Part shown: piece by piece, positions 1 through 64,000 of the stretch | Layout of the letters: each line of letters begins with the position of its first letter | Numbering within the stretch: position 1 is the stretch's first letter | NCBI GenBank assembly: GCA_037042915.1 | Contig: CM073196.1 | Location: 1,612,001-1,676,000 of the forward strand | DNA from: Auricularia sp. M13 | Lineage: Eukaryota > Basidiomycota > Agaricomycetes > Auriculariales > Auriculariaceae | Length of the DNA: 64,000 nt | Reading direction: 5' to 3' | Position numbers and translations under genes: made by a program | The notes under the pieces: model-generated | Database searches by the model: none | The model's input: the letters and a program-made list of their open reading frames with translations, nothing else | What the model was told of the DNA's origin: nothing

Positions 1-1181
1 AATCGTTTATGCTCTCTGCAACTGGGGAGAAGATGGTCCCTGGAATTGGGCACCTGTGCGTATCTTCTGTGAACGCCACAGAGGTACAGTCTTTCTCACA
101 CCATTGACAGACGATTGCAGAGTCGTGGCGCATCTCTGGGGACGTTTGGGATGTGCGCATACATCGTGGCTCTTTTGTTCCGCATCTCCATGCTGATTGC
201 GCCATTCGCAGAACTTTGACACTGTCGACGATTATTGCCCTTGCGAAACCATGATTGACTGCAAACTGCCCGGCTTCCGTACGATCAACTATGATTACTT
301 GATCAAAGCTCACCTCAGCTCTCAGATTGTGCGGTCGACAAGATCATCGAATTCTCCGCCGCACTCGGCCAGAAAGCTGGGCCAGGGCACTGGAACGACA
401 TGGATATGCTTGAGGTGAGCATTTGACTCCTCATACTCTTAGGGTGGCTAACGACCTTTTGAAGGTCGGGAATGGTGGTCAGAGCTATGATGAATACGGC
501 ACGCTTCACCCTTTCTCCCCAATCTGTCTCCCATTAACTCAAGGTACAGTCACGCATTTCTCGATGTGGGCGCTGGAAAAGAGCCCGCTGATTCTCGGAC
601 ACGATCTCACAAAAATGGTGGGATTTTTTATTTCAGCCTGTTTACCACCGTCAATGACACGCACCTACTAGACGAACGAGACCTACGAAATTATCACCAA
701 CAAGGCCATTATCGATATCAACCAGGACCAGCAAGGCTCTCCAGCGCATCGCAAATGGAAACGTCCTGTTGATGGTGGTTCGGTGCAGCTGTGGACCGGA
801 TCGCTGGACGGCGGGTGAGCTGCCAACGACCCTCAGGTCCACACCTTCCTCGCTCAGACAATGACATCAGGGATACAGTTGTAGCCCTTGTCAACCTCTC
901 GCCAGGGAACGTGACCGTGTCAGCCGATTTTGCCGACATATTTGATTCAGTGAGCCTCTATTCGATGACAGGGTATTTGCAATCTCACTCGCAGTGGCCT
1001 GGCTCAGCGCGACGCTAGCGCACAGTCCTTTGAGTTCTTCGACCTCTGGGAGCGTGCGGACGAAAGCGACGCGCAATCATGGGGTCGCTCCCTTGGCGTC
1101 GTCGACAAGTCCCTCAACAATATTTCGCTACGCAAGCATCAAACCAAGGTGTATCGAGCGAAACTTGTGACCCCAGAGTGA
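1..1181 (+). CDS. Alpha-galactosidase, GH27 (5' end cut by the window edge)
   Basis: This is the C-terminal part of a GH27 alpha-galactosidase, which releases terminal alpha-1,6-galactose from oligosaccharides and galactomannan; fungal members are mostly secreted. Translation from base 2 reads IVYALCNWGEDGPWNW. After short introns come ESWRISGDVWD (region of the acid/base Asp), a Cys-containing stretch ending in DCKLPGF, GHWNDMDMLEVGNGG (the family signature W-N-D-x-D-M-L), ALEKSPLILGHDL and IIDINQDQQGSP. It then runs through a beta-rich C-terminal domain to KTKVYRAKLVTPE and a TGA stop. At least seven exons are visible, with introns of about 50 bases. The signal peptide and the nucleophile Asp would lie left of the window. 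Family assignment is secure; substrate preference is not readable from this part. Confidence 0.9.
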
Positions 1182-1486
1182 GTGAAACATTATCTATGAC
1201 CAGACGCCCTCACTGAGCTCGATCTCACGTGCCGCGTCAGGATAGGCAGCGAACAGGTCGTGCTGAGGATGAACTCTGAGGTTAACTTCGTTGAGCCTGA
1301 AACTCGAACTAACTGAACGTGTGTGTACTTGTAGCCACGGACGCCTGTAACCATACCAAATGAGATTGCGTCTCTTGCAGAACAATGGGTCGATTAGGTG
1401 TTGAGTGATAGCATAACATGGATCGCAACTTTGTACAGTAGCCAATCTACATCAACCCTGTCTTCATCAATCCGGTATGTATCTCT

Positions 1487-2533
1487 TCATGGGGTTTTTG
1501 ATTGCTGTTTGTCTGCGATGGCCGCCCAGGCTTCCTCGGCGGCCTCGCGGTCCTCGTCCTGATCCACATTCTCTGTGACCGTGACCGTCTTTCCGGCCGC
1601 TGGTCTCGCCTCCTCAGAAGTGATACCATGTACAGGTTGTCGCGGACCGTTGTACCCGTCTATGGGCTGACCTGTCTTAGTAGCTTCCACGCGGGAGAAG
1701 AATTCAGGCGCGAGAAAGCCTTGCTCGTTGCCTGGAGTCAGGACGACACCATTTTCCGATAGATAGAACTTGTAGCCGGCACGCAAGGCTTTCGCGAGGT
1801 CGACGAAGATGAGAACTGATGAGGACTTGCGCGCCCCGCTGATCACGCCTTGGTCGTTCGGCATTCTTTGCGCGAAGTGGATATGCTGTCGGTTCATTCT
1901 GGAAAGACCTTGGGTGGCTGCGACGCACGTGAGGATGAAGCCATTACAACCAGTCCTTCGGATCCTTACAGATGCTTTTCCATGCGTGCTGAGTCGTGCC
2001 GTGGACCACCATGGGGACGCGTCTTGGGTCTGAAATTTCTTCCATTTCGACCTTCACAGTCTGCGAGGCAGCGTCAAACCTCTGCTTCGCGTTTGGAAGT
2101 GCATAGGAAGAACGCACAGTCATACTGTGCCCCTGGTTTGCGCGAATAAACCACGAGCCATCCTCTTGAAGCAGGTTGTATCGCCGCTTCTCGTCCGCGT
2201 CCACAACAGCCTTTATACTCTCAAATGTCTGCCCTCGAAACTTCGGCAATGACAACTAGACATGATAGATAAGTACATCGAAAGGAAACGCGACGCAGCA
2301 CGCACGAGATCTTGAACCTTGGCGTAACCGTCCGGCCGCATCTTGAGGCCGAACTTGTCTGCGTTGTGGCGGAGCACGCTCGACATCGACTTGGAGAGCA
2401 CTACTCGTGGGTCATCGTCCCTTCTTCTACTGTGCTTGTCTGCTGGCTTGCCACCCCCACGCCCTCGGCTTCCCTGGCCGCGTTTTGACTGCCCGTGCTG
2501 CCCATGACGATCGTCCGGTGTATGACTTTCCAT
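1487..2533 (-). CDS. TPT1: tRNA 2'-phosphotransferase
   Basis: Tpt1/KptA removes the 2'-phosphate left at the splice junction of ligated tRNA, transferring it to NAD+. Three exons join in frame: 2533-2306, 2255-1970 and 1917-1487, with a GTAAGG donor at the second intron, giving 314 residues. The conserved Arg-His-Arg-Arg set is visible: R55 and H56 in SVLRHNA, R114 in FIRANQGHS, and R201 in GVISGARK; HGT at 161-163 and NGVVLTPG are also typical. An Arg/Gly-rich N-terminal tail of about 40 residues precedes the core and resembles a low-complexity RNA-binding tail. The start chosen is the Met at 2533, because more upstream in-frame sequence has no family similarity. The last 40 residues are a charged extension. 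Confidence 0.93.
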
Positions 2534-3720
2534 TTCGTCCACGTATCTCCAATAATATCGAGCGAATGGTGCTGCGTGTGAGCGTGCACGTGTGGAGTAT
2601 GCCTGAGCAGGTAGTGTTCTGGAAAGGCCACGAGTGGTGATGGGCAACGCCCGCCAAACAGTTATCCGTGATCGGCATTCTCCGTATGGGAGACCCTGTC
2701 AGATTGTTGGGTGGACATTTTTTCTCAAGGTATCATCAATCTATGTAGCTATAAAGCATCCGAAAATAGTTTCAAGAAAGTCTACTAAACAGAATTTTGA
2801 TTCGTCTAGTGGGTCCGAGTGTTCTGCCGACTTCCCGGCACACTGATTTGTATCCAGACGTGCGGGAATCGACCGCCTCAAGACTCCGTTTAGAGGAAGT
2901 ACTTGTATATCATTATCAAACATTTTGAGAAAAGGGTAGAATATTCTGTTAAAGAACTAGACCGATTCGTGAAATTCGCGCTTTGCCTCCATTTGCGCCC
3001 GAGCTGTGCTTACATAATCCATCCCGCTGCTAGCCACGGTCTGCCTTTGGTTCTTCAGCGCACGGATCTATCACAGGATGGCTGAATGTGCTCCAGAATA
3101 GCATATATAGCATATATATCGCAACTATACAGTGTTTAATTATATACTCTTATCCTGAAATCAAATCTGAGTTGCTGGGGCATGAGTGCTGGTGGCATAC
3201 TGCTGTCCGTCTATTGACATTCGAGAACTAGTGTTAAGCATGCTAATAGACAGTATAGGCGATTTGTTTGAGTGGAAAGAAGTTAACACTCGAAGCCGGC
3301 GAAAGAGGCTATAACTAGATGCACCATCCTCTGTTCCCACTATGCACAAGCAATGCTTGAGGTTTGGCTACGGCATTAATTTGAGACGCTCTTCACAACT
3401 AGAATCTACAATTAAAAGCCTGTCTCATGGCTCCTATACCCCCAGGGATGCCCTCAGGGGATAACTTGGGATGACACCGAAGCCGACATACCATGTAAGA
3501 TCCTGACCTCAAACCTTTATCTCAGTGCATTATTGGTCATTATACGCTACTAAATTAATTAATAGGTGCTCAGCGGGGGTTCATAGAGTCATTTAGCCGT
3601 AGAGCAAGCCGATGACCTTGCCGGAGGTTGGTGCATTGATATTTACAAGCCACAGACAGCATAAAGAAGTCTATAACTTCGCAAACACAATGAGAGACAT
3701 GCTCTCTACTGTATAAAATA

Positions 3721-4002
3721 GTTCAACTAGCTGTAGAAAATTTATGGCGGCTCAGACGAGCGTTGCGACGCAGGTGCGTGCAAAATCGGCTATCGCCGGG
3801 CAGAACGGCCTGGCTGGCGTTGCCCATCACCATTTACAGGATCGCAGCGGGTTGGGCAGAGCAATGAGAGGAACGTTCAACTAGCTGTAGAAAACTGGCC
3901 TGGACGCAGGTGCGTGCAAAATCGGCTATCGCCGGGCAGAACGGCCTGGCTGGCGTTGCCCATCACCATTTACAGGTACATCAGAGCAGCGGGTTGGAGC
4001 AG
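3721..4002 (+). repeat. Two-copy tandem duplication, about 130-150 bp per unit
   Basis: Unit A (3721-3862) and unit B (3875-4002) both begin GTTCAACTAGCTGTAGAAAA, differ by an 18-base length change, then share an apparently identical core of about 74 bases (3767-3840 and 3903-3976) ending in CCATCACCATTTACAGG. After the core both continue with AGCAGCGGGTTGG-like sequence. The near-perfect core suggests a recent event. A shorter inverted match (about 20 bases, one mismatch) lies at 2636-2663. Confidence 0.85.
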
Positions 4003-4601
4003 GGATCTCTGCCTCAGAAGTTTCCGTTGGGTGACCCCCAATTCTCAGAGCACTCCAAGTGTGCAGATTTCCTCTGGAAGTTATTGCATTGGAGTGATCC
4101 CGCTCAAGCATTCCGCTGGCTGGATTGATGGGCCTTCGTATTTGAGGGCAGCATTCATAGATTGCACACTCAGGTGGACAGCAGGCTTTCCGAACCGGAT
4201 GGCGCCGGTTGAAATGAAAAGCTTATCTCCGTTCAAATGGTGATCAATCCACTCAAGCTATTGACGAAAATTGTATCAGGATCGCCTTATTGTGGGCCAT
4301 TGCAACATAGGCCATTTTGATAAAATCCAGATCTAAAATTGTCATTTTTCGCCCAGAGACACATGTTGCAACATGGACAAACTCAGATTGATGGAAGTGT
4401 CCAATGATGAAGGACTTTTGGGTTGCAAACAAGTCTCGAATATCGCAAAAAACGCCTGGAAAATCATGTATCAGTCTGTACAATTCCCAAGCCAAAAGCC
4501 TTTGTTCAATCAGATTGGAGAGTATTCACAATGAATTCGTGCTTACAGTGACTGCCACCGGCGTTCCGGCAAGAGACCAAACTCAGTACCGTCGCTCGCT
4601 T

Positions 4602-4980
4602 AGCAATGTACTGTCACATTTCCTCATACCCATCCCATAATGATTCCCAGCCCTTTATGTCTGCTTTGTGGTTCGCGCGTGCTGGATCTGAATTCTGAAT
4701 CGGACTCGTGGATACTGCACATGTGCAATTCCGACGCTAAAGGAACATGGCAATTTGTTTGATATTGGCTGTATTACGAGCCACTCACACTCTCCAGTCA
4801 CTACAACTGGGTGAACCCGGGATGGACTCTCGACTTGTATGTATTACATAAGCTCATTGTTATTAACAAGCTACATCCAACCTCATTGCAACATGGACCT
4901 CGATTGGAAAGCGCAAGAGGACGTCGGAGCAATGTACTGGTATAATGCCATAATGATTCCCAGCTTTATGTCTGGCCTGT
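4602..4980 (+). repeat. Imperfect direct duplication
   Basis: AGCAATGTACTG followed by ATAATGATTCCCAGC and TTTATGTCTG occurs at 4602-4675 and again at 4929-4977. TTGCAACATGGAC is likewise found at 4371 and 4885. The copies differ by small insertions, so the event looks older than the one at 3721-4002. Confidence 0.6.
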
Positions 4981-5102
4981 CGGCGGAGAGTGAAGCGCTT
5001 TACGAGCCAGCTGACAAAGCCTTACATGGTGTCACTATTCATGTGTCAGCAGCTAACCTCTGGCCGAAGTGCAGTTGGGCTTAGGTAATCCCTCGCTGAA
5101 AC

Positions 5103-5109
5103 TATAAAT
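5103..5109 (+). promoter_or_regulatory. TATA-like box upstream of the aldo-keto reductase
   Basis: TATAAAT lies 64 bases before the ATG at 5173, in the expected place for a fungal core promoter. Position and sequence are the only evidence. Confidence 0.4.
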
Positions 5110-5172
5110 GACGACCGCTGGCGGATCCATTTGTGCTATCTTATTCTCAATCGCCTGCCACATCCCGCTACC

Positions 5173-6678
5173 ATGGTCAAGACAACTCATCTCGGTGGCA
5201 CCGCTAGCAACATCATCGTGCCCAAGATCGGCCATGGACTCATGCTCATGACCTGGAAGCCCATTCCTGTGCCCGATGAGCAGTGCTTTGAGGCCATGAA
5301 GGCCACGATCAATGCTCTCCCTCCCGGCGCCAAGGCACTTTTCGTCAGCGGTGAGCTATTAAATCTATGGGCATAGATGTCGGGACACTGAGTGCCAAAC
5401 TTCAGGCGAATTCTATGGGATGCCACCGAACGGAACGGCCAACCTTGACTTGCTGAACCGCTATTTCCAACGCTACCCTGAGGACCTGGACAAGGTTCTT
5501 GTTCTAAGAGGTTTTCATGCGATCTAACCTCATAATAAGGTCTTTGTGAGCGTCAAGGGCGGCATTTCGCCCCAGCTCGCTCCGGATTCGTCGTACGTAC
5601 CTCGGCCGCCTCGGTATGAACATATATGAATTCTCACGCTCTATCTCCCGCTCACAGGAAGAAAACCTGCGCCGTAGCGTTGATAACATTATTTCCCACC
5701 TCGGAAAGAAGAAACTGGACCTGTGAGTGGTTGTACGGATTGACAGGTGTCCGACTGACGCCGCGTACGTATAGCTTCGAGCCTGCTCGTGTCGACAAGA
5801 ACCATCCCATCGAGGAGACCGTCGGCATTCTGGCTAAACTCGTCAAGGAGGGTAAATTCGAGCACATTGGCCTCTCGGAAATCTCTGCTGCTACACTCAA
5901 GCGCGCACATGCGGTCAGTCCTCACTTTCACCGTTCGTTGCGGACGGTGTCTAAACGTAATGAGCAGGTTCACCCAATCGCTCTCGTCGAAATCGAAGTT
6001 TCTCCGTGGACATATGAAGATAACACAAAGCAGGGTGGGCAGATTGATTCATTGTAATTGAACTTCATCCTCATCATTGCATCTGACTGCTCTGATAGTC
6101 ATCGCGCTTGCAAAGGAGCTCGGGGTTGCTATTGCGGCCTACTCGTAAGTCATTTCGTTACCTGAAGTAGTGTGCTAATGAACTACGCAGTCCTCTGGGA
6201 CGTGGCTTTCTCACCGGGGCCATCAAGTCGCCTGCAGACCTCGAGGAAGGAGACTTGCGTCGCCGTTTCTCCCGATTTGAGGAGGAGGTAAGATTCATCT
6301 TTTACGAGATGAGCTTTGAGCTCACTGCTGCATCAAGAACATGAAGCACAACGCCGCGATCGTGGACGCCTTGTCGGCCATTGCCAAGAAGAAGAACATC
6401 ACTACTGCGCAACTGTCGCTCGCCTGGGTCTCCTCGCGCGGAGACCACGTTATCCCCATTCCAGGTTCCTCGTGAGTGTTACGCAGGTCGATGCCGTGGC
6501 AAATGCTAAACAGTCTGAATCCTGCAGACACGCGAAGCGCGCGCTCGAGAACTTGGCGGCAGGCGATGTCATTCTCACCCCTCAAGAGCTGGAGGAGCTC
6601 GACAAGATTGTGGCGTCCACCCCCATTAAGGGAGCCCGCTACGCTGGCAACCCCGAGCGTGAGCACCTCGATGGATGA
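5173..6678 (+). CDS. Aldo-keto reductase, pyridoxal reductase (PLR1) type
   Basis: An NADPH-dependent aldo-keto reductase closest in pattern to pyridoxal reductase (pyridoxine 4-dehydrogenase), which interconverts pyridoxal and pyridoxine in vitamin B6 salvage. About six exons with introns of 50-60 bases translate from [20 protein letters not shown]. Visible marks are [26 protein letters not shown] (the catalytic Tyr follows GEF), KVFVSVKGG (catalytic Lys), [43 protein letters not shown] and VIPIPGSS near the nucleotide-binding end. The C-terminus is [18 protein letters not shown] at the site where other reductases have a His-containing motif is usual for the PLR1 group. Related reductases of other substrates cannot be excluded. 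Confidence 0.88.
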
Positions 6679-6900
6679 TGATCTGCGATTCCTGTATTAT
6701 GCATATTGCTCGATTGAGCCAATCACAAGTGGTTGATAACGATTATCGGGGATCGACATCTAGGCCGATAATCATCGGCCGAGTAAATTCTCAAGCAGCC
6801 AGGCCTCTCGTGAGTCACGCTCAGACCGCAAGTGTACTGCTGGCAGCTTGTCTGCGACTGTCGCCCGTTCCATTGCCTGCCGCCCGCTTCAGCTTACAAC

Positions 6901-9177
6901 ATGTGCGGCATTCTAGCCATCCATGGCCTGCAGCAGCCCAAGGCGTTCCGTGCTCGCGCACTTGCGCTCTCGAAGACGCTGCGGCATCGTGGGCCAGATT
7001 GGTCTGGTATCTTCATTGGAAAGCAGACAGTCATGTGCCATGAACGTCTTGCTATCGTGGGTGTTGGTGCGTCGCACACCATCTCCCCGCGTTGGCTGAC
7101 ATCGAGACAGACTCTGGGGCCCAACCGCTGACCAGCGAAGACGGACAAACCATCCTGGCCGTCAACGGAGAAATTTACAACCACCTCCTTCTGCGCAAGC
7201 AGGTTTCTCCCAATGCAAAGTTCAAGACGCATTCGGACTGCGAGGTTATCTTGCATTTGGTGCGCACTTTCGCTTCGGGATCCGCTCATGCTCATGCTCA
7301 TGCTCGCGTTAGTACAGAGAATACGGGACCGACCTGGTGAACATGCTGGATGGCATGTTCTCTTTCGTTCTTCTCGACGAGAGCGTCGAGCCATCCAGAA
7401 TTATCGCTGCACGCGATCCCATCGGTATCACCACGCTCTACCAAGGCTGGAAGTCGTCCGAGCCCGAGCGCGTCTACTTTGCGTCAGAGCTCAAAGCTCT
7501 CGCAGAAGAGTGCGACAAAATCATCTCCTTCCCGCCTGGCCACGTCTACGATAGCAAGACTGGAAAGACCGAGCGCTACTTCAAGCCAACGTGGTGGGAT
7601 ACCGACGCCGAAGGCGGCAAGCCACGGCCAACGAATGCCGCGGACCTTTCACTTCTCCGCGAAACACTGGAGGCGGCCGTGCGCAAACGGCTCATGAGCG
7701 AAGTCCCCTATGGCGTTCTGTTGAGTGGCGGATTGGACAGTAGCTTGATTGCTGCTATCGCTGCACGGGAGACCGACAAGGCTGCCAACCAGCAGTTGGA
7801 GGCACGGCGACGACTGGCGAACGAGACAGGATTGATGACACCTCCCGGAGTCCTTATCGACGGTATGTGCATTAACATATGGGAGTTAGTGGCAGACTTA
7901 CATTCTCCCAGCACCGACGCCTTCCTGGCCGCAGTTACACTCATTTTCAGTCGGCCTGGAAAACTCGCCCGACCTGATAGCCGCGCGGAAGGCGGCTGCG
8001 TACTTGGGGACGGTACATCATGAGTACACCTTCACCGTACAAGAAGGGCTCGACGCCATCTCGGATGTCATCTATCACCTCGAGACATACGACGTGACAA
8101 CCGTGCGCGCCAGCACGCCAATGTATTTGCTGAGCCGCAAGATCAAGGCAATGGGCGTGAAAATGGTCCTCAGTGGAGAAGGCAGCGATGAGATCTTTGG
8201 AGGTTTGGCGAGGCGTCAAGCTTTGTGGACCGTCTCGCTTATTCTGTGTTACAGGGTACCTCTACTTCCACGCGGCCCCCGATGCTACAGCTTTCCACCA
8301 TGAATGCGTGAAGCGAGTCAAGAATCTACATACGTCGGACTGTTTGCGTGCTAACAAGTACGCACCCACCTGAACCTAGGACATATGCTCACGAACGGTG
8401 CTGTTTGCTAGGTCTACGATGGCGTGGGGTCTTGAAGCGCGTGTCCCTTTCTTGGATAAGGCGTTCCTTGAGGTCGCACTCAACATCGACGCCAAGGAAA
8501 AGATGTTTGGCAAAGGTGCTGAGCAGGAATACGACCAGGACGGGAAGCCAATAATCGAGAAGGTTGTGACCAACACGTAAACCTTCCATGCAAATAACTA
8601 ACTGTCCGACTTTAGTACATCCTCCGGAAAGCTTTGACTGCGCCCCAGATGGCAAGGTACAGTGAATTTGAAGGTCCCGGAGCAGCTGGTAACTCATCGA
8701 ACCCAAGCCGTACCTCCCCAAGTCCATATTGTGGCGGCAGAAGGAACAGTTCTCCGATGGTGTTGGATACTCGTGGATCGATGGGTACGTCGCGCCTGAG
8801 GCTGTCATCATGTTGCTGACCGAAAGCCAGGATGAAGGACTTCACAGCGACCGCAGTTTCCGACGAAGACTTTGCGAAGCGGGCAGAGCGTTGGAAGGTC
8901 GACACGCCCGACACGAAAGAGGCCTACTACATCCGCGAGGTGTTTGAGGGTGCGTCTTGAAATACAGCATCTCATCCCGTCTCAAATCAATATGTAGGAC
9001 ACTTCCCGACGGAAGCAGCGGCGAGTACGGCTGTCAGGTAGGTTGCAATTAGAACTCTCCGTCCATGTATGCTCACTCTTCACCAGGTGGATTCCGCGTA
9101 AAGACTGGGGATGCGACAGCGACCCGAGCGGTCGAAGCGTCAAAATTCACAACGCAGCGTACACAGGGGAAGCATGA
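6901..9177 (+). CDS. ASN1: Asparagine synthetase (glutamine-hydrolysing)
   Basis: Makes asparagine from aspartate, ATP and glutamine in the cytosol. The protein starts MCGILAIHG, so the N-terminal Cys needed by the class II glutamine amidotransferase domain is present, followed by [26 protein letters not shown] and AVNGEIYNH. The synthetase half holds the ATP pyrophosphatase loop LLSGGLDSS near 7,730 and [15 protein letters not shown] near 8,180, where an intron interrupts the Gly-Gly-Tyr. The C-terminal part reads [15 protein letters not shown] and [16 protein letters not shown], ending [11 protein letters not shown]. About eight exons are spliced with 50-65-base introns. Order, length (about 600 residues) and all core motifs match the eukaryotic enzyme, and nothing essential appears missing. 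Confidence 0.95.
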
Positions 9178-9693
9178 ATGGGTCATCGTTACATTTGTCG
9201 TTAGGGGAAGATCTACAGAGAGGGATAGACGGAAGACGAGCAGCAAAATAAGTGGTAGAGAGAGAGAAAGGGCTGCGAGAGATTCCACCTGCCAAACATT
9301 GAAAACGCGACACAATAAAGGAGACGACGGGACAGCAGTGAAGTAGTGGCGTGCGGCAAGAGGAGAGGAGAGACTAGGGAACAATGAGTGCGGCAGGGTA
9401 GAGTTCAGAAGAGGCGGAGCGGAGACTGAGGCTAGCGAGCGGTGGATGGGAGCGTGGTATCTGATGGCGGCGGGAAAAACTCGTGCATGGTGGGAGAAGA
9501 ATAGAGCTTGGATGGATTGAAAGGGCGGGGTGGATGAGATGGAAATGCATGCATGGTCCATAGAGCGGACGACGACAGCAACTCCGGCCCAGAAAAAGTC
9601 TACGTAGCGGGCCGCATAGCAAGAAAGAACATGGGGGCGAGACACGCATATATACACACAACAGGTTAGAATGGATAGGAGAAGACCGGATGC
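9178..9693. other. Convergent intergenic stretch
   Basis: Separates the 3' ends of asparagine synthetase and the RhoGEF gene. It holds purine-rich runs (9220-9290 and 9355-9440) that keep open an antisense frame of 194 codons, but that frame is low in complexity and has no family resemblance. No gene is supported. Confidence 0.6.
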
Positions 9694-12600
9694 TCATGTT
9701 CCTTTGAGTGTCGGGTCTTGGGCAACGAGCTGCCTGTACAGGCCGATGCCGGAGTCTTCAGATGCGGCAGAGGAAGCCTTGCTGACTAACCTAGGCGGTT
9801 GGGCGCCGCTTGTCGACGGTGTTCGGGCGCGCTTAGCAGGAGATGAAGTCGTGGCAGCTTGAGTAGGAGTAGTAGTAACGCGCGTACTGCCATTCCACGC
9901 CGGCCGTCCAATGGGTGTCCTTGTAGACCGCATTGTGGTACGTTCGTCCCCGTCGTCGGAAGACGGCGCAGGAGTCCGCCGCGACGACTGAGTCGTAGTC
10001 CCGGTTGCTTGCTGCCTGCGGCTGGCCGGCCGGTTGGTGCTGCCCGACGCTGCCGAGTCGGGGGAATGGACGAGGCGGGTCCCAAACTTGGCGTTAGCAG
10101 ACGACTCGCGGCTTGTATACGATGATGGTATTTGAGCCCGCCGACCCACGCCGGTCGTGGCGTTCGCCCCGCCGCGTCCAGTCCGCTGCGGAACTTTCGG
10201 GCGCGGGGTGGTGAGCGTGACGCGGTCGGCGCCCCAGTACGAGAAGCTCATCTTGCTCTTGCGGTCGGATTCGTCGGATTCAGCGCCCTCATCCTCGTCC
10301 TCCTCTGGAACAGGCAAGGTGAGACCTTCCGGTGGGCTGGCTGCGTTGGACAAAGCACGAGTCCGGGTGATCTCCTCCATGTGGATGATGCCTTCGCGCG
10401 GCTTTGCGACCTCGCCGATGTCCCAGGTCTCAATCTCAAGAAGCAAGGGTTAGTAGTTTACCGCATGCAATTAACCTGACCATACCTTGATGAACTTGTA
10501 CATATTGCGCGGTTTGCCTTGAGATGCTCTGCGCCCATTGCTCGAAAACTTCGCCTTGGCCTGCAACTCAGGCATCGAGTTGGTCCGCGATGAAGTCGAG
10601 GAGGTGGCCGAAGCAATCGGGAGGCTCGTCGTGCCTGTGCGTTGACACCGCAAGATGACATCGTTGAAGACCACGAGCCAGAGATCTTTCTTCCCACCGA
10701 TCCCCGACGATCCTCCGCTTCCACCTGAAAGCACATCGCTTAACCGCTTGAAGGACGTCTTGGGCTTGACGCCCGGTCGGTGGCCGGTGGCGGCGAGGAC
10801 TTCGAGGTGGTGGGCGGGTTCTCTTGGATCGTGTCCGGCAAGACTGGCCGCTCCTCCACGAGCAGCCGGGACGGTTTTGGCAAAACGAGCATCTACGTCA
10901 AGCATCAGCTTCCATGTTGGGGAAGGAACAAACTCGATGCGCACCTTGACTTTCTCCAGGCCCTCAATGCGGGCAAACACGTCTCGTGTCCGATCGCGCT
11001 CCTCCTTCTGGATCTTCTCGTCCTCTATCGAGCGGACGATGGTCTCCACCTCCGACACCATAAGCAGCGTGCTCTCATACTCGAAAGTCGACGGATCCGT
11101 GTGGAAGAGCAAGTTCTGGAACAGCAGCGGATATTTCAGCAGCCGCTGGAAGGGCTTTGATAGGGATATGGCCATCCCGGTCTCGCTGCGCGCGGCGGCC
11201 TCGTCTTCCAGACTCTGAAAGACATGAAATGGCACCACGTCAATCACACACGACCCATGCAATGCAGGATGAATTTACGCACCTGTAAGAACCTGCAGAA
11301 CTTAGCCCAATCAGCGGCATCTTGTTTCTTGGGCCGCTTCATAACGGCGTTCGACAGCGCGTCGTCCACCTGCTCCAGCGCGCGCTCCAAATGTAATACA
11401 TACGTCGCATACTCGTGCAGAATATGAGACTAGTGAAAAGGAAGGATGTTTAGTGGGTGTAATAGCGGAGGGGAGCACGTGGACGCACATTTGACACGAA
11501 CACGTCCGCCAGGGAGCGCACAAGCGGGTACTGCTCGTCGTACCGTTTCCGGAGGCCCTCGGACAGAATGTGATGTCCCGGAATGATACCGGTCTCGAGG
11601 ACCTCAAGACACCGACGGAGGTCTTCGGGCAGCAGATGCGGCGCGATGGAGCCGTTGGTGTCGACGGCCTGTGAGACGGATTTCTTCTGCAGCTTGCGCA
11701 GTACGCGCGACGCGGGCGAGCCGGTAGCCGCCTGGCGCTGGGGGTCGCTCATCAGCCGCTGATTCAACGTTTGTCTTCCGAGGCTCGCCGTGCTGGCTGC
11801 CAGCGCAGCATTGTTGCGCGGCGGCGGCGGGAGCGAGTGGTGTGAGCGCGCTGCGCTGGGGAACGGCACGGAAAGCTTCTTGCGCCCCTGCGTTGCCTGG
11901 CGGGCGGCGGTGCCGTATGGGGAGCGGGGGTGATTATGCTTCGCGGCTTCCATGCTGCGCGCGCGTGCAGCCTCCACCGCCTCGTCCTCCTCCGTGTCTA
12001 GCGACTCGCCATCGGCAGGGGGGATGACAGGCGTTTCAGTGCGGAGGGGATGGCGCGGCGGCGTCGACGGGGGCTCTGCGGACGCGCCACTGGGGGCGCG
12101 CGACGAGATGAAGCGGGAGGCGATGGGCAGATGCTCGACCGATTCCACCGGCGTTGCCTCGCGTCGGTAGAAGTCGTCGGGGTCTGGCGACGGGCCCAGG
12201 GTGGGCGACGCGGCGCTGTAGGGATGCAAGAGCGGCTCTATGAAGATCTCCTTGAGTTTGACGAGTTCCTGCACGTAGCTGGACGGGAGTGAGCGCGATC
12301 TCGAGAAGGAAAATGGTTGTTGTGTAATATGCATACCGTTCCTCGGAGGCGACAATTTCCCAGAGAACCTCCTGGCGGGTGCGCTCGCGCTGGCCGATGT
12401 TGGAGACGAGGTCGCCCTCTGCGCCCTCGGACCAGGACTGGGTCATGAGAATGGCAGTTCTGGATGACGTCTGGCTGAAGGGACTGCCGGAGCGGAGTGA
12501 GGCGGCCTCGTTGTGGAAAGTGCGAGTGGAGTGGATAGGCGATGAGGTTGCAGGCCGCAACGAGGCCGGCTGGCCACGCGCGCTTGTCGCCAGAGACACC

Positions 12601-13116
12601 TTGGATGTGGCCGGCCCGGCGGACGACGTCGACCCGCGCGACTCGCCCTGGACGTGGTGCGCGGCCTTGGACGGCTTGGGCGGCGGCGTGTCGAGCGGGC
12701 CCGGTTTTCTGCGCTGCTGCTGCTGCTGCTCGCCGCCGCCCGCGCCGCCGCCCGAGGGGCGTCCGGCACGCCTGGCCCGCTGAGCGCGCTGGCCGACGGC
12801 GGCGGCGAGAGGAAGGCGACCTTTTTCTGCACGTCGGGCCGTGGCCGTTGCCCGCGGCGCCGTTCGCGGCCGTGCCATTCTGCGCCGGCCGTTCTGGCTT
12901 CGTGGGCGACGGCGCGGCGTCCTCGAGCGCGATGGGCGGCAGCGGGCGCAGGTTGAGGTCGGGCAGCGCCTTGGCCGTCTTGGGCGACGGCGGGGCGGGC
13001 GACGCGGCGTCCTTTTGGCCCTTGGGCGGCGGCGGCCACTGCGGCAGGCCCGGCAGCGACGCTATCTCGCGCTCGCGCGCCGAGTTCCTGTTGAAGCGCG
13101 AAAAGAGCGCCTTCAT
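9694..13116 (-). CDS. Rho guanine-nucleotide exchange factor (DH-PH)
   Basis: A Dbl-type exchange factor expected to activate a Rho-family GTPase. The N-terminus MKALFSRFNRNSAREREI leads into a long Pro/Ala/Ser-rich region with a Gln run (12,720-12,740). The DH domain begins at REVLWEIVASEERYA and continues through EFIEPLLHP-like sequence, YDEQYPLVRSLADVFV and the hallmark helix ISLSKPFQRLLKYPLLFQNLL, encoded near 11,110-11,180. KKDLWLVVFNDVILRCQRTG marks a PH-type domain around 10,620-10,690. A Ser/Thr-rich tail with SFSYWGADRVTL follows. About six exons, roughly 1,000 residues. The frame changes around 12,780-12,835 (GNGHGPTCRK to PSGGGAGGG); a short intron ending CAG|G would restore it but has a weak donor. 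The start is the first Met of the conserved N-terminal stretch and could be wrong. Confidence 0.82.
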
Positions 13117-13198
13117 TCCAGTCGCCAGCTTGGGCAACGGCGCGGCGGGGGCGGGGGGCGGGGACGGACGGGGGTCGAAGCTGGGATCGGTCTGGCAA
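13117..13198. promoter_or_regulatory. 82-bp divergent promoter (RhoGEF / methyltransferase)
   Basis: The chosen start codons of the leftward RhoGEF gene and the rightward methyltransferase gene face each other 82 bases apart. The stretch is GC-rich with a long G/C run (13,140-13,165) and has no TATA box. Both genes must share it as promoter, or their 5' untranslated parts overlap. Confidence 0.45.
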
Positions 13199-14031
13199 AT
13201 GCCGCTCGCACTTGAACAACCGCGACCCGCGTTCGAAACGAAACACGAGCGCCAGCTACAGGCCCATTTCAACACGTCCACCTTTGTCCTCGCTCAGTCA
13301 GACAACGGCGTCTCCAACGGGACCACTCTCTGGCTCGCCGGCCAAGCCCTGGCCTTGTATTTTGCCCTAGCCCTCAGATCCGCCCATCCGAGTCCGCCGT
13401 CCATGCCGTCGAACTCGGCAGCGGCATCGGTCTCACAGCGTAGGACCCTGCTGCGACACCCGAAATCCAATTCTCAGTCGTCCGATACAGCTTAGCCCTC
13501 GCCTCCCTCGGCTACACCGTCCTCGCCACAGACACTGGCGTCGTCCACAATGCCGTACTCGCCCAAAACATCGCCTCGAACCGCATACACCTGCCGCAGG
13601 GCTCCGTAAGCTCCGTCGAGCTCGACTGGTGTGCGCCAGACCCGCTAGCGTCGCTGCCGGCCGCCTTTCGCGCGCCCGCCATCGTTTTCACCGCAGACAC
13701 GCTCTACAGCCCCGATCTCGTGCAGCCGCTGCTCAGAACAATGCACGCCATCTCGGCGCCAGCGCGAGCAACCTGCTACCTCTGCATCGAGCGGCGCGAC
13801 CCGCCGCTGGTCGATGCTGCGCTCAAAGCCGCGCGCGACGAGTGGCACTTTGTCCTCACGCGCGTCCCGCACAAAAAGCTCGTCCAGGCACTCAAGAAGG
13901 GCGGCGTCACCGACGCCTCGCTTGCCAACGGCGACTGGGCCGATCTCGAACTGTGGAAGCTCACCCATCCCAAACAGCACATGAATTCCCCAATGCCAGT
14001 AGAGCAGCAGCAACAGTCAACAAAAGAATAG
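13199..14031 (+). CDS. Seven-beta-strand methyltransferase, METTL21/FAM86 (Methyltransf_16) type
   Basis: A small SAM-dependent methyltransferase of the group that modifies protein lysines, such as elongation factors. It begins MPLALEQPRPAFETKHE, then STFVLAQSDNGVSNGTTLW, the SAM-binding motif AVELGSGIGLTALALASLGY, VLATD (ribose-binding acidic residue) and SVELDW. APAIVFTADTLYSPDLV is a motif III-like strand, with CYLCIERRD later. The intron at 13,440-13,490 (GTAGGA to ATACAG) joins GLTA to LALASLG in frame. Between about 13,340 and 13,395 the frame must change by one (ALYFALA to RPSESAVHAVELG); I could not find a convincing intron there, so an unusual intron, a frameshift or a sequence error remains possible. 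The substrate is not known. Confidence 0.75.
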
Positions 14032-14270
14032 CTACGAGATATACGAGAAAGCGGGTAGGAATGACGTCGTCGTGGATAATAAATTCCAAGAATGGTTGAC
14101 TTTAGTCGGGTCGTAAGACGTAAGAGGTCGGTGGCGGCGTTGGCGGTGGTGGTGGTATATTATGCGACAGCAATGGTCGTGTAAGAGGGAAGAGCGAAGC
14201 CCTGGTCTCCCCGGCATCGTCGGGCGTTATGAGTATCCTGCGTGTCGTCCAGTTCGCTATTCACTTGATG

Positions 14271-15143
14271 TTATACGATGCGCTCGGTCGATGCAGTGGC
14301 AGACGGAGTCGCCGAAGAATCAACGCGACTGCCACCCATTCCAAGACCGCGCAAGAGGCTCATCCTACGCGCAATCAATTCACGTTTCGTCGACAAAGGC
14401 AAGGATAAGAAAACGCACGGCACGGGTTCGCCCTCGTCCACCTCGATGTCTTCTCGCCGGACAGGTACGAGCTTGAGGTTGCGATCGAACCCATGGCTGG
14501 ACTGCACACTAGCATGAGCTCTCCTGCTCCTCACCAGGAGATCGCATGCAAAGCCAAACGCACCAAGTCTCGCCATGTCTCCTCTTTCATTCCAGACACA
14601 GACAAGCAAGCCATCGATGAGCTGAGCCGAAAGGAAAGCCGCATGCGGGCGCACCTTCGTCGTTTTCCGTCTGCAACGCGTATATCTGCAAGAAACCCTT
14701 GTATCTATGCAATGCAACGACCGCATCGATATCAGATTATGAGCTCGCGGGGAAGGGACGCACGTGAGGTCGCCGCGCTCGTTAGTGTCGAGATACTCCT
14801 GCATCTCTTCCTTGGTCTCCTGGCTGAACGCCGCGCCGTTCGTGTCGCGCGCCCAGCGGTCGAGGCCCGCGACGTCCAGCACGGCGCCCTCGGGTGGCCT
14901 GCTCGACCCGCCGGCGCTGGGCGTGCAGTACTTGGAGAATATGTGCGCGAGGCACGCCTCAAACTGCGCGGGCCGTCAGCAACGCGCAAGTGTGGCGGGG
15001 GGAGGAAGGCGCGCCTGGTCAGAGATGTTGCCCTCCGCGTCGAGCAGCTGCACGTCGGTCTCGTTCCGCCGGCCCTGCTGCACGCCCGGCTCGGGCGTCT
15101 CGGGGCGGGGGCTCCATGGCCGCGGGCTCTGCACGCGAGACAT
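14271..15143 (-). CDS. EF-hand-like protein of unknown role
   Basis: Starts MSRVQSPRPWSPRPETPEPG and, after an intron ending near 14,968, continues FEACLAHIFSKYC, a Gly/Ser/Pro loop, VLDVAGLDRWARDTNGAAF and ETKEEMQEYLDTNERGDLT. Further exons give KGFLQIYALQTENDEEETW, RDLSSHGFDRNLKLVPVRR and a basic-to-Ser/Thr-rich tail ending ASTERIV. The acidic loop YLDTNERGDLTFKGFLQ has the spacing of an EF-hand loop, though several loop positions are not ideal calcium ligands. The arrangement recalls a conserved fungal family with a helical N-terminus and one EF-hand-like pair; I know no established function for it. About five exons and roughly 210 residues. Exon edges in the 3' half were checked by frame continuity only. 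Confidence 0.65.
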
Positions 15144-15433
15144 CGGCTGGCCTATGTATGTAGGAAGAAAAGGTGGGTGGGCGGAACCGGCTCGTGGTCG
15201 CGTTGTCAAACGCGAGAATCGCTGAGTTCGAACATGTTTGCCGGGATACAACGACCGTCGGGCGCTTCAAACATCCGGCTCCCAAGAACAGAGCAAACGT
15301 CCATTTCATTCGGTCAAACAAGGAAGGAACTACATATACGTCGTGCACTTATATACGCTACAACCGCATGCTCACGACAACAAACAAGAACGAAGAAAGA
15401 GGTTCGATTTCATGTTTACGGAGGTGAAGCAGT

Positions 15434-16786
15434 CTATCCGCGCGTGAAATACGACTTGGCACCGTGCGAAGCGAGTTCGCCCTTGGCCTATGGACGAATT
15501 ATTAGTCATTTGACTAGGATCCAGCTGGATGGTGGTTACCTTGTCGAACGTATGACCCTGCTGGGTGTGGTGGGTCCATATCTGGAGCACATTCAGCGGC
15601 AGTTCCTCAGACATGCACGGATGATGGTTACCTCGCGGTAATAGTAAGCCAGACCCAAGCCCTGCAGCGACCATCCGACGGTGGTTACAGTGCCTAGAAT
15701 TGCAGCAACGAGCGCCCCGCGCGAGTACATCGAAATGGTGTTAATGAGTCCCGCAGAGCCGGTGCTGTGGGTGCATGGTCAGCGACCTGAGCCAAGCTTG
15801 CGAATGCAACAAGACTGACCTCGGGATGCCGATGATCATGTACGCGGAGTAAAAGAGGTGGAAGCCGCAGAATACGAAAAAGATGTCTGTCGAGTCGGTG
15901 AGTACGGGTGAAGCTGGCTTGGCGGGCGGGAAAGACGGACAGTAGTACAGGGCTTGCTCCTGAAAACGGAAATTGAGTGAGCGCTCAGAGCGCGCAGCAT
16001 TTCAAGTGAAGCGCGCACCTTCATGTACGCGTTGTAGATCGGGGGCTGCCAGGGACCGTGGTTAGAGGCTGCGCGAGAGGACGAAAGGCAAGGGGCCGCA
16101 GCACGCACCGGATACCAGAGCAGGAAAGACAACACGCCGATAACAGGAAGGTATCTGTGCGCCCTGTGTGAGCGACAAGACAGGAAAGCAGCAACTGGTC
16201 GCGACGAACGTGATTGAGCCGCCAAGGTCAGCGCCACCGTCGGACGCGCCGGCGAGGAGGATGAAGATGCAGGACACAAGGTTGAGTATGAGTGTGGCGA
16301 GGAGGACGAGCCAGAGCTGGTATAGCCGAGTGACAAGCGACTGGCTGCCCTCTGGTATTTCGTCCTTGATAGAATGGAAGATGAGAGGGAAGACTGCAGG
16401 CTAGGTAAGCTTGTTCCACGTCAAGCGGGCTGGGCGCACAGAACGGCCAGTTGTTGCGACCATGGCGCCTCAGGTGTTCCTGCGGGGGCGACGGCCTGTG
16501 AAACCAGTGCAGGCGGCGACAAGACAAGGACACGCACACTCTTTTGGGCGAGAGCCTGCTCGCGCGCTGCGAGTTCCCGTTCGCGTCGTTCCAGTTCCTC
16601 TAATCTGTTGGCCGAGCGCGCGTTGTCCTGGGCGGGGAACGTGGAATGCGTCGGCGTCGGGTCGTCAAATGGGTTCGTGTCGAGCGAGTTCGTGGACGCA
16701 AACGGGTTTTCCGTCAGTGCACCTGCAACAGCAACTGGAGTCAGCGGAGACAGATGCGGGCTGGCGGGCGGCGGGGGCGCACTCAT
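15434..16786 (-). CDS. Secretory carrier-associated membrane protein (SCAMP)
   Basis: SCAMPs are four-pass membrane proteins of the trans-Golgi, endosomes and secretory vesicles that act in membrane recycling. The N-terminus has the NPF signals expected for EH-domain partners (ENPFAST and TNPFDD), then a coiled coil (RLEELERRERELAAREQAL). The conserved NNWPPF-like start of the membrane domain comes next, followed by hydrophobic segments including VSCIFILLAGASDGGADLG, YLPVIGVLSFLLWYPVYNA and FFVFCGFHLFYSAYMIIG. The cytoplasmic loop EQALYYCP and the tail YYREIWTHHTQQGHTF followed by AKGELASHGAKSYFTRG complete the protein. About nine short exons, around 320 residues. The last exon (15,434-15,480) is tiny and was found from the family's conserved C-terminus. 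Start: the only Met before the NPF region. Confidence 0.9.
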
Positions 16787-16945
16787 GACGTTCGTGCAGG
16801 GGATAGCAAGTGGAAGAGCAGCAGCCTTGCACTGGCAGTGCCACTGGCCGTTCCGCCGGCTCGGAGTCGGAGCTTTCTCCGCCGGAGCACGACGTCTCGA
16901 AAGGGCGGGCGATCGCGTCCTCGCTTGTGTCGATTAGGGTGACGG

Positions 16946-16953
16946 TATAAAGA
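16946..16953 (+). promoter_or_regulatory. TATA-like box before the small secreted protein gene
   Basis: TATAAAGA lies 163 bases before the ATG at 17116, followed by a pyrimidine-rich stretch (16,980-17,100) of the kind often found in the leaders of highly expressed fungal genes. Placed by position only. Confidence 0.4.
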
Positions 16954-17115
16954 GGCGCGACGGGGTTCGGACGCGTCTTTTACACCTCTCTCCGCTTTTC
17001 TCACCACCGTCTCGCCTCGCCCGCCCCCCGAATCCCGTCTTGCCACCGCCCACAGTCAGCCAGCCCGCTCCTCACCGTCCGCACCAGACCCTCCTGACCG
17101 AGTGCAGCCAGCACC

Positions 17116-17454
17116 ATGTTCGGACCCGCTCGCTCTTTCGTGTTCACTCTCCTTCTCGCCGCCTTCGTCGCCGCCGCCCCGGCCGACGTCGTCCAGCGCG
17201 GCCCGCCCAAGAACTGGCGCTACGACGCCTTTGAGCCCTACGACGTGTATGGCGGCTCCACGCTTCTAGTCGCACCGCCCTGAATGACTGACCGGCCGTG
17301 GCCTGGCAGGTACCACACGCGCTACATGGAGCTCGAGTGCCAGAACGAGCACGGCACCAAGTTCTTCGCCGTCTGCTGCGGCCCGCTGCTCAAGACCCAG
17401 AAGCTGTCCGACCGCCCCGACGTCTGCGACCCTGCGTACGACTGCGAGGACTAG
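17116..17454 (+). CDS. Small secreted cysteine-containing protein
   Basis: Two exons (17116-17246 and 17310-17454, intron GTATGG to GGCAG) encode 91 residues. The first 21 or so form a clear signal peptide (charged FGPARS, hydrophobic core FVFTLLLAAFVAAA, small residues before the cut). The mature part starts near PADVVQRGPP, carries the RYDAFEPYDVYHTRYMEL region, and has five Cys in the last 45 residues, including a VCC pair and a C-terminal DPAYDCED. No enzymatic motif is present. I do not recognise the family. Size, secretion signal and cysteines fit the small secreted proteins of plant-associated or wood-decay basidiomycetes, but any effector role would be inference. Confidence 0.8.
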
Positions 17455-17746
17455 ACGACGCGTCCATTCTTTTACTGCGACTGCGCGGAACCGCCCCAGT
17501 CCGCTATACCACTCCTTTTTCCCCGTGGGTTCCGAGTTTTGCATGTAAGTATAGGGGACAGCCGCGCTGCGTCGGGCTGGACTGTGTCTTGCCCCCGGCC
17601 TGTACTTAGTTTACCACCGTCCACGCGTTTTAGTCGCGCGCAATGAGATTATGCGCCGCGTTTTGTTGCACACCTGCGAATTGGAAATTGTTGTTGTTCG
17701 CGCTCGGAGGATCTGTCCGCGGCATCTTTCTCTCACCGTCCGAACC

Positions 17747-18951
17747 ATGTCCGTTCAAAGACTGCTCGTTGTGGGCGGCAATGGCTTCGTAGGTGACTCC
17801 CGCTTGGTGGCCTTGCTGGGAGACGCGTTCACCGTGGCGTGTCAGGCTCTGCAGTGTGCAAGGCGGCGCTGGCGCGTGGGTGGCAGGTGACGAGCATAAG
17901 GTCTGCAATGTGCATCGACGCGTGCGAACGCTCGCTGACTCCACGGCCAGCTCGTCAGGGCAGCCATACCGCACGCCCAAAGGCCATTCTCCAGCTTGGG
18001 TGTCCAAGGTCTGCACCGTATTTGAAGCATGTTCTAGACCTGAGCTATCCGCCATTCGCAGGTCGATTGGCATGCCGCCGACGCGCTCGAGCCCGCGAGC
18101 TACGCGTCCTTCCTGAAGGACCGGACGGCCGTCGTGCATACACTGGGAACGCTCCTCCCGGACGCGCGGTACAAACGCGCGTTGCAGGCCGGCAATCTGC
18201 CTGCGCTGCTCGGCGCATTCGTCGACTCTGCGACGTCGCTGGGCTCGCCGAACCCGCTCAAGCCGTCGCTGTATGACACCCTCAACCGCGACTCAGGTCT
18301 GTGGGGCGGCATGCTGTCTCAGTTTGCAGCAGCTGAACTACGGCTGGCGTAGCTTTGCGGGTATTTGAGACGTATGCGCAACAGCAGCAGCAGGATGGCC
18401 AGGACGCCCGGACGTTCGTCTATGTCTCTGCTGAAGACGTGTTCCGGCCTGTCATTCCTGCGCGATATATCGAGTCCAAACGGGAAGCTGAGCGCGAGCT
18501 CTTGCAGCTCTCTCTGTCCTCGAACATTCGACCAGTCTTCTTGCGTCCCGGTGCGCCTCTGCAGCCCTCTCCCGCCCGCATCATTTCGACTCACCTCTAT
18601 ATAGGACTCATATACCATGCGCACCTGCGCCCGCTCACGTCCCCGATCGCAGCGCTGCTCTCAGCCTCGGCGCATTTACACCGCAGGGTCCCGGACAACT
18701 TGCCAACTCCTGCTGGAGTGATGCGCACGCTGTCGCGCGTTGTAGCCGAACCCCTCGGGAGCGTCGCGAATGCTCTGACCACTCACCCCATTCACGTCGA
18801 GCACGTGGCAAGTGCCGCGTGCGCAGCGGTCGAGGAATCTTCCGTGTCAGGCCCACTCGATGTCCGCGCGATGAGGAGACTCATCGGCTGGCCGGTGGAC
18901 GGCGATGTCCAGGGCGCGCGGGATGCGGCCTTCAGTCATACGAATGCATAG
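17747..18951 (+). CDS. COQ11: NAD(P)-binding protein, COQ11 (YLR290C)/NDUFA9-like
   Basis: An atypical short-chain dehydrogenase-like protein of mitochondria. Yeast Coq11 is attached to the coenzyme Q synthesis complex and the related NDUFA9 is a complex I subunit. It starts MSVQRLLVVGGNGFVG, whose Gly pattern (GGNGFVG) is the dinucleotide-binding loop; an intron splits the last Gly codon and SAVCKAALARGWQVTSIR follows. Then come GQPYRTPKGHSPAW, VDWHAADALEPASYASFL, AVVHTLGTLLPD, FVYVSAEDVFRPVIPARYIESKREAE (Tyr and Lys in the SDR order) and VFLRPGLIY. The C-terminal part includes THPIHVEHVASAACAAVE. About six exons. The YIESKREAE motif and the missing classical catalytic Ser fit the COQ11 group. 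Convergent with the replication gene to its right, only 57 bases away. Confidence 0.8.
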
Positions 18952-19008
18952 AAAGAGAGTTTATAACGCAATCATGCTCTACTGTAGTGGCACATCCCAA
19001 ACCGCAAA

Positions 19009-20601
19009 TTAATTGTACATCTCCACCTCCTCGAGGAAGGCCAGGTCTTCCTGCGATAACTCGCCATCATCCAAGAGGTCAAGATCGTCTGTATCGCCAG
19101 CAGGTTGCGTCGCCGGCGCTGGCGTAGGCGCCGTGGCGGTATTCTCGGTCTCTGTAGCTTGAGGTTTCGATGGCGGCTCGTCAATGTCCAAGTCGTCGAA
19201 AACATCGAACTCGTCAAGGTCCATGTCGAAGTCTTCCGGGACCGTTGGCTGAGTGGCAGGAGGCGCTGCCGTGGAAGTAGGTGCTGGCGTGGACGTAGCT
19301 GCTGGCGTGGAGGAGGACGCAGGCGCGATCGGATTCTTGACCGGCTGAGGGGGAGGCGAGTCGCGTCCAAAAAAGATGGGCTCGTCATTGAAGGCCTCCC
19401 AGTCCATGTTCATCTCTTCCGCGTCCAAGTCGTCGCCCATTGGTTTCGAGGAAACAGGGTCGCCGCCAAACAGGTCGTCGTCATCTGGGAACTCGTCGGG
19501 CTCGGGGGAGGACGCCGGTGGCGCGGCCGGCGAGCTCGTGCGCCCTTCCTTCCGGGCCTCTGCGGCTATCATCTCGTCCACCGTCCAGTTGTCATCGTTT
19601 GTGGATGCCGCCGCCACGGACGACGGTGAGGAGCGCCCGGGGGAGGACCGGTCGGCTTGGTCTTTCGCACGTTCGCCGTTGTCGTCCTCATTGTCGTCCT
19701 CGTCGTCGTCCTTCTGTCCCGGCTTTCGAGGCCCATTCTTGGCCTCGTCTTTCCACACGCTCATACTAATCTTCAAGAGCATGAGCCGACGCTGAGGTCA
19801 ATGCGAGATGGCGCAGACGTACGAGCATCCGCCGAGAATGGCATACTTTCTCGATGCGTGCCACAGCATCGTCGAACTGCATCTTAGGAAACATCTTGTG
19901 CGTCCAGAATTGGTACATTTGCAACAGGCGCGTGAGATCCTCTTGCTGCGTCGGTTAGCTTCACGAGGCGGAGGGAACAAGTTGGCATGCAGTACCTCGT
20001 GGCCCTTTCCCTTGGGCTTGAACTTCTTGTACTCTTTGAGCAGCGCCGGAAATCCATCTTCTCCAAGCAGCCTAGCACAGCTGTTAAGAGACGGCCCCAT
20101 GATTAGCAAGACATCCACGCACCGCTCGTCGTTGAGCTTGGGAATGGGCTTGCGCTTCTTGGGCTCGCCCTTGGCCGCCCTCTTCTGCGCCTTCGTCTGT
20201 ACTTCCGTCACGGCCGCCGTCCCAATCTGCGCGTGTTTCCGCGCGTTCTCCTGGGCAAGCTGGTGCGCGCGTTGATGGGCCACGGCGTCTCGCGTCAGCT
20301 TGTCGAGGTCCATATCCGCTGTGCTCAGCGTGAACTCCCGCGTGAGCTCGTCGTCCATTCCCAAATCGTCCACAGCGGGTGCAGCAGGCCTCGCCTTTGC
20401 CGCACGAGGTGATGACGCGGTGTGCGGTGGTGCGTCGTGCGCGGCCTCTGGCGGCGGCGACATGTCAAAGTCGTCGTCCGGGTCGGCTAGGAAGAGCGGC
20501 TGCCTGCGTTCTTGTTCATTGTCAACGTCTATCACTTCTAATAAAGATGCTCGTTAAGATGAGTCTGTGACGGAAGACGCGGTCTGCAGACCTGTGGCCA
20601 T
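19009..20601 (-). CDS. CSM3: Replication fork protection complex subunit TIPIN/Csm3/Swi3
   Basis: Partner of Tof1/Swi1/Timeless that stabilises stalled replication forks and supports checkpoint signalling. The first exon is only ten coding bases (MAT plus one base), spliced to EVIDVDNEQERRQPLF. An acidic N-terminal region follows, then the Swi3 domain: RKPIPKLNDERC, GEDGFPALLKEYKKFKPKGKGHE, QEDLTRLLQMYQFWTHKMFPKMQFDDAV (three exons, 19,810-20,190). After SMSVWKDEAK there is a long, Asp/Glu- and Pro/Ala-rich tail with WTVDEMIAAEARKEGR and DEPIFFGRDSPPPQ, ending LAFLEEVEMYN. About 470 residues. The start is supported by frame-true splicing of the mini-exon and lies 58 bases from the start of the divergent NTM1 gene. 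Confidence 0.88.
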
Positions 20602-20659
20602 TGTCGGGGTGTGGACGGAAGCGCGTTCGCGTTGTTTGGCCGTTGTTTGGCTCATCGCG
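20602..20659. promoter_or_regulatory. 58-bp divergent promoter (CSM3 / NTM1)
   Basis: Only 58 bases separate the two opposing start codons. There is no TATA box. Transcription in both directions must start here or inside the neighbouring coding sequence. Confidence 0.5.
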
Positions 20660-21698
20660 ATGGACGACGATCGGCAGCCTGTGGTCAAGGACGGCCTTGA
20701 ATATTGGGAAACGCAGCCTGCTACGCTCGACGGTGTGCTTGGTACGCTTGATTGTTGATCACTGTATACAGAGCGCTCAACAGCTGAACACAGTTCCCCA
20801 GGTGGCTTCGGCAATGGCGTTCGTTTGTGCAAGCTCACCTCGTGCTTGGCTGACCATGCATCTACAAACGACAGACGCTCCCCCGTGTCGACTCGTTGAG
20901 CTCGCGCCAGTTCCTCATGTCGCTTCGTCCGGACCTCTGCGCCGTTCCTTCCGCCCTCCGCCGCCTGGAGCAGGACAACCGCAGCAAACGCCGGACACGC
21001 GCAGTGGATATCGGCGCTGGCATTGGCCGTGTCACGCAAGACGTCCTTCTGCATCTCGTGGACGAGGTCGTCCTCGTGGAACCCGTGTCCAAGTTCCTTG
21101 CGCAGGCCCAGGCGCGTAGTCCGACCTACAAGGGCATCAAAGAGCAGACCAAAGGCGTGCTGTTCGTCAAGAACACACTGCAGGCCTTTGACCCGCGCGT
21201 TCATCCTGCGCAAGACGCCGTGTTTGCACGAGCAGGAGCCGTTTCAGATTGGCCGGACAGCGAGGGCTTCGACGTGATCTGGGCTCAATGGTGTCTCGGC
21301 CATATGAACGACGAGGAACTTGTGGCGCTTCTGAAGAAATGCAAGGCGGCACTGCGTGCTCCGACCAAGGACGACCCATCCAGTGCTGGTCTTATTGTCG
21401 TCAAAGAAAACTGCTGTTCGGAGAGCAGAGAAGGCAATCCTGTCACCGTGTTTTGCGAGGAAGACTCGTCTGTGACGCGGTGCGTGGATATCCTCTGTTC
21501 TTTTTGAAATGGACCTTATGGAAACGATACAGATCCAACCTCGCGTGGATTAAGGCTTTCAAGGACGCTGGCCTCTCTGTGATCCAAAATCAGTTGCAGG
21601 AGGGGTTCCCAGAAGGTCTATATCCTGTGAGAATGTGCGCGTGTTCCTTCGCTTTTCAACAGTGTTTCTCACTTACCATTAGGTGGGCTCTGAGATAG
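20660..21698 (+). CDS. NTM1: Alpha-N-terminal protein methyltransferase
   Basis: Methylates the exposed alpha-amino group of proteins with an X-Pro-Lys N-terminus, such as ribosomal proteins. Begins MDDDRQPVVKDGLEYWETQPATLDGVLGG, which matches the family's YW-x-x-Q-x-T-x-x-G-x-LGG hallmark with an intron before the final Gly. Then SLPRVDSLSSRQFLMSL, RAVDIGAGIGRVTQDVL (SAM loop), VVLVEPVSKFLAQA, FDVIWAQWCLGHMNDEELV and GLIVVKENC. The final intron (21,635-21,682) splits a Met codon and gives the classic ending LYPVRMWALR. Four or five exons, about 290 residues. All family motifs are in place. Confidence 0.92.
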
Positions 21699-22563
21699 CA
21701 CGCATCTCTCGATTTGTAACCTACACTTTCCTTCAAGTTCTTGACGAATATCTTCCCAATGCTTGCTTCGCCATTACGCTGGTGACTGAAAGTCTTATTA
21801 CGATCATCCGACGTAGCCTTGCTTGACTGCGAGCGAAGGATCTCAGGGCTGCTATAAGCGCTGGTCGCAGCCATTTCCCATCTATTTTAAAAAAAGCAGG
21901 CCCCGATGAAGCATGATCACGATCGGAAGCGGGATCTTGAAGTCGTCGCCGCTGAGCGCTTTCCCGTCATACCTACTGCAGCGCCTAACAGAAAGCCGGG
22001 CGGGGATTGCAGTGCGGCGGGAGCGTGAGAAAGGACGTTGAAACAAGTTAGCTGTCGGGGCCGTATTTACGATCATTCCACAGGTACTGACAAACCGCCC
22101 TAGCCCGCTGGCCGCAGGGATTGACTCGGGTTGTACGGCGAGGCGGTGTGTAACTCGAAGACGCGCATTGACAAAGTGAAGTTGAAAGTCCGGATGGTGA
22201 AACTAGTGATGTCCACATGCTGCCTTCTACCAAGAGCGTTACAGGTAGGTCCTGCTGCTCAAATGCCAATGGCTCAAATAACCGATTCTACCAAGGATGG
22301 ATAGTTAATACATGTAAACCACTGCAATGCGTCCAGCGCAGATGCTTGACCTGAATGTCGTCCAGAAATAGCAAGGGCCACGCGCGCGCCATCGTGATGC
22401 AAGATCGCTAGTCGTGATGCTCACAGCATCCCGCGTCGTCATATAAAAGCCTCGCAGCACGTCCGCATGCTTGCTCCCCCACAGTTCTTTTCACTTTCAA
22501 CTTTCTATTCCTCTTCTCTTTATACTTTTTTCTTCTTCGTCGTTGCTGCCGCCTTTTATTACT
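21699..22563. other. 865-bp intergenic region, promoter side of the GH18 gene
   Basis: No gene is supported. The last 120 bases carry a TATA box and a strongly pyrimidine-rich leader (22,490-22,560, mostly TTC/CTT), a pattern typical of well-expressed fungal genes. The rest shows no repeat or frame of note. Confidence 0.6.
22442..22448 (+). promoter_or_regulatory. TATA box of the GH18 gene
   Basis: TATAAAA sits 116 bases before the ATG at 22564, ahead of a CT-rich leader. It is the best core-promoter candidate in the window. Confidence 0.6.
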
Positions 22564-23758
22564 ATGAGGACCTCCACTCTTGCCACTGCTGCTGTTGCTC
22601 TCCTGCACGCCGGTCTCGCGGCCGCGGCTCCGTTCAACGCGACGATGGTCGCTCCTTTGAAGCGCCAGTGCGGTGCACCCGCACCAGCGCCTCCTTCCTC
22701 GACTGAGGCACCTGCACCTCCCCCCACGGAGGCTCCTGCTCCTCCTCCGACCGAAGCTCCGGCACCTCCGCCTACTGAGGCTCCGGCTCCTCCCTCGACC
22801 GAGGCCCCGGCCCCGGCACCCACTGAGACCCCCGCGCCTCCCCCGCCGTCCGGTGGAGGAAGCGCGGGTGGCAAGGGACCGTACTTCAGCGTGTACGCTG
22901 ATACTGGCGTCGATGCCGCGAGCTTCCCCAGCGCCGATTCTCTCGGTGACTGGAACGACCTGTGAGTAGTGCATTGTCCCGAGCTGTGCATGGAATTGAC
23001 ATCCGTAAAGGTTGCTCGCTTTCTGGCTGTCGGCTGGTGTCTGGGATGCTGCATTCATCTGGACGTCGCTCGACGAGGCGACGCGCAAGTCGACGATCGA
23101 CGCGTACCACGCCGCGGGCAAGACCATCCGCGTCTCGCTGTTCGGCGCAACGGAGTACCCGCTCCTCTCGGGCGGCGACCCCGTCGACATTGGCAACAAG
23201 GTCGCGGACTTCGTCAAGCAGTACAACCTTGATGGCGTCGATGTCGACTACGAGGACTCCGGCTCGTTCGAGAATGCCGCGGCCGGCGGCGAGGACTTCC
23301 TCATCAAGCTCACCCAGACGCTCCGCGAGAAGCTGCCATCGCCGCAGTACGTGATCACGCACGCGCCGCAGGCGCCGTACTTCACGACCGCGTCCAACTA
23401 CCCGAACGGCGCGTACCTCAAGGTCCACAAGGAGGTCGGCGACTTGATCGACTTCTACAACGTGCAGTTCTACAACCAGGGCGCTGGCTACTACGAGGAC
23501 TGCGACGGGCTCTTCGACAAGTCGCCCGACTTCTTCAAGGGCACGTCTGTCAACGAGATCGCTGCCTCCGGCATCCCCATTGAGAAGATCGTCATTGGCA
23601 AGCCCGGCGGCCCCGGCGACGGCAACAACGGCATCATGGCCCCCGACGCCATTGGACAGTGCATCTCGTCCAAGGGCAACAAAGCCGGCGGTGTCATGGC
23701 CTGGCAGCTTTCGCACGCCGGTGCAGACTGGATTGCGAAGGCCAAGGGCGGATTGTAA
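22564..23758 (+). CDS. Secreted GH18 chitinase / endo-beta-N-acetylglucosaminidase-like
   Basis: Two exons (22564-22961, 23011-23758) encode 381 residues. A signal peptide (RTSTLATAAVALLHAGLAAA) is followed by a possible Lys-Arg processing site (LKRQC near residue 38) and a Pro-rich linker built from repeats of TEAPAPPP. The GH18 domain starts near GPYFSVYADTGVD. Its active-site motif DGVDVDYE is complete, with D207, D210, D212 and the catalytic Glu E214. HAPQAPYF, DFYNVQFYNQG and GGVMAWQLSHAGADW are typical for the short, single-domain fungal branch. Such enzymes cut chitin or the core of N-glycans; the sequence does not decide which. The 5' linker is near-repetitive in DNA as well. No chitin-binding module is seen. 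Confidence 0.9.
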
Positions 23759-24603
23759 ACCGTTAATGCAGCATGATGACGACGAAAAGAGTCGAGAACG
23801 AGCTCTTTGCATGTGTACACCCACACAAGCACATTCTTCATACCCACCCATTTTTTTCAATTTAACTTATCTTTTTCATTCTCGGATCTCGTCCAGAGCA
23901 GTCTATGAAGCACAAGAAGTACAGTTAGCTGGCAAACGTTCGTAAGGATACAGCGACCAATGTACACAGACGGCTAAGGAAGGAATGGTTTCAGGCGGGG
24001 TCCCATGGAGGAACGACCGCTCCAGTCCACCGTATTGCTGGTGGTCCGGACACCCATCTGCAAGACAGTTCAATCTTCCAGAGGTCAGCATCGCACCCCT
24101 GGATTGAGTCTACACTGGTGCAGATGGGGCTGTGGGTTGAATCAACTAGCACAAGTCTTTCATGCTAACGGATACGCAAGAGACGGCCCGAGGCTTGAGC
24201 CCGCAACGCAAAGAATGACGAGGCGGCGGCGAAGCAGACGTTGCGCTCAATTTGATACCAGGACTGCCCACGAAAAAGATGTCAGCGCTGAACTGTAGCC
24301 TTTGGCAAACGAAGCTCCTGCCAGCAAATAAACCACAGGCTCCCGCCCGCAGGTGCATAATTGCAAGGCTGTCGCCCACAGGTACAGACGAGCTCCCTCT
24401 CGCAGGTATTGACAGGCTCCCGCCCGCGGGTTTTACAGGCTCCCGCCTGCCAGTGGCACGAGCTCCTGCTCGTTGGTCGTTGACAGGCTCCCGCCGGCAG
24501 GTAGTAATGAGCTCCCGCTCGCAGGTAATGCACAGGCTCCCGTCTGGAGGTACACCTGCATGGGGACCCGAAGACTGGCAAGCCGCGATACAGAGTCGAG
24601 GAA
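23759..24603. other. Gap between the GH18 gene and the KDZ insertion
   Basis: Contains the 3' flank of the GH18 gene, then about 500 bases with no supported frame, then the minisatellite at 24,311-24,555. Nothing recognisable as a gene. Confidence 0.6.
24311..24555 (+). repeat. Degenerate minisatellite, about ten units of 24-28 bp
   Basis: Ten consecutive units begin with CAGGCTCCCG or CGAGCTCCCG and continue CCCGCAGGT, e.g. at 24,336, 24,415, 24,440, 24,487 and 24,533. The two starting types (AGGCTCCCG and GAGCTCC) partly alternate, so a higher-order unit of about 50 bases is likely. The array ends about 50 bases before the target-site duplication of the KDZ element. Confidence 0.8.
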
Positions 24604-24611
24604 GCCAGCGG
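24604..24611 (+). repeat. Left target-site duplication GCCAGCGG
   Basis: The octamer GCCAGCGG is found here and at 48456-48463. Each copy is exactly 10 bases outside the recognisable inverted repeat. Eight-base duplications are what I recall for Zisupton-type elements. Confidence 0.75.
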
Positions 24612-24621
24612 CAGCTGTGTC

Positions 24622-24697
24622 GGGACTTTTCGCTTAAGCGATACCCGCACTTTGTGCAATGCATCGGTTCAGCGATTCCCGCACTTTGGCACGTTTT
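24622..24697 (+). repeat. Left terminal inverted repeat of the KDZ element
   Basis: 76 bases beginning GGGACTTTTCGCTTAAGCGA and ending TTTGGCACGTTTT. They match the reverse complement of 48371-48445 at about 67 positions, with one single-base gap. The inner blocks CCGCACTTTGTGCAA, GCATCGGTT and CCGCACTTTGGCACGTTTT are nearly identical on both sides. Confidence 0.93.
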
Positions 24698-24752
24698 CAG
24701 TGTTCAAACGTCTGTAGTGTAATGGTACTAGCTATCTAATAATATTATTTAA

Positions 24753-25020
24753 ATCGCTTGGAATCGCTGGTAATCGCTTGAGCTCGCTGAAATATGAGCA
24801 CGGACGGTCAGCGCTCGCATGGCAGTGAGCCTCGCTGACAATCGCTGAGCATCGCTGGGGGCCGCTTAAATATGAACATAGTCGGGCAGCACTCACACAG
24901 CTTGGAATCGCTGAATTAACATGGAGCATCGCTGAGAAGCGCTGTGCATCGCTGGACAATGTGCAAATACTGATACCGTCAATCAGCCCCCCGCACCGCT
25001 GAGAATCGCTGCGCATCGCT
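24753..25020 (+). repeat. Left subterminal array, ten copies of ATCGCT
   Basis: ATCGCT occurs ten times in 268 bases, mostly followed by G or GA/GG, plus looser variants (CTCGCT, CCGCT, AGCGCT). It is the mirror image of the array near the right end and probably binds the transposase. Confidence 0.85.
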
Positions 25021-25194
25021 GAGCATAGCTATGCGAGCGACCACGGACCTGCCGCCGCTTACCCCAGCGTCAAGCAATTATGAATGGCTGAAAAATCATG
25101 GAACATGTTAGCGTTGTTGCAGCAGTCGTCATATACAGTCGTTTCACCAAAGCAGAGTCTACGAGAGGGGATTTGACAAAGTATCTACATTACA

Positions 25195-28100
25195 TCACGA
25201 GACAAACGGATTGGCGGGCATCACGGTGGGCATAGTGGGCAGAATCCCAAAGTAATCCTGGAAGCTCTGCGCGTAGAAGCTCCAGACCTCGCGCTCAATA
25301 TCGAGCAACTTCTCCATTGACAAACCCTCTGTTGCAGTGTAGCGCCGGAGGTTGGTAACCTCGCGGCACCTCGGCCACGCGCGCACAATCTTCCACAGGC
25401 TATATATTGAGACCTTGCGGTTCTCGGGGTTTGGGTCAGTGTGAGGCGGCTGCCGTAATCCTAGAGGTACAAATCCGTCTTGCCCGCCCCAGCAATTGAG
25501 CCAGAGAGCTTCGCGGTCCTGCCGCACGGCGTCGTTCCAGATCTTGAGCGACTTGAGAATGTAGGTGTCGAGGTCCCGCAGCTGAAATCGAAACGAGGTT
25601 TCCTGCACCTCCCACACCAAGAAGGCGCGCACGTCGGCCCGAGCGAGATCCTCTTCGGCCAGAGGATGTTGACCGATGAAGAGGGTCTTCGTTGCGCGTC
25701 CATTCGGCTGCTCGGCCTCGTAGCCGTAAACTGGATCGGGCGGCGGCTTATTGCCTTCCCCAGCATCTGCACCCTGCGTTGGGGGGTTCGGCGTAACCGC
25801 AGCTGAGCGCCCAGCGAACACAGCTGTTTCCTACATGCATTGATTAGCAACATTCAGCCACAGAAAGATAAGACGCACCTGACGAAGGGGCACGGCGGCC
25901 ATCCACATCGCCCGAGAGCCGGAGGCCAGGCCATCAGCATCTGCCACTGACTGGTGCCAGGCCAAGTTATTCTCGTCGAGCAGAATCTCGTTGTCCTCGC
26001 CCACAGCCTCCTCCTCCGGTACGCGGGACGATTTGCGGAACAGCAGCAAGCGGCAGCTTTCGTAATCCCAGAACTCATCCCATTCCCCGGTCAGCAGGAG
26101 CTCGCGGTCCGCAGTATCCGCTGCATACATGTGCCCAGTGGTGCGCTCGAAGAATACTGAAGCAGATTTGACCTTCTGCTTCCATTGGTACGGCTCGGCA
26201 AACGCTCGCGCGCTCTTGACGATAAGATCCTCGCCCTCAGAGGGCAGACGTGTATAAGCCATGCTGGGGCGAGCTTCAGCGGCGGCGACAGGCGGCAGAA
26301 CCAAGCTCATATCCGCATTCGCGGCAAGAGTCGACGTGGTGGTGGCGTTGTGCAGCAGAATATGTGTCCTGCTGGTGAGCGAGGCGGCTTTGTTCACGTC
26401 GCTGGCCTTGATGCCCAGGCCCGTGCAGTTCTCCTTGACCCACGACTCATGCTCCGGGGTTGTATGGTACTTGTCGTCAAGAACCTTCCGCCATATTTTA
26501 GCCGATAAACCAATGAAGCCGTCGCGCATGATGCGCCGCAGCCAGAAGTTGCGCAACGCAACCCAGGACCTGAAGACAAAGACCATGCGGCTCTCCTTCT
26601 GCGCAACAAAGTGGTGGAAGGGTGGCATGGTATACTGTAAAGGCTCTCCGAATCGCGCCTGCGGAACTGGGTGCAGAACGTCGGGTGCGCATAGCCGATA
26701 TTCGCGCATTCGAGAGCGGTCCACTGAAGCAGCAACGTGCGCAAGCCATTTTGGCGGTCGCGGCACCCACTCTGGAAGAGCAGGGTGGTCATTGGCCTGG
26801 TGCCCTGGGTCGGTTTCCCAGGTCCGTGCGATCCAAGCCGGGGTGCGTCTGCGGGCCGACGCGACTTGCTACCAGCTAAAGCAAACACGTGAGCAAGGGC
26901 ACCAAAAACAACCCACAAACGTACCAGGGTAACGAGGCTCTTCCTCAGCAAATATTGAGGCACCCTTGACGCTGGTTCCGTTCTTGTTGTGCGTGGCGGC
27001 GATCGTGCTCGAGGACGTGCCCGTCCAGGCCTCGGAGACCGGGATCGATCACGGGAGACTGAGCGTGTTGCGGGCTCACGTCCGCGCGCAGGCGCTTCAT
27101 CGACTGGCTCATCGTCCTGGGGTCGTGGTGTACCCACATGCTCGTCGTCGTCGGGGTAATACGGCGGGGTGGGTGGCCGATACACTACCCCACTCCAATC
27201 CCGTCCCTCAGTGTCTAGAGCGTCCCGCGGCGTCATCTCAACTCGGCGGAAGTGCTCAAACACGCGTGACAGCTGGTCTTTCCTCATATTGGGCGGCATG
27301 GATTTTGAGACGAACCAAACGGGTATCCCGAGACGGTGAAGGAGCGTCACCATCGCGCTGTCCGTGCTGAAGACGCCAACACAGTCGTACATGCGATCCG
27401 ATACAAAGCGTTCATCGCCAACATGATATTTTACATCGAGCCTGAACAATCTGAAAGCCCGGAGTTCGGCGATGCCGCGTTGTATGCGGGTGACGGACAC
27501 AGCGGTCTCGCGGAACGTTGCTGTCAGACTTTGGAAGTCTGACAGCAAGCGGATGCAGTCGTTGATGGTGGTGGTGGGGAGCAAGATGCGCGTCCTTGCC
27601 GTCCGCAGAAGAGGCAGCACGAGCACGTATATCTCGTAGAACGAGTCTTGCAAACGCGCCAGCAATGGCCGCCCCAGGCGCCCGTAACTAGCGCCGTCCT
27701 GCACCGGCAGCCAGTCTTCGGGCTGCATGACATAGCCCGTGATGTTTTCTCCGTACAGGTCACGGTGCGGCTTGACCAGAGGAATCCACGCCATGTGCGG
27801 TGCCGCAGGCTGCCAGTACTGAGGGTACTGCATCGGATCGTGTACGCCCAGCCGGAAGTCTGTGCGCAGGCGCGGGTACTCGTTGATGGGCAGGTCCGGG
27901 ATGGGCTCGCCCGGGAGAACGAGTAGATATACCGCTTGGCCTCAGAGTCGAACGCGACAGCTTGCGGCTTGCAGGGCCATGGATCGTTCTCGAGCCGCGG
28001 GCGCCATGACGCAGAAAGCGTGGCCACGGCCTCCTTCGAGTCGCCGCGGCGCGAATGGTATCCGGGAGCATCCTATTCCCGACAAATCAGTCTCATCCTA

Positions 28101-28471
28101 ACAGTTGAGCGGTATGCATACCTGCTCCTCGGCAGCAGGCACAGGCGCGTCTGCAGAGTGCGATCCACCGTGCCCGTCATCCTGAGAGAATGTGAGCAGC
28201 GCGCCCATCGGCTGCACTTATGGATGCAACCCACCTGCATGTTCACGTCGTCGGCATCTCCACCCACATGGATATCGTCGAGTCCAATCTCGATTTCTTC
28301 GGCTTGGGTGCTGGCGGCGGCAGCAGCGGCGGCGGCGGTCGCGATATTGCCCTCGTGATGCTGGATGCTTGTATCGCCGCCATGGTCACCCATGTCGACG
28401 CCGCGCGGCGCGATTGACCCCGGGGCGATCGCCAGCAAGTCGTAAATGTCGGGTTCGAATGGGTTCTGCAC
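25195..28471 (-). CDS. Large protein of unknown function carried by the KDZ element
   Basis: A multi-exon gene that I cannot assign to a named domain. It starts MQNPFEPDIYDLLAIAPGS, has an Ala run and an acidic DDIHVGGDADDVNM stretch, then a short exon DDGHGGSHSADAPVPAAEE. A long globular exon follows (PQYWQPAAPHMAWIPLVKPH, SRVFEHFRRVEMTPRDAL) with an Arg/Ser/Pro-rich, nuclear-looking segment (26,930-27,080). A second globular exon is 25,870-26,780 (EWVPRPPKWLAHVAASVD, VFVFRSWVALRNFWLRR, GEWDEFWDYESCRLLLFRK), and the last exon (EALWLNCWGGQDGF, DIEREVWSFYAQSFQDYFG) ends NPFVS. Codon use and clean exon joins suggest a once-functional protein of about 950 residues. Proteins of this look recur in agaricomycete genomes as unknowns. 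The link to KDZ biology is by position only. Confidence 0.72.
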
Positions 28472-28779
28472 TATGCGTCAGACGGGCCCAGCAGCAGACA
28501 GCTAGGACAGTACACACTGCGGCCATCGTGTGTGCAATGCTTGAGCTTGAGATGTCAGGGCAATCAGGCAGCTGGGAGCTGCATATGGTTAGATATTCGC
28601 TTTCGCAGATGATCATCCTCCACGGGTCTGCCATGCATGCCTTGGGCCCACCTGCTGCCCATGGTGAGAAGGGGCATGCATGTCGCGCGGCGAGCGGGAG
28701 GCACTCGCCCCACGCGACGTGATACTTCGCCCAACTGTTACGCACGCCCGGTCACGATCTCCTGCTCTCCCCCGGTATG

Positions 28780-29480
28780 ATGCTTTGGGTCCCTGCGTGG
28801 CCGCAGTGTCTCAGACTCGCCGCGCCAGGGGTGCCCGTCTGCCGCTCGCTGCGTGCGCGCTGCGGTCTCCAGCTCTCCCGGCCCACTGTGACAGCCACGG
28901 GTTCAACGGACCGCGCCGTAAACATCTGCTACACGGCCGTGGCGGCCGCAGCATGCTCGCCGTGCGCCTGCTGCCGGCCTGCTGCTCTACGTGTGCGCGG
29001 CCATGGTCTGCGGCACGTCCCCACGCCCGCGGCGGCCGTCAGCCATTCGTTCGTGCGCGGAGACCGTCTTCGCCTCTCCCTGCCCGCCGTGACCATCCCG
29101 GGCTCGACGTGCCCGCCCGTATACATCTGCCGCACGTATGCGGCGGTCCATGCTTGCTGTGCGCGCGGTGACGATCTGCAGCTCGTCGCGCGCACGGTCT
29201 CAGATCCGCCTCGCGTGACAAGACCATCGGCGCTCATCGCGCGCGCAGTGACTGTCTTGGGCTCACTGGGGACCAGCTTGCGCTCCCCGCCCCCGCAGCG
29301 GCCGTCAGCCGCTCGTTCGCGCGCAGAGAGTGCGTGGCTATGCCAAGCTCGACGCGTGCGCCCGTAAGCATCTGCCGCACGTCCCCCGCGGCCGCACCAC
29401 CCTTGCCCGCGTGCTGATGGTCGCCAGGCGTCCCGCCCGCCGTCAGTGCCACATGCTCAACTAGGGCTGCCTTCTGACGC
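28780..29480. repeat. Degenerate tandem repeat, about three units of 200-260 bp
   Basis: Shared blocks GCGGCCGTCAGCC(A/G)(T/C)TCGTTCG at 29,033 and 29,297, and (A/T)(G/A)CATCTGC(C/T)(G/A)CACG at 28,921, 29,125 and 29,367, appear in the same order. Copies are heavily diverged, which suggests an old array. Confidence 0.5.
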
Positions 29481-31106
29481 GCGTGCAGCGTTGGTCTTGG
29501 CCTCGCCCAGCCCGCCGTGGAAACAGTCTCACACCACACACACTCGCGCGAGCGAGAACTCGAGCCAACCCCGGCAAACGAAAATAAGACAACACACCTT
29601 TAATGCTCCAAGTGAAGAGCACAATAATTTCAGAGCCGGGGGAGACGCTGACCCTGCGAGGTTTGCACGCTCTTGCCGCTGTGGTCGTCGATGAGAAGCG
29701 GCACCAGCACCAGCACCAGCTAGCAGACCTACCGTAGGATCTGGCGAAGAAATGTGCCACCACTCTCGAATGAGAGTAGCAGCGAGTGGGCGGGACGTGG
29801 ACACGGCCTTGCAGCCTGGGGTCGAGCACGACGCGCACGCCTGCGCTGGTGGTGGAGTGATTGCACACCCCGAATGGAGGTGCGCAGACGATGTCGACGC
29901 GCACGAATGCACGCGCCAACGGATCCTGGAGCTGGTCTTCGCGGCGCGGGCGCGGCGGGCGGTGGGTGTCGGGCGCTGGGTGCTGGGTGCTGGGGCGGGA
30001 CTTGGCGCGAGGAGGATGAGTTTCGGCCGGAGTCCGAATCGGACTTGGCCAATCTTGCTCTCGTCCCGCCAAGTCCCGCCGCCACCCCACCACCCACCGG
30101 CGCCGGGCTCATTCGAGTCCGGCGCCATCGACACACTCTGCGCCGCTGGCGCTGGCCGCGCCGTCGTTGGGGCTGCTCCCATTCGGGAGCGGTCGATCCT
30201 TCCGCACGGGGCGCCAGCCCCTATCAGCTGGCCACGCAGGCCATCGGCCACGATCGCCTTGTCGAGGGCGGCTGCCATTCGGCAGCCGTCCTCAGTGCCC
30301 ATGGGCCATGGTGCAGCTTCGTTATGGGGCCGCGATGTAGCACGGTTCGCGAGTCGAGACCAGGTAGGTGCCACATTGGTGATCTCGCCGTCGTAGTCGC
30401 GTCTGACCATGCCATTAATTTACAGCCGCTGTCCAGGCCTCGCAGAGTCTCAGGGGTCATTGTCGAGGCTATTCACGAGGTATGTAACGTTCAGTATATT
30501 TGACCATGGCGCGCGCTCAAGTCCTTCGACGTCTCATCTCACCAGCGCCAAGGCCTGTACCAGGTATGTTAACCGTACATATTTTGTAGCTTTTCGGCCC
30601 GCTCTCACGCAGTGACATCTCAGGCCTGCTGCCATCGTCTCCGAAGAGTAGGTATGCATCCATGTGACCGTTCGGTGTCCGGCATTGCCCTCATGCACAG
30701 CAGGTCGGCGCCGGCCATCGTCTCACATTCTAAGGTCACCTGTACTATCTCCCTGCCCATACCTGTGCTCACGCTCATGTAGCCTAGGCCGCTTGAAGTT
30801 CTCATTAAGGTATGCATCTTATGTCATACGGCAGATCCTCACGCCCGCAGCTGCAGGTCCCGACTCGTCGATGTACTCGTTCTTTGTAGTTTAACCCACA
30901 CCTCTCATATCCTCTCGCCCCGTGTTTTTGTGTCGTGTTTGTTTGTATCATATCCGCATTATTACTCTAGAGCTCTTCTCGCTCGGCCGAAGGTCCGTGC
31001 TGGTGCCGGCAACTAAATTGTCCGGCAAACCCGCTGAGCACAATCCAGTCGAGCACAGGTTGGTCAAGTCCCGACTGCCCAACACCAAAGTTCTCGCGCC
31101 AGCCCA

Positions 31107-31225
31107 ACTCCAAAGCGCCCGCGCCCGAGGTTCTGACAAAGCTCAAGTCCGAAGCGCCCGCCCGAGTCCGGAATGCCCAAGTCCGAAGCGCCCGCAAGTC
31201 CGAAGCGCCCAAGTCCGAAGCGCCC
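31107..31225 (+). repeat. Short tandem repeat around AAGTCCGAAGCGCCC
   Basis: AAGTCCGAAGCGCCC or close variants occur about six times at 17-20-base spacing, the last three nearly perfect. It lies in a stretch without a supported gene. Confidence 0.75.
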
Positions 31226-31386
31226 GGCAACTGGCCGGCGAACTCGGTAACTCATGAATGGCCGGCCACATCCCGCTCGCACAAGGACTTCGTCTTACGG
31301 GCGGACCTCTCGTGTGCGCTTGAGCTCGGTGGCAGGCAACAAGGTAATGAAATTATTCTGAAAATATTCCGATAGCTAATAGCGCA

Positions 31387-33262
31387 CTACGCAGTGATCA
31401 TATGGAGCGCGCCGTGCGCGTCGCGGCGGATATACGGCGGGAGTTCGCGCATGCCGTCCAAATTCAACAGCGGCAGGTACGGCTGGAGTTTCTGAATGCG
31501 GTGGTGGACGAAGGGCAAAATCTGGTCCACCTTGTCCTCCATCAACGGTTCGTCGCCGTCCAGCGCAAACGCGTTGCGCATCACCGTCAGCTCGAGCTCA
31601 CGCTGATCGCCCGTCAATAGGTCAAGCGTGGCACGGTCAAGCTCAGGAATGGCGGCGTCCTGCTCGGCGGGCACGATACCATAATCGAGCGCAATGCCGT
31701 AGGCCAATCGGGGAAGATGTTCTGCCAGACGCTCGAGTCGAGCGTTGCGGATGGCATCGACCAGCCGGGCAATCACACCGGCCTGGTCGCCTGATAGATC
31801 GTCGAGTATGTCCCGGTATTCGTACCTCCACAACGTGAGCTCATCGGCGCAGCCAGTCAATAGGTCAACCGTCGCCGCGGGGACGGGCGGATCGAGGTGG
31901 AGGTCCCGCGGAAAATGGTTGAAATAGTCGAGCGTCACTGGCAGTGCTTCCATCCAACCGTCCTCTGAGCGGTTGTTGTCGTCGTCGTCGTCCTCAAGCA
32001 TGTCAACATCGCCGTCGTTCGACCCGTTGTCTTCGTCGCTGGGCTGATAGTCAGGGTCAGCTGGATCGTCCGGTGCTGCCGCGGCAGGTACGAATCCGAG
32101 TGGGAGTGGCAGCTCGTCGAGCTCTGGGGCATTGTTGAAAACTCTACGCGGCGCTGCACCACCCCATACGACGCGATCCAGCCAGGTTGAGTCAAAGCCG
32201 TCATCCGGATTGGGGTCCGTGTTACCGTGCTCGCACGCCTCTCGCAAGTTCCAATTCTCGACGGGCGGCTGTCGTATTGTACCGCGGCAGGTCGGGCACT
32301 GAGGCGCCCTGTAGAGGAAGCGACCGTGCTGCGAATGAGCTTCCTGCAGACAGCTCAGATGGAAAGGGCCGTGTCCGCATCGCAAGCTACATCTCTGGTA
32401 AGTTCACTTTGCGCGCAGTACGAACATAAAACTCACCTGTAATATCTGTGCACCCGCCGCGCGCAGAAGCACGTTAGGCTGTTCTCCTTGACCTCGCGCT
32501 GCAAGTAGTTAGCATTGCGCCTGGTCTCGATATGTCTTTGTGTACGTACCTCGGCCGCCAGATCGGCTTTCACTTTCTCTAACTCCTGCCGCAGTGCCGC
32601 TAGCTCCGGCGCGTGTTGCTGCGTGTCAACCTCCTGCGCCGCAAGCCGTAAGTAAAACATACCAACTATAACGCTGTACTCACCATTGTTTCCAGCGCGA
32701 GAAGCTGGGGATCAAACTCCTGCGAACAGAACGTAAGTGTCAAGGCCGTGCCACTTTGCGTTGCCTAACCTCCTCGCTCTCCCCATTAGCCTCAGCGGCT
32801 ACAGCAGCGTCGCCGTCGCCAGCCATTTTCTCGAGACGAGCGTGCATGTGAACCGCGGAACCCTCGCTCACCGAGACCGCCACGACGTCGTCCTGTAGTG
32901 CTGTGAGTACAATCGTCATGCGCTGGAGACCTGTGCACTAACGTCGTCTTTTTCAACCAGGATGCCGTTGACCAAGTCGAACCCGAAGTCGCGAGGACTC
33001 GTCCCATCGTTTGTCTTTTCGTCCTCGGTATCGGAGATCTCGATGACGGTGCTCGGCTTGCGGATGCGACGCGAGGTGGCCGACGTCGAATGCGCCTGTG
33101 TGGGAACTTCATCCTCAGAGTCGGACGAGATCATGATCACGTCCGCGGGTGGCGTCTTGGCCTTATTCTATAAAATATTGTAAGTACGACTTCGCCGCGG
33201 CGACGCCAGTATATTGATGCGCGTACCTTGCGATTTGCAGCCACACCGTGCCCTTCGCCTGC
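31387..33262 (-). CDS. RING-like zinc-finger protein with coiled coil and acidic stretch (KDZ cargo)
   Basis: Exons read from the right: VAANRK joined to NKAKTPPADVIMISSDSEDE, a Ser/Asp-rich stretch with IEISDTEDEK (SUMO-binding-like), FGFDLVNGILVEKDD, AAEANGESEEEFDPQLLALE, then a coiled coil ELAALRQELEKVKADLAAE. Next come SLTCFCARRVHRYY and LRCGHGPFHLSCLQEA...APQCPTCRGTI, whose Cys/His order (C-x-C, C-G-H, H-x-x-C, C-P-x-C) is RING-like, so ubiquitin or SUMO ligase activity is a reasonable guess. A very acidic linker (DVDMLEDDDDDNNRSEDG) and a helical C-terminal region of about 190 residues follow, ending DAHGALHMITA. At least six exons. The first exon and start codon were not found; the right limit given is the last exon edge I could support. 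Confidence 0.65.
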
Positions 33263-33911
33263 CTGGAAAACTGTCCATCAACTGCGGTTCGTGAAGTCGA
33301 CAAGAGCATACCTGGCTGCCAGTGTGTAATGCCGCACGTACGTGTGCGACCTGCACGAGCTAGTCAGCTTGCTGAACAGCTATAGCAGAGACAAATCACC
33401 GTGAGAGCAATAGGCTTAGCAGACGCTGCGCGTGCTGTTGTGGCGCCGCGACGATGAGAGGCTTTGGACTCCATGGGTGCGCGTTCGATCTGCGGGTCTG
33501 ACGATGAAGTCCGCAATTCGCCATCGGCATATATATTTGTTGCGCCTGCTGTAGCTGCTCCTGTCTGCGAGCCGCAAATGTTTCACACGCTACCTTGGCG
33601 ATCGTCTGCGCAGTTCGGCAAGCGCCAATCTCCATGCGTTCCGTCTGACCTTTTCTCCGGTCAAAATCACAATCGTCTCCTTTGATGTCGGCCGAACGAG
33701 CCCGTCGAGGACCCCGAACGGCAAAATCAGTCACGGTACATCATCGTCGACAACACACATGCATTCATCCAACTCTGGCTCAAGACCTGAAACCCTGGTG
33801 AGTACAGTCGAAGCGCCCAGGTGTCTGACTGACCTCATCGTCAGGTCCATTTCCTCCCGCGCGGCCCGACAGCATTACCCCTCTCACTCGAGGGGGTGCT
33901 CGGATGGGCCA

Positions 33912-33918
33912 TATAAGA
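33912..33918 (+). promoter_or_regulatory. TATA-like box before the TET/JBP-like gene
   Basis: TATAAGA lies 39 bases before the ATG at 33957. This is a close but acceptable distance for a fungal core promoter; it would place the transcription start very near the start codon. Confidence 0.3.
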
Positions 33919-33956
33919 GCGCTCACCGTGAAAGGTCGCCACGCTCCCCGCCTACG

Positions 33957-36424
33957 ATGGAACTTCGCAGTGGCCGCTTCGTCAACGACGCCCCAGTCAT
34001 CCGCTCAGACTTCGACCTTATAGCGAGCGCCGCTGAGATCAGCGAATTCGACGGGTTTACCGCACGTGATGTCCACCCGCACGCAAACCTCAACCTCGCC
34101 GTCAACCTCATGCCCCCTAAAAAATACGGGTTCGAGGAGGACTCTGGCTCTGAGTACGAGCCGTCAGACTCGTCGGGCTCAGAGAGCTCAGACGGTCGCG
34201 AGGAGCCTGTGCGCCTCAAGCGCAAGGGTGAGTCCATCTCTTCATCCGTCTCTTCATCCGCTGAACAGCGCTGACTTCGCACCCACAGCTGGTGTGACGC
34301 TCGTCTCGGGAAGCAAAGGTCAGCATATATGCTGCATCCCTCGCTACCGTTAACTCTGGTCTTGTAGGCGATCGTTACACGTCCGGCGCGCCAGCGCCCA
34401 CCGTGCGTGCTCCGCGCGGTATGCATTTCATCTGACACCGCGCCATGTGTTGATCTCTTCCCCGCGTACAGCTACCTCAAGTCCCACGTTCCGGGAGCTG
34501 TGCGTCCTGGTCCCCCAGCTGTCAGCACGCACCAAGGCTCTCCACCGTCCTTTGCAACACCAAGTTCCTGTTATCCGCGGTAGTGGTATGTTTGTCCGGT
34601 ATATATTTGAGCATAATGCCGACGAGCTCTAGGACGCGATGTTAAGCTTGGCGACGGGCGCGTTATTCGCATGGCACCGCCGCAGATTGTGCGGCACGAT
34701 CAGCGACGTGAGTTCTTGGTGTTGTTTATATTTCTGAGCTCATCTATGTGGGATAGGTGCTCTACGCAAAGCCCAAGTGCTGGACGCACGTCGAACCGAT
34801 GATTCCCAGCTGCAAGAGGGTGTGTTTGTCATGCATGGCTTGTTGTCGCTTTCTTACACTTCTCTTATCCCAGAACATCGTCCGCGCAAGGTACAGCGGC
34901 TGATGAAGAGCAAGAAGCAAGTCAAATCGTCCGCTGAGTCTACGAAGAAGCATGGCGAGCCATCCGTGTCTACGAAGAAGCAAGTTGGGACATCCATGGT
35001 AACCAAGGTCAAGACCGATGCGCAACGCGAGCGCGCGCGGCGTCACCGATTGAAGCAACGTGCGCGGGGTGGACCCAACGCTGCCCATGCTGCGAAACAG
35101 ATCAAGGAGGCGGTCCGCATCGAGTCCAACATTGACGTTAAGTCTCACGTTACTGGCAAGAGCTCGTTCATCGCGCCGTCGAAGTTCCGCGAGGAACAAG
35201 TTCAAAGCTCCACTTCGTCTGCCCGCACACCCTCTACGTTAGACCCCAACGTTTCGACGATGGTACGCGATCTTGTGGAGAAGCAGGGCGCTCTATACGT
35301 GGTTGCAGACGAAAGGTGTGCGCGTACAATGCACTGGCGCTGGTTGAGCTCACGATTAAAATTTGCAGGGGCGTGATCATGACAGATAACAAGGGTCGCA
35401 TCTACTGTGTCAAGGCGCCAGCATGCACAGATCCCGGCTATCTGGATGCGCAGCGTCATTGTGCGCAGGAGTTGAAGCGTCTGCAGGAAGAGCTCAGTAT
35501 ATGCCATGAGGACAACTCCCCCAGCACGAACACACGCGGCAACTTCTCGAAAATCCAGGTCGGCACTTCCTTTGGCGGTGGTCAGAAGGTGTGTTCTGTT
35601 TGTAGCCTCTTCTTCATTGCGGCTGAGAGTTCTTTAGCAGCCCACTCGTTTTTCGTCGGACATCGGTAGCGACGTCAAGTGCACCGCACGGCAGGAAAGG
35701 AATCGTCGACTCATTGGCACCTTCCTCAAGGATAAGAAAGTGCGCCGGGTCGTCCAGTACGCGCAATGTACGTGCATGTCGGTTCATAATACGCGTGCTG
35801 ATTGTCGTTAGCATCTGCCAACAACGCGTTCCCGGAAGTGATGGCAGAGTATCGTCAGCTCAACGAGGACTTGAACCTCAACGAAGCGTTCCGCCTGGAC
35901 GACGATGACGATGACGAAGACGAAGAACCATTCAACTATTATTTTGCGGCGATGACCTTCAATCTCGGCCCACAGGCGAGTTATATTTTCTTTGTGCACG
36001 TCCGTCTTGACTGACGGTGTATAGGTTACTGACGCTCTTCCATCGCGACGCTATGAACTTGCAGCAGGGCATTTGCACCATCATCGCAATGGGCAAATAT
36101 AACCCGAAGACTTCGGGTCACTTCATCATGAAGGAGCCCAACGTCGTTGTCGAGTTCGCCCCGGGCGATATCCTCTTCGTCATGTCAGCGCTCATCACTC
36201 ACGGCAACGCACCGTTGAAGTCACACGAGTACCGGCAATCGTGGACTTTCTACACCGCCGGTGGATTGTTCCGTTGGCGTTGTGCGGGCGAGAGATGTTT
36301 GAACGAGCTGCAGACGGACGAGGAAAAGCGGGCATATATGCGCGCTGCCAAGAGTTGGAGTGAACTAGCTTGGGCTAACCTTCTGACCATTGATCAGCTT
36401 GTTCGATACTATGCTCGCGATTGA
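33957..36424 (+). CDS. TET/JBP-like 2-oxoglutarate/Fe(II) dioxygenase (KDZ cargo)
   Basis: Enzymes of this family oxidise 5-methylcytosine or thymine in DNA or related bases. About ten exons: MELRSGRFVNDAPVIRSDFD, an acidic segment, LRELCVLVPQL-like exon, a Lys-rich basic stretch (KKQVKSSAESTKKHGEP), then GVIMTDNKGRIYCVKAPACT, YLDAQRHCAQELKRLQEEL, and a poly-Asp run. The catalytic core is HRDAMNLQQGICTIIAMGKY (the H-x-D metal pair), FIMKEPNVVVEFAPGDILF, SALITHGNAPL (distal His) and EYRQSWTFYTAGGLFRW (Arg that binds 2-oxoglutarate). These follow the order of basidiomycete TET/JBP proteins. The join before HRD (about 35,976-36,025) does not keep frame with the obvious GCGAGT donor, so that exon edge or the copy's integrity is uncertain. 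Ends LLTIDQLVRYYARD. Confidence 0.85.
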
Positions 36425-36604
36425 TTCATGTAAAAGCTTTTAGAAGAAACAGACACTGCAATTATCGTCCAAGCGCTATTATGTTGAGAAACTTTACTTA
36501 ATGGTAAGTAAGTACTTGCTCAATTAACCTCTCATAATCTGAGCCAACTTGTTATACTCAATTTTTTTTATTTTATTTTGAATATGCAGATTTATATGAT
36601 GCGG

Positions 36605-37380
36605 TACACAAGCTGGGGTGCGGGCTCAAGTGCAAGGGCAATGCGCGAACCCAGCAATGGACTACGGCAACAAGGTATGTGCGCGAGCTCGAAATCGGGC
36701 TACAGCGACGGGCACGGGCTCAAGTGTGTGGCGCGAGCTCGGGCGCGGGCTACAGCGACGGGGTGCACGAGTTCGGGTGCGGGCTCAAGTGCGTGGGCAG
36801 CGCGCGAGCTCGGGAACGGGCTACAGCGACTCGGGTGCACGAGCTCGGGCGCGGGCGCAAGTGTGTGGCGCGAGCTCGGGCGCGGACTACCGCGACAGGG
36901 GTGCACGAGCTCGGGTGCGGGCTCAAGTGCGTGGGAAGCGCGCGAGCTCGGGAACGGGCTACAGCGACTCGGGTGCACGAGCTCGGGCGCGGGCTCGAGT
37001 GCGTACCGCGAGCTCGGGAGCGGGCTACAGCGACGGGGGTGCACGAGCTCGGGTGCGGGCTCAAGTGCGTGGGACGTGCGCGAGCTCGGGAACGGGCTAC
37101 AGCGACTCGGGTGCACGAGCTCGGGCGCGGGCTCGAGTGCGTACCGCGAGCTCGGGGCGGGCTACAGCGACGGGGGTGCACGAGCTCGGGTGCGGGCTCA
37201 AGTGCGTGGGAAGTGTGCGCGCACGGGAAAGGGGGTGCATGGTGCACAAGCTCGGGAGCGGGCTCAAGTGCAGCGGTGCGCGTGCGGGTGCGAGGACGGC
37301 GGCATGATGAAATGACGTATGAATCAGCAGTGCACAAGCTCGGGGCCGGGCTCAAGTGCAGGAGGACAAGGGCTAATGCT
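36605..37380 (+). repeat. Minisatellite, about nine units of 66-72 bp
   Basis: Units contain GGGTGCACGAGCTCGGG, GCGGGCTCAAGTGCGTGGG, GCGCGAGCTCGGGAACGGGC and TACAGCGAC. Two lengths mix: about 72 and about 66 bases, both multiples of three, which keeps three plus-strand frames and two minus-strand frames open over 400-700 bases (e.g. peptide repeats GCTSSGAGSSA and ARELGNGLQR). No host-like protein emerges, so it is treated as a repeat and not a gene. Confidence 0.85.
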
Positions 37381-37466
37381 AGCGTAGCCCGCCGTGCGCG
37401 GGTTTATATACCTTCAAGTATAGGGGCGCACTAAGGTCCTTTACTAGCAATCACATGCTGTCATAG

Positions 37467-38603
37467 TACTTCTGTAAAAACGGATCTGCTCCGGAGCCGG
37501 TATCAGCCGTTCCGAGCGCTCCGACGCTCTGGCGACAGCCCAGAGCAGCCAGAGCGTGCAGAGCACTGGCTCGGAACTGGGTGCAACACCATCGCAATTG
37601 CAGTCGAGGATGCTGGTGTCAAGATGTCGAAAAAAATTATTATAGTCAAATAAGTTCAGAACGCAGTAAAAACACGATTCCACATGGTCTCCAGAAATAT
37701 GATTTTTTGAGACTTGTCGCTGACTCCGGGAGTCCTTGCGGCGTTTGACGAGGCTGAGGTCGGACCTTGAAAACCTTTCAAGATCCGCCCGAAGGTCCGG
37801 TCACATATGCAGGCCGGGCTCTGAGCGGAGTCCCAAATTGCCCTCTTTCTTTTGCTCTCATGTCAACGATGTCCCGCTGGCACCGCCGCCGCAACTAGTT
37901 CCCGGGATTACACGCTCTCTCTTCTGGCCTCGTTTACGACTGTGTCTGCTCAGTTTTGGCTTTGGCTGTTGGCTTTGGGCTGTGGTCTCAGTGCTTTTTA
38001 CATGATGTCTGGCTATGGTTCTCGTATTTGCTGGGTCTTTTGTGCTGCTCTGGCTGTCTGGTCGCTGGGTTCTGGTCACTGGGCTCTGGTCGCTCGTCCT
38101 TACTAACAGTTTTATTCAGATCCTGCTCGCTGATACCCATCAAGACGAGACGTGTCTGCGCAGCGTTGGTATCTCGGTACGTTACTGGCACTTACCATCT
38201 GGACCGTTTACTGACGTCCCACTTGTCATAACCCCAGTCTGTATGGAAGGACTTGGAGTAGGATACCGTTCCTAGTTGTCGGGGGGCGCAGGGGCTATGA
38301 CGGCGCTGTTGGTCGCTGGGCAGCTCCGACCGCCGCCCAGTCAGCACACGCTTTGTTCTTCATAAATATACAATAGATCATTTTTTCCATGTATTTGAGT
38401 TTGACACACTTAAATGAGGTGAAAACGCGTTGAGCAATAAGAAGTGCACACTTGCTGTCGATGTGTGCTCTGACGTCCTCCGGCGCATCCCAGAGCGCGC
38501 CAGAGCAGAGACGGGTTGCTCCGGAACCAGGGTTTATCTTCCGCGCTCTGCCGCTCCGGAGCGCGCAGAGTGCGCCAGAGTAAAATCCATTTTTACAGAA
38601 GTA
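37467..38603. mobile_element. Nested 1.1-kb element with 19-bp inverted ends
   Basis: The left end TACTTCTGTAAAAACGGAT (37467-37485) matches the reverse complement of 38585-38603 at 18 of 19 bases. Just inside both ends lie GC-rich subterminal stretches with GCTCCGGAGC and CAGAGCG/CGCTCTG motifs in inverted arrangement. The centre (37,700-38,300) has no transposase, only a CTCTGGCT/TTTGGCT-rich low-complexity part. It looks like a non-autonomous DNA element that moved into the KDZ cargo, right behind the stop codon of the gene at 38610. No clear target duplication was found. Confidence 0.6.
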
Positions 38604-38609
38604 TCTAAT

Positions 38610-39400
38610 CTAATCAATGGCTATGACATCAGGCAGGGGCGCATCGACCTGAGTCGCCAGCTGAATCCAAAGTCCATCCGGGCAGCGCCCAGCTATAACA
38701 AACGCCTGCTTCACCTCGGGCGGTGCATACTTCCAGGTGCGTGCTGCCGCCGTATACAGCGCAGGGGACCAATCGCAGCGCGGAAACGCAGCGAGGAAGG
38801 CCTGTTTTAGTGTCTGCTGCGGCTGACGCTTGCAGCAGGCATCCATACCATCCGCCATGTCCACGGTGTACACGAGCGGGAACGCCAGCCGGCGCACAGC
38901 GCGCAGCAAGACGGTACGGGCTCCGCGCAAGTGTATGATATCGTCCATGCTGACAGGGAGCCAGTCGTCCACGCCCGCGTCAAAGACCTCCATAGTATTA
39001 AGAACAACGTTGTGAAGCTGAAGGCCGACGGTGTGGACGCAGACGACCGTGCGAAGGCTGAACGAGTCGTGGTGTACGGGATATCGCACCGTCATCGTCT
39101 GCGCCTACAAAAGTAAGCCGGCGGCGCGGGCGTCTGCAACAGGTTGCATACCGCTGACCCTTGCTCTGCATCCACCGACAGCACGATCTCGATCACAACT
39201 GGCTCGGTGGTTGGTGTGTCAGATGCTGGCTGACGGCGAACACCGTGGCCCGTCGCTGGGCAGACGGCGAGCTGACAGCAATGGATACACTGTCGCAGAC
39301 GACATCGATGATTGCCAGGCTTCGGGTGCGGCCGTCGACGGCGGCAGTCTGCGCCATCGCAGACGATGCGCTGCGGTGGGCCCTGTACGATGGGGCGCAT
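38610..39400 (-). CDS. Cys-rich protein of unknown function (KDZ cargo)
   Basis: Two supported exons, joined across an intron with GTATGC donor and TTTTGTAG acceptor (about 39,111-39,160). The N-terminal part MRPIVQGPPQRIVCDGADC continues with more Cys and His (GNHRCRLRQCIHCCQLAVC, ATGHG), a zinc-ribbon-like spacing. The second exon is a globular domain: VLSVDAEQGSAAQTMTVRYP, VVCVHTVGLQLHNVVLN, VDDWLPVSMDDIIHLRGA, LAFPLVYTVDMADGMDACC and PEVKQAFVIAGRCPDGLW, ending PLPDVIAID. I do not recognise the family. More upstream exons are possible. The Cys pattern resembles that of the plus-strand neighbour at 40039, and the two may be parts of one system. Confidence 0.55.
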
Positions 39401-40038
39401 GCGACGCGGGTCGACAGAGCCGAATGTCTGCAGGTTCCAAGCCGCGCATATTGTGCCGTATCGAGGACACTATATCAGGTGAGCTGCGAGCTTGTATTAC
39501 GGGCATGCACAGTGCTCACAATTACTATAGCATGCCCGGCGTATTCTGGGTAGCTGTCGACGGTGGCCATGATGGTCGGATGGCGCTGTCGACAAGCAAG
39601 CTCTATGCACACAGCGGCTCGAGGTATACCTCTGGGGACATGGCGAGGTACTGTGACCAGCGGCATGGTGGGAAGACTTGGCTTCGCAGCGCACGCGGTG
39701 TGCTGGTGAGTGTTTGATAATTATGAGCCCAAGACCTCGCCCGATTGACCTGTACGCTGTGCTAGGACCCCGAGGTTCATTACATTACCCACTGAAACGT
39801 GAGAGAATCTCCCATCTCAAGGGATCGACGCAACCTGGTCCTTAAGCGATATCTGTATTCAACGGACTTCGGTCAGGCTCATGATCCCACCGGGACCTGC
39901 CGTGATGCGCGCGTTTTGACCTCTCGACGTGACCCAGCCCCAGCGTGACCTCGCGCAAGCCCCCATTGACTTATATGGCGTCTGCGTTCTGGCACCCACA
40001 CAGTCATTCCCCACCCCGCTGGCCCGCGAACGTGCAAC
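39401..40038. other. Divergent gap between two Cys-rich cargo genes
   Basis: Lies between the leftward gene ending at 38610 and the rightward gene starting at 40039. A plus-strand frame runs through 39,161-39,717, but its codons mirror the minus-strand gene and it has no motif. Upstream exons of the leftward gene may hide here. Confidence 0.4.
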
Positions 40039-41330
40039 ATGCCGCTCCCTTCCATCATCAGCGACGAGCCCGACGTCCTCTGCCCGGTGACGGAATGCGA
40101 CCATGCTGCACGCTGGTACCGAGTGTACCGTGGTACAACGCCGATGAAGGTCGCCGCGGTATGTGCAGCGACGCTCGTGTGTGACCCAACATGCTCACTG
40201 TCGCCGTGTAGTGCAAGGAGCACGGTATAATCTACCAGCTCTCGTCTGCTCGCACCGTCATTCCGTTCAGCTTTGCACACGCTCGCACCCCAAACGAAGT
40301 CCAACTGGCCCTCGACAACCCAGATTGTTGCCTGATCTGCCGCCGTCGCAGCGACGTTCACTGCTCATTGATGTTGTGCTGCGAGTGCTGTGCCATCTTT
40401 CGCGTCCGCTGCCGCCTCCGCACCCATACTGCCCGTGGCCAAGCCATGTACCCGGAGCGCCCCGCCAAACCTCTCCAGGAACTTGACGTGCGGGATTTGC
40501 AAGTTGAGCACCGCATCAAGCTACTTGTATCCTGCGCTCATGTCTGGGTGGTGCGTACTCCGTCCCTGCTGTCGACGACGTTCAGCTCATCCTTCCCTCC
40601 AGGGCAGCCCAGTCCGCCCAGCTGGCCACAAAACCTACTCCATCACAATGTGCACGCGTGCCAGCCATCGCAGGTTCACCTACTACCACGAGCTCGCCAC
40701 CAGTGATTGCACCATGCATGACCTTCGCCTCGACAACATTACCCTGGACCGTATCTACTACAACGACGCCTACGAAGAGGACGACCCTCCTTTTGCTGGG
40801 GATCTCGCATTCTACAAAGGGCATGCTATGTACGAGGAGTTGAACACCCACACCGCGGTGCTACGGCTTGTGGTGTACGTCGACGTCGCGGAGCTCGGGC
40901 GCCATGTCAACGATCTTCGACCGGAGGAGCTCGACTACAATCGAGATTGGGACACCCTCGGCAACGTCTTCGCTCACGTGCAGTGCGTCTTCCAGTCTCG
41001 CAACTTTGTATGTGCATTTTTCCCCCTATCCCTTCATGGTTGCCTGATTATTCACAGATCCAGGACGTGGATGCCGAGGGCGCGGATGGCGAGGCGGATT
41101 GGTGTGTTGTGGAGCTACCTCGCCGTCGGCTCAGGGTGGCCGACTGCCGATTCTATCTCAAGGACTTCTCCGACGAAGCCCGCACCATCCTTGGCATCGA
41201 AGATATTGCTGACGACTGCATCAACGACGGTCCCGACGTGGCTCTACAGTACGATCTCTATGATGAGGCCGAGGGGGGTGAGGTGACGGAGGTCACAGAT
41301 GTGCAGATGAAGCTGGTCGTTCGAACGTAA
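40039..41330 (+). CDS. Cys-rich protein of unknown function (KDZ cargo)
   Basis: Four or five exons: MPLPSIISDEPDVLCPVTEC and ARWYRVYRGTTPMKVAA join CKEHGIIYQLSSARTVIPF. Cys-dense segment NPDCCLICRRRSDVHCSLML then CCECCAIFRVRC suggests one or two zinc-binding knuckles. After AHVW comes GSPVRPAGHKTYSITMC, then a globular part (RFTYYHELATSDCTMHDLRL, LVVYVDVAELGRHVNDLRPE). A final exon after IQDVDAEGADGEADWCVVEL has DFSDEARTILGIEDIADD and ends VTDVQMKLVVRT. All joins keep frame with 45-60-base introns. Family unknown to me. Position inside the KDZ element and zinc-knuckle look could suit a nucleic-acid-binding helper, which is inference. Confidence 0.62.
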
Positions 41331-41672
41331 AAGATAGAGAGATATTCTCCCCGTAGCATCCATCAATTGCAGTTCTTCTGAGGCAACCTGAAACATCAAT
41401 ATGTTAAGCGGCACAGTGGGCCTGAGTCCTAAGCGAAATCAAATGCCGACGTAGCTTACTACACAATCATAGGAACAGGATTTGCGTGCTTCTCTGCCAA
41501 ATCAACTGCGAAGCCCGTGGGAATCGGTGAGGTATGTACGTTATCATCTCGATGGACCGTGCGGCTGAATGCTAAATGCCGGTTGACTCGGTCAATGGAT
41601 TATGCGGGGACGATTGTTTCACAGGATATCATAAATGCATGCGCCCGGCGTGGTGTTCTGTGGAGTGCTCAG

Positions 41673-43928
41673 ATGTCGCCACCAGGTGGTGGTGGACCCG
41701 ATGATCCGCCCTCGTCGACTCTGCCAAAGCGCAGGGGCAAGCGTCACGTACAGCGGCCTATCTGGACGGTCGGCGATCCCAATCTCGTCGTCACCCCAGC
41801 ATGCATGAAAGAGCTCAAGCCTGAGTTGTACAAGTTATACCAGTTGAAGCGCTCAGGTGCATCAAAAGCAGAAGTACGCATATACACTTCCCAGCACATC
41901 ATTCCCATCTGGGAGGCGCACGGGCTGCACGTTGTGGACAAATTTCCTGAGCTTTATGACGCGGACTGCAAGTCGCAAGACGCTCGCACGGTAAAACTGT
42001 TTGCTTGCTTTTATGCTCCTAGCTGACAGCTGCGTAAGGCATTTCGGCAGGACGTTCGTAACAACTCACTCGCAGACTGCGTGTGGATCAAGATTTACGA
42101 ACAGTCGCTCAATGCGTCGAACAAGAACACGCGGTGAGTATTTTCTAAATTCTTTACCCTCGTCGTCCGTGCTAACGGGGGCCAGCACTGCAGCAACACC
42201 CGAGGGTGCCCTTCAGGCGGGTCAGTCTCGGCCGCCAACGACGGCTGATAAAGGTCGGGCGGATAGCGCAAGAGAGCTATATGCGCGGATGATCAAGGCC
42301 GACTTGGACCGTGAAATTGCCGAGAGGCTCGCCGCAGAGTTTGACGCTGCGGATTGGAACCAGGAGCGGATTCCGGTGCGAAATCGAGTTCTTTCTGACC
42401 GATGGGCGCTGTTGGACACGGAGGAGAAGATGCGCTATGCGGGGGCCGCACAGGAACTGTCCTCCGAGCGAAGTTCGCCCGCCAACTTGGAGGCGCAGGA
42501 GGAAGTGTAAGCATCGAGTCAATGCATTTCCCTGTCTAATTCGATTATTAGGATCGAGCAAGAGCTTATCCAAAAAATCGCAGATCTTATGGGAAAGCTC
42601 TCTTATCGCTCCACGAACATGGCCGTTTTCCAGCTCGCGCAACTCGATCCTACAACCGGCAACGTCGTAATCAAGTCGTACGTTTGTACTCTAAATACTT
42701 TCTATTATGTCTTACATGGGAACAGACTACAGGGTATAGGCGGGAAAGGCAAGGTTGGCGAGTGGCTCAAGAGCACAGAGCATAACCGGCACGATGAAGC
42801 TCTAAGAGATTACTGCATGCGGGTTTTACCAGGTATGGTCTTTCTTGCAGGTGGAAGTGGTCGCTGACATCTTTGTAGGTATTCACGCAGCCGAAGTCAA
42901 GCGACTGTCCAAAGTAGCAGTGCGCGCTACTCGCGGTAAGTTCAGTACGGGTTGCTTTGGCATCTCATCTCACGCCGAGAATATACAGGCTCAAGCTCAA
43001 TTGAGCAGACACCCAAACCGCCAGACCAGCAGGCGCTGCTGCTCCCGCAGACTCCGGTGCTGCCGGAGCAAACGCCCAGACCGCCAGATGTGCAGACGGT
43101 GCCGCTGCTTCAGCAGACGCCTGAGCCACCGCCGGAGCAGACGCCTGAGCCGCCGGAGCAGCAGATGCCTCAGCCGCCGCCGGAGCAGCAGACGCCCGAG
43201 CCGCCGCCCCAGCAGACGCCCGAGCCGCCGCCCCAGCAGACGCCCGAGCCGCCGGAGTTAACGCCCAAACCGCGGGATGTGCAGATGGTGCCGCTGCTTC
43301 AGCAGACACCGCAGCCGCCGGAGCAGCAGACGCCCAAGCCCGCGGAGCAGCTGACGCCGCAACCGCCGGAGCAACAGACGCCCATATCGTCGAACAGGCA
43401 GATGCTGGAGCCCCGGGAGCAGCAGACGGTGGAGCAGCACCAGACGCCTGTGCGCTCGAGGTTCGGATCGCAAGTCGTAAGTCGGGTTGTTCTAAGTTTA
43501 ACATAATCGTTGATCGGCTGCAGCTTCCGACGCCAACTGCGTTCCCCAGCACACCCGGCGGCAGCCCTTTCCGCACCGTAGACCCGGAATCGCCTCTCAC
43601 TCCCATACCCGCCGAATCAACCGCTGTGGGAAACGGAAAAAAGTATGTATTTTCTGGCAGTACACCCAGTGATTTTAAAGTCTTCACCAGGCGCAAGGTC
43701 AAGGATGGCAGCGATGCGCCGTTGAAACGGATGAGAGCTGCAGATGCCCAAACTTCCGATCGTACGATGCGCTCACGTGCGCATAAGGTACCGGCTCGGC
43801 CACGTGAACCGGCACCGGCGAGGAACATCGCTCGCACCGTCAAAAATACAGCACCTGCAACCGCAGGTAATGGACCTCAAAGGCCCAAGAGAGTATGCAC
43901 TACAGGGGTAGATTACAAGGATAGCTAG
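41673..43928 (+). CDS. Protein with Pro/Gln/Glu-rich repeats, unknown function (KDZ cargo)
   Basis: Starts MSPPGGGGPDDPPSSTLPKR with a basic, nuclear-looking KRRGKRH. Early exons look globular: LVVTPACMKELKPELYKLYQ, VRIYTSQHIIPIWEAHGLHV, DCVWIKIYEQSLN, then helical ARELYARMIKADLDREIAER and LMGKLSYRSTNMAVFQLAQL. The long 3' exon (42,994-43,490) encodes about 20 imperfect repeats of QTPEPPPEQ, with the longer phrase DVQ(T/M)VPLLQQTP twice. The tail, VKDGSDAPLKRMRAADAQTS and ARPREPAPARNIARTVKN, is basic and Pro-rich, ending VDYKDS. About eight exons. The pattern suggests a low-complexity scaffold or chromatin-associated protein; nothing enzymatic is visible. Ends about 240 bases before the transposase start. 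Confidence 0.6.
42994..43450 (+). repeat. Coding minisatellite (QTPEPPPEQ-type repeats)
   Basis: Tandem in-frame repeats of about 21-30 bases built on CAGACGCC(T/C)GAGCC(G/A)CC inside the Pro-rich cargo gene. A 180-base higher-order unit containing GTGCCGCTGCTTCAGCAGAC is present twice (43,100 and 43,290). Confidence 0.75.
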
Positions 43929-44167
43929 GCTGGAAAACATAAAACAATGTTCTGGTTTTTACAATCTCGGCCGATGGGCCGTGTGTTTCCGAGAGAATTC
44001 AAAGTCCGGACTTCCCTTTCGTACTCGCCGTACCTGCGGCCTGCTAGGCTCTGTTGCCGCCAGCACGCTTGCTGCATCCGCATTCGTGGGTGTAGATTAT
44101 ATGCGCCGCCATTCGGTGGTGTATTACATCGTGACCAGGACTTCGGCTCTCGCTGTGTTTTTACAGG

Positions 44168-47100
44168 ATGCCGCCTCGCAGCAAGCGTCCCCGTATCCGA
44201 GCGCCAGAGCTCACCCAAACTGTCTATACAGTCCAAACTACTGCTAGCTCTTCTACGTCTGTCGATGTAACTTCCGTTCACTCCCCTACCCGTACTTTAC
44301 CATCGCTTTGCCATCTTTCGAGTGTCACGAGTCCCAAGAAACGCAAGGCTGCCGAAGTGTATGTACATAGTATAGAGTACAGTGCCAGGGAGGGTCCGTT
44401 ACCAGCGGGCGATGATACAGCCTTGCAGCCAGCTCCTAGCTCGGCGCCTCACCGGCAAACCACAGGGCGGGCCAGGGCGTGGGTACAACCCATGGCAAGG
44501 TACGCTGTGCTTTCGACTTGCGTGATACTTTTACTGACACTGAGTGTATAGACTACATCGGAATTCAACAAAGAATTCGAAAGGGCGCGAGCACAGTTGC
44601 TGGACGGTATGATGAGCTTGGAGTGGAACGAGGATGTTGGCAAAGTCTGCGACTGCAAAGAGCATGGACGTCGTCTTTATCGATGCCTTGACTGTTTTGG
44701 ATCCTCCGTCCACTGTCATACCTGCTTCCTTGAGCGCCATGGGAGTCTGCCGCTGCACGCCATCGAGAAATGGAACGGGTCGTCATTCGAGCCCGCCGCG
44801 CTAGGCGATCACCCAGAATTCAAGGTACATCTTGGACACAACGGCGCTGCGTGCCCGACAACGTTGATGGAGGTTCAAGCCTGTGCTGAAGTCTTGCCTG
44901 AGCATCGTTACACTCACTCGATGACCGTGGTACACCTGAATGGTCATCACACCTTGAACTTCATCCTCTGCCGGTGTCGCGGCCCTCGACAGGAGCTGCC
45001 CAGCCTGGTGCATCAGCTCATGCGGGCACGCATCTTCCCAAGCACGTTCACTCGACCGACCGTCGGCTATACGTTCGAGCTTATGATGCATTGGCACTTG
45101 GAGTCGCTCCAGAGCAAAAAATCAACTTGGGACTACTGGCAGGCCGTGTGTCAGAAAAATAAACGCGGCAAGGAGAGAGTGAGTTTACATCTTCAGGATA
45201 TTATTTTTTGGCTCATACCCCGAGAGAAAGGCTACCATGCATTTCTTCGAGCCGGACACTTTTGGCGCGTACTTAAAATGCAGCTTCAAGCGGTCAGGCT
45301 CTCGGAATTGACGGGCATCTCCCCGCCAATCGTTGGCCTGGCTCGGTCATCGTCGCTTGCCCTGCGTGTCCAGAGCCAGAGTTCAATCTGCAGCCGGGCT
45401 GGCATGACTTGGCCAACGACGAGAAGCACAGGTGAGAGATCAGGCCTCCAGGATTCATGTATTCATGCGACACAAGGTTCAAATTCATCCTGTGGCACGG
45501 TACAGACGCGTCGTTCAAGGTTTATTTGAAGGTCAAACTTCGGGACGCTGGGGACACTTCCTTGCTCGATGGATGCGCTTTCCTTCCTCGACGCTCAGAT
45601 TGGGAAGCATACATGTCCAAAAATAGCGATATTTCGCAGGCATGACCATTTATTCATCAAATGCCTAAGCAGTACTAATAAACTCTCAGGAGGTTGGATC
45701 GTGTCCTGGATACGACAAGATGCATAAAATCCAGGACCTCAGCAATCGAGAGGTTTCGGGTTTGTCTGCTGTGTGCTGCATACGTCACAGCTGCTTCCCG
45801 GCGATGGGAATGGTAGACTTGAAGCTGGGCGAAAAGTACGTCTGAGCACAGAGATTCGAGGCTGAAAAATGCTAATGTCTTCAGGTATTATATGATTGAC
45901 CATGGCTGGGTATACGCCCAAGGACCGAAGCCTGACACCGACTTACCCCGCGCGCTGTCGAGTGACAGAGCCTGCTCTTTGTGCATCAACATCATGCGGC
46001 GTTTGCGAGACGATTCCCGACCGAGAGGACGTCCAGCAGATCGCGAAAGAGCTCGTGTGGGTTATACCCAAAATGCATATACAGGGTCATTGTGAGAAGT
46101 GTCAATATGTGTATCATCTTCTGTACACACCGGGTGCTGGGAGAGCGTGCGGAGAAGGGGTTGAGCGGCCGTGGGCAGAAACAAAGCTCGCGGCGGCCAT
46201 ATGTCGGGACGCGAACGCCGGTCATCGTCATGACATCCTCAACGACGTTCATAATTTCTGGAATTTCAACAAACTGGTTGGACTTGGTGAGTGCGGCTCG
46301 ATTTGCTGTTGGCAAGGACTTAGAATATTTGTAAGCAAAATATCTTTACTCCCAGGCCGCAGAAGCACACAAACACATCGCCGTGTCCAAGGCAGAATTC
46401 GAGGAGTTTTCGAGCTCCATTGATCCTGCGCGCATAGCTGCCTGGGAAGCAGAGTATCCGACGGAGACAGCGGTGGTCAAGGACGATACTATTCGCGGGC
46501 GATACTGTGTTGACCCTGCCAACCGTGAAGTTCAAACACTAATCTGTGAAGAGCCAATCACTTACGCACTGATAGGCCCTAATCACAAGGACGTCATTGC
46601 AAGGCTTGAACGGGAGGAGCGTCTTCCTGGACAGATCCGTAAGAGCGGTGTTGTGGGCATGATGGCTAAAGGCGTGCAGTTAGCAGAAGATCAGTACGTG
46701 CCTTTCACAATTTACCGTTTACAGCTCAACGTGCGCAGAGTGCGACTACGTGGGAAAGCCGCCAACGCACGAAAGAATAAGCAGGACAAGGAAGCTCAGC
46801 AGAGCGTGAGACAAAAGCGTCGTAACTTGAGCGAGCGCATAGCCAGCTTTCGCCGACTGCAGCTCAGGCATATGCCTTACCTTGCCGAGGCTATTACGGA
46901 GGGTGAAATCGACTCCGGTGATTCCGAAGACGAGGAGAGTCTCGAGGAGACCGGTTACGCTGAGGATGTGCCGTTGATGCTACCCTCCTGGTTCAGCGAG
47001 GAGGAGCGGAAGGAGAATGGCGTGCCAGATCGCTTGGTCCACATGGAGCGAGAGCTTCGAAAGGCACATGCTGAGGGCACGCTCTCGAACCTGCGATTCA

Positions 47101-47961
47101 GCATTCGACTTTTCGGCTCCAATGCTGATGAAGCTCGAGATCAGGTGGACAGCACGGGTGGTAAGACGAGAGCGAGAGCATACCTAAAAAAAATGAAGTC
47201 CAAGCAAAATGTCTTTGTCAATATCTATTCGGAGCATCTAAGCGCGCTCAGGGCCTTGGGTCTGAGCCGGGAGGACACAACCTATCAGGATCTGGACACT
47301 ACTATGCTGCGCGCTCACGCACCCGTCGACAAACCTCAGCCACTGAATGTTGGCAAGTCCAAGGGAGATGTTGCTTGGTTCTGGCGAGGGGAACTGGACG
47401 TTGGGCTTGTTTCCAAGCAGGAGAAAACCAAACTTGCTCTTCTGACAGATGACGGTGCGTGCAACGGACAGAGTTGTCTTTGCAAAATTAACATACTGCA
47501 TAGACAACCGCGTCCGGTATTTTCGTTTGCAAGGCCATTATCGGCGCTGGTCTGAACAGATGTCGATTGTGGGCGCAGAATTTGGGCGCAGCGAACGGCA
47601 CTTTTCTCGAATGCGTTCTATTTGGCAGGCCATCGGTAACCAGCAGGGCGAGAAAGCGGAGGAGATGGAGCATACTGCCGCAGCAGCGGCAGCAAACTAC
47701 GGCCCCGATGTTCCGCGGTGGCAGCGTCAGCCCGCCGATGAGCTGCGTAGCCGGCAAATTGCACAAGGGGCTGCAGCCTATGCCTTCCAGAAGGCGTCAT
47801 TTTATGGCGCTATGTTGGAGGAGGTCAAGCGGCTGAGAGCTACAGCCTGTGCTCAGTTCAAGGTAGCCGAAGGGTGGAATGAGTTCGACTCTGACCGTGA
47901 GTGTATGCTCAGCCCTCAGCATGCGTACGAGCTCATATTATCTATGCAGTGTACTCCGTAA
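44168..47961 (+). CDS. KDZ transposase (CxC2 type), apparently frame-broken once
   Basis: The element's own transposase. A Ser/Thr-rich N-terminus (MPPRSKRPRIRAPEL) leads to the CxC2 zinc cluster VCDCKEHGRRLYRCLDCFGS, VHCHTCFLERHGSLPLH. Then come IFPSTFTRPTVGYTFELMMH, ACPACPEPEFNLQPGWHD, WHGTDASFKVYLKVKLRD (first core Asp), VSGLSAVCCIRHSCFPAMG, SSDRACSLCINIMRRL, WVIPKMHIQGHCEKCQYVY, GEGVERPWAETKLAA (core Glu) and HRHDILNDVHNFWNFNKLV. A long helical C-terminal region follows (46,383-47,450), ending LILSMQCTP. About ten exons. Conserved RLRDDS and PDREDVQQIAKELVW lie in different frames about 46,015-46,025 with no room for an intron, so one indel is likely, or a sequence error. First conserved SYD is here SSD. 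Confidence 0.88.
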
Positions 47962-48370
47962 ACAAAGATAGCGTTTCGGCTTGAAATCGGAGGCTATTTA
48001 TATTTTAATGTCATATGCGAGCGGACGGTCGGTGTAGTTAGCAGGGATATTTAGCGATTACTAGCGATGTCTACCGATCTTCACCGATTTTCAGCGATTT
48101 TGTGGTACAGCGATCACAAGCGATGGTGAACGCACCGGCTTTCCCTACACGCCGCTTTCCACCGATGCCCACCGATTTCGACCGAATATCCTCATCGGTG
48201 AGGCTTATTGTTCTATCCGTGCTGATTCCGTAGCTCAGCGATGCGAAGCGATGTCAACCGAAACCCAGCGATCACAAGCGGCCCAAAACGCTGTCCTCAG
48301 CGATGCCCAGCGATTTATACTGTAGTAACGTGTCTCTATCTACACTCGGATTACATTTACTTACTTTTCA
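47962..48370. other. Right subterminal region of the KDZ element
   Basis: Non-coding stretch between the transposase stop and the right inverted repeat. It holds the AGCGAT array and is otherwise AT-rich and without frames of note. Confidence 0.7.
48053..48314 (-). repeat. Right subterminal array, ten copies of AGCGAT
   Basis: AGCGAT occurs ten times in 262 bases, with another six or so ACCGAT variants between. Count, span and distance from the inverted repeat mirror the left array almost exactly, in opposite orientation. Confidence 0.85.
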
Positions 48371-48445
48371 AAAACGTGCCAAAGTGCGGCTTTCGCTTAA
48401 CCGATGCGTTGCACAAAGTGCGGCAATTGCTTAAGCGAAAGTCCC
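48371..48445 (-). repeat. Right terminal inverted repeat of the KDZ element
   Basis: 75 bases whose reverse complement starts GGGACTTTCGCTTAAGC and ends TTTGGCACGTTTT, matching the left repeat at about 67 positions. The ten bases between it and the target duplication (CGGTACCATT) do not match the left ten. Confidence 0.93.
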
Positions 48446-48455
48446 CGGTACCATT

Positions 48456-48463
48456 GCCAGCGG
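48456..48463 (+). repeat. Right target-site duplication GCCAGCGG
   Basis: Same octamer as 24604-24611, again 10 bases from the inverted repeat. It fixes the element's right edge at 48455. Confidence 0.75.
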
Positions 48464-48555
48464 AGTCAGACGTAGATTTCGGATCCAACATGGTGAAGTT
48501 GACAAGAAAGAGAGGTGACAAGGGTAAGAGTTTCACATCACGAGCAGCGACTAAG

Positions 48556-49944
48556 TCACTGGCAGCTGCTGAACACTTCGGAGAAATCAGTCCAGTTTCC
48601 AGTCAGGGAGAGTCCTTCGATTGCGAGTATCAGGGGAAATTTCGCCTCTGGTAAACAGACGAGCGCAAATTTAGCGACGTCGCCGAGATCCTCCGTCCGT
48701 TTTCCGATCTCCCCGGTGGCTCTGAGGATGAGCCGCTGTAAGCGCGCGCACGAAAGCCCAGGGAGAGCCGCCTCGCTTTGGAATTTCGCGTCGTGTTCGA
48801 GAGTGAGCGTGAGATCCTCGAGCGCGTTGAACGGCCCGAATGTGCTCAACCCAACGAAGTTCACCCAGAACTCCAGCGCGAGCGTAAGGCGAACGACGCG
48901 ATCCGAAAGAGCTGGCGTGGAGAACGCGGTATCGCGTGGGTGCCACGAGATGATATCGTTCAGCTGGCGCGCGCGGTTGTCAGGGTGCGATGTGCTGCGC
49001 AGGACCGCAGCGTAGACGATTATGTACTTGCCTGCGGCGCGCGGGAAAGAAGGGCGGCGGACGGAAAGCGGGAAGGCAAGTTCCAACATGCCAGGGAGCG
49101 TTGCGGCAAGAGCGAGCACAGCAGCCGGCTCCTGGAATATCAGCGAGATTTTTGTCACGGCGGAGAGGGGAAGCTGGAAGTCGAACCATACGTCGCAAGC
49201 ATACCCGCTGAACATCAATTCCGACATGCGCTCCCAGGCGTTCCGGGAGTGCCACCCCGCGTGATCCAGCGTAACAAAGTCATAGAGAGATAACTCCCGA
49301 AGGAGCGGAGAGTGCTCGAACAGGTTGGGGACGACGAGCGCGGGTCCCCGGCCTCCAATCTCGTGGTCGTTTGGGCTGAACTGGATCTCCAGAGATCGCA
49401 GGCTGCCAAAGCATATGGGCATGGTATCTTGAAATCCGACATTCAGCATTTGCACCTTCCTGAGAACTGGTGCCCGGTCCGAAAGGAAGTGTGCAGGCAA
49501 GATCGGGGTGGGCTGTCCTGGAGGGGGCATCATGTTGTCCAGGAGAAGATGGTCGAGTATGTCCGCCGGCTTGCAAAGAGCTTCCAAGATTGGCTGATAA
49601 GGAATATCGCCGCTTTGTCTCAAAGACAATGAGCGTATGTGACCCAGATGGCTCGTTATGTGTGACATGAAAGGGCGCAAGTCGTCCAAGACAAGTCGAA
49701 CTGAGATAGGCCTTCCGTGTGAGCGCGATAGACGCAGCAAGAAAGCGTCTGACGCCCCGGGCGGGTCTTTGTGGGCCAATTCCAGCTTCCCATAGTACGT
49801 CGGATGGTTGATGATGTATTCCTGCCAGCCAGCGCTCACGCGCATAGCTCGCAAGAGGTCTGGTAGATCCAGATAGTCCAGTATTGCATGGAGCAGTAAG
49901 CGCATGCACTGTTGTACCGCCGTTAATGCTGGATCGGACATCAT
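48556..49944 (-). CDS. F-box-like protein
   Basis: A single-exon gene of 462 residues. The N-terminal 60 residues (MRLLLHAILDYLDLPDLLRAM followed by VSAGWQEYIINHPTYYGKLEL) have the F-box pattern of hydrophobic positions, and agaricomycetes hold hundreds of such genes. The rest has loose leucine-rich repeats (HIRSLSLRQSG, SLRSLEIQF, LLRELSLYDFVTL, ALEDLTLTLEH, ARLQRLILRA), usual for substrate-binding parts of SCF-type E3 ligases. The domain call rests on pattern, not on a search. Its stop is about 93 bases from the KDZ target duplication, so the insertion sits in its 3' flank and probably removed or changed its terminator. Confidence 0.72.
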   Translation of the reverse strand: MMSDPALTAVQQCMRLLLHAILDYLDLPDLLRAMRVSAGWQEYIINHPTYYGKLELAHKDPPGASDAFLLRLSRSHGRPISVRLVLDDLRPFMSHITSHLGHIRSLSLRQSGDIPYQPILEALCKPADILDHLLLDNMMPPPGQPTPILPAHFLSDRAPVLRKVQMLNVGFQDTMPICFGSLRSLEIQFSPNDHEIGGRGPALVVPNLFEHSPLLRELSLYDFVTLDHAGWHSRNAWERMSELMFSGYACDVWFDFQLPLSAVTKISLIFQEPAAVLALAATLPGMLELAFPLSVRRPSFPRAAGKYIIVYAAVLRSTSHPDNRARQLNDIISWHPRDTAFSTPALSDRVVRLTLALEFWVNFVGLSTFGPFNALEDLTLTLEHDAKFQSEAALPGLSCARLQRLILRATGEIGKRTEDLGDVAKFALVCLPEAKFPLILAIEGLSLTGNWTDFSEVFSSCQ

Positions 49945-50584
49945 AGGTCGAAGGTCTGGATTAAGAGGACAGCAGAAGATATTGTCGTCCAGGTGAGACT
50001 AATAGGATGATGGCAAAGTTGATCTCCTTGACACGCGCATGCCAACAAACATCCACTGTCTCGTCTCGGTATTCGAACACTACATATCTGTCCGTCTGCA
50101 AGCAACTAAAAACTCTCCCGAAGGGAGCCGCCTGTTGTACGTTGAAATAGCCAGGTCAGCAAAGGACCTCCCGCGTTGGCGCATGCACTCGTATTGTCCC
50201 TTCAAGTTCAAATCACGGACCGACTGGAAGCAGTGAGAGCAGGGGTCACCCCGATAATCGGGTAGGCAGAGGCACTGGTGTTCGTAGCGGCTTTGCGGGG
50301 CTGGGACGGCTTGAGTACTATGCAGACTATGGATGACGCCCCGGCTGTCACTGAGGCAACGGGAGAAAGGCGTTCCGGCCAACTTTGGCCCAAGTACTTT
50401 GGCAGAAGTAGTGACCTCAACACCAGCGTCTACTGAATGTCCTAGGGCAGAACGAGTGACGCATGGTTAACCAGGTATCCGAAAACCGGACGTGCGCATT
50501 CGCAGCGTGCCAGATCCTACAAGTGAATAATTTACAGCGAAATTTCAAAAGTCACCCGCAAAGCTTCAACAGAATTTTACGTTC
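49945..50584. other. Gap between the F-box-like gene and the mannosidase gene
   Basis: 640 bases; frames of 65-116 codons are open on both strands, but none has motif or intron support. No repeat of note. It holds the promoter of the F-box-like gene (right of 49,944) and the 3' flank of the GH92 gene. Confidence 0.55.
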
Positions 50585-53500
50585 TCATAGTTGCGAGCTG
50601 CGCTTCTTCTTGTTGCACGTCGGCTGCGCCGTGGGTTCGGCGGTGGGCTCTGGCGTCGGCTCCGGGGTGGGCTCAGGCGTCGGATCGGGGGTGGGCTCAG
50701 GCTGCGTGGGCAGCTTTCCGGGAACAGCAAAGCCGCCCTCCTCCAGCGAATCGGGCACGGGACCCGCGCAGCCACGCCCTTGGCAGCATCAGCATCGCCG
50801 TCGACCTCAATGACGATCTCGCCGCCACCGAGCAGCGTGCCGAATTCGATGAAGCAGATGCTCTCCGCCGGCGCGCCGTTGATGCTGACGCTCTTGACGT
50901 AGAGCCGGCTGCCCGCGGGCGGCGCCTTCGCGAGCGTCGCCGGGTCGAAGTTCTTCACCGTCACCGTCGTCGACGTGCCGAGCGCGGCATTCGTCAGTGT
51001 GTAGCCCGAGACGAAGGGCGAGCCGAGCAGCAGCTGCGTCGACGCCGGCACGGGATACAGCCCGAGCATGTGGAACACGAGCAGCGCCGCCATCGCGCCG
51101 CTGTCGTCATTGCCCGGAAGACTGAATATGTGTCGCCTTCAGCTCAGGCACGGAATATTCCAGAGGGGCAAGCAGACTGACCCGTTGGTGCCCGTGCCAA
51201 AGTTGCTGTACACGATGTTGCGCACGCGCTTCGCGCTCAAGTCGGGGCGCGCGACGTAGTGATACAGCCATGGCAACTCGAACGAAGGCTCGTTGCCTGC
51301 GAGGAAGTAGCCCTTGTCGAAGTAGTGATCCCTATCGCTCTCCAGATGAGCCATCGAAAGACGGGAGCGAAAGGTAGTTATTCAGACGTACAGGCGGCTG
51401 ATGTAGGTGTCGGCGCCGCCCATAAGCTTCACGAGGGTCGACACGCTCTGCGGCGCAAAAAAGCTGTACTCCCATGACGACGCTATCGACCCATCCAGTC
51501 AGTATACGATTATCCGACCTGTCAGGAGTAAGCCACGCACATTCGTAGAAGCCGACGTTGTTGTCCGACCCGCGCGCACACGAGTGGCCAGTGGGGTCGA
51601 TCGGCGAGCACGCGTCCGGAGGGCTGAACGCGAAGGAGCCGTTCTACACATCGGCACATACACATCAGCACCTACCAGCACTGAAAATTTAGGAGGAACA
51701 GAGACTAACGGCATAGCGACGCTGGCTGAAGCCCTTGAAGCCGTCATGCTCGAGGTTGGGGTCCCAGTGGTTGAGGAAGTTCATCGAGCGGTTCGCGTAC
51801 GTCGCGACGTCCTCCGCCGACTTGCCCAGCGCAAGCGCCGCCTGGCGTACCGCGAAGTCGCCCAGCGCATACTGCACAACGACAGCCGCACATGAGCCAC
51901 CGGGAATTTAGCATTGCGAGCACCGAGCACGTACCTCGAGCGCGCGCGACGCCTCGCGCGTCGCGAGGCCCGTCGAGCCTGTAGGATCCTTCCAGTCAGT
52001 CGGGATGTAGCCAAACTGCTTCCATGCGGTGTTCTGGCGGCCAACACGGTACCAGTCGGGAGGCTAAAGCAGAAGATGACAGTCAGGATGGAATATGGCG
52101 CCAAAAGCGAGGAGCACGGACGGTGTTCTCCGCAGTGTCAACAAGAGCCTGGTACAAGTCGTCTGTGTTCACACCGAGCTTGTCCGCGATCGAGGCGTAC
52201 TTGGCGGCGAAGTCTCCGAGAATGGGCATGCCGTCTGAGCCGCCCTGGACGTAACCGCTGAGAAATGTGTTCATAACCAAATTGTAGACGAGTGGAATGG
52301 CGCGACGTACTCCTTGGTGTTGGCGCGGGCCTCAGGGATGTAGCCGGTGTGGCGCCAGCCGTCGATGTAGGTGCGCACGATCTCGGCCCATTCGAGCGGA
52401 GAGGTGATGGAGAGCAGCGGGTGCACAGTGCGGAAGGTATCCCAGGAGCTTCACTCCAACTATAAGACGGATACTGTGAGAATGAAGCAAGCGAACGCAC
52501 CAGAAGAGCGCATCGTAATACGGTTCAGAAGTTTCCCAATATGGGTTCTCGCCCGTCAGGTTGGCAGGGACCAGGGAAGCACGGTAGAGCTAAGCGAAAG
52601 AGCACCGTATAAGCGTCTCAACGTCACCGGTGGCAGCTTAGAACGCACCGAGGAGTAAAGCAGTTTGACGACGTCTGCGTTTTCCTTCGTGGTATCGACA
52701 ACGACTCGCTGGAGGACATCCTCCCAGGCGGTCTCGCTGGCCTTGCGCACGCCGTCCCAGTCCCAGTCGGGCACCTCAGACTCGGCGTTCGCGCACGCCT
52801 GGTCGGCGCTGATCATGCTGACACCGAAGCGCGCGGTGGCCTCCTTGCCATCGAACGCAAGCAGCGCGCCCGCCTGGACCTTGCGCGTGCCGCTCTGGTA
52901 GCTATAATCCAGCGCCGTGCCGCCGGACTTGATCGCGAGATTGCTGCCGTTGTCGTCGGTATTGTAGGTGCCCACCTCGGTCGGCGCGGCCTTAAAGTCG
53001 TAGCACGCGAAAGCCGTGTAATTGTCCGGGCCGTAGCTCTGCTGGAACGTGCCACCAAGCTTGACGCGGCCGCTCGCGGTGTCCACCGAGAGACTGCCGC
53101 CGTGGAAAGAGCGCTGAAGGTCGTTGGAGAGGTCCACGACGACCTTGTTGCGGTCCTCGGATGACCAGGTGAACTTGATGAGGCCCGCGCGACGCGTCGA
53201 CGTGGTCTCCAGCTTGATTCCGTTCTCGAATGTCGATGTGAAGTAGCCTGGCGCAGCCTCTGCACATGGGAGCGCCTCAGCAAGGACGTCGACTCAGCCT
53301 TTACTACGCACTGTCCGCGTTCTGGGCGCGCTTTGCTGCGCGGTCGTTCAGCAGCGGCTTGCAGGAGCCAAAGTCGCAGCCAGTCAGCGGGAACAGCGGA
53401 AAGATACCCCAGCTGCACAGTTGTCATTGGTAGGCGTCCAAGTGCGAGAATCAAGACGCGCACCCGCCGTTGGCGTTTCCACCCGTGCCCTCGTCGTGCA

Positions 53501-53782
53501 TGAGCGAGATGCCAGAAATGGTCGCGCTGTCGGCGACGTAGCCCGCCTGGCGCGGCGAGCTCGTCACGTCAATGACAACCTTGGCCATACCGTGCGGCAC
53601 AGCAGCACCAGGGAACCTGCAAGCAGTCGGTCACGCGAGCAAGCAAGCTGCGCCAGTCGCAGAACGCACGCATTGCCCGGGCGCGCGGTGCCGATGAAGA
53701 GGTCAACGAGCGAGATCAGGTCGGCCGCCGCAACGGCGCCGACGCTGGCGAGCGCAAACGAAATTGAAGCAGCAGTTCGCAT
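50585..53782 (-). CDS. Secreted GH92 alpha-mannosidase
   Basis: GH92 enzymes remove alpha-linked mannose from glycans with calcium help. A signal peptide (MRTAASISFALASVGAVAA) precedes DLISLVDLFIGT. Then GMAKVVIDVTSSPRQAGYV, ISLMHDEGTGGNG, IFPLFPLTGCDFGSCKPLLN and the N-terminal beta domain (SFHGGSLSVDTASGRVKLGG). The helical catalytic part has FCSWDTFRTVHPLLSI, DGWRHTGYIPEARA, QGGSDGMPILGDFAAKY, SSWEYSFFAPQSV, NEPSFELPWLYHY and GNDDSGAMAALLVFHMLGLYPV, all classic GH92 blocks including the Gly-Asn-Asp-Asp motif. The C-terminus adds a linker of repeats (TPEPTPDPTPEPTPEPT) ending KKKRSSQL, possibly a wall- or glycan-attachment tail. Ten or more exons, about 850 residues. The start is the Met before the signal peptide. 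Confidence 0.92.
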
Positions 53783-54668
53783 GCTGTAAGAAGGAAGAAG
53801 GAAGAGGAAGTGGGAAGTAGGACCACCCGCAGCTGCTGTATAGTATGTCCCATGTTGCTGTTGTCATCAGAGATGCTGACGTATCCGCCGACCGCGGGGC
53901 AACGTGCAAACTGCATCATGTGGGGATGATCGCTCGCGAATCGCGACGGACCGGATTGAAATTTGCATAAGCTTCGGGACTCGAACGTGCGAGTGGGCGT
54001 TGGCAGCGAACAGTCCCTGGTCCTCAGAATTTTTTCTGCAAGGTTAGAAATAGGTGGACAGCTCGATCGGCCCCGAGATATTGACTGTCAGAACACAGAG
54101 GATCCTGAGCCAAACAGGTCTGCGGCGTGCCCCAGGTTCACATGACCATCCGGGCTTTTGCTGTGAGCTGTGTGTGACTCTGTGAGCGCATGACATATGT
54201 TGGCTGAACGCGAGAAACTCCACAGAAGCTCCAGCAGAGCTCTTCCTGCTGAAACGTCATATATTGAAGTTCGTACCATATTTATTAACGAACGTGCGCG
54301 ACGGCGTTCGTCGAGACTGGTGTGAGTCTGGGAAAGTAGCATGTGCTGAGACGGAGCGCTGGTCTTGCGGAGTACCGCTGCCACATCGTCAGCCGTGGCT
54401 CCCAAGAACAGCACGCATCTGCATCATCCATCGCATGCGGCACGAGCGTCACGAAGCGCAGAGTCATGATGCCTCTTGTGGTGAGTACGAATAAGGCGTC
54501 TGAGCTGGGTGGTGGTAGCTGGGAAACGGACACAACAACGCGCTCGAGGGTCAGAGGGCGACCAGGAGCTAATCGTTACCGTAAAACAAGGCTAATGCTG
54601 CGCATCCGCACGCCATAAAGGCGACATTCAACACGACCGGCGTCAAGCAAGAAAATCGCAGCCTAGCG
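53783..54668. other. Gap between GH92 and SPT8 genes
   Basis: 886 bases with the GH92 promoter on its left side (leftward gene) and the 3' flank of SPT8 on its right. No gene, repeat array or RNA gene recognised. Short frames on both strands are without motif. Confidence 0.55.
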
Positions 54669-56550
54669 CTAGTCAACGCGCTTGATATCGTGGATGAGAA
54701 TCGTTTTCGTCGACTCGCCCAGCCAGCCACGATCCCCACTAGCGGTGATCATGAACCTGCATCCGCGGTCTACAAGAATCTGAGAGACAATGCCGCCATG
54801 GTGCCCAGCGATAATCTTGAAGCCCAGTGAGCGCGGGCGCGTGTCGGCCTCATGCACGTTCCAGAGACGGATGTTATCGTTCGACGCGCACGCAATGTGG
54901 CGCCCGTCTGGAAACGCTGCGACGCACGATACAGGGCCAGAGCTCAGCGGGTTTCGCAGAATCTTGAGCACGCGCGGGGTTCCCTGGCCGCGCAGTCCCA
55001 GTTGTCGCACATCCCAGACATCGATGGAGCCGTTACGCCGGCCGGCGTATATTTGCGAGCCATCCGCACTCCAGACAGCCTGTTAACTCAGTGGGCGACG
55101 ATCCTAAGATCCAAACGAGAAATGGGACGCACAGAGATGCACCAAGGTGGGCATTTATCGCCCATGTCGAGTCGGCCAACGCGCTCGCGCACGCGACGGT
55201 CCCAGAGAACGACTTGCCCATCGATACTTGCTGTCATCAGCATGTCCTGCGAAAAATCGCAATATGCGTTGGGGTCCAGTACTGGTATGCCTCGACCGTT
55301 GACAGCACCCATTGCACCTGGGAGAGAGAGGCCATTAACTTTGGGCTTGGGAGGTGCATCTTCATCGAACAGGTCGTCGTATGAAGCTTCAGATTTGGCG
55401 TCGTCATTGTTGTTAGGTGCGGGCGCATTGGCATTGCTATACCCAGCAAGCGTGTTTAATGGGCGGACAGACACAGCCGTGAGTTGCGCGGTATGTCCTA
55501 CGAATGTTCGTGCATTTTCGCCCTTGTTAAGGTCCCATTGCTGCGGCATCCAGATACATCAATAATTACGCGTTGTAATAGTGTAGTACGCACGATAGCA
55601 AGACTATCCCAGCTGGCAGTGTACACGCTCTTCTCGTCGGGGGCCAATGTCATTGCCGAAATGGCTTTCGCATGCGCGTTGATGACATGCGCGACGCGTC
55701 CTGGGTCGTGTCTTATAGTGAATAGGCTGAGTTTTCCCTCGGCATTTCCTGAAAGACCCCACAACGCGTCCGAATGGACAGCCATGCTATACACTGGTGG
55801 TATGCTCTCGTGCGGAGAGCCGGTGGCAGCGCTTGCCCACCAACCACGCAGAGTACCGGCCTTCATTGACGCGTCACCCAGACCGCAATGATGGCGCTGC
55901 GGTGCAGTGAGGAAAGTCTTGCCATTGCAAGACGCAAAGATATCGTAATCGCGAATATAGCCGTCTTGCGAGCCTGTGAGCAGATGCGACATGCATAGTG
56001 ACGCGGCCAGACAGTGTGTAGCGACTGGATGAGGGATAGCCACTACAGGCTCGATGGTGTACGTCCTGGCTGGAAGGACAGGCCCGTAGATTGCAGCTCT
56101 GCGAGCTTGCGCGGGTGAGAGCGAACGATGCCGCAGCGTTGGCTCCTGGACTATATCCACGCGTTTATCGCAAATACAGCGCAATGAAGACCGGAATATA
56201 CTGACCTGCGTCTGAGCGGGCGTGTGTTGCGACGCGTTCTGAGTTGTCCACGTCCATGGTCTCCTCGTCCAGTTCTTGGTCGTCGTCTCCGGCGTCCTGG
56301 TCGGACTGCTCTTCATCGCCCTCCTCGTCGTCCCCGTCTTCATCAGAATCGTCCTCTCCCGAGCCCTACGTCCATGTTGTGAGCGATTATATACGCGCAC
56401 TGAGCTGAGACTCGCCTCGTCGCCTTCGGACATATCCTCGTCTCCGTCCTCTCCTTGCTCGTTGTTGTCCTCGTCCTGCTCGTCTTCAGCCTCGCTTGGG
56501 TCTCTTCCGTCGACCTCATCAAACAAGTCATTTTCTTCGTCGCTGTCCAT
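54669..56550 (-). CDS. SPT8: SAGA complex subunit Spt8 (WD40 repeats)
   Basis: Spt8 belongs to the SAGA co-activator complex and helps deliver TATA-binding protein to promoters. The start MDSDEENDLFDEVDGRDPSE opens a long acidic region in three exons. Next come VEPTLRHRSLSPAQARRAAI, YTIEPVVAIPHPVATHCLA and WD40 blocks: HLLTGSQDGYIRDYDIFASC, PVYSMAVHSDALWGLSGNAE, INAHAKAISAMTLAPDEKSV, QQWDLNKGENARTFVGHTAQ, FSQDMLMTASIDGQVVLWDRR, VSCVAAFPDGRHIACASNDN and GGIVSQILVDRGCRFMITAS. The C-terminal ILIHDIKRVD is typical. The insert YDDLFDEDAPPKPKVNG between repeats is also usual for Spt8. About seven exons, roughly 530 residues. Starts 86 bases from SRP54 on the other strand. Confidence 0.92.
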
Positions 56551-56636
56551 TGTCTAAGCGTTCCGTCGAAGTGTGCAAGTGAGAGTGCTAACGGCTGGGA
56601 CCGGACCGCACTCTCCCCTCTCAGCGCGTCTGCAGG
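56551..56636. promoter_or_regulatory. 86-bp divergent promoter (SPT8 / SRP54)
   Basis: Only 86 bases lie between the two start codons. No TATA box; a pyrimidine stretch (CTCTCCCCTCTC) is near the SRP54 side. It must serve both housekeeping genes. Confidence 0.5.
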
Positions 56637-58770
<2,134 letters not shown>

Positions 58771-58927
58771 TATCCGAGCACGGCTGTACTTTACCAGCAG
58801 TTGGATTTCGTTCAGATGTACGAATACTGCACACAGAGCATGACAAGGAATAGGCATTGCACTGATCTAATACACAAGTGGTATGGAGGGACAGTAAAGA
58901 TACAAGAACATACAAATACCACGCTCA

Positions 58928-61900
58928 TTACCGGTAACCCCCAGGAGTAAAACCGCCTGCAAAGACCGGCGGCGGGGGAGGACCCATGGACGCGCCGGGA
59001 GCAGCTGACGGCGGCGGGGGAGGGGCACTGACGTATGGATTGGGTGTACGCCCAACGCCGCGCACTGACATCCTCCCAGGTGTAGCATGACCCGGGGTCC
59101 GTCCCCCGGCGGGAGTCATCCCGAGGCCTGCACCATAGGGAGTCTTTCCGCCATGGGCGGCCTTGGATGTCTCATGGAGGTGCCGCAGCTTGAAGGCATC
59201 CGTCAACTGCGGTACGCTCGGCGCCGTAGTGTCGAATAACTGATAGTACTGCGGCGTAACCTTGACGGCCTGCAGAAGAAATTTAGGTGTTTGCATACAA
59301 CAAGTTGGAAGGAACTTACCCATGTGGTGAGAGGGGAGTCCTTATTGGCAAGGAACGAGATATTGAAGTGTCCTGGCCTTTGTCGGTTGAGCGAGAACGC
59401 GTATATGCTCTTGGTTGGGTAGGCCTTGACGAATTCTCTGAGGAAATGTTCTGCACATTGAATTAGACCAGGATCTCGTCGGTATGGGCAGATATACTCG
59501 CCAAGATCTTCTTGAGTCCCAGGCTTAAATTTCTCGTGGGCCATCAGTTCCTCGACACGCCGGGCCATAGCCTTGACATGGTTGACGATAAGTTCGTCCA
59601 AATCGGAATACTGGTAGTTGCCCTCGACCAGGAGCCGACCTGCGACATCTCCAGTGCCTGCGTTCTCCTCGACAACATCTGCTCACAGCTCGTTAGAAGG
59701 CAATGCAGAATATAGCGCATCTGACGTACCAAGATGCTGGTATATCCCATTGTCAACTTTCCACGTTACAGCCAAGTGATTCTGGCCCTTGGAGGACGGG
59801 CGAACAACAACATCCCCGCGTTCGCGTGAGGCAAGGTACTGTTCTGCCTGCTGCGAATTGAAGTTGTGGAAGTTGGGGTGCTTGATGACCCGGCGCGCCT
59901 GGCCGGTCTCGTGTCGTTTCCTGCGTTGGAGTACCTCCTTATCCCTCGCTTCCCGCGCATGGTCATAAAAGTCCTCGTCCGGTGGCACGCGACGATAATG
60001 TGCATCACCCCTTGCGACGTGGTCTAGATGAGACGACAACTCAACCGCGATATTGCGGTCGTCCTTTACATGGATGATGACGGCGGGTATCGTCTGACCC
60101 TTCGCCACCGGAGTCGCCGTCGAGAGATACTGCGAGTTAATAATCCCGTCGACCCCTGAGGCCAGGCGAACGTGTACGAAGCTGTCCTTGACGCGGGTGA
60201 CGACGACAGAAACAATGTGGCCAATGCGTAGAGATTGGCGAGTCTCTCCCGTGAGCATCGTGACAACTTCCCAATGCGATGGGAGGCGGAACTCGGGTCG
60301 ATTGTCAGCAAACGGATGAAGCAGTTCGTTCTTGATTTTGTCGAGCGTGTGGCGCTTGAAATCTTGGTTCGTCTCTTGTAGGTTGACCGCGAAATCGTCC
60401 AGGTTGAGCTCGTTGAGCTTCTTCTCCTTGTCGGGAGCGTTGAGGATGTGGGTAATAACCATAGACGGGTGCTCATCCTTGACATCCTCCTCGTCCATGT
60501 CCAACGCATCGGTAGCCATCTTACGGGCAAGCTCGTAGTCTTCCGGATGAATGCGCGTCTGATCGAGCGGATCCGGGACGTCGGAGACATCGTCGTGTTT
60601 GGAGCGCTTAGAGTCGCGCGCGTCGTAGTCGCCATCCTGCGGTATGCGCAAGAAACCAGCAGAATTCATGAAGATTTGCTTGGTCATGACCTTGATGAAC
60701 TGCTCGCGGTTGATCACGGTTCCACCCTGGGAAATATATCGTCAAGACATGCCAACTTGAACCTATCGAAATCACTCACGATTGCGAGTATCTTCTTCTT
60801 CAGATGTTGCGCTTTGCGAGGACCCAAGCCTGCAACGAACGGCAAGAGGTGATAGTAGTGGGGGTCGGTGATAGCGCGATTAATATCGACACCAACGTAG
60901 TTGACAACGTTAACCAGTGCGCGCTCGAGCGCAATTAGCAACTTCTCGCGCGGCACCTATTGATGCATCAGCGAAAGTCACATATTGAGAAAGATCCTTA
61001 CCAGATTCTGTGCTTCCTCGTTGAACGTGATGGCTGGCAAATCGGAACCAAGAGCGGCATACTCGATCAGAGGGCTCTGTGCGAAGCGTGCCAATCCAAC
61101 ACAGTACTTGGCCATGGTCGACAAATCGCTAAACTCGTCCGTCGCGCGCTGGCTGTGCTGATACAACCGCGCCACCTCGTCCTTGACGTAGACAACTGGG
61201 ATGCGAGATAGCCAGACGTCGCTGCTGTCCCTGCCGCTGTCCCGGTTATTATCGGCGTCCCATCCAGAGCCACCACCGCCAAATTCATGACGGTCGTCGG
61301 AAGTACCCACACCGCTCTCCTTCTCCAGGAGCTCCTTGACCTTCTCATGTAGCTTCATGGTGTGAATCGAGAAGCCAGCGATGACAATGCCTTCGGGCTT
61401 GCGTCGCTTGATAAGCTCCAACAGTTCACGGCGTGGCTCGGGGTCGAATAAGTTGTCGATAGCAGTGTACTCTCGCAGACGCCCATGCTGATCAAGGAAG
61501 ACCATGGTAATGGGGTCTTTCTGAGGGTCGCCTTTCCCCCAGGACATCGCCAGGATCGACGGGAAGGAGTCCGGGCCCGGACAGTCCTGCGGCGGCGCGG
61601 AGAGTGGCAACTCCTCACTGCGCTGCTTGAACCCAACGACATTGACTCGCTAATGGCATAAAAGCATGAGCGATTGAAGCCGTGCAACACAACAACTCAC
61701 CCTTTCGAGCTCTACTGCGCATCCATTCGCAATAAAGTCCTCGACTTCCTCTCGCGCCCACTCCTTGACCCACTTCGCGCCAAGCGGAATCAGGAATCTT
61801 TCCATGACCTCCCGAACGACAAGTTCACGCTCGTCGTTCCATGCCTTGACCGTGTCACTGTAGCTATCGGACGAAAAGGCTTCCAAGAGCCGTTGTCCGA

Positions 61901-63962
61901 ACTCCATATGCGGACCCGCTGGAAGATGGATGTCGACCGTGACGAGATGATCTGCTTCCGCGCGAAGGATGTGTAGGAACTGCGGTGACTGGAGCATCTT
62001 GGATATTGGTTTATCCTTGAGATACTTGAAGTCCTGTTCAAAAACTTTAGCAGTGATACGCACGAGAACAAAGTCAACGCACATGATAAGGGTGGAACTC
62101 GTTGATCTTCGCGATACCCTTCTCAGTTGGTACAACCGTCACGACGGCCTCCTTGAAGAGGTTGCGCGCCTCCTGGCGCAACAGGGGATCCTTGCCGAGC
62201 TCGGTGGCAAGAATCATCCTCGCCTTAGCAAGGGCATCCTTGGGGTCTCCGAGCGAGCCCGGCTCAATGAACTGCTCTGCGTATTCGAGCGGCGGCACTT
62301 CCTGGTCGTCGACAAAGTGGAGTTTGGTCGGCGCCATGAAGTTGAGGACGACATTCTGTGGCTTGATACCATAGCCGTCCGCAAGTTTGGCGACAACCGT
62401 CTTTTTGAGCAACTCGTAGGCAGATGCACGGCTCGGCGCCTTGTGCTTCTTCTCGAGAGGAGCGTCGTCATCGTGGAATTCGAGAGTGAACTGGTCCTTC
62501 TTTCGGTCTCGATACTTGAGCGACAACCATTCGGTCGTGTCAGCGACCATCTCGACGCCGTCAAGGCGATGCCGAATCTCGCTCTCGAAATACGCGTCAG
62601 TCACCGAAAGCCGTTCGTAAAGAGACTCCAGGCCACGTTTGCGCTCCAGCAGAGCGCGGAATTTCTGGGCGAGGACGTAAACGCGCCAGAGATCATGCAG
62701 GGACAAAAGCTCGATGCGCGATGGGGCCTCGAAATGACTCAAAGCATCTCGACGATGGGTCCAGATATATGGAACCTCGAGAGTCTGGCAGAGGATCATT
62801 TCGAGGGCAGCGCGAACAGCCAGGACCAGTTGTATCATGTAGGCATGTCGTGCACCGTTAGGATTGAAGAAGTCATTTTTGATCTTTTCGCCAAGTCGTT
62901 GTGAGACCCAGTCTGCAGCTGCGTCGATCTCAGATTCGGGGAAGTTGGGGTGTAGCGACAATGTCGCCATGGTAGACAGCGAGCTCGTAAGTAACTGCAT
63001 GCGCTCGGGGATGTCCTGGCCACGAATGAGATCGTCGTCTTCCGTTAGTAAACGGGCTTTGATCTCGGACGGCTCGAAAACATCCTGCAAACGAAGCTCG
63101 TCCTTGGGCTGTTCAAAGTCGGCCGCATTCTCGTCTTCCCCTTCAAGAGCCCAGTCGTAGTCGTCGCCATCCCCGAAGACCTCGGTGATTTCATCCCAGG
63201 CACTGAAAGAGAGTTAAGCACCATGCGCGCTGAAGGGTGTTGAAATACTTGCCCTCTGTCTATGCCAATGACATCTGAACCTTTGTTGCGGAGCGCTTTC
63301 TGGAGTTTGCGCTTTTCTTCCTGACGAGCGCGACGTTCTTCTTCACCAATGCCGGTTTCATCATCGTCGTCGTCGTCGTCGATGAAGCCACCCATGTCGT
63401 CGTCCTCTACATCGTCGTCTTGTTCCATGGCGTTATCGTCGTCATCCCAGATATGTTGGACGGCGTCGTTGGCCGTGTCGGACCTGTCTTTACGCTTTGG
63501 CTGTTTTGCCGGTGGCGACTGCGAGCGACCACGGCGCAGGCGCGTAAGTCGCGAGCGGTCGATTCTGCGACCGGTGTTTTCCTCGAGGAGATCGAGGTCA
63601 TCCTCCTCGAGCAATTCCTCGTCGTCGTCCTCTAATGAGAAAGCATGTTCAGCGGCAATATAAAGCAACGGCCGGAACCACGACTTACCGCGTCTGGAGT
63701 GCTTGCGACGTTTGCGACGCTTCTTGTGGCGGCGAACCTCTTCGTCGTCCTCCTCAGCCTCCTCTTCGTCGTCTTCCTCGTCCACAATGAAGCCCTCTGC
63801 GATGCGGCGGGCCTCTTCGGGATCCTCTTCTTCCTCTTCGGAGCTGTCGTCGACGGCAGCCTCGCCCATCAGGACGTCGCCCTCGCCTTCGCTAGACGCG
63901 TGGCCATCGTCGCCAACGACGTCCGCTGGCGCAGAATGAAAGTCGTCCAGTTCAGTGGACAT
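58928..63962 (-). CDS. SPT6: Transcription elongation factor Spt6
   Basis: Histone chaperone and elongation factor travelling with RNA polymerase II. The complete gene lies in the window. The acidic N-terminus ([20 protein letters not shown], then long Asp/Glu runs and [16 protein letters not shown]) leads to [11 protein letters not shown] and the Iws1-binding part. Then the helix-turn-helix region (SRFLS-like, [18 protein letters not shown]), the YqgF/RNase H-like domain ([34 protein letters not shown], about 61,280-61,600) and the helix-hairpin-helix part ([20 protein letters not shown]). The S1 domain is [20 protein letters not shown]. Tandem SH2 domains follow ([20 protein letters not shown] with [18 protein letters not shown], and [20 protein letters not shown]). 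The Gly/Pro-rich tail ends FTPGGYR. About nine exons, near 1,500 residues, as usual for the family. Confidence 0.95.
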
Positions 63963-64000
63963 GGCGGTTCTGGTTCAACGAGCAGCGCGAGCACCGGCTC

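Follow-up and report, generated by a model that had tools for sequence, protein, structure and literature searches.

A 23.8-kb Kyakuja-like KDZ transposon with 10-bp phased terminal sites and a probable TET/JBP cargo gene in Auricularia sp. M13

The TET-bearing Kyakuja elements of Agaricomycetes are the described systems to which the locus characterized here is most readily compared. The accessible text of Kojima (2025; PMC12730594) describes 7-bp duplications and CA...TG ends in two Kyakuja families, Kyakuja-1_LB and Kyakuja-2_LB of Laccaria, which it presents as having no terminal inverted repeats (TIRs), and places the AG type in Agaricomycetes. The Auricularia element likewise combines a KDZ transposase and probable TET/JBP cargo with a 7-bp duplication and CA...TG ends, but differs from the Laccaria families, as they appear in that text, in its 86-bp TIRs and its 18 and 17 terminal sites, many of them in a 10-bp phase. 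KDZ1-KDZ3 of Cryptococcus neoformans also combine long TIRs with a KDZ transposase and its cysteine cluster. In the available portion of their description, those elements are ~9-11 kb in size, with 139-241-bp TIRs, 8-bp (KDZ1) or 4-8-bp (KDZ2 and KDZ3) duplications and a CxC1 cluster, whereas the present element measures 23.8 kb, carries several cargo genes and has a CxC2 cluster (PMC12810828). In Pleurotus ostreatus, according to an excerpted account, a CxC2-coding region precedes intact KDZ elements, as it does here (PMC7641404). Starships are likewise large fungal elements with cargo genes, reported at 42-606 kb in Tremella fuciformis in the accessible part of the source, but they carry a tyrosine-recombinase captain gene in place of a KDZ transposase (PMC13066641).

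In the current study, we analyzed a 64,000-nt stretch of Auricularia sp. M13 DNA (assembly GCA_037042915.1, contig CM073196.1, positions 1,612,001 to 1,676,000), referred to as the window. A single pair of ends flanked by a 7-bp duplication encloses mirrored arrays with 10-bp phasing, a KDZ/CxC2 gene and five or six other gene-like units (Table 1). We consider it likely that the whole is a large Kyakuja-like KDZ transposon of the cut-and-paste type, with phased ends, that arrived in a single insertion, and that this copy is now probably defective. The joint presence of KDZ, CxC2 and a TET-like gene, taken with the placement of the AG type in Agaricomycetes, would by itself point to a basidiomycete host, probably one that forms mushrooms. 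All gene borders within the element were set by eye, without a gene finder or RNA.

Table 1. Features of the element, in window positions
Feature	Position	Strand	Remarks
Target site duplication, left	24605..24611	.	CCAGCGG
Element	24612..48456	.	23,845 bp, 5'-CA...TG-3'; ungapped inverted-repeat register 24612/48456, 70/88
Left TIR	24612..24697	+	25-nt unit twice, 34 bp apart: 24630-24654, 24664-24688
Left subterminal array	24753..25030	-	16 of 18 left sites, other 2 in TIR; AGCGAT in minus-strand reading, mostly 10-bp steps
Large cargo gene	25198..28477	-	~900 codons, at least 4 exons by eye; no Pfam match
RING-like cargo gene	31390..33164	-	Borders by eye; zf-RING_2 E=0.0019, 18.9 bits, below cut-off 27.3
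TET/JBP-like dioxygenase gene	33954..36421	+	Catalytic exon at 36025-36421 with a frame switch at ~36,025; gene borders by eye
Possible cargo gene, doubtful	38613..39469	-	Cysteine-rich stretch; codon score 9.9 minus vs. 11.4 plus; no Pfam match
Cargo gene, no recognised family	40443..41327	+	Borders by eye; codon scores 19.7, 17.8; no Pfam match
HMG-box-like gene	41675..43928	+	Divergent stretch 42226-42507; tail of repeats rich in proline/glutamine; unity and borders judged by eye
KDZ transposase gene	44169..47958	+	Borders by eye; CxC2 44825-45157, KDZ ~45.49-46.26 kb; frame switches at ~45,298 and ~46,005
Right subterminal array	48043..48314	+	15 of 17 right sites, other 2 in TIR; AGCGAT/ACCGAT, mostly 10-bp steps
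Right TIR	48371..48456	-	Two copies of the corresponding 25-nt unit (48380-48404, 48414-48438), 34 bp apart
Target site duplication, right	48457..48463	.	CCAGCGG

The edges placed by an earlier note on this DNA were confirmed: GCCAGCGG lies at both, with inverted repeats directly inside. On the plus strand of the window it occurs exactly twice (24604-24611 and 48456-48463), and on the opposite strand seven times. The inverted repeats, put by the note at 75-76 bp and about 88% identity, were recovered by blastn as a 76-bp pair with 88.2% identity (24622-24697 vs. 48371-48445). When the TIRs were compared ungapped from the element ends, 70 of 88 positions were identical. As a background, 150 random pairs of 500-bp stretches from the flanks were searched for their best inverted match over 88 nt, which averaged 40 identities and never exceeded 49. 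The TIR core, CCGCACTTTG, is confined in the window to the four terminal unit positions, and therefore no internal or nested copy of the ends is seen. The left TIR also contains a perfect palindrome, CGCTTAAGCG (24631-24640), which is the only copy in the window and is absent from the right TIR. Folded as single-stranded DNA, the left TIR strand (24612-24700) had a z of -2.4, and 4 of 200 shuffles folded as well. The ends of DNA transposons need not be identical at insertion, and the divergence of inverted repeats is no clock. The suggestion that TIR divergence makes the element "not brand new" thus falls, as its two ends were possibly unequal from the start, and we dropped age estimation from this source for want of a valid clock for DNA transposons.

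Host genes lie on both sides. Ten ORFs were scanned in each flank, and a known family was recognised in four on the left (Asn synthase, RhoGEF, Swi3 and N-terminal methyltransferase) and seven on the right (F-box-like, SPT8, SRP54 and four SPT6 exons), the F-box-like match being just below its cut-off. Since the right edge of the element falls ~0.1 kb past the stop codon of the F-box-like ORF, the insertion appears to be intergenic. In the left flank, a diverged minisatellite of 23-24-bp units (24335-24542) ends ~70 bp before the element.

A KDZ transposase with a CxC2 cluster had been proposed for the right end of the element, and both domains were indeed found in its right part above their cut-offs. 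KDZ (PF18758) scored 78.2 bits in one frame (E=9.6e-22; cut-off 26.6), and CxC2 (PF18803) scored 67.9 bits (E=1.1e-18; cut-off 27). The gene therefore carries both hallmarks of the KDZ superfamily, the PF18758 domain and a CxC-type cysteine cluster. Near 46,005, the KDZ domain is divided between two reading frames. Its right half alone scored 83.7 bits, and the two halves joined with an X scored 120.6 bits over profile positions 4-217, compared to 81.3-83.1 bits when the right half was joined to a shuffled left half (four of four controls). The left half alone had no Pfam match at E<=10 and was detectable only when joined to the right. Three possible GT-AG introns (49, 64, and 88 nt) exist at this switch, each of which removes domain-coding sequence. 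The other switch, at ~45,298, is not bridged directly by any GT-AG join of 35-260 nt among the matches listed, although these include a 170-nt GT-AG intron (45269-45438) that could skip the whole segment that follows. We take this segment to be coding, given its open frame and a CPxCP motif known in relatives. Of the two switches, the one near 46,005 is well supported and the one near 45,298 is likely. An in-frame stop near 45,433 was rejected as a sign of decay because a 45-nt GTGAGA...AAG intron accounts for it. Further along, the junction at 45640-45689 allowed non-GT joins only, with a GC-AG intron as the best; the intron presumed there has a GC donor in an otherwise good context (CAG/GCATGA).

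The view that this KDZ element carries TET/JBP-like cargo was also supported, by a Tet_JBP (PF12851) match in the last exon (36025-36421; E=0.00049) that lies below the curated cut-off (19.8 bits vs. 34.9) together with the HxD...H Fe(II) triad of TET/JBP dioxygenases. The exon reads, in order, HRD ... ITHGN ... RQSWTFYTAGGLFRW, with the triad assigned by eye to HRD and then ITHGN, and we regard a Tet_JBP domain in the cargo as probable. In the accessible text of Kojima (2025; PMC12730594), the triad has HxD in TET/JBP types other than PE, and HxE in PE. Relative to the Kyakuja TETs given there, with Gly/Ser five residues and Asp 11 residues past the first His, the present protein has Asn and Cys, an ungapped count that serves as a lead only. 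The read-through protein scored 18.0 bits against Tet_JBP, no gain over the 19.8 bits of the last exon, and had no PDB relative at E<=10; PDB sequence searches of TET-like and RING pieces returned nothing useful. Structure prediction of the exon gave a mean pLDDT of 43, too poor for a check of the double-stranded beta-helix. Across the switch at ~36,025, any GT-AG or GC-AG intron between 35 and 260 nt long would put HRD out of frame with the upstream exons. The intron presumed at 35976-36024 has a GC donor (CAG/GCGAGT) and does not restore the frame.

The element had been called whole-looking, a description that holds for its ends but not for its genes, where the switches at ~45,298 and ~46,005 in the transposase and ~36,025 in the TET-like gene have no convincing intron. 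In view of these switches, the copy is probably non-autonomous and no longer self-mobile. Some of the switches have non-ideal intron alternatives, so that the loss of function is no more than probable. We weighed the prospect that the same element is intact and possibly active, its frame switches being base-call errors or unusual introns. The three short GT-AG joins within KDZ and the 170-nt intron that could bypass the segment after 45,298 speak in its favor, as does the GC donor at 45640-45689, with which non-GT donors may be in use. However, the joins near 46,005 would delete 49-88 nt of domain-coding sequence, and the four shuffled controls indicate that the KDZ profile continues through the switch; for the TET-like gene, not one join in the range considered retains HRD in frame. 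Junctions of the host genes SRP54 (four) and SPT6 (five) were used as a control, and eight of the nine had GT-AG candidates while the ninth needed no frame change. This was a permissive test on parts of two genes, with anchors picked by eye, and it argues against many base-call errors while leaving room for some. We hold an intact element to be unlikely, though it is the alternative that we take most seriously, and we retain the reading of a probably defective copy.

The subterminal regions are the most distinctive part of this copy. Ten copies of AGCGAT/ATCGCT per end, in opposite orientation, had been claimed, and our counts agree: the first 440 bp hold 10 copies of ATCGCT and the last 441 bp the same number of AGCGAT, as opposed to means of 0.31 and 0.19 and maxima of 3 and 2, respectively, in 1000 dinucleotide shuffles. 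When up to one mismatch to AGCGAT is allowed, the count rises to 18 sites within 440 bp at the left, where they read as the reverse complement, and to 17 within 441 bp at the right. Pairs of these sites spaced exactly 10 bp apart number 10 on the left and nine on the right, whereas no shuffle out of 1000 exceeded a single pair (means 0.026 and 0.019). With exact sites alone, each end still has four such pairs (random mean ~0.2, maximum 3; 2000 placements). This helical phasing of the end sites is the most telling new feature of the element. We found no report of 10-bp phased end sites in KDZ elements in the literature covered, which did not extend to Iyer 2014 or the Kojima 2025 supplement. 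CAGCGATK at 10-bp steps, together with the 34-bp-spaced pair in each TIR, is a candidate binding-site code. The CpG of the motif is intact in 33 of the 35 array sites, and the other two carry changes other than C-to-T or G-to-A. No footprint of CpG deamination was seen; observed/expected CpG is 1.10 in the element and 1.09 and 1.15 in the flanks.

It is conceivable that the arrays are not binding sites but remnants of a local 10-bp tandem duplication, i.e., a minisatellite, near each end. A tandem repeat would likewise yield exact 10-bp steps, and Tandem Repeats Finder flags one short array of period 20 (24752-24789). Yet the identical hexamer appears at both ends in mirrored orientation and in the TIRs too, the bases between sites are far more variable than the hexamer, and site-free stretches interrupt the steps at both ends. 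A minisatellite origin is therefore improbable in our estimation, and we continue to treat the arrays as candidate binding sites. A functional parallel is offered by the plant CACTA element TgmR of soybean, whose reiterated subterminal motifs are transposase-binding sites; the excerpted report adds that a more methylated line apparently had no effective transposase binding to the subterminal repeats (PMC4219821). CACTA elements nevertheless belong to an unrelated transposase group, with 3-bp duplications and CACTA ends.

Beside the transposase, the cargo comprises five genes, including the TET-like gene, and a possible sixth. The earlier note had counted "seven or more," a figure that is too high. 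The apparent genes at 36.5-37.4 kb stem from a tandem repeat that lacks stops in several frames. The sixth gene is doubtful, its opposite strand scoring as well. A self-trained hexamer scan had favored ORFs at 29.5-30.4 kb (score 69) and 36.5-37.4 kb (score 105). In a host-trained codon scan, the former scored at most 4.9 and the latter were absent among the 45 listed, and with the second also being a tandem repeat, both are doubtful as genes. The repeat in question, a minisatellite of 72/138-bp units at 36709-37233, is open in several frames on both strands and mimics a gene. At 29994-30080, a 21-nt inverted repeat with 90% complementarity and arms 45 nt apart occupies the G+C-richest part of the element. 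The RING-like gene has the top host-trained codon score within the element. Structure prediction for 340 codons of the large cargo gene was unusable (pLDDT 34). HMG_box_2 matched the HMG-like stretch below its cut-off (E=0.0037; 18.3 bits vs. 22.4). A divergent HMG companion was reportedly noted by Iyer in 2014, and the HMG-like gene here fits. Its proline/glutamine-rich tail corresponds to a 24-bp tandem repeat (43111-43254). Downstream of the doubtful minus-strand gene lies a small cluster of direct and inverted repeats (CAGAGYGCGCCAGAG; 38490-38580).

The mixed orientation of the cargo and the minisatellites between its genes raise the question of whether a smaller KDZ element grew through nested insertions or the chance capture of DNA, in which case its cargo would be passenger DNA with no role; the size of KDZ1-3 of Cryptococcus, only ~9-11 kb in the available text (PMC12810828), points the same way. 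Nested insertion is countered by the restriction of CCGCACTTTG to its four terminal places, and no second transposase or reverse transcriptase was found in the frames scanned, which did not amount to all six throughout. We judge such swelling very unlikely and regard the element as a single insertion with its cargo.

The length of the target site duplication bears on classification. The earlier note read GCCAGCGG as the duplication, which is right in that it matches at both edges; its length of 8 bp gives way to 7 bp under the TIR register. In the best register, position 24612 faces 48456 and the element ends in CA...TG; the duplication is therefore CCAGCGG, and the eighth matching base is a coincidence. 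Eleven alternative right-end registers (within 48450-48461) gave only 12-30 matches of 88; that ending at 48455, needed for an 8-bp duplication, gave 30 and broke the CA...TG symmetry, and a duplication of this length was rejected. The chance identity of two random 7-mers of the window is 9.35e-5. A Zisupton-type KDZ element is thus highly improbable even with the 8-base match of GCCAGCGG at the edges and the 8-bp duplications and TIRs that the accessible texts ascribe to Zisupton (PMC12730594) and Cryptococcus KDZ1 (PMC12810828), since the register and symmetry it requires are lacking here (30/88 vs. 70/88). The 7-bp duplication and CA...TG ends of Kyakuja are present, while the absence of TIRs in Kyakuja-1_LB and -2_LB is not matched. 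On duplication length and CA...TG ends, the element may be termed Kyakuja-like. We stop short of calling it a tested member because it is a single copy with no empty site or relatives found and three weak cargo domains, and because of the unmatched TIR feature. Searches for relatives of four protein pieces (the transposase twice, the large cargo gene and the TET-like exon) confirmed none in viral contigs, and one of the four searched in genome contigs and one in phages (tblastn) likewise found none.

From this architecture, we infer binding, a function for the phasing, and demethylation. The protein that binds the two units in each TIR would be the transposase or a partner, possibly the HMG-like protein, and it would also stack on the helix face that the phased AGCGAT sites share. 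Stacking on both arrays could bring the distant element ends together, whereupon the transposase would cut at CA/TG and insert with a 7-bp stagger. The TET/JBP-like protein may oxidise methylcytosine and so counter silencing, a role that Kojima (2025; PMC12730594), in the text available, proposes for such elements. Since nearly every array site carries a CpG, the ends would be a natural TET target. In this copy, the transposase and TET functions of its own were probably lost by small frame changes, and movement would occur only with the help of a relative. By analogy with TgmR, it is tempting to speculate that the ends are methylation-gated docking strips, on which host CpG methylation blocks end assembly until the carried TET-type oxidase reopens the CpGs, although we hold this to be rather unlikely. 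If true, the demethylase would be linked directly to the code by which the element's own ends are recognised, and not to gene expression alone.

Although elements of this kind are known, the present one is unusual in its size and ornate structure. KDZ elements that carry TET have been delimited in full only recently, as the accessible text of PMC12730594 indicates, and this one supplies precise ends, the length of the duplication, a candidate code of binding sites and a list of cargo. With these in hand, how the ends are recognised and what the carried demethylase does become directly testable. The element also suggests that KDZ elements can exceed twice the size of those in Cryptococcus and carry several unrelated genes.
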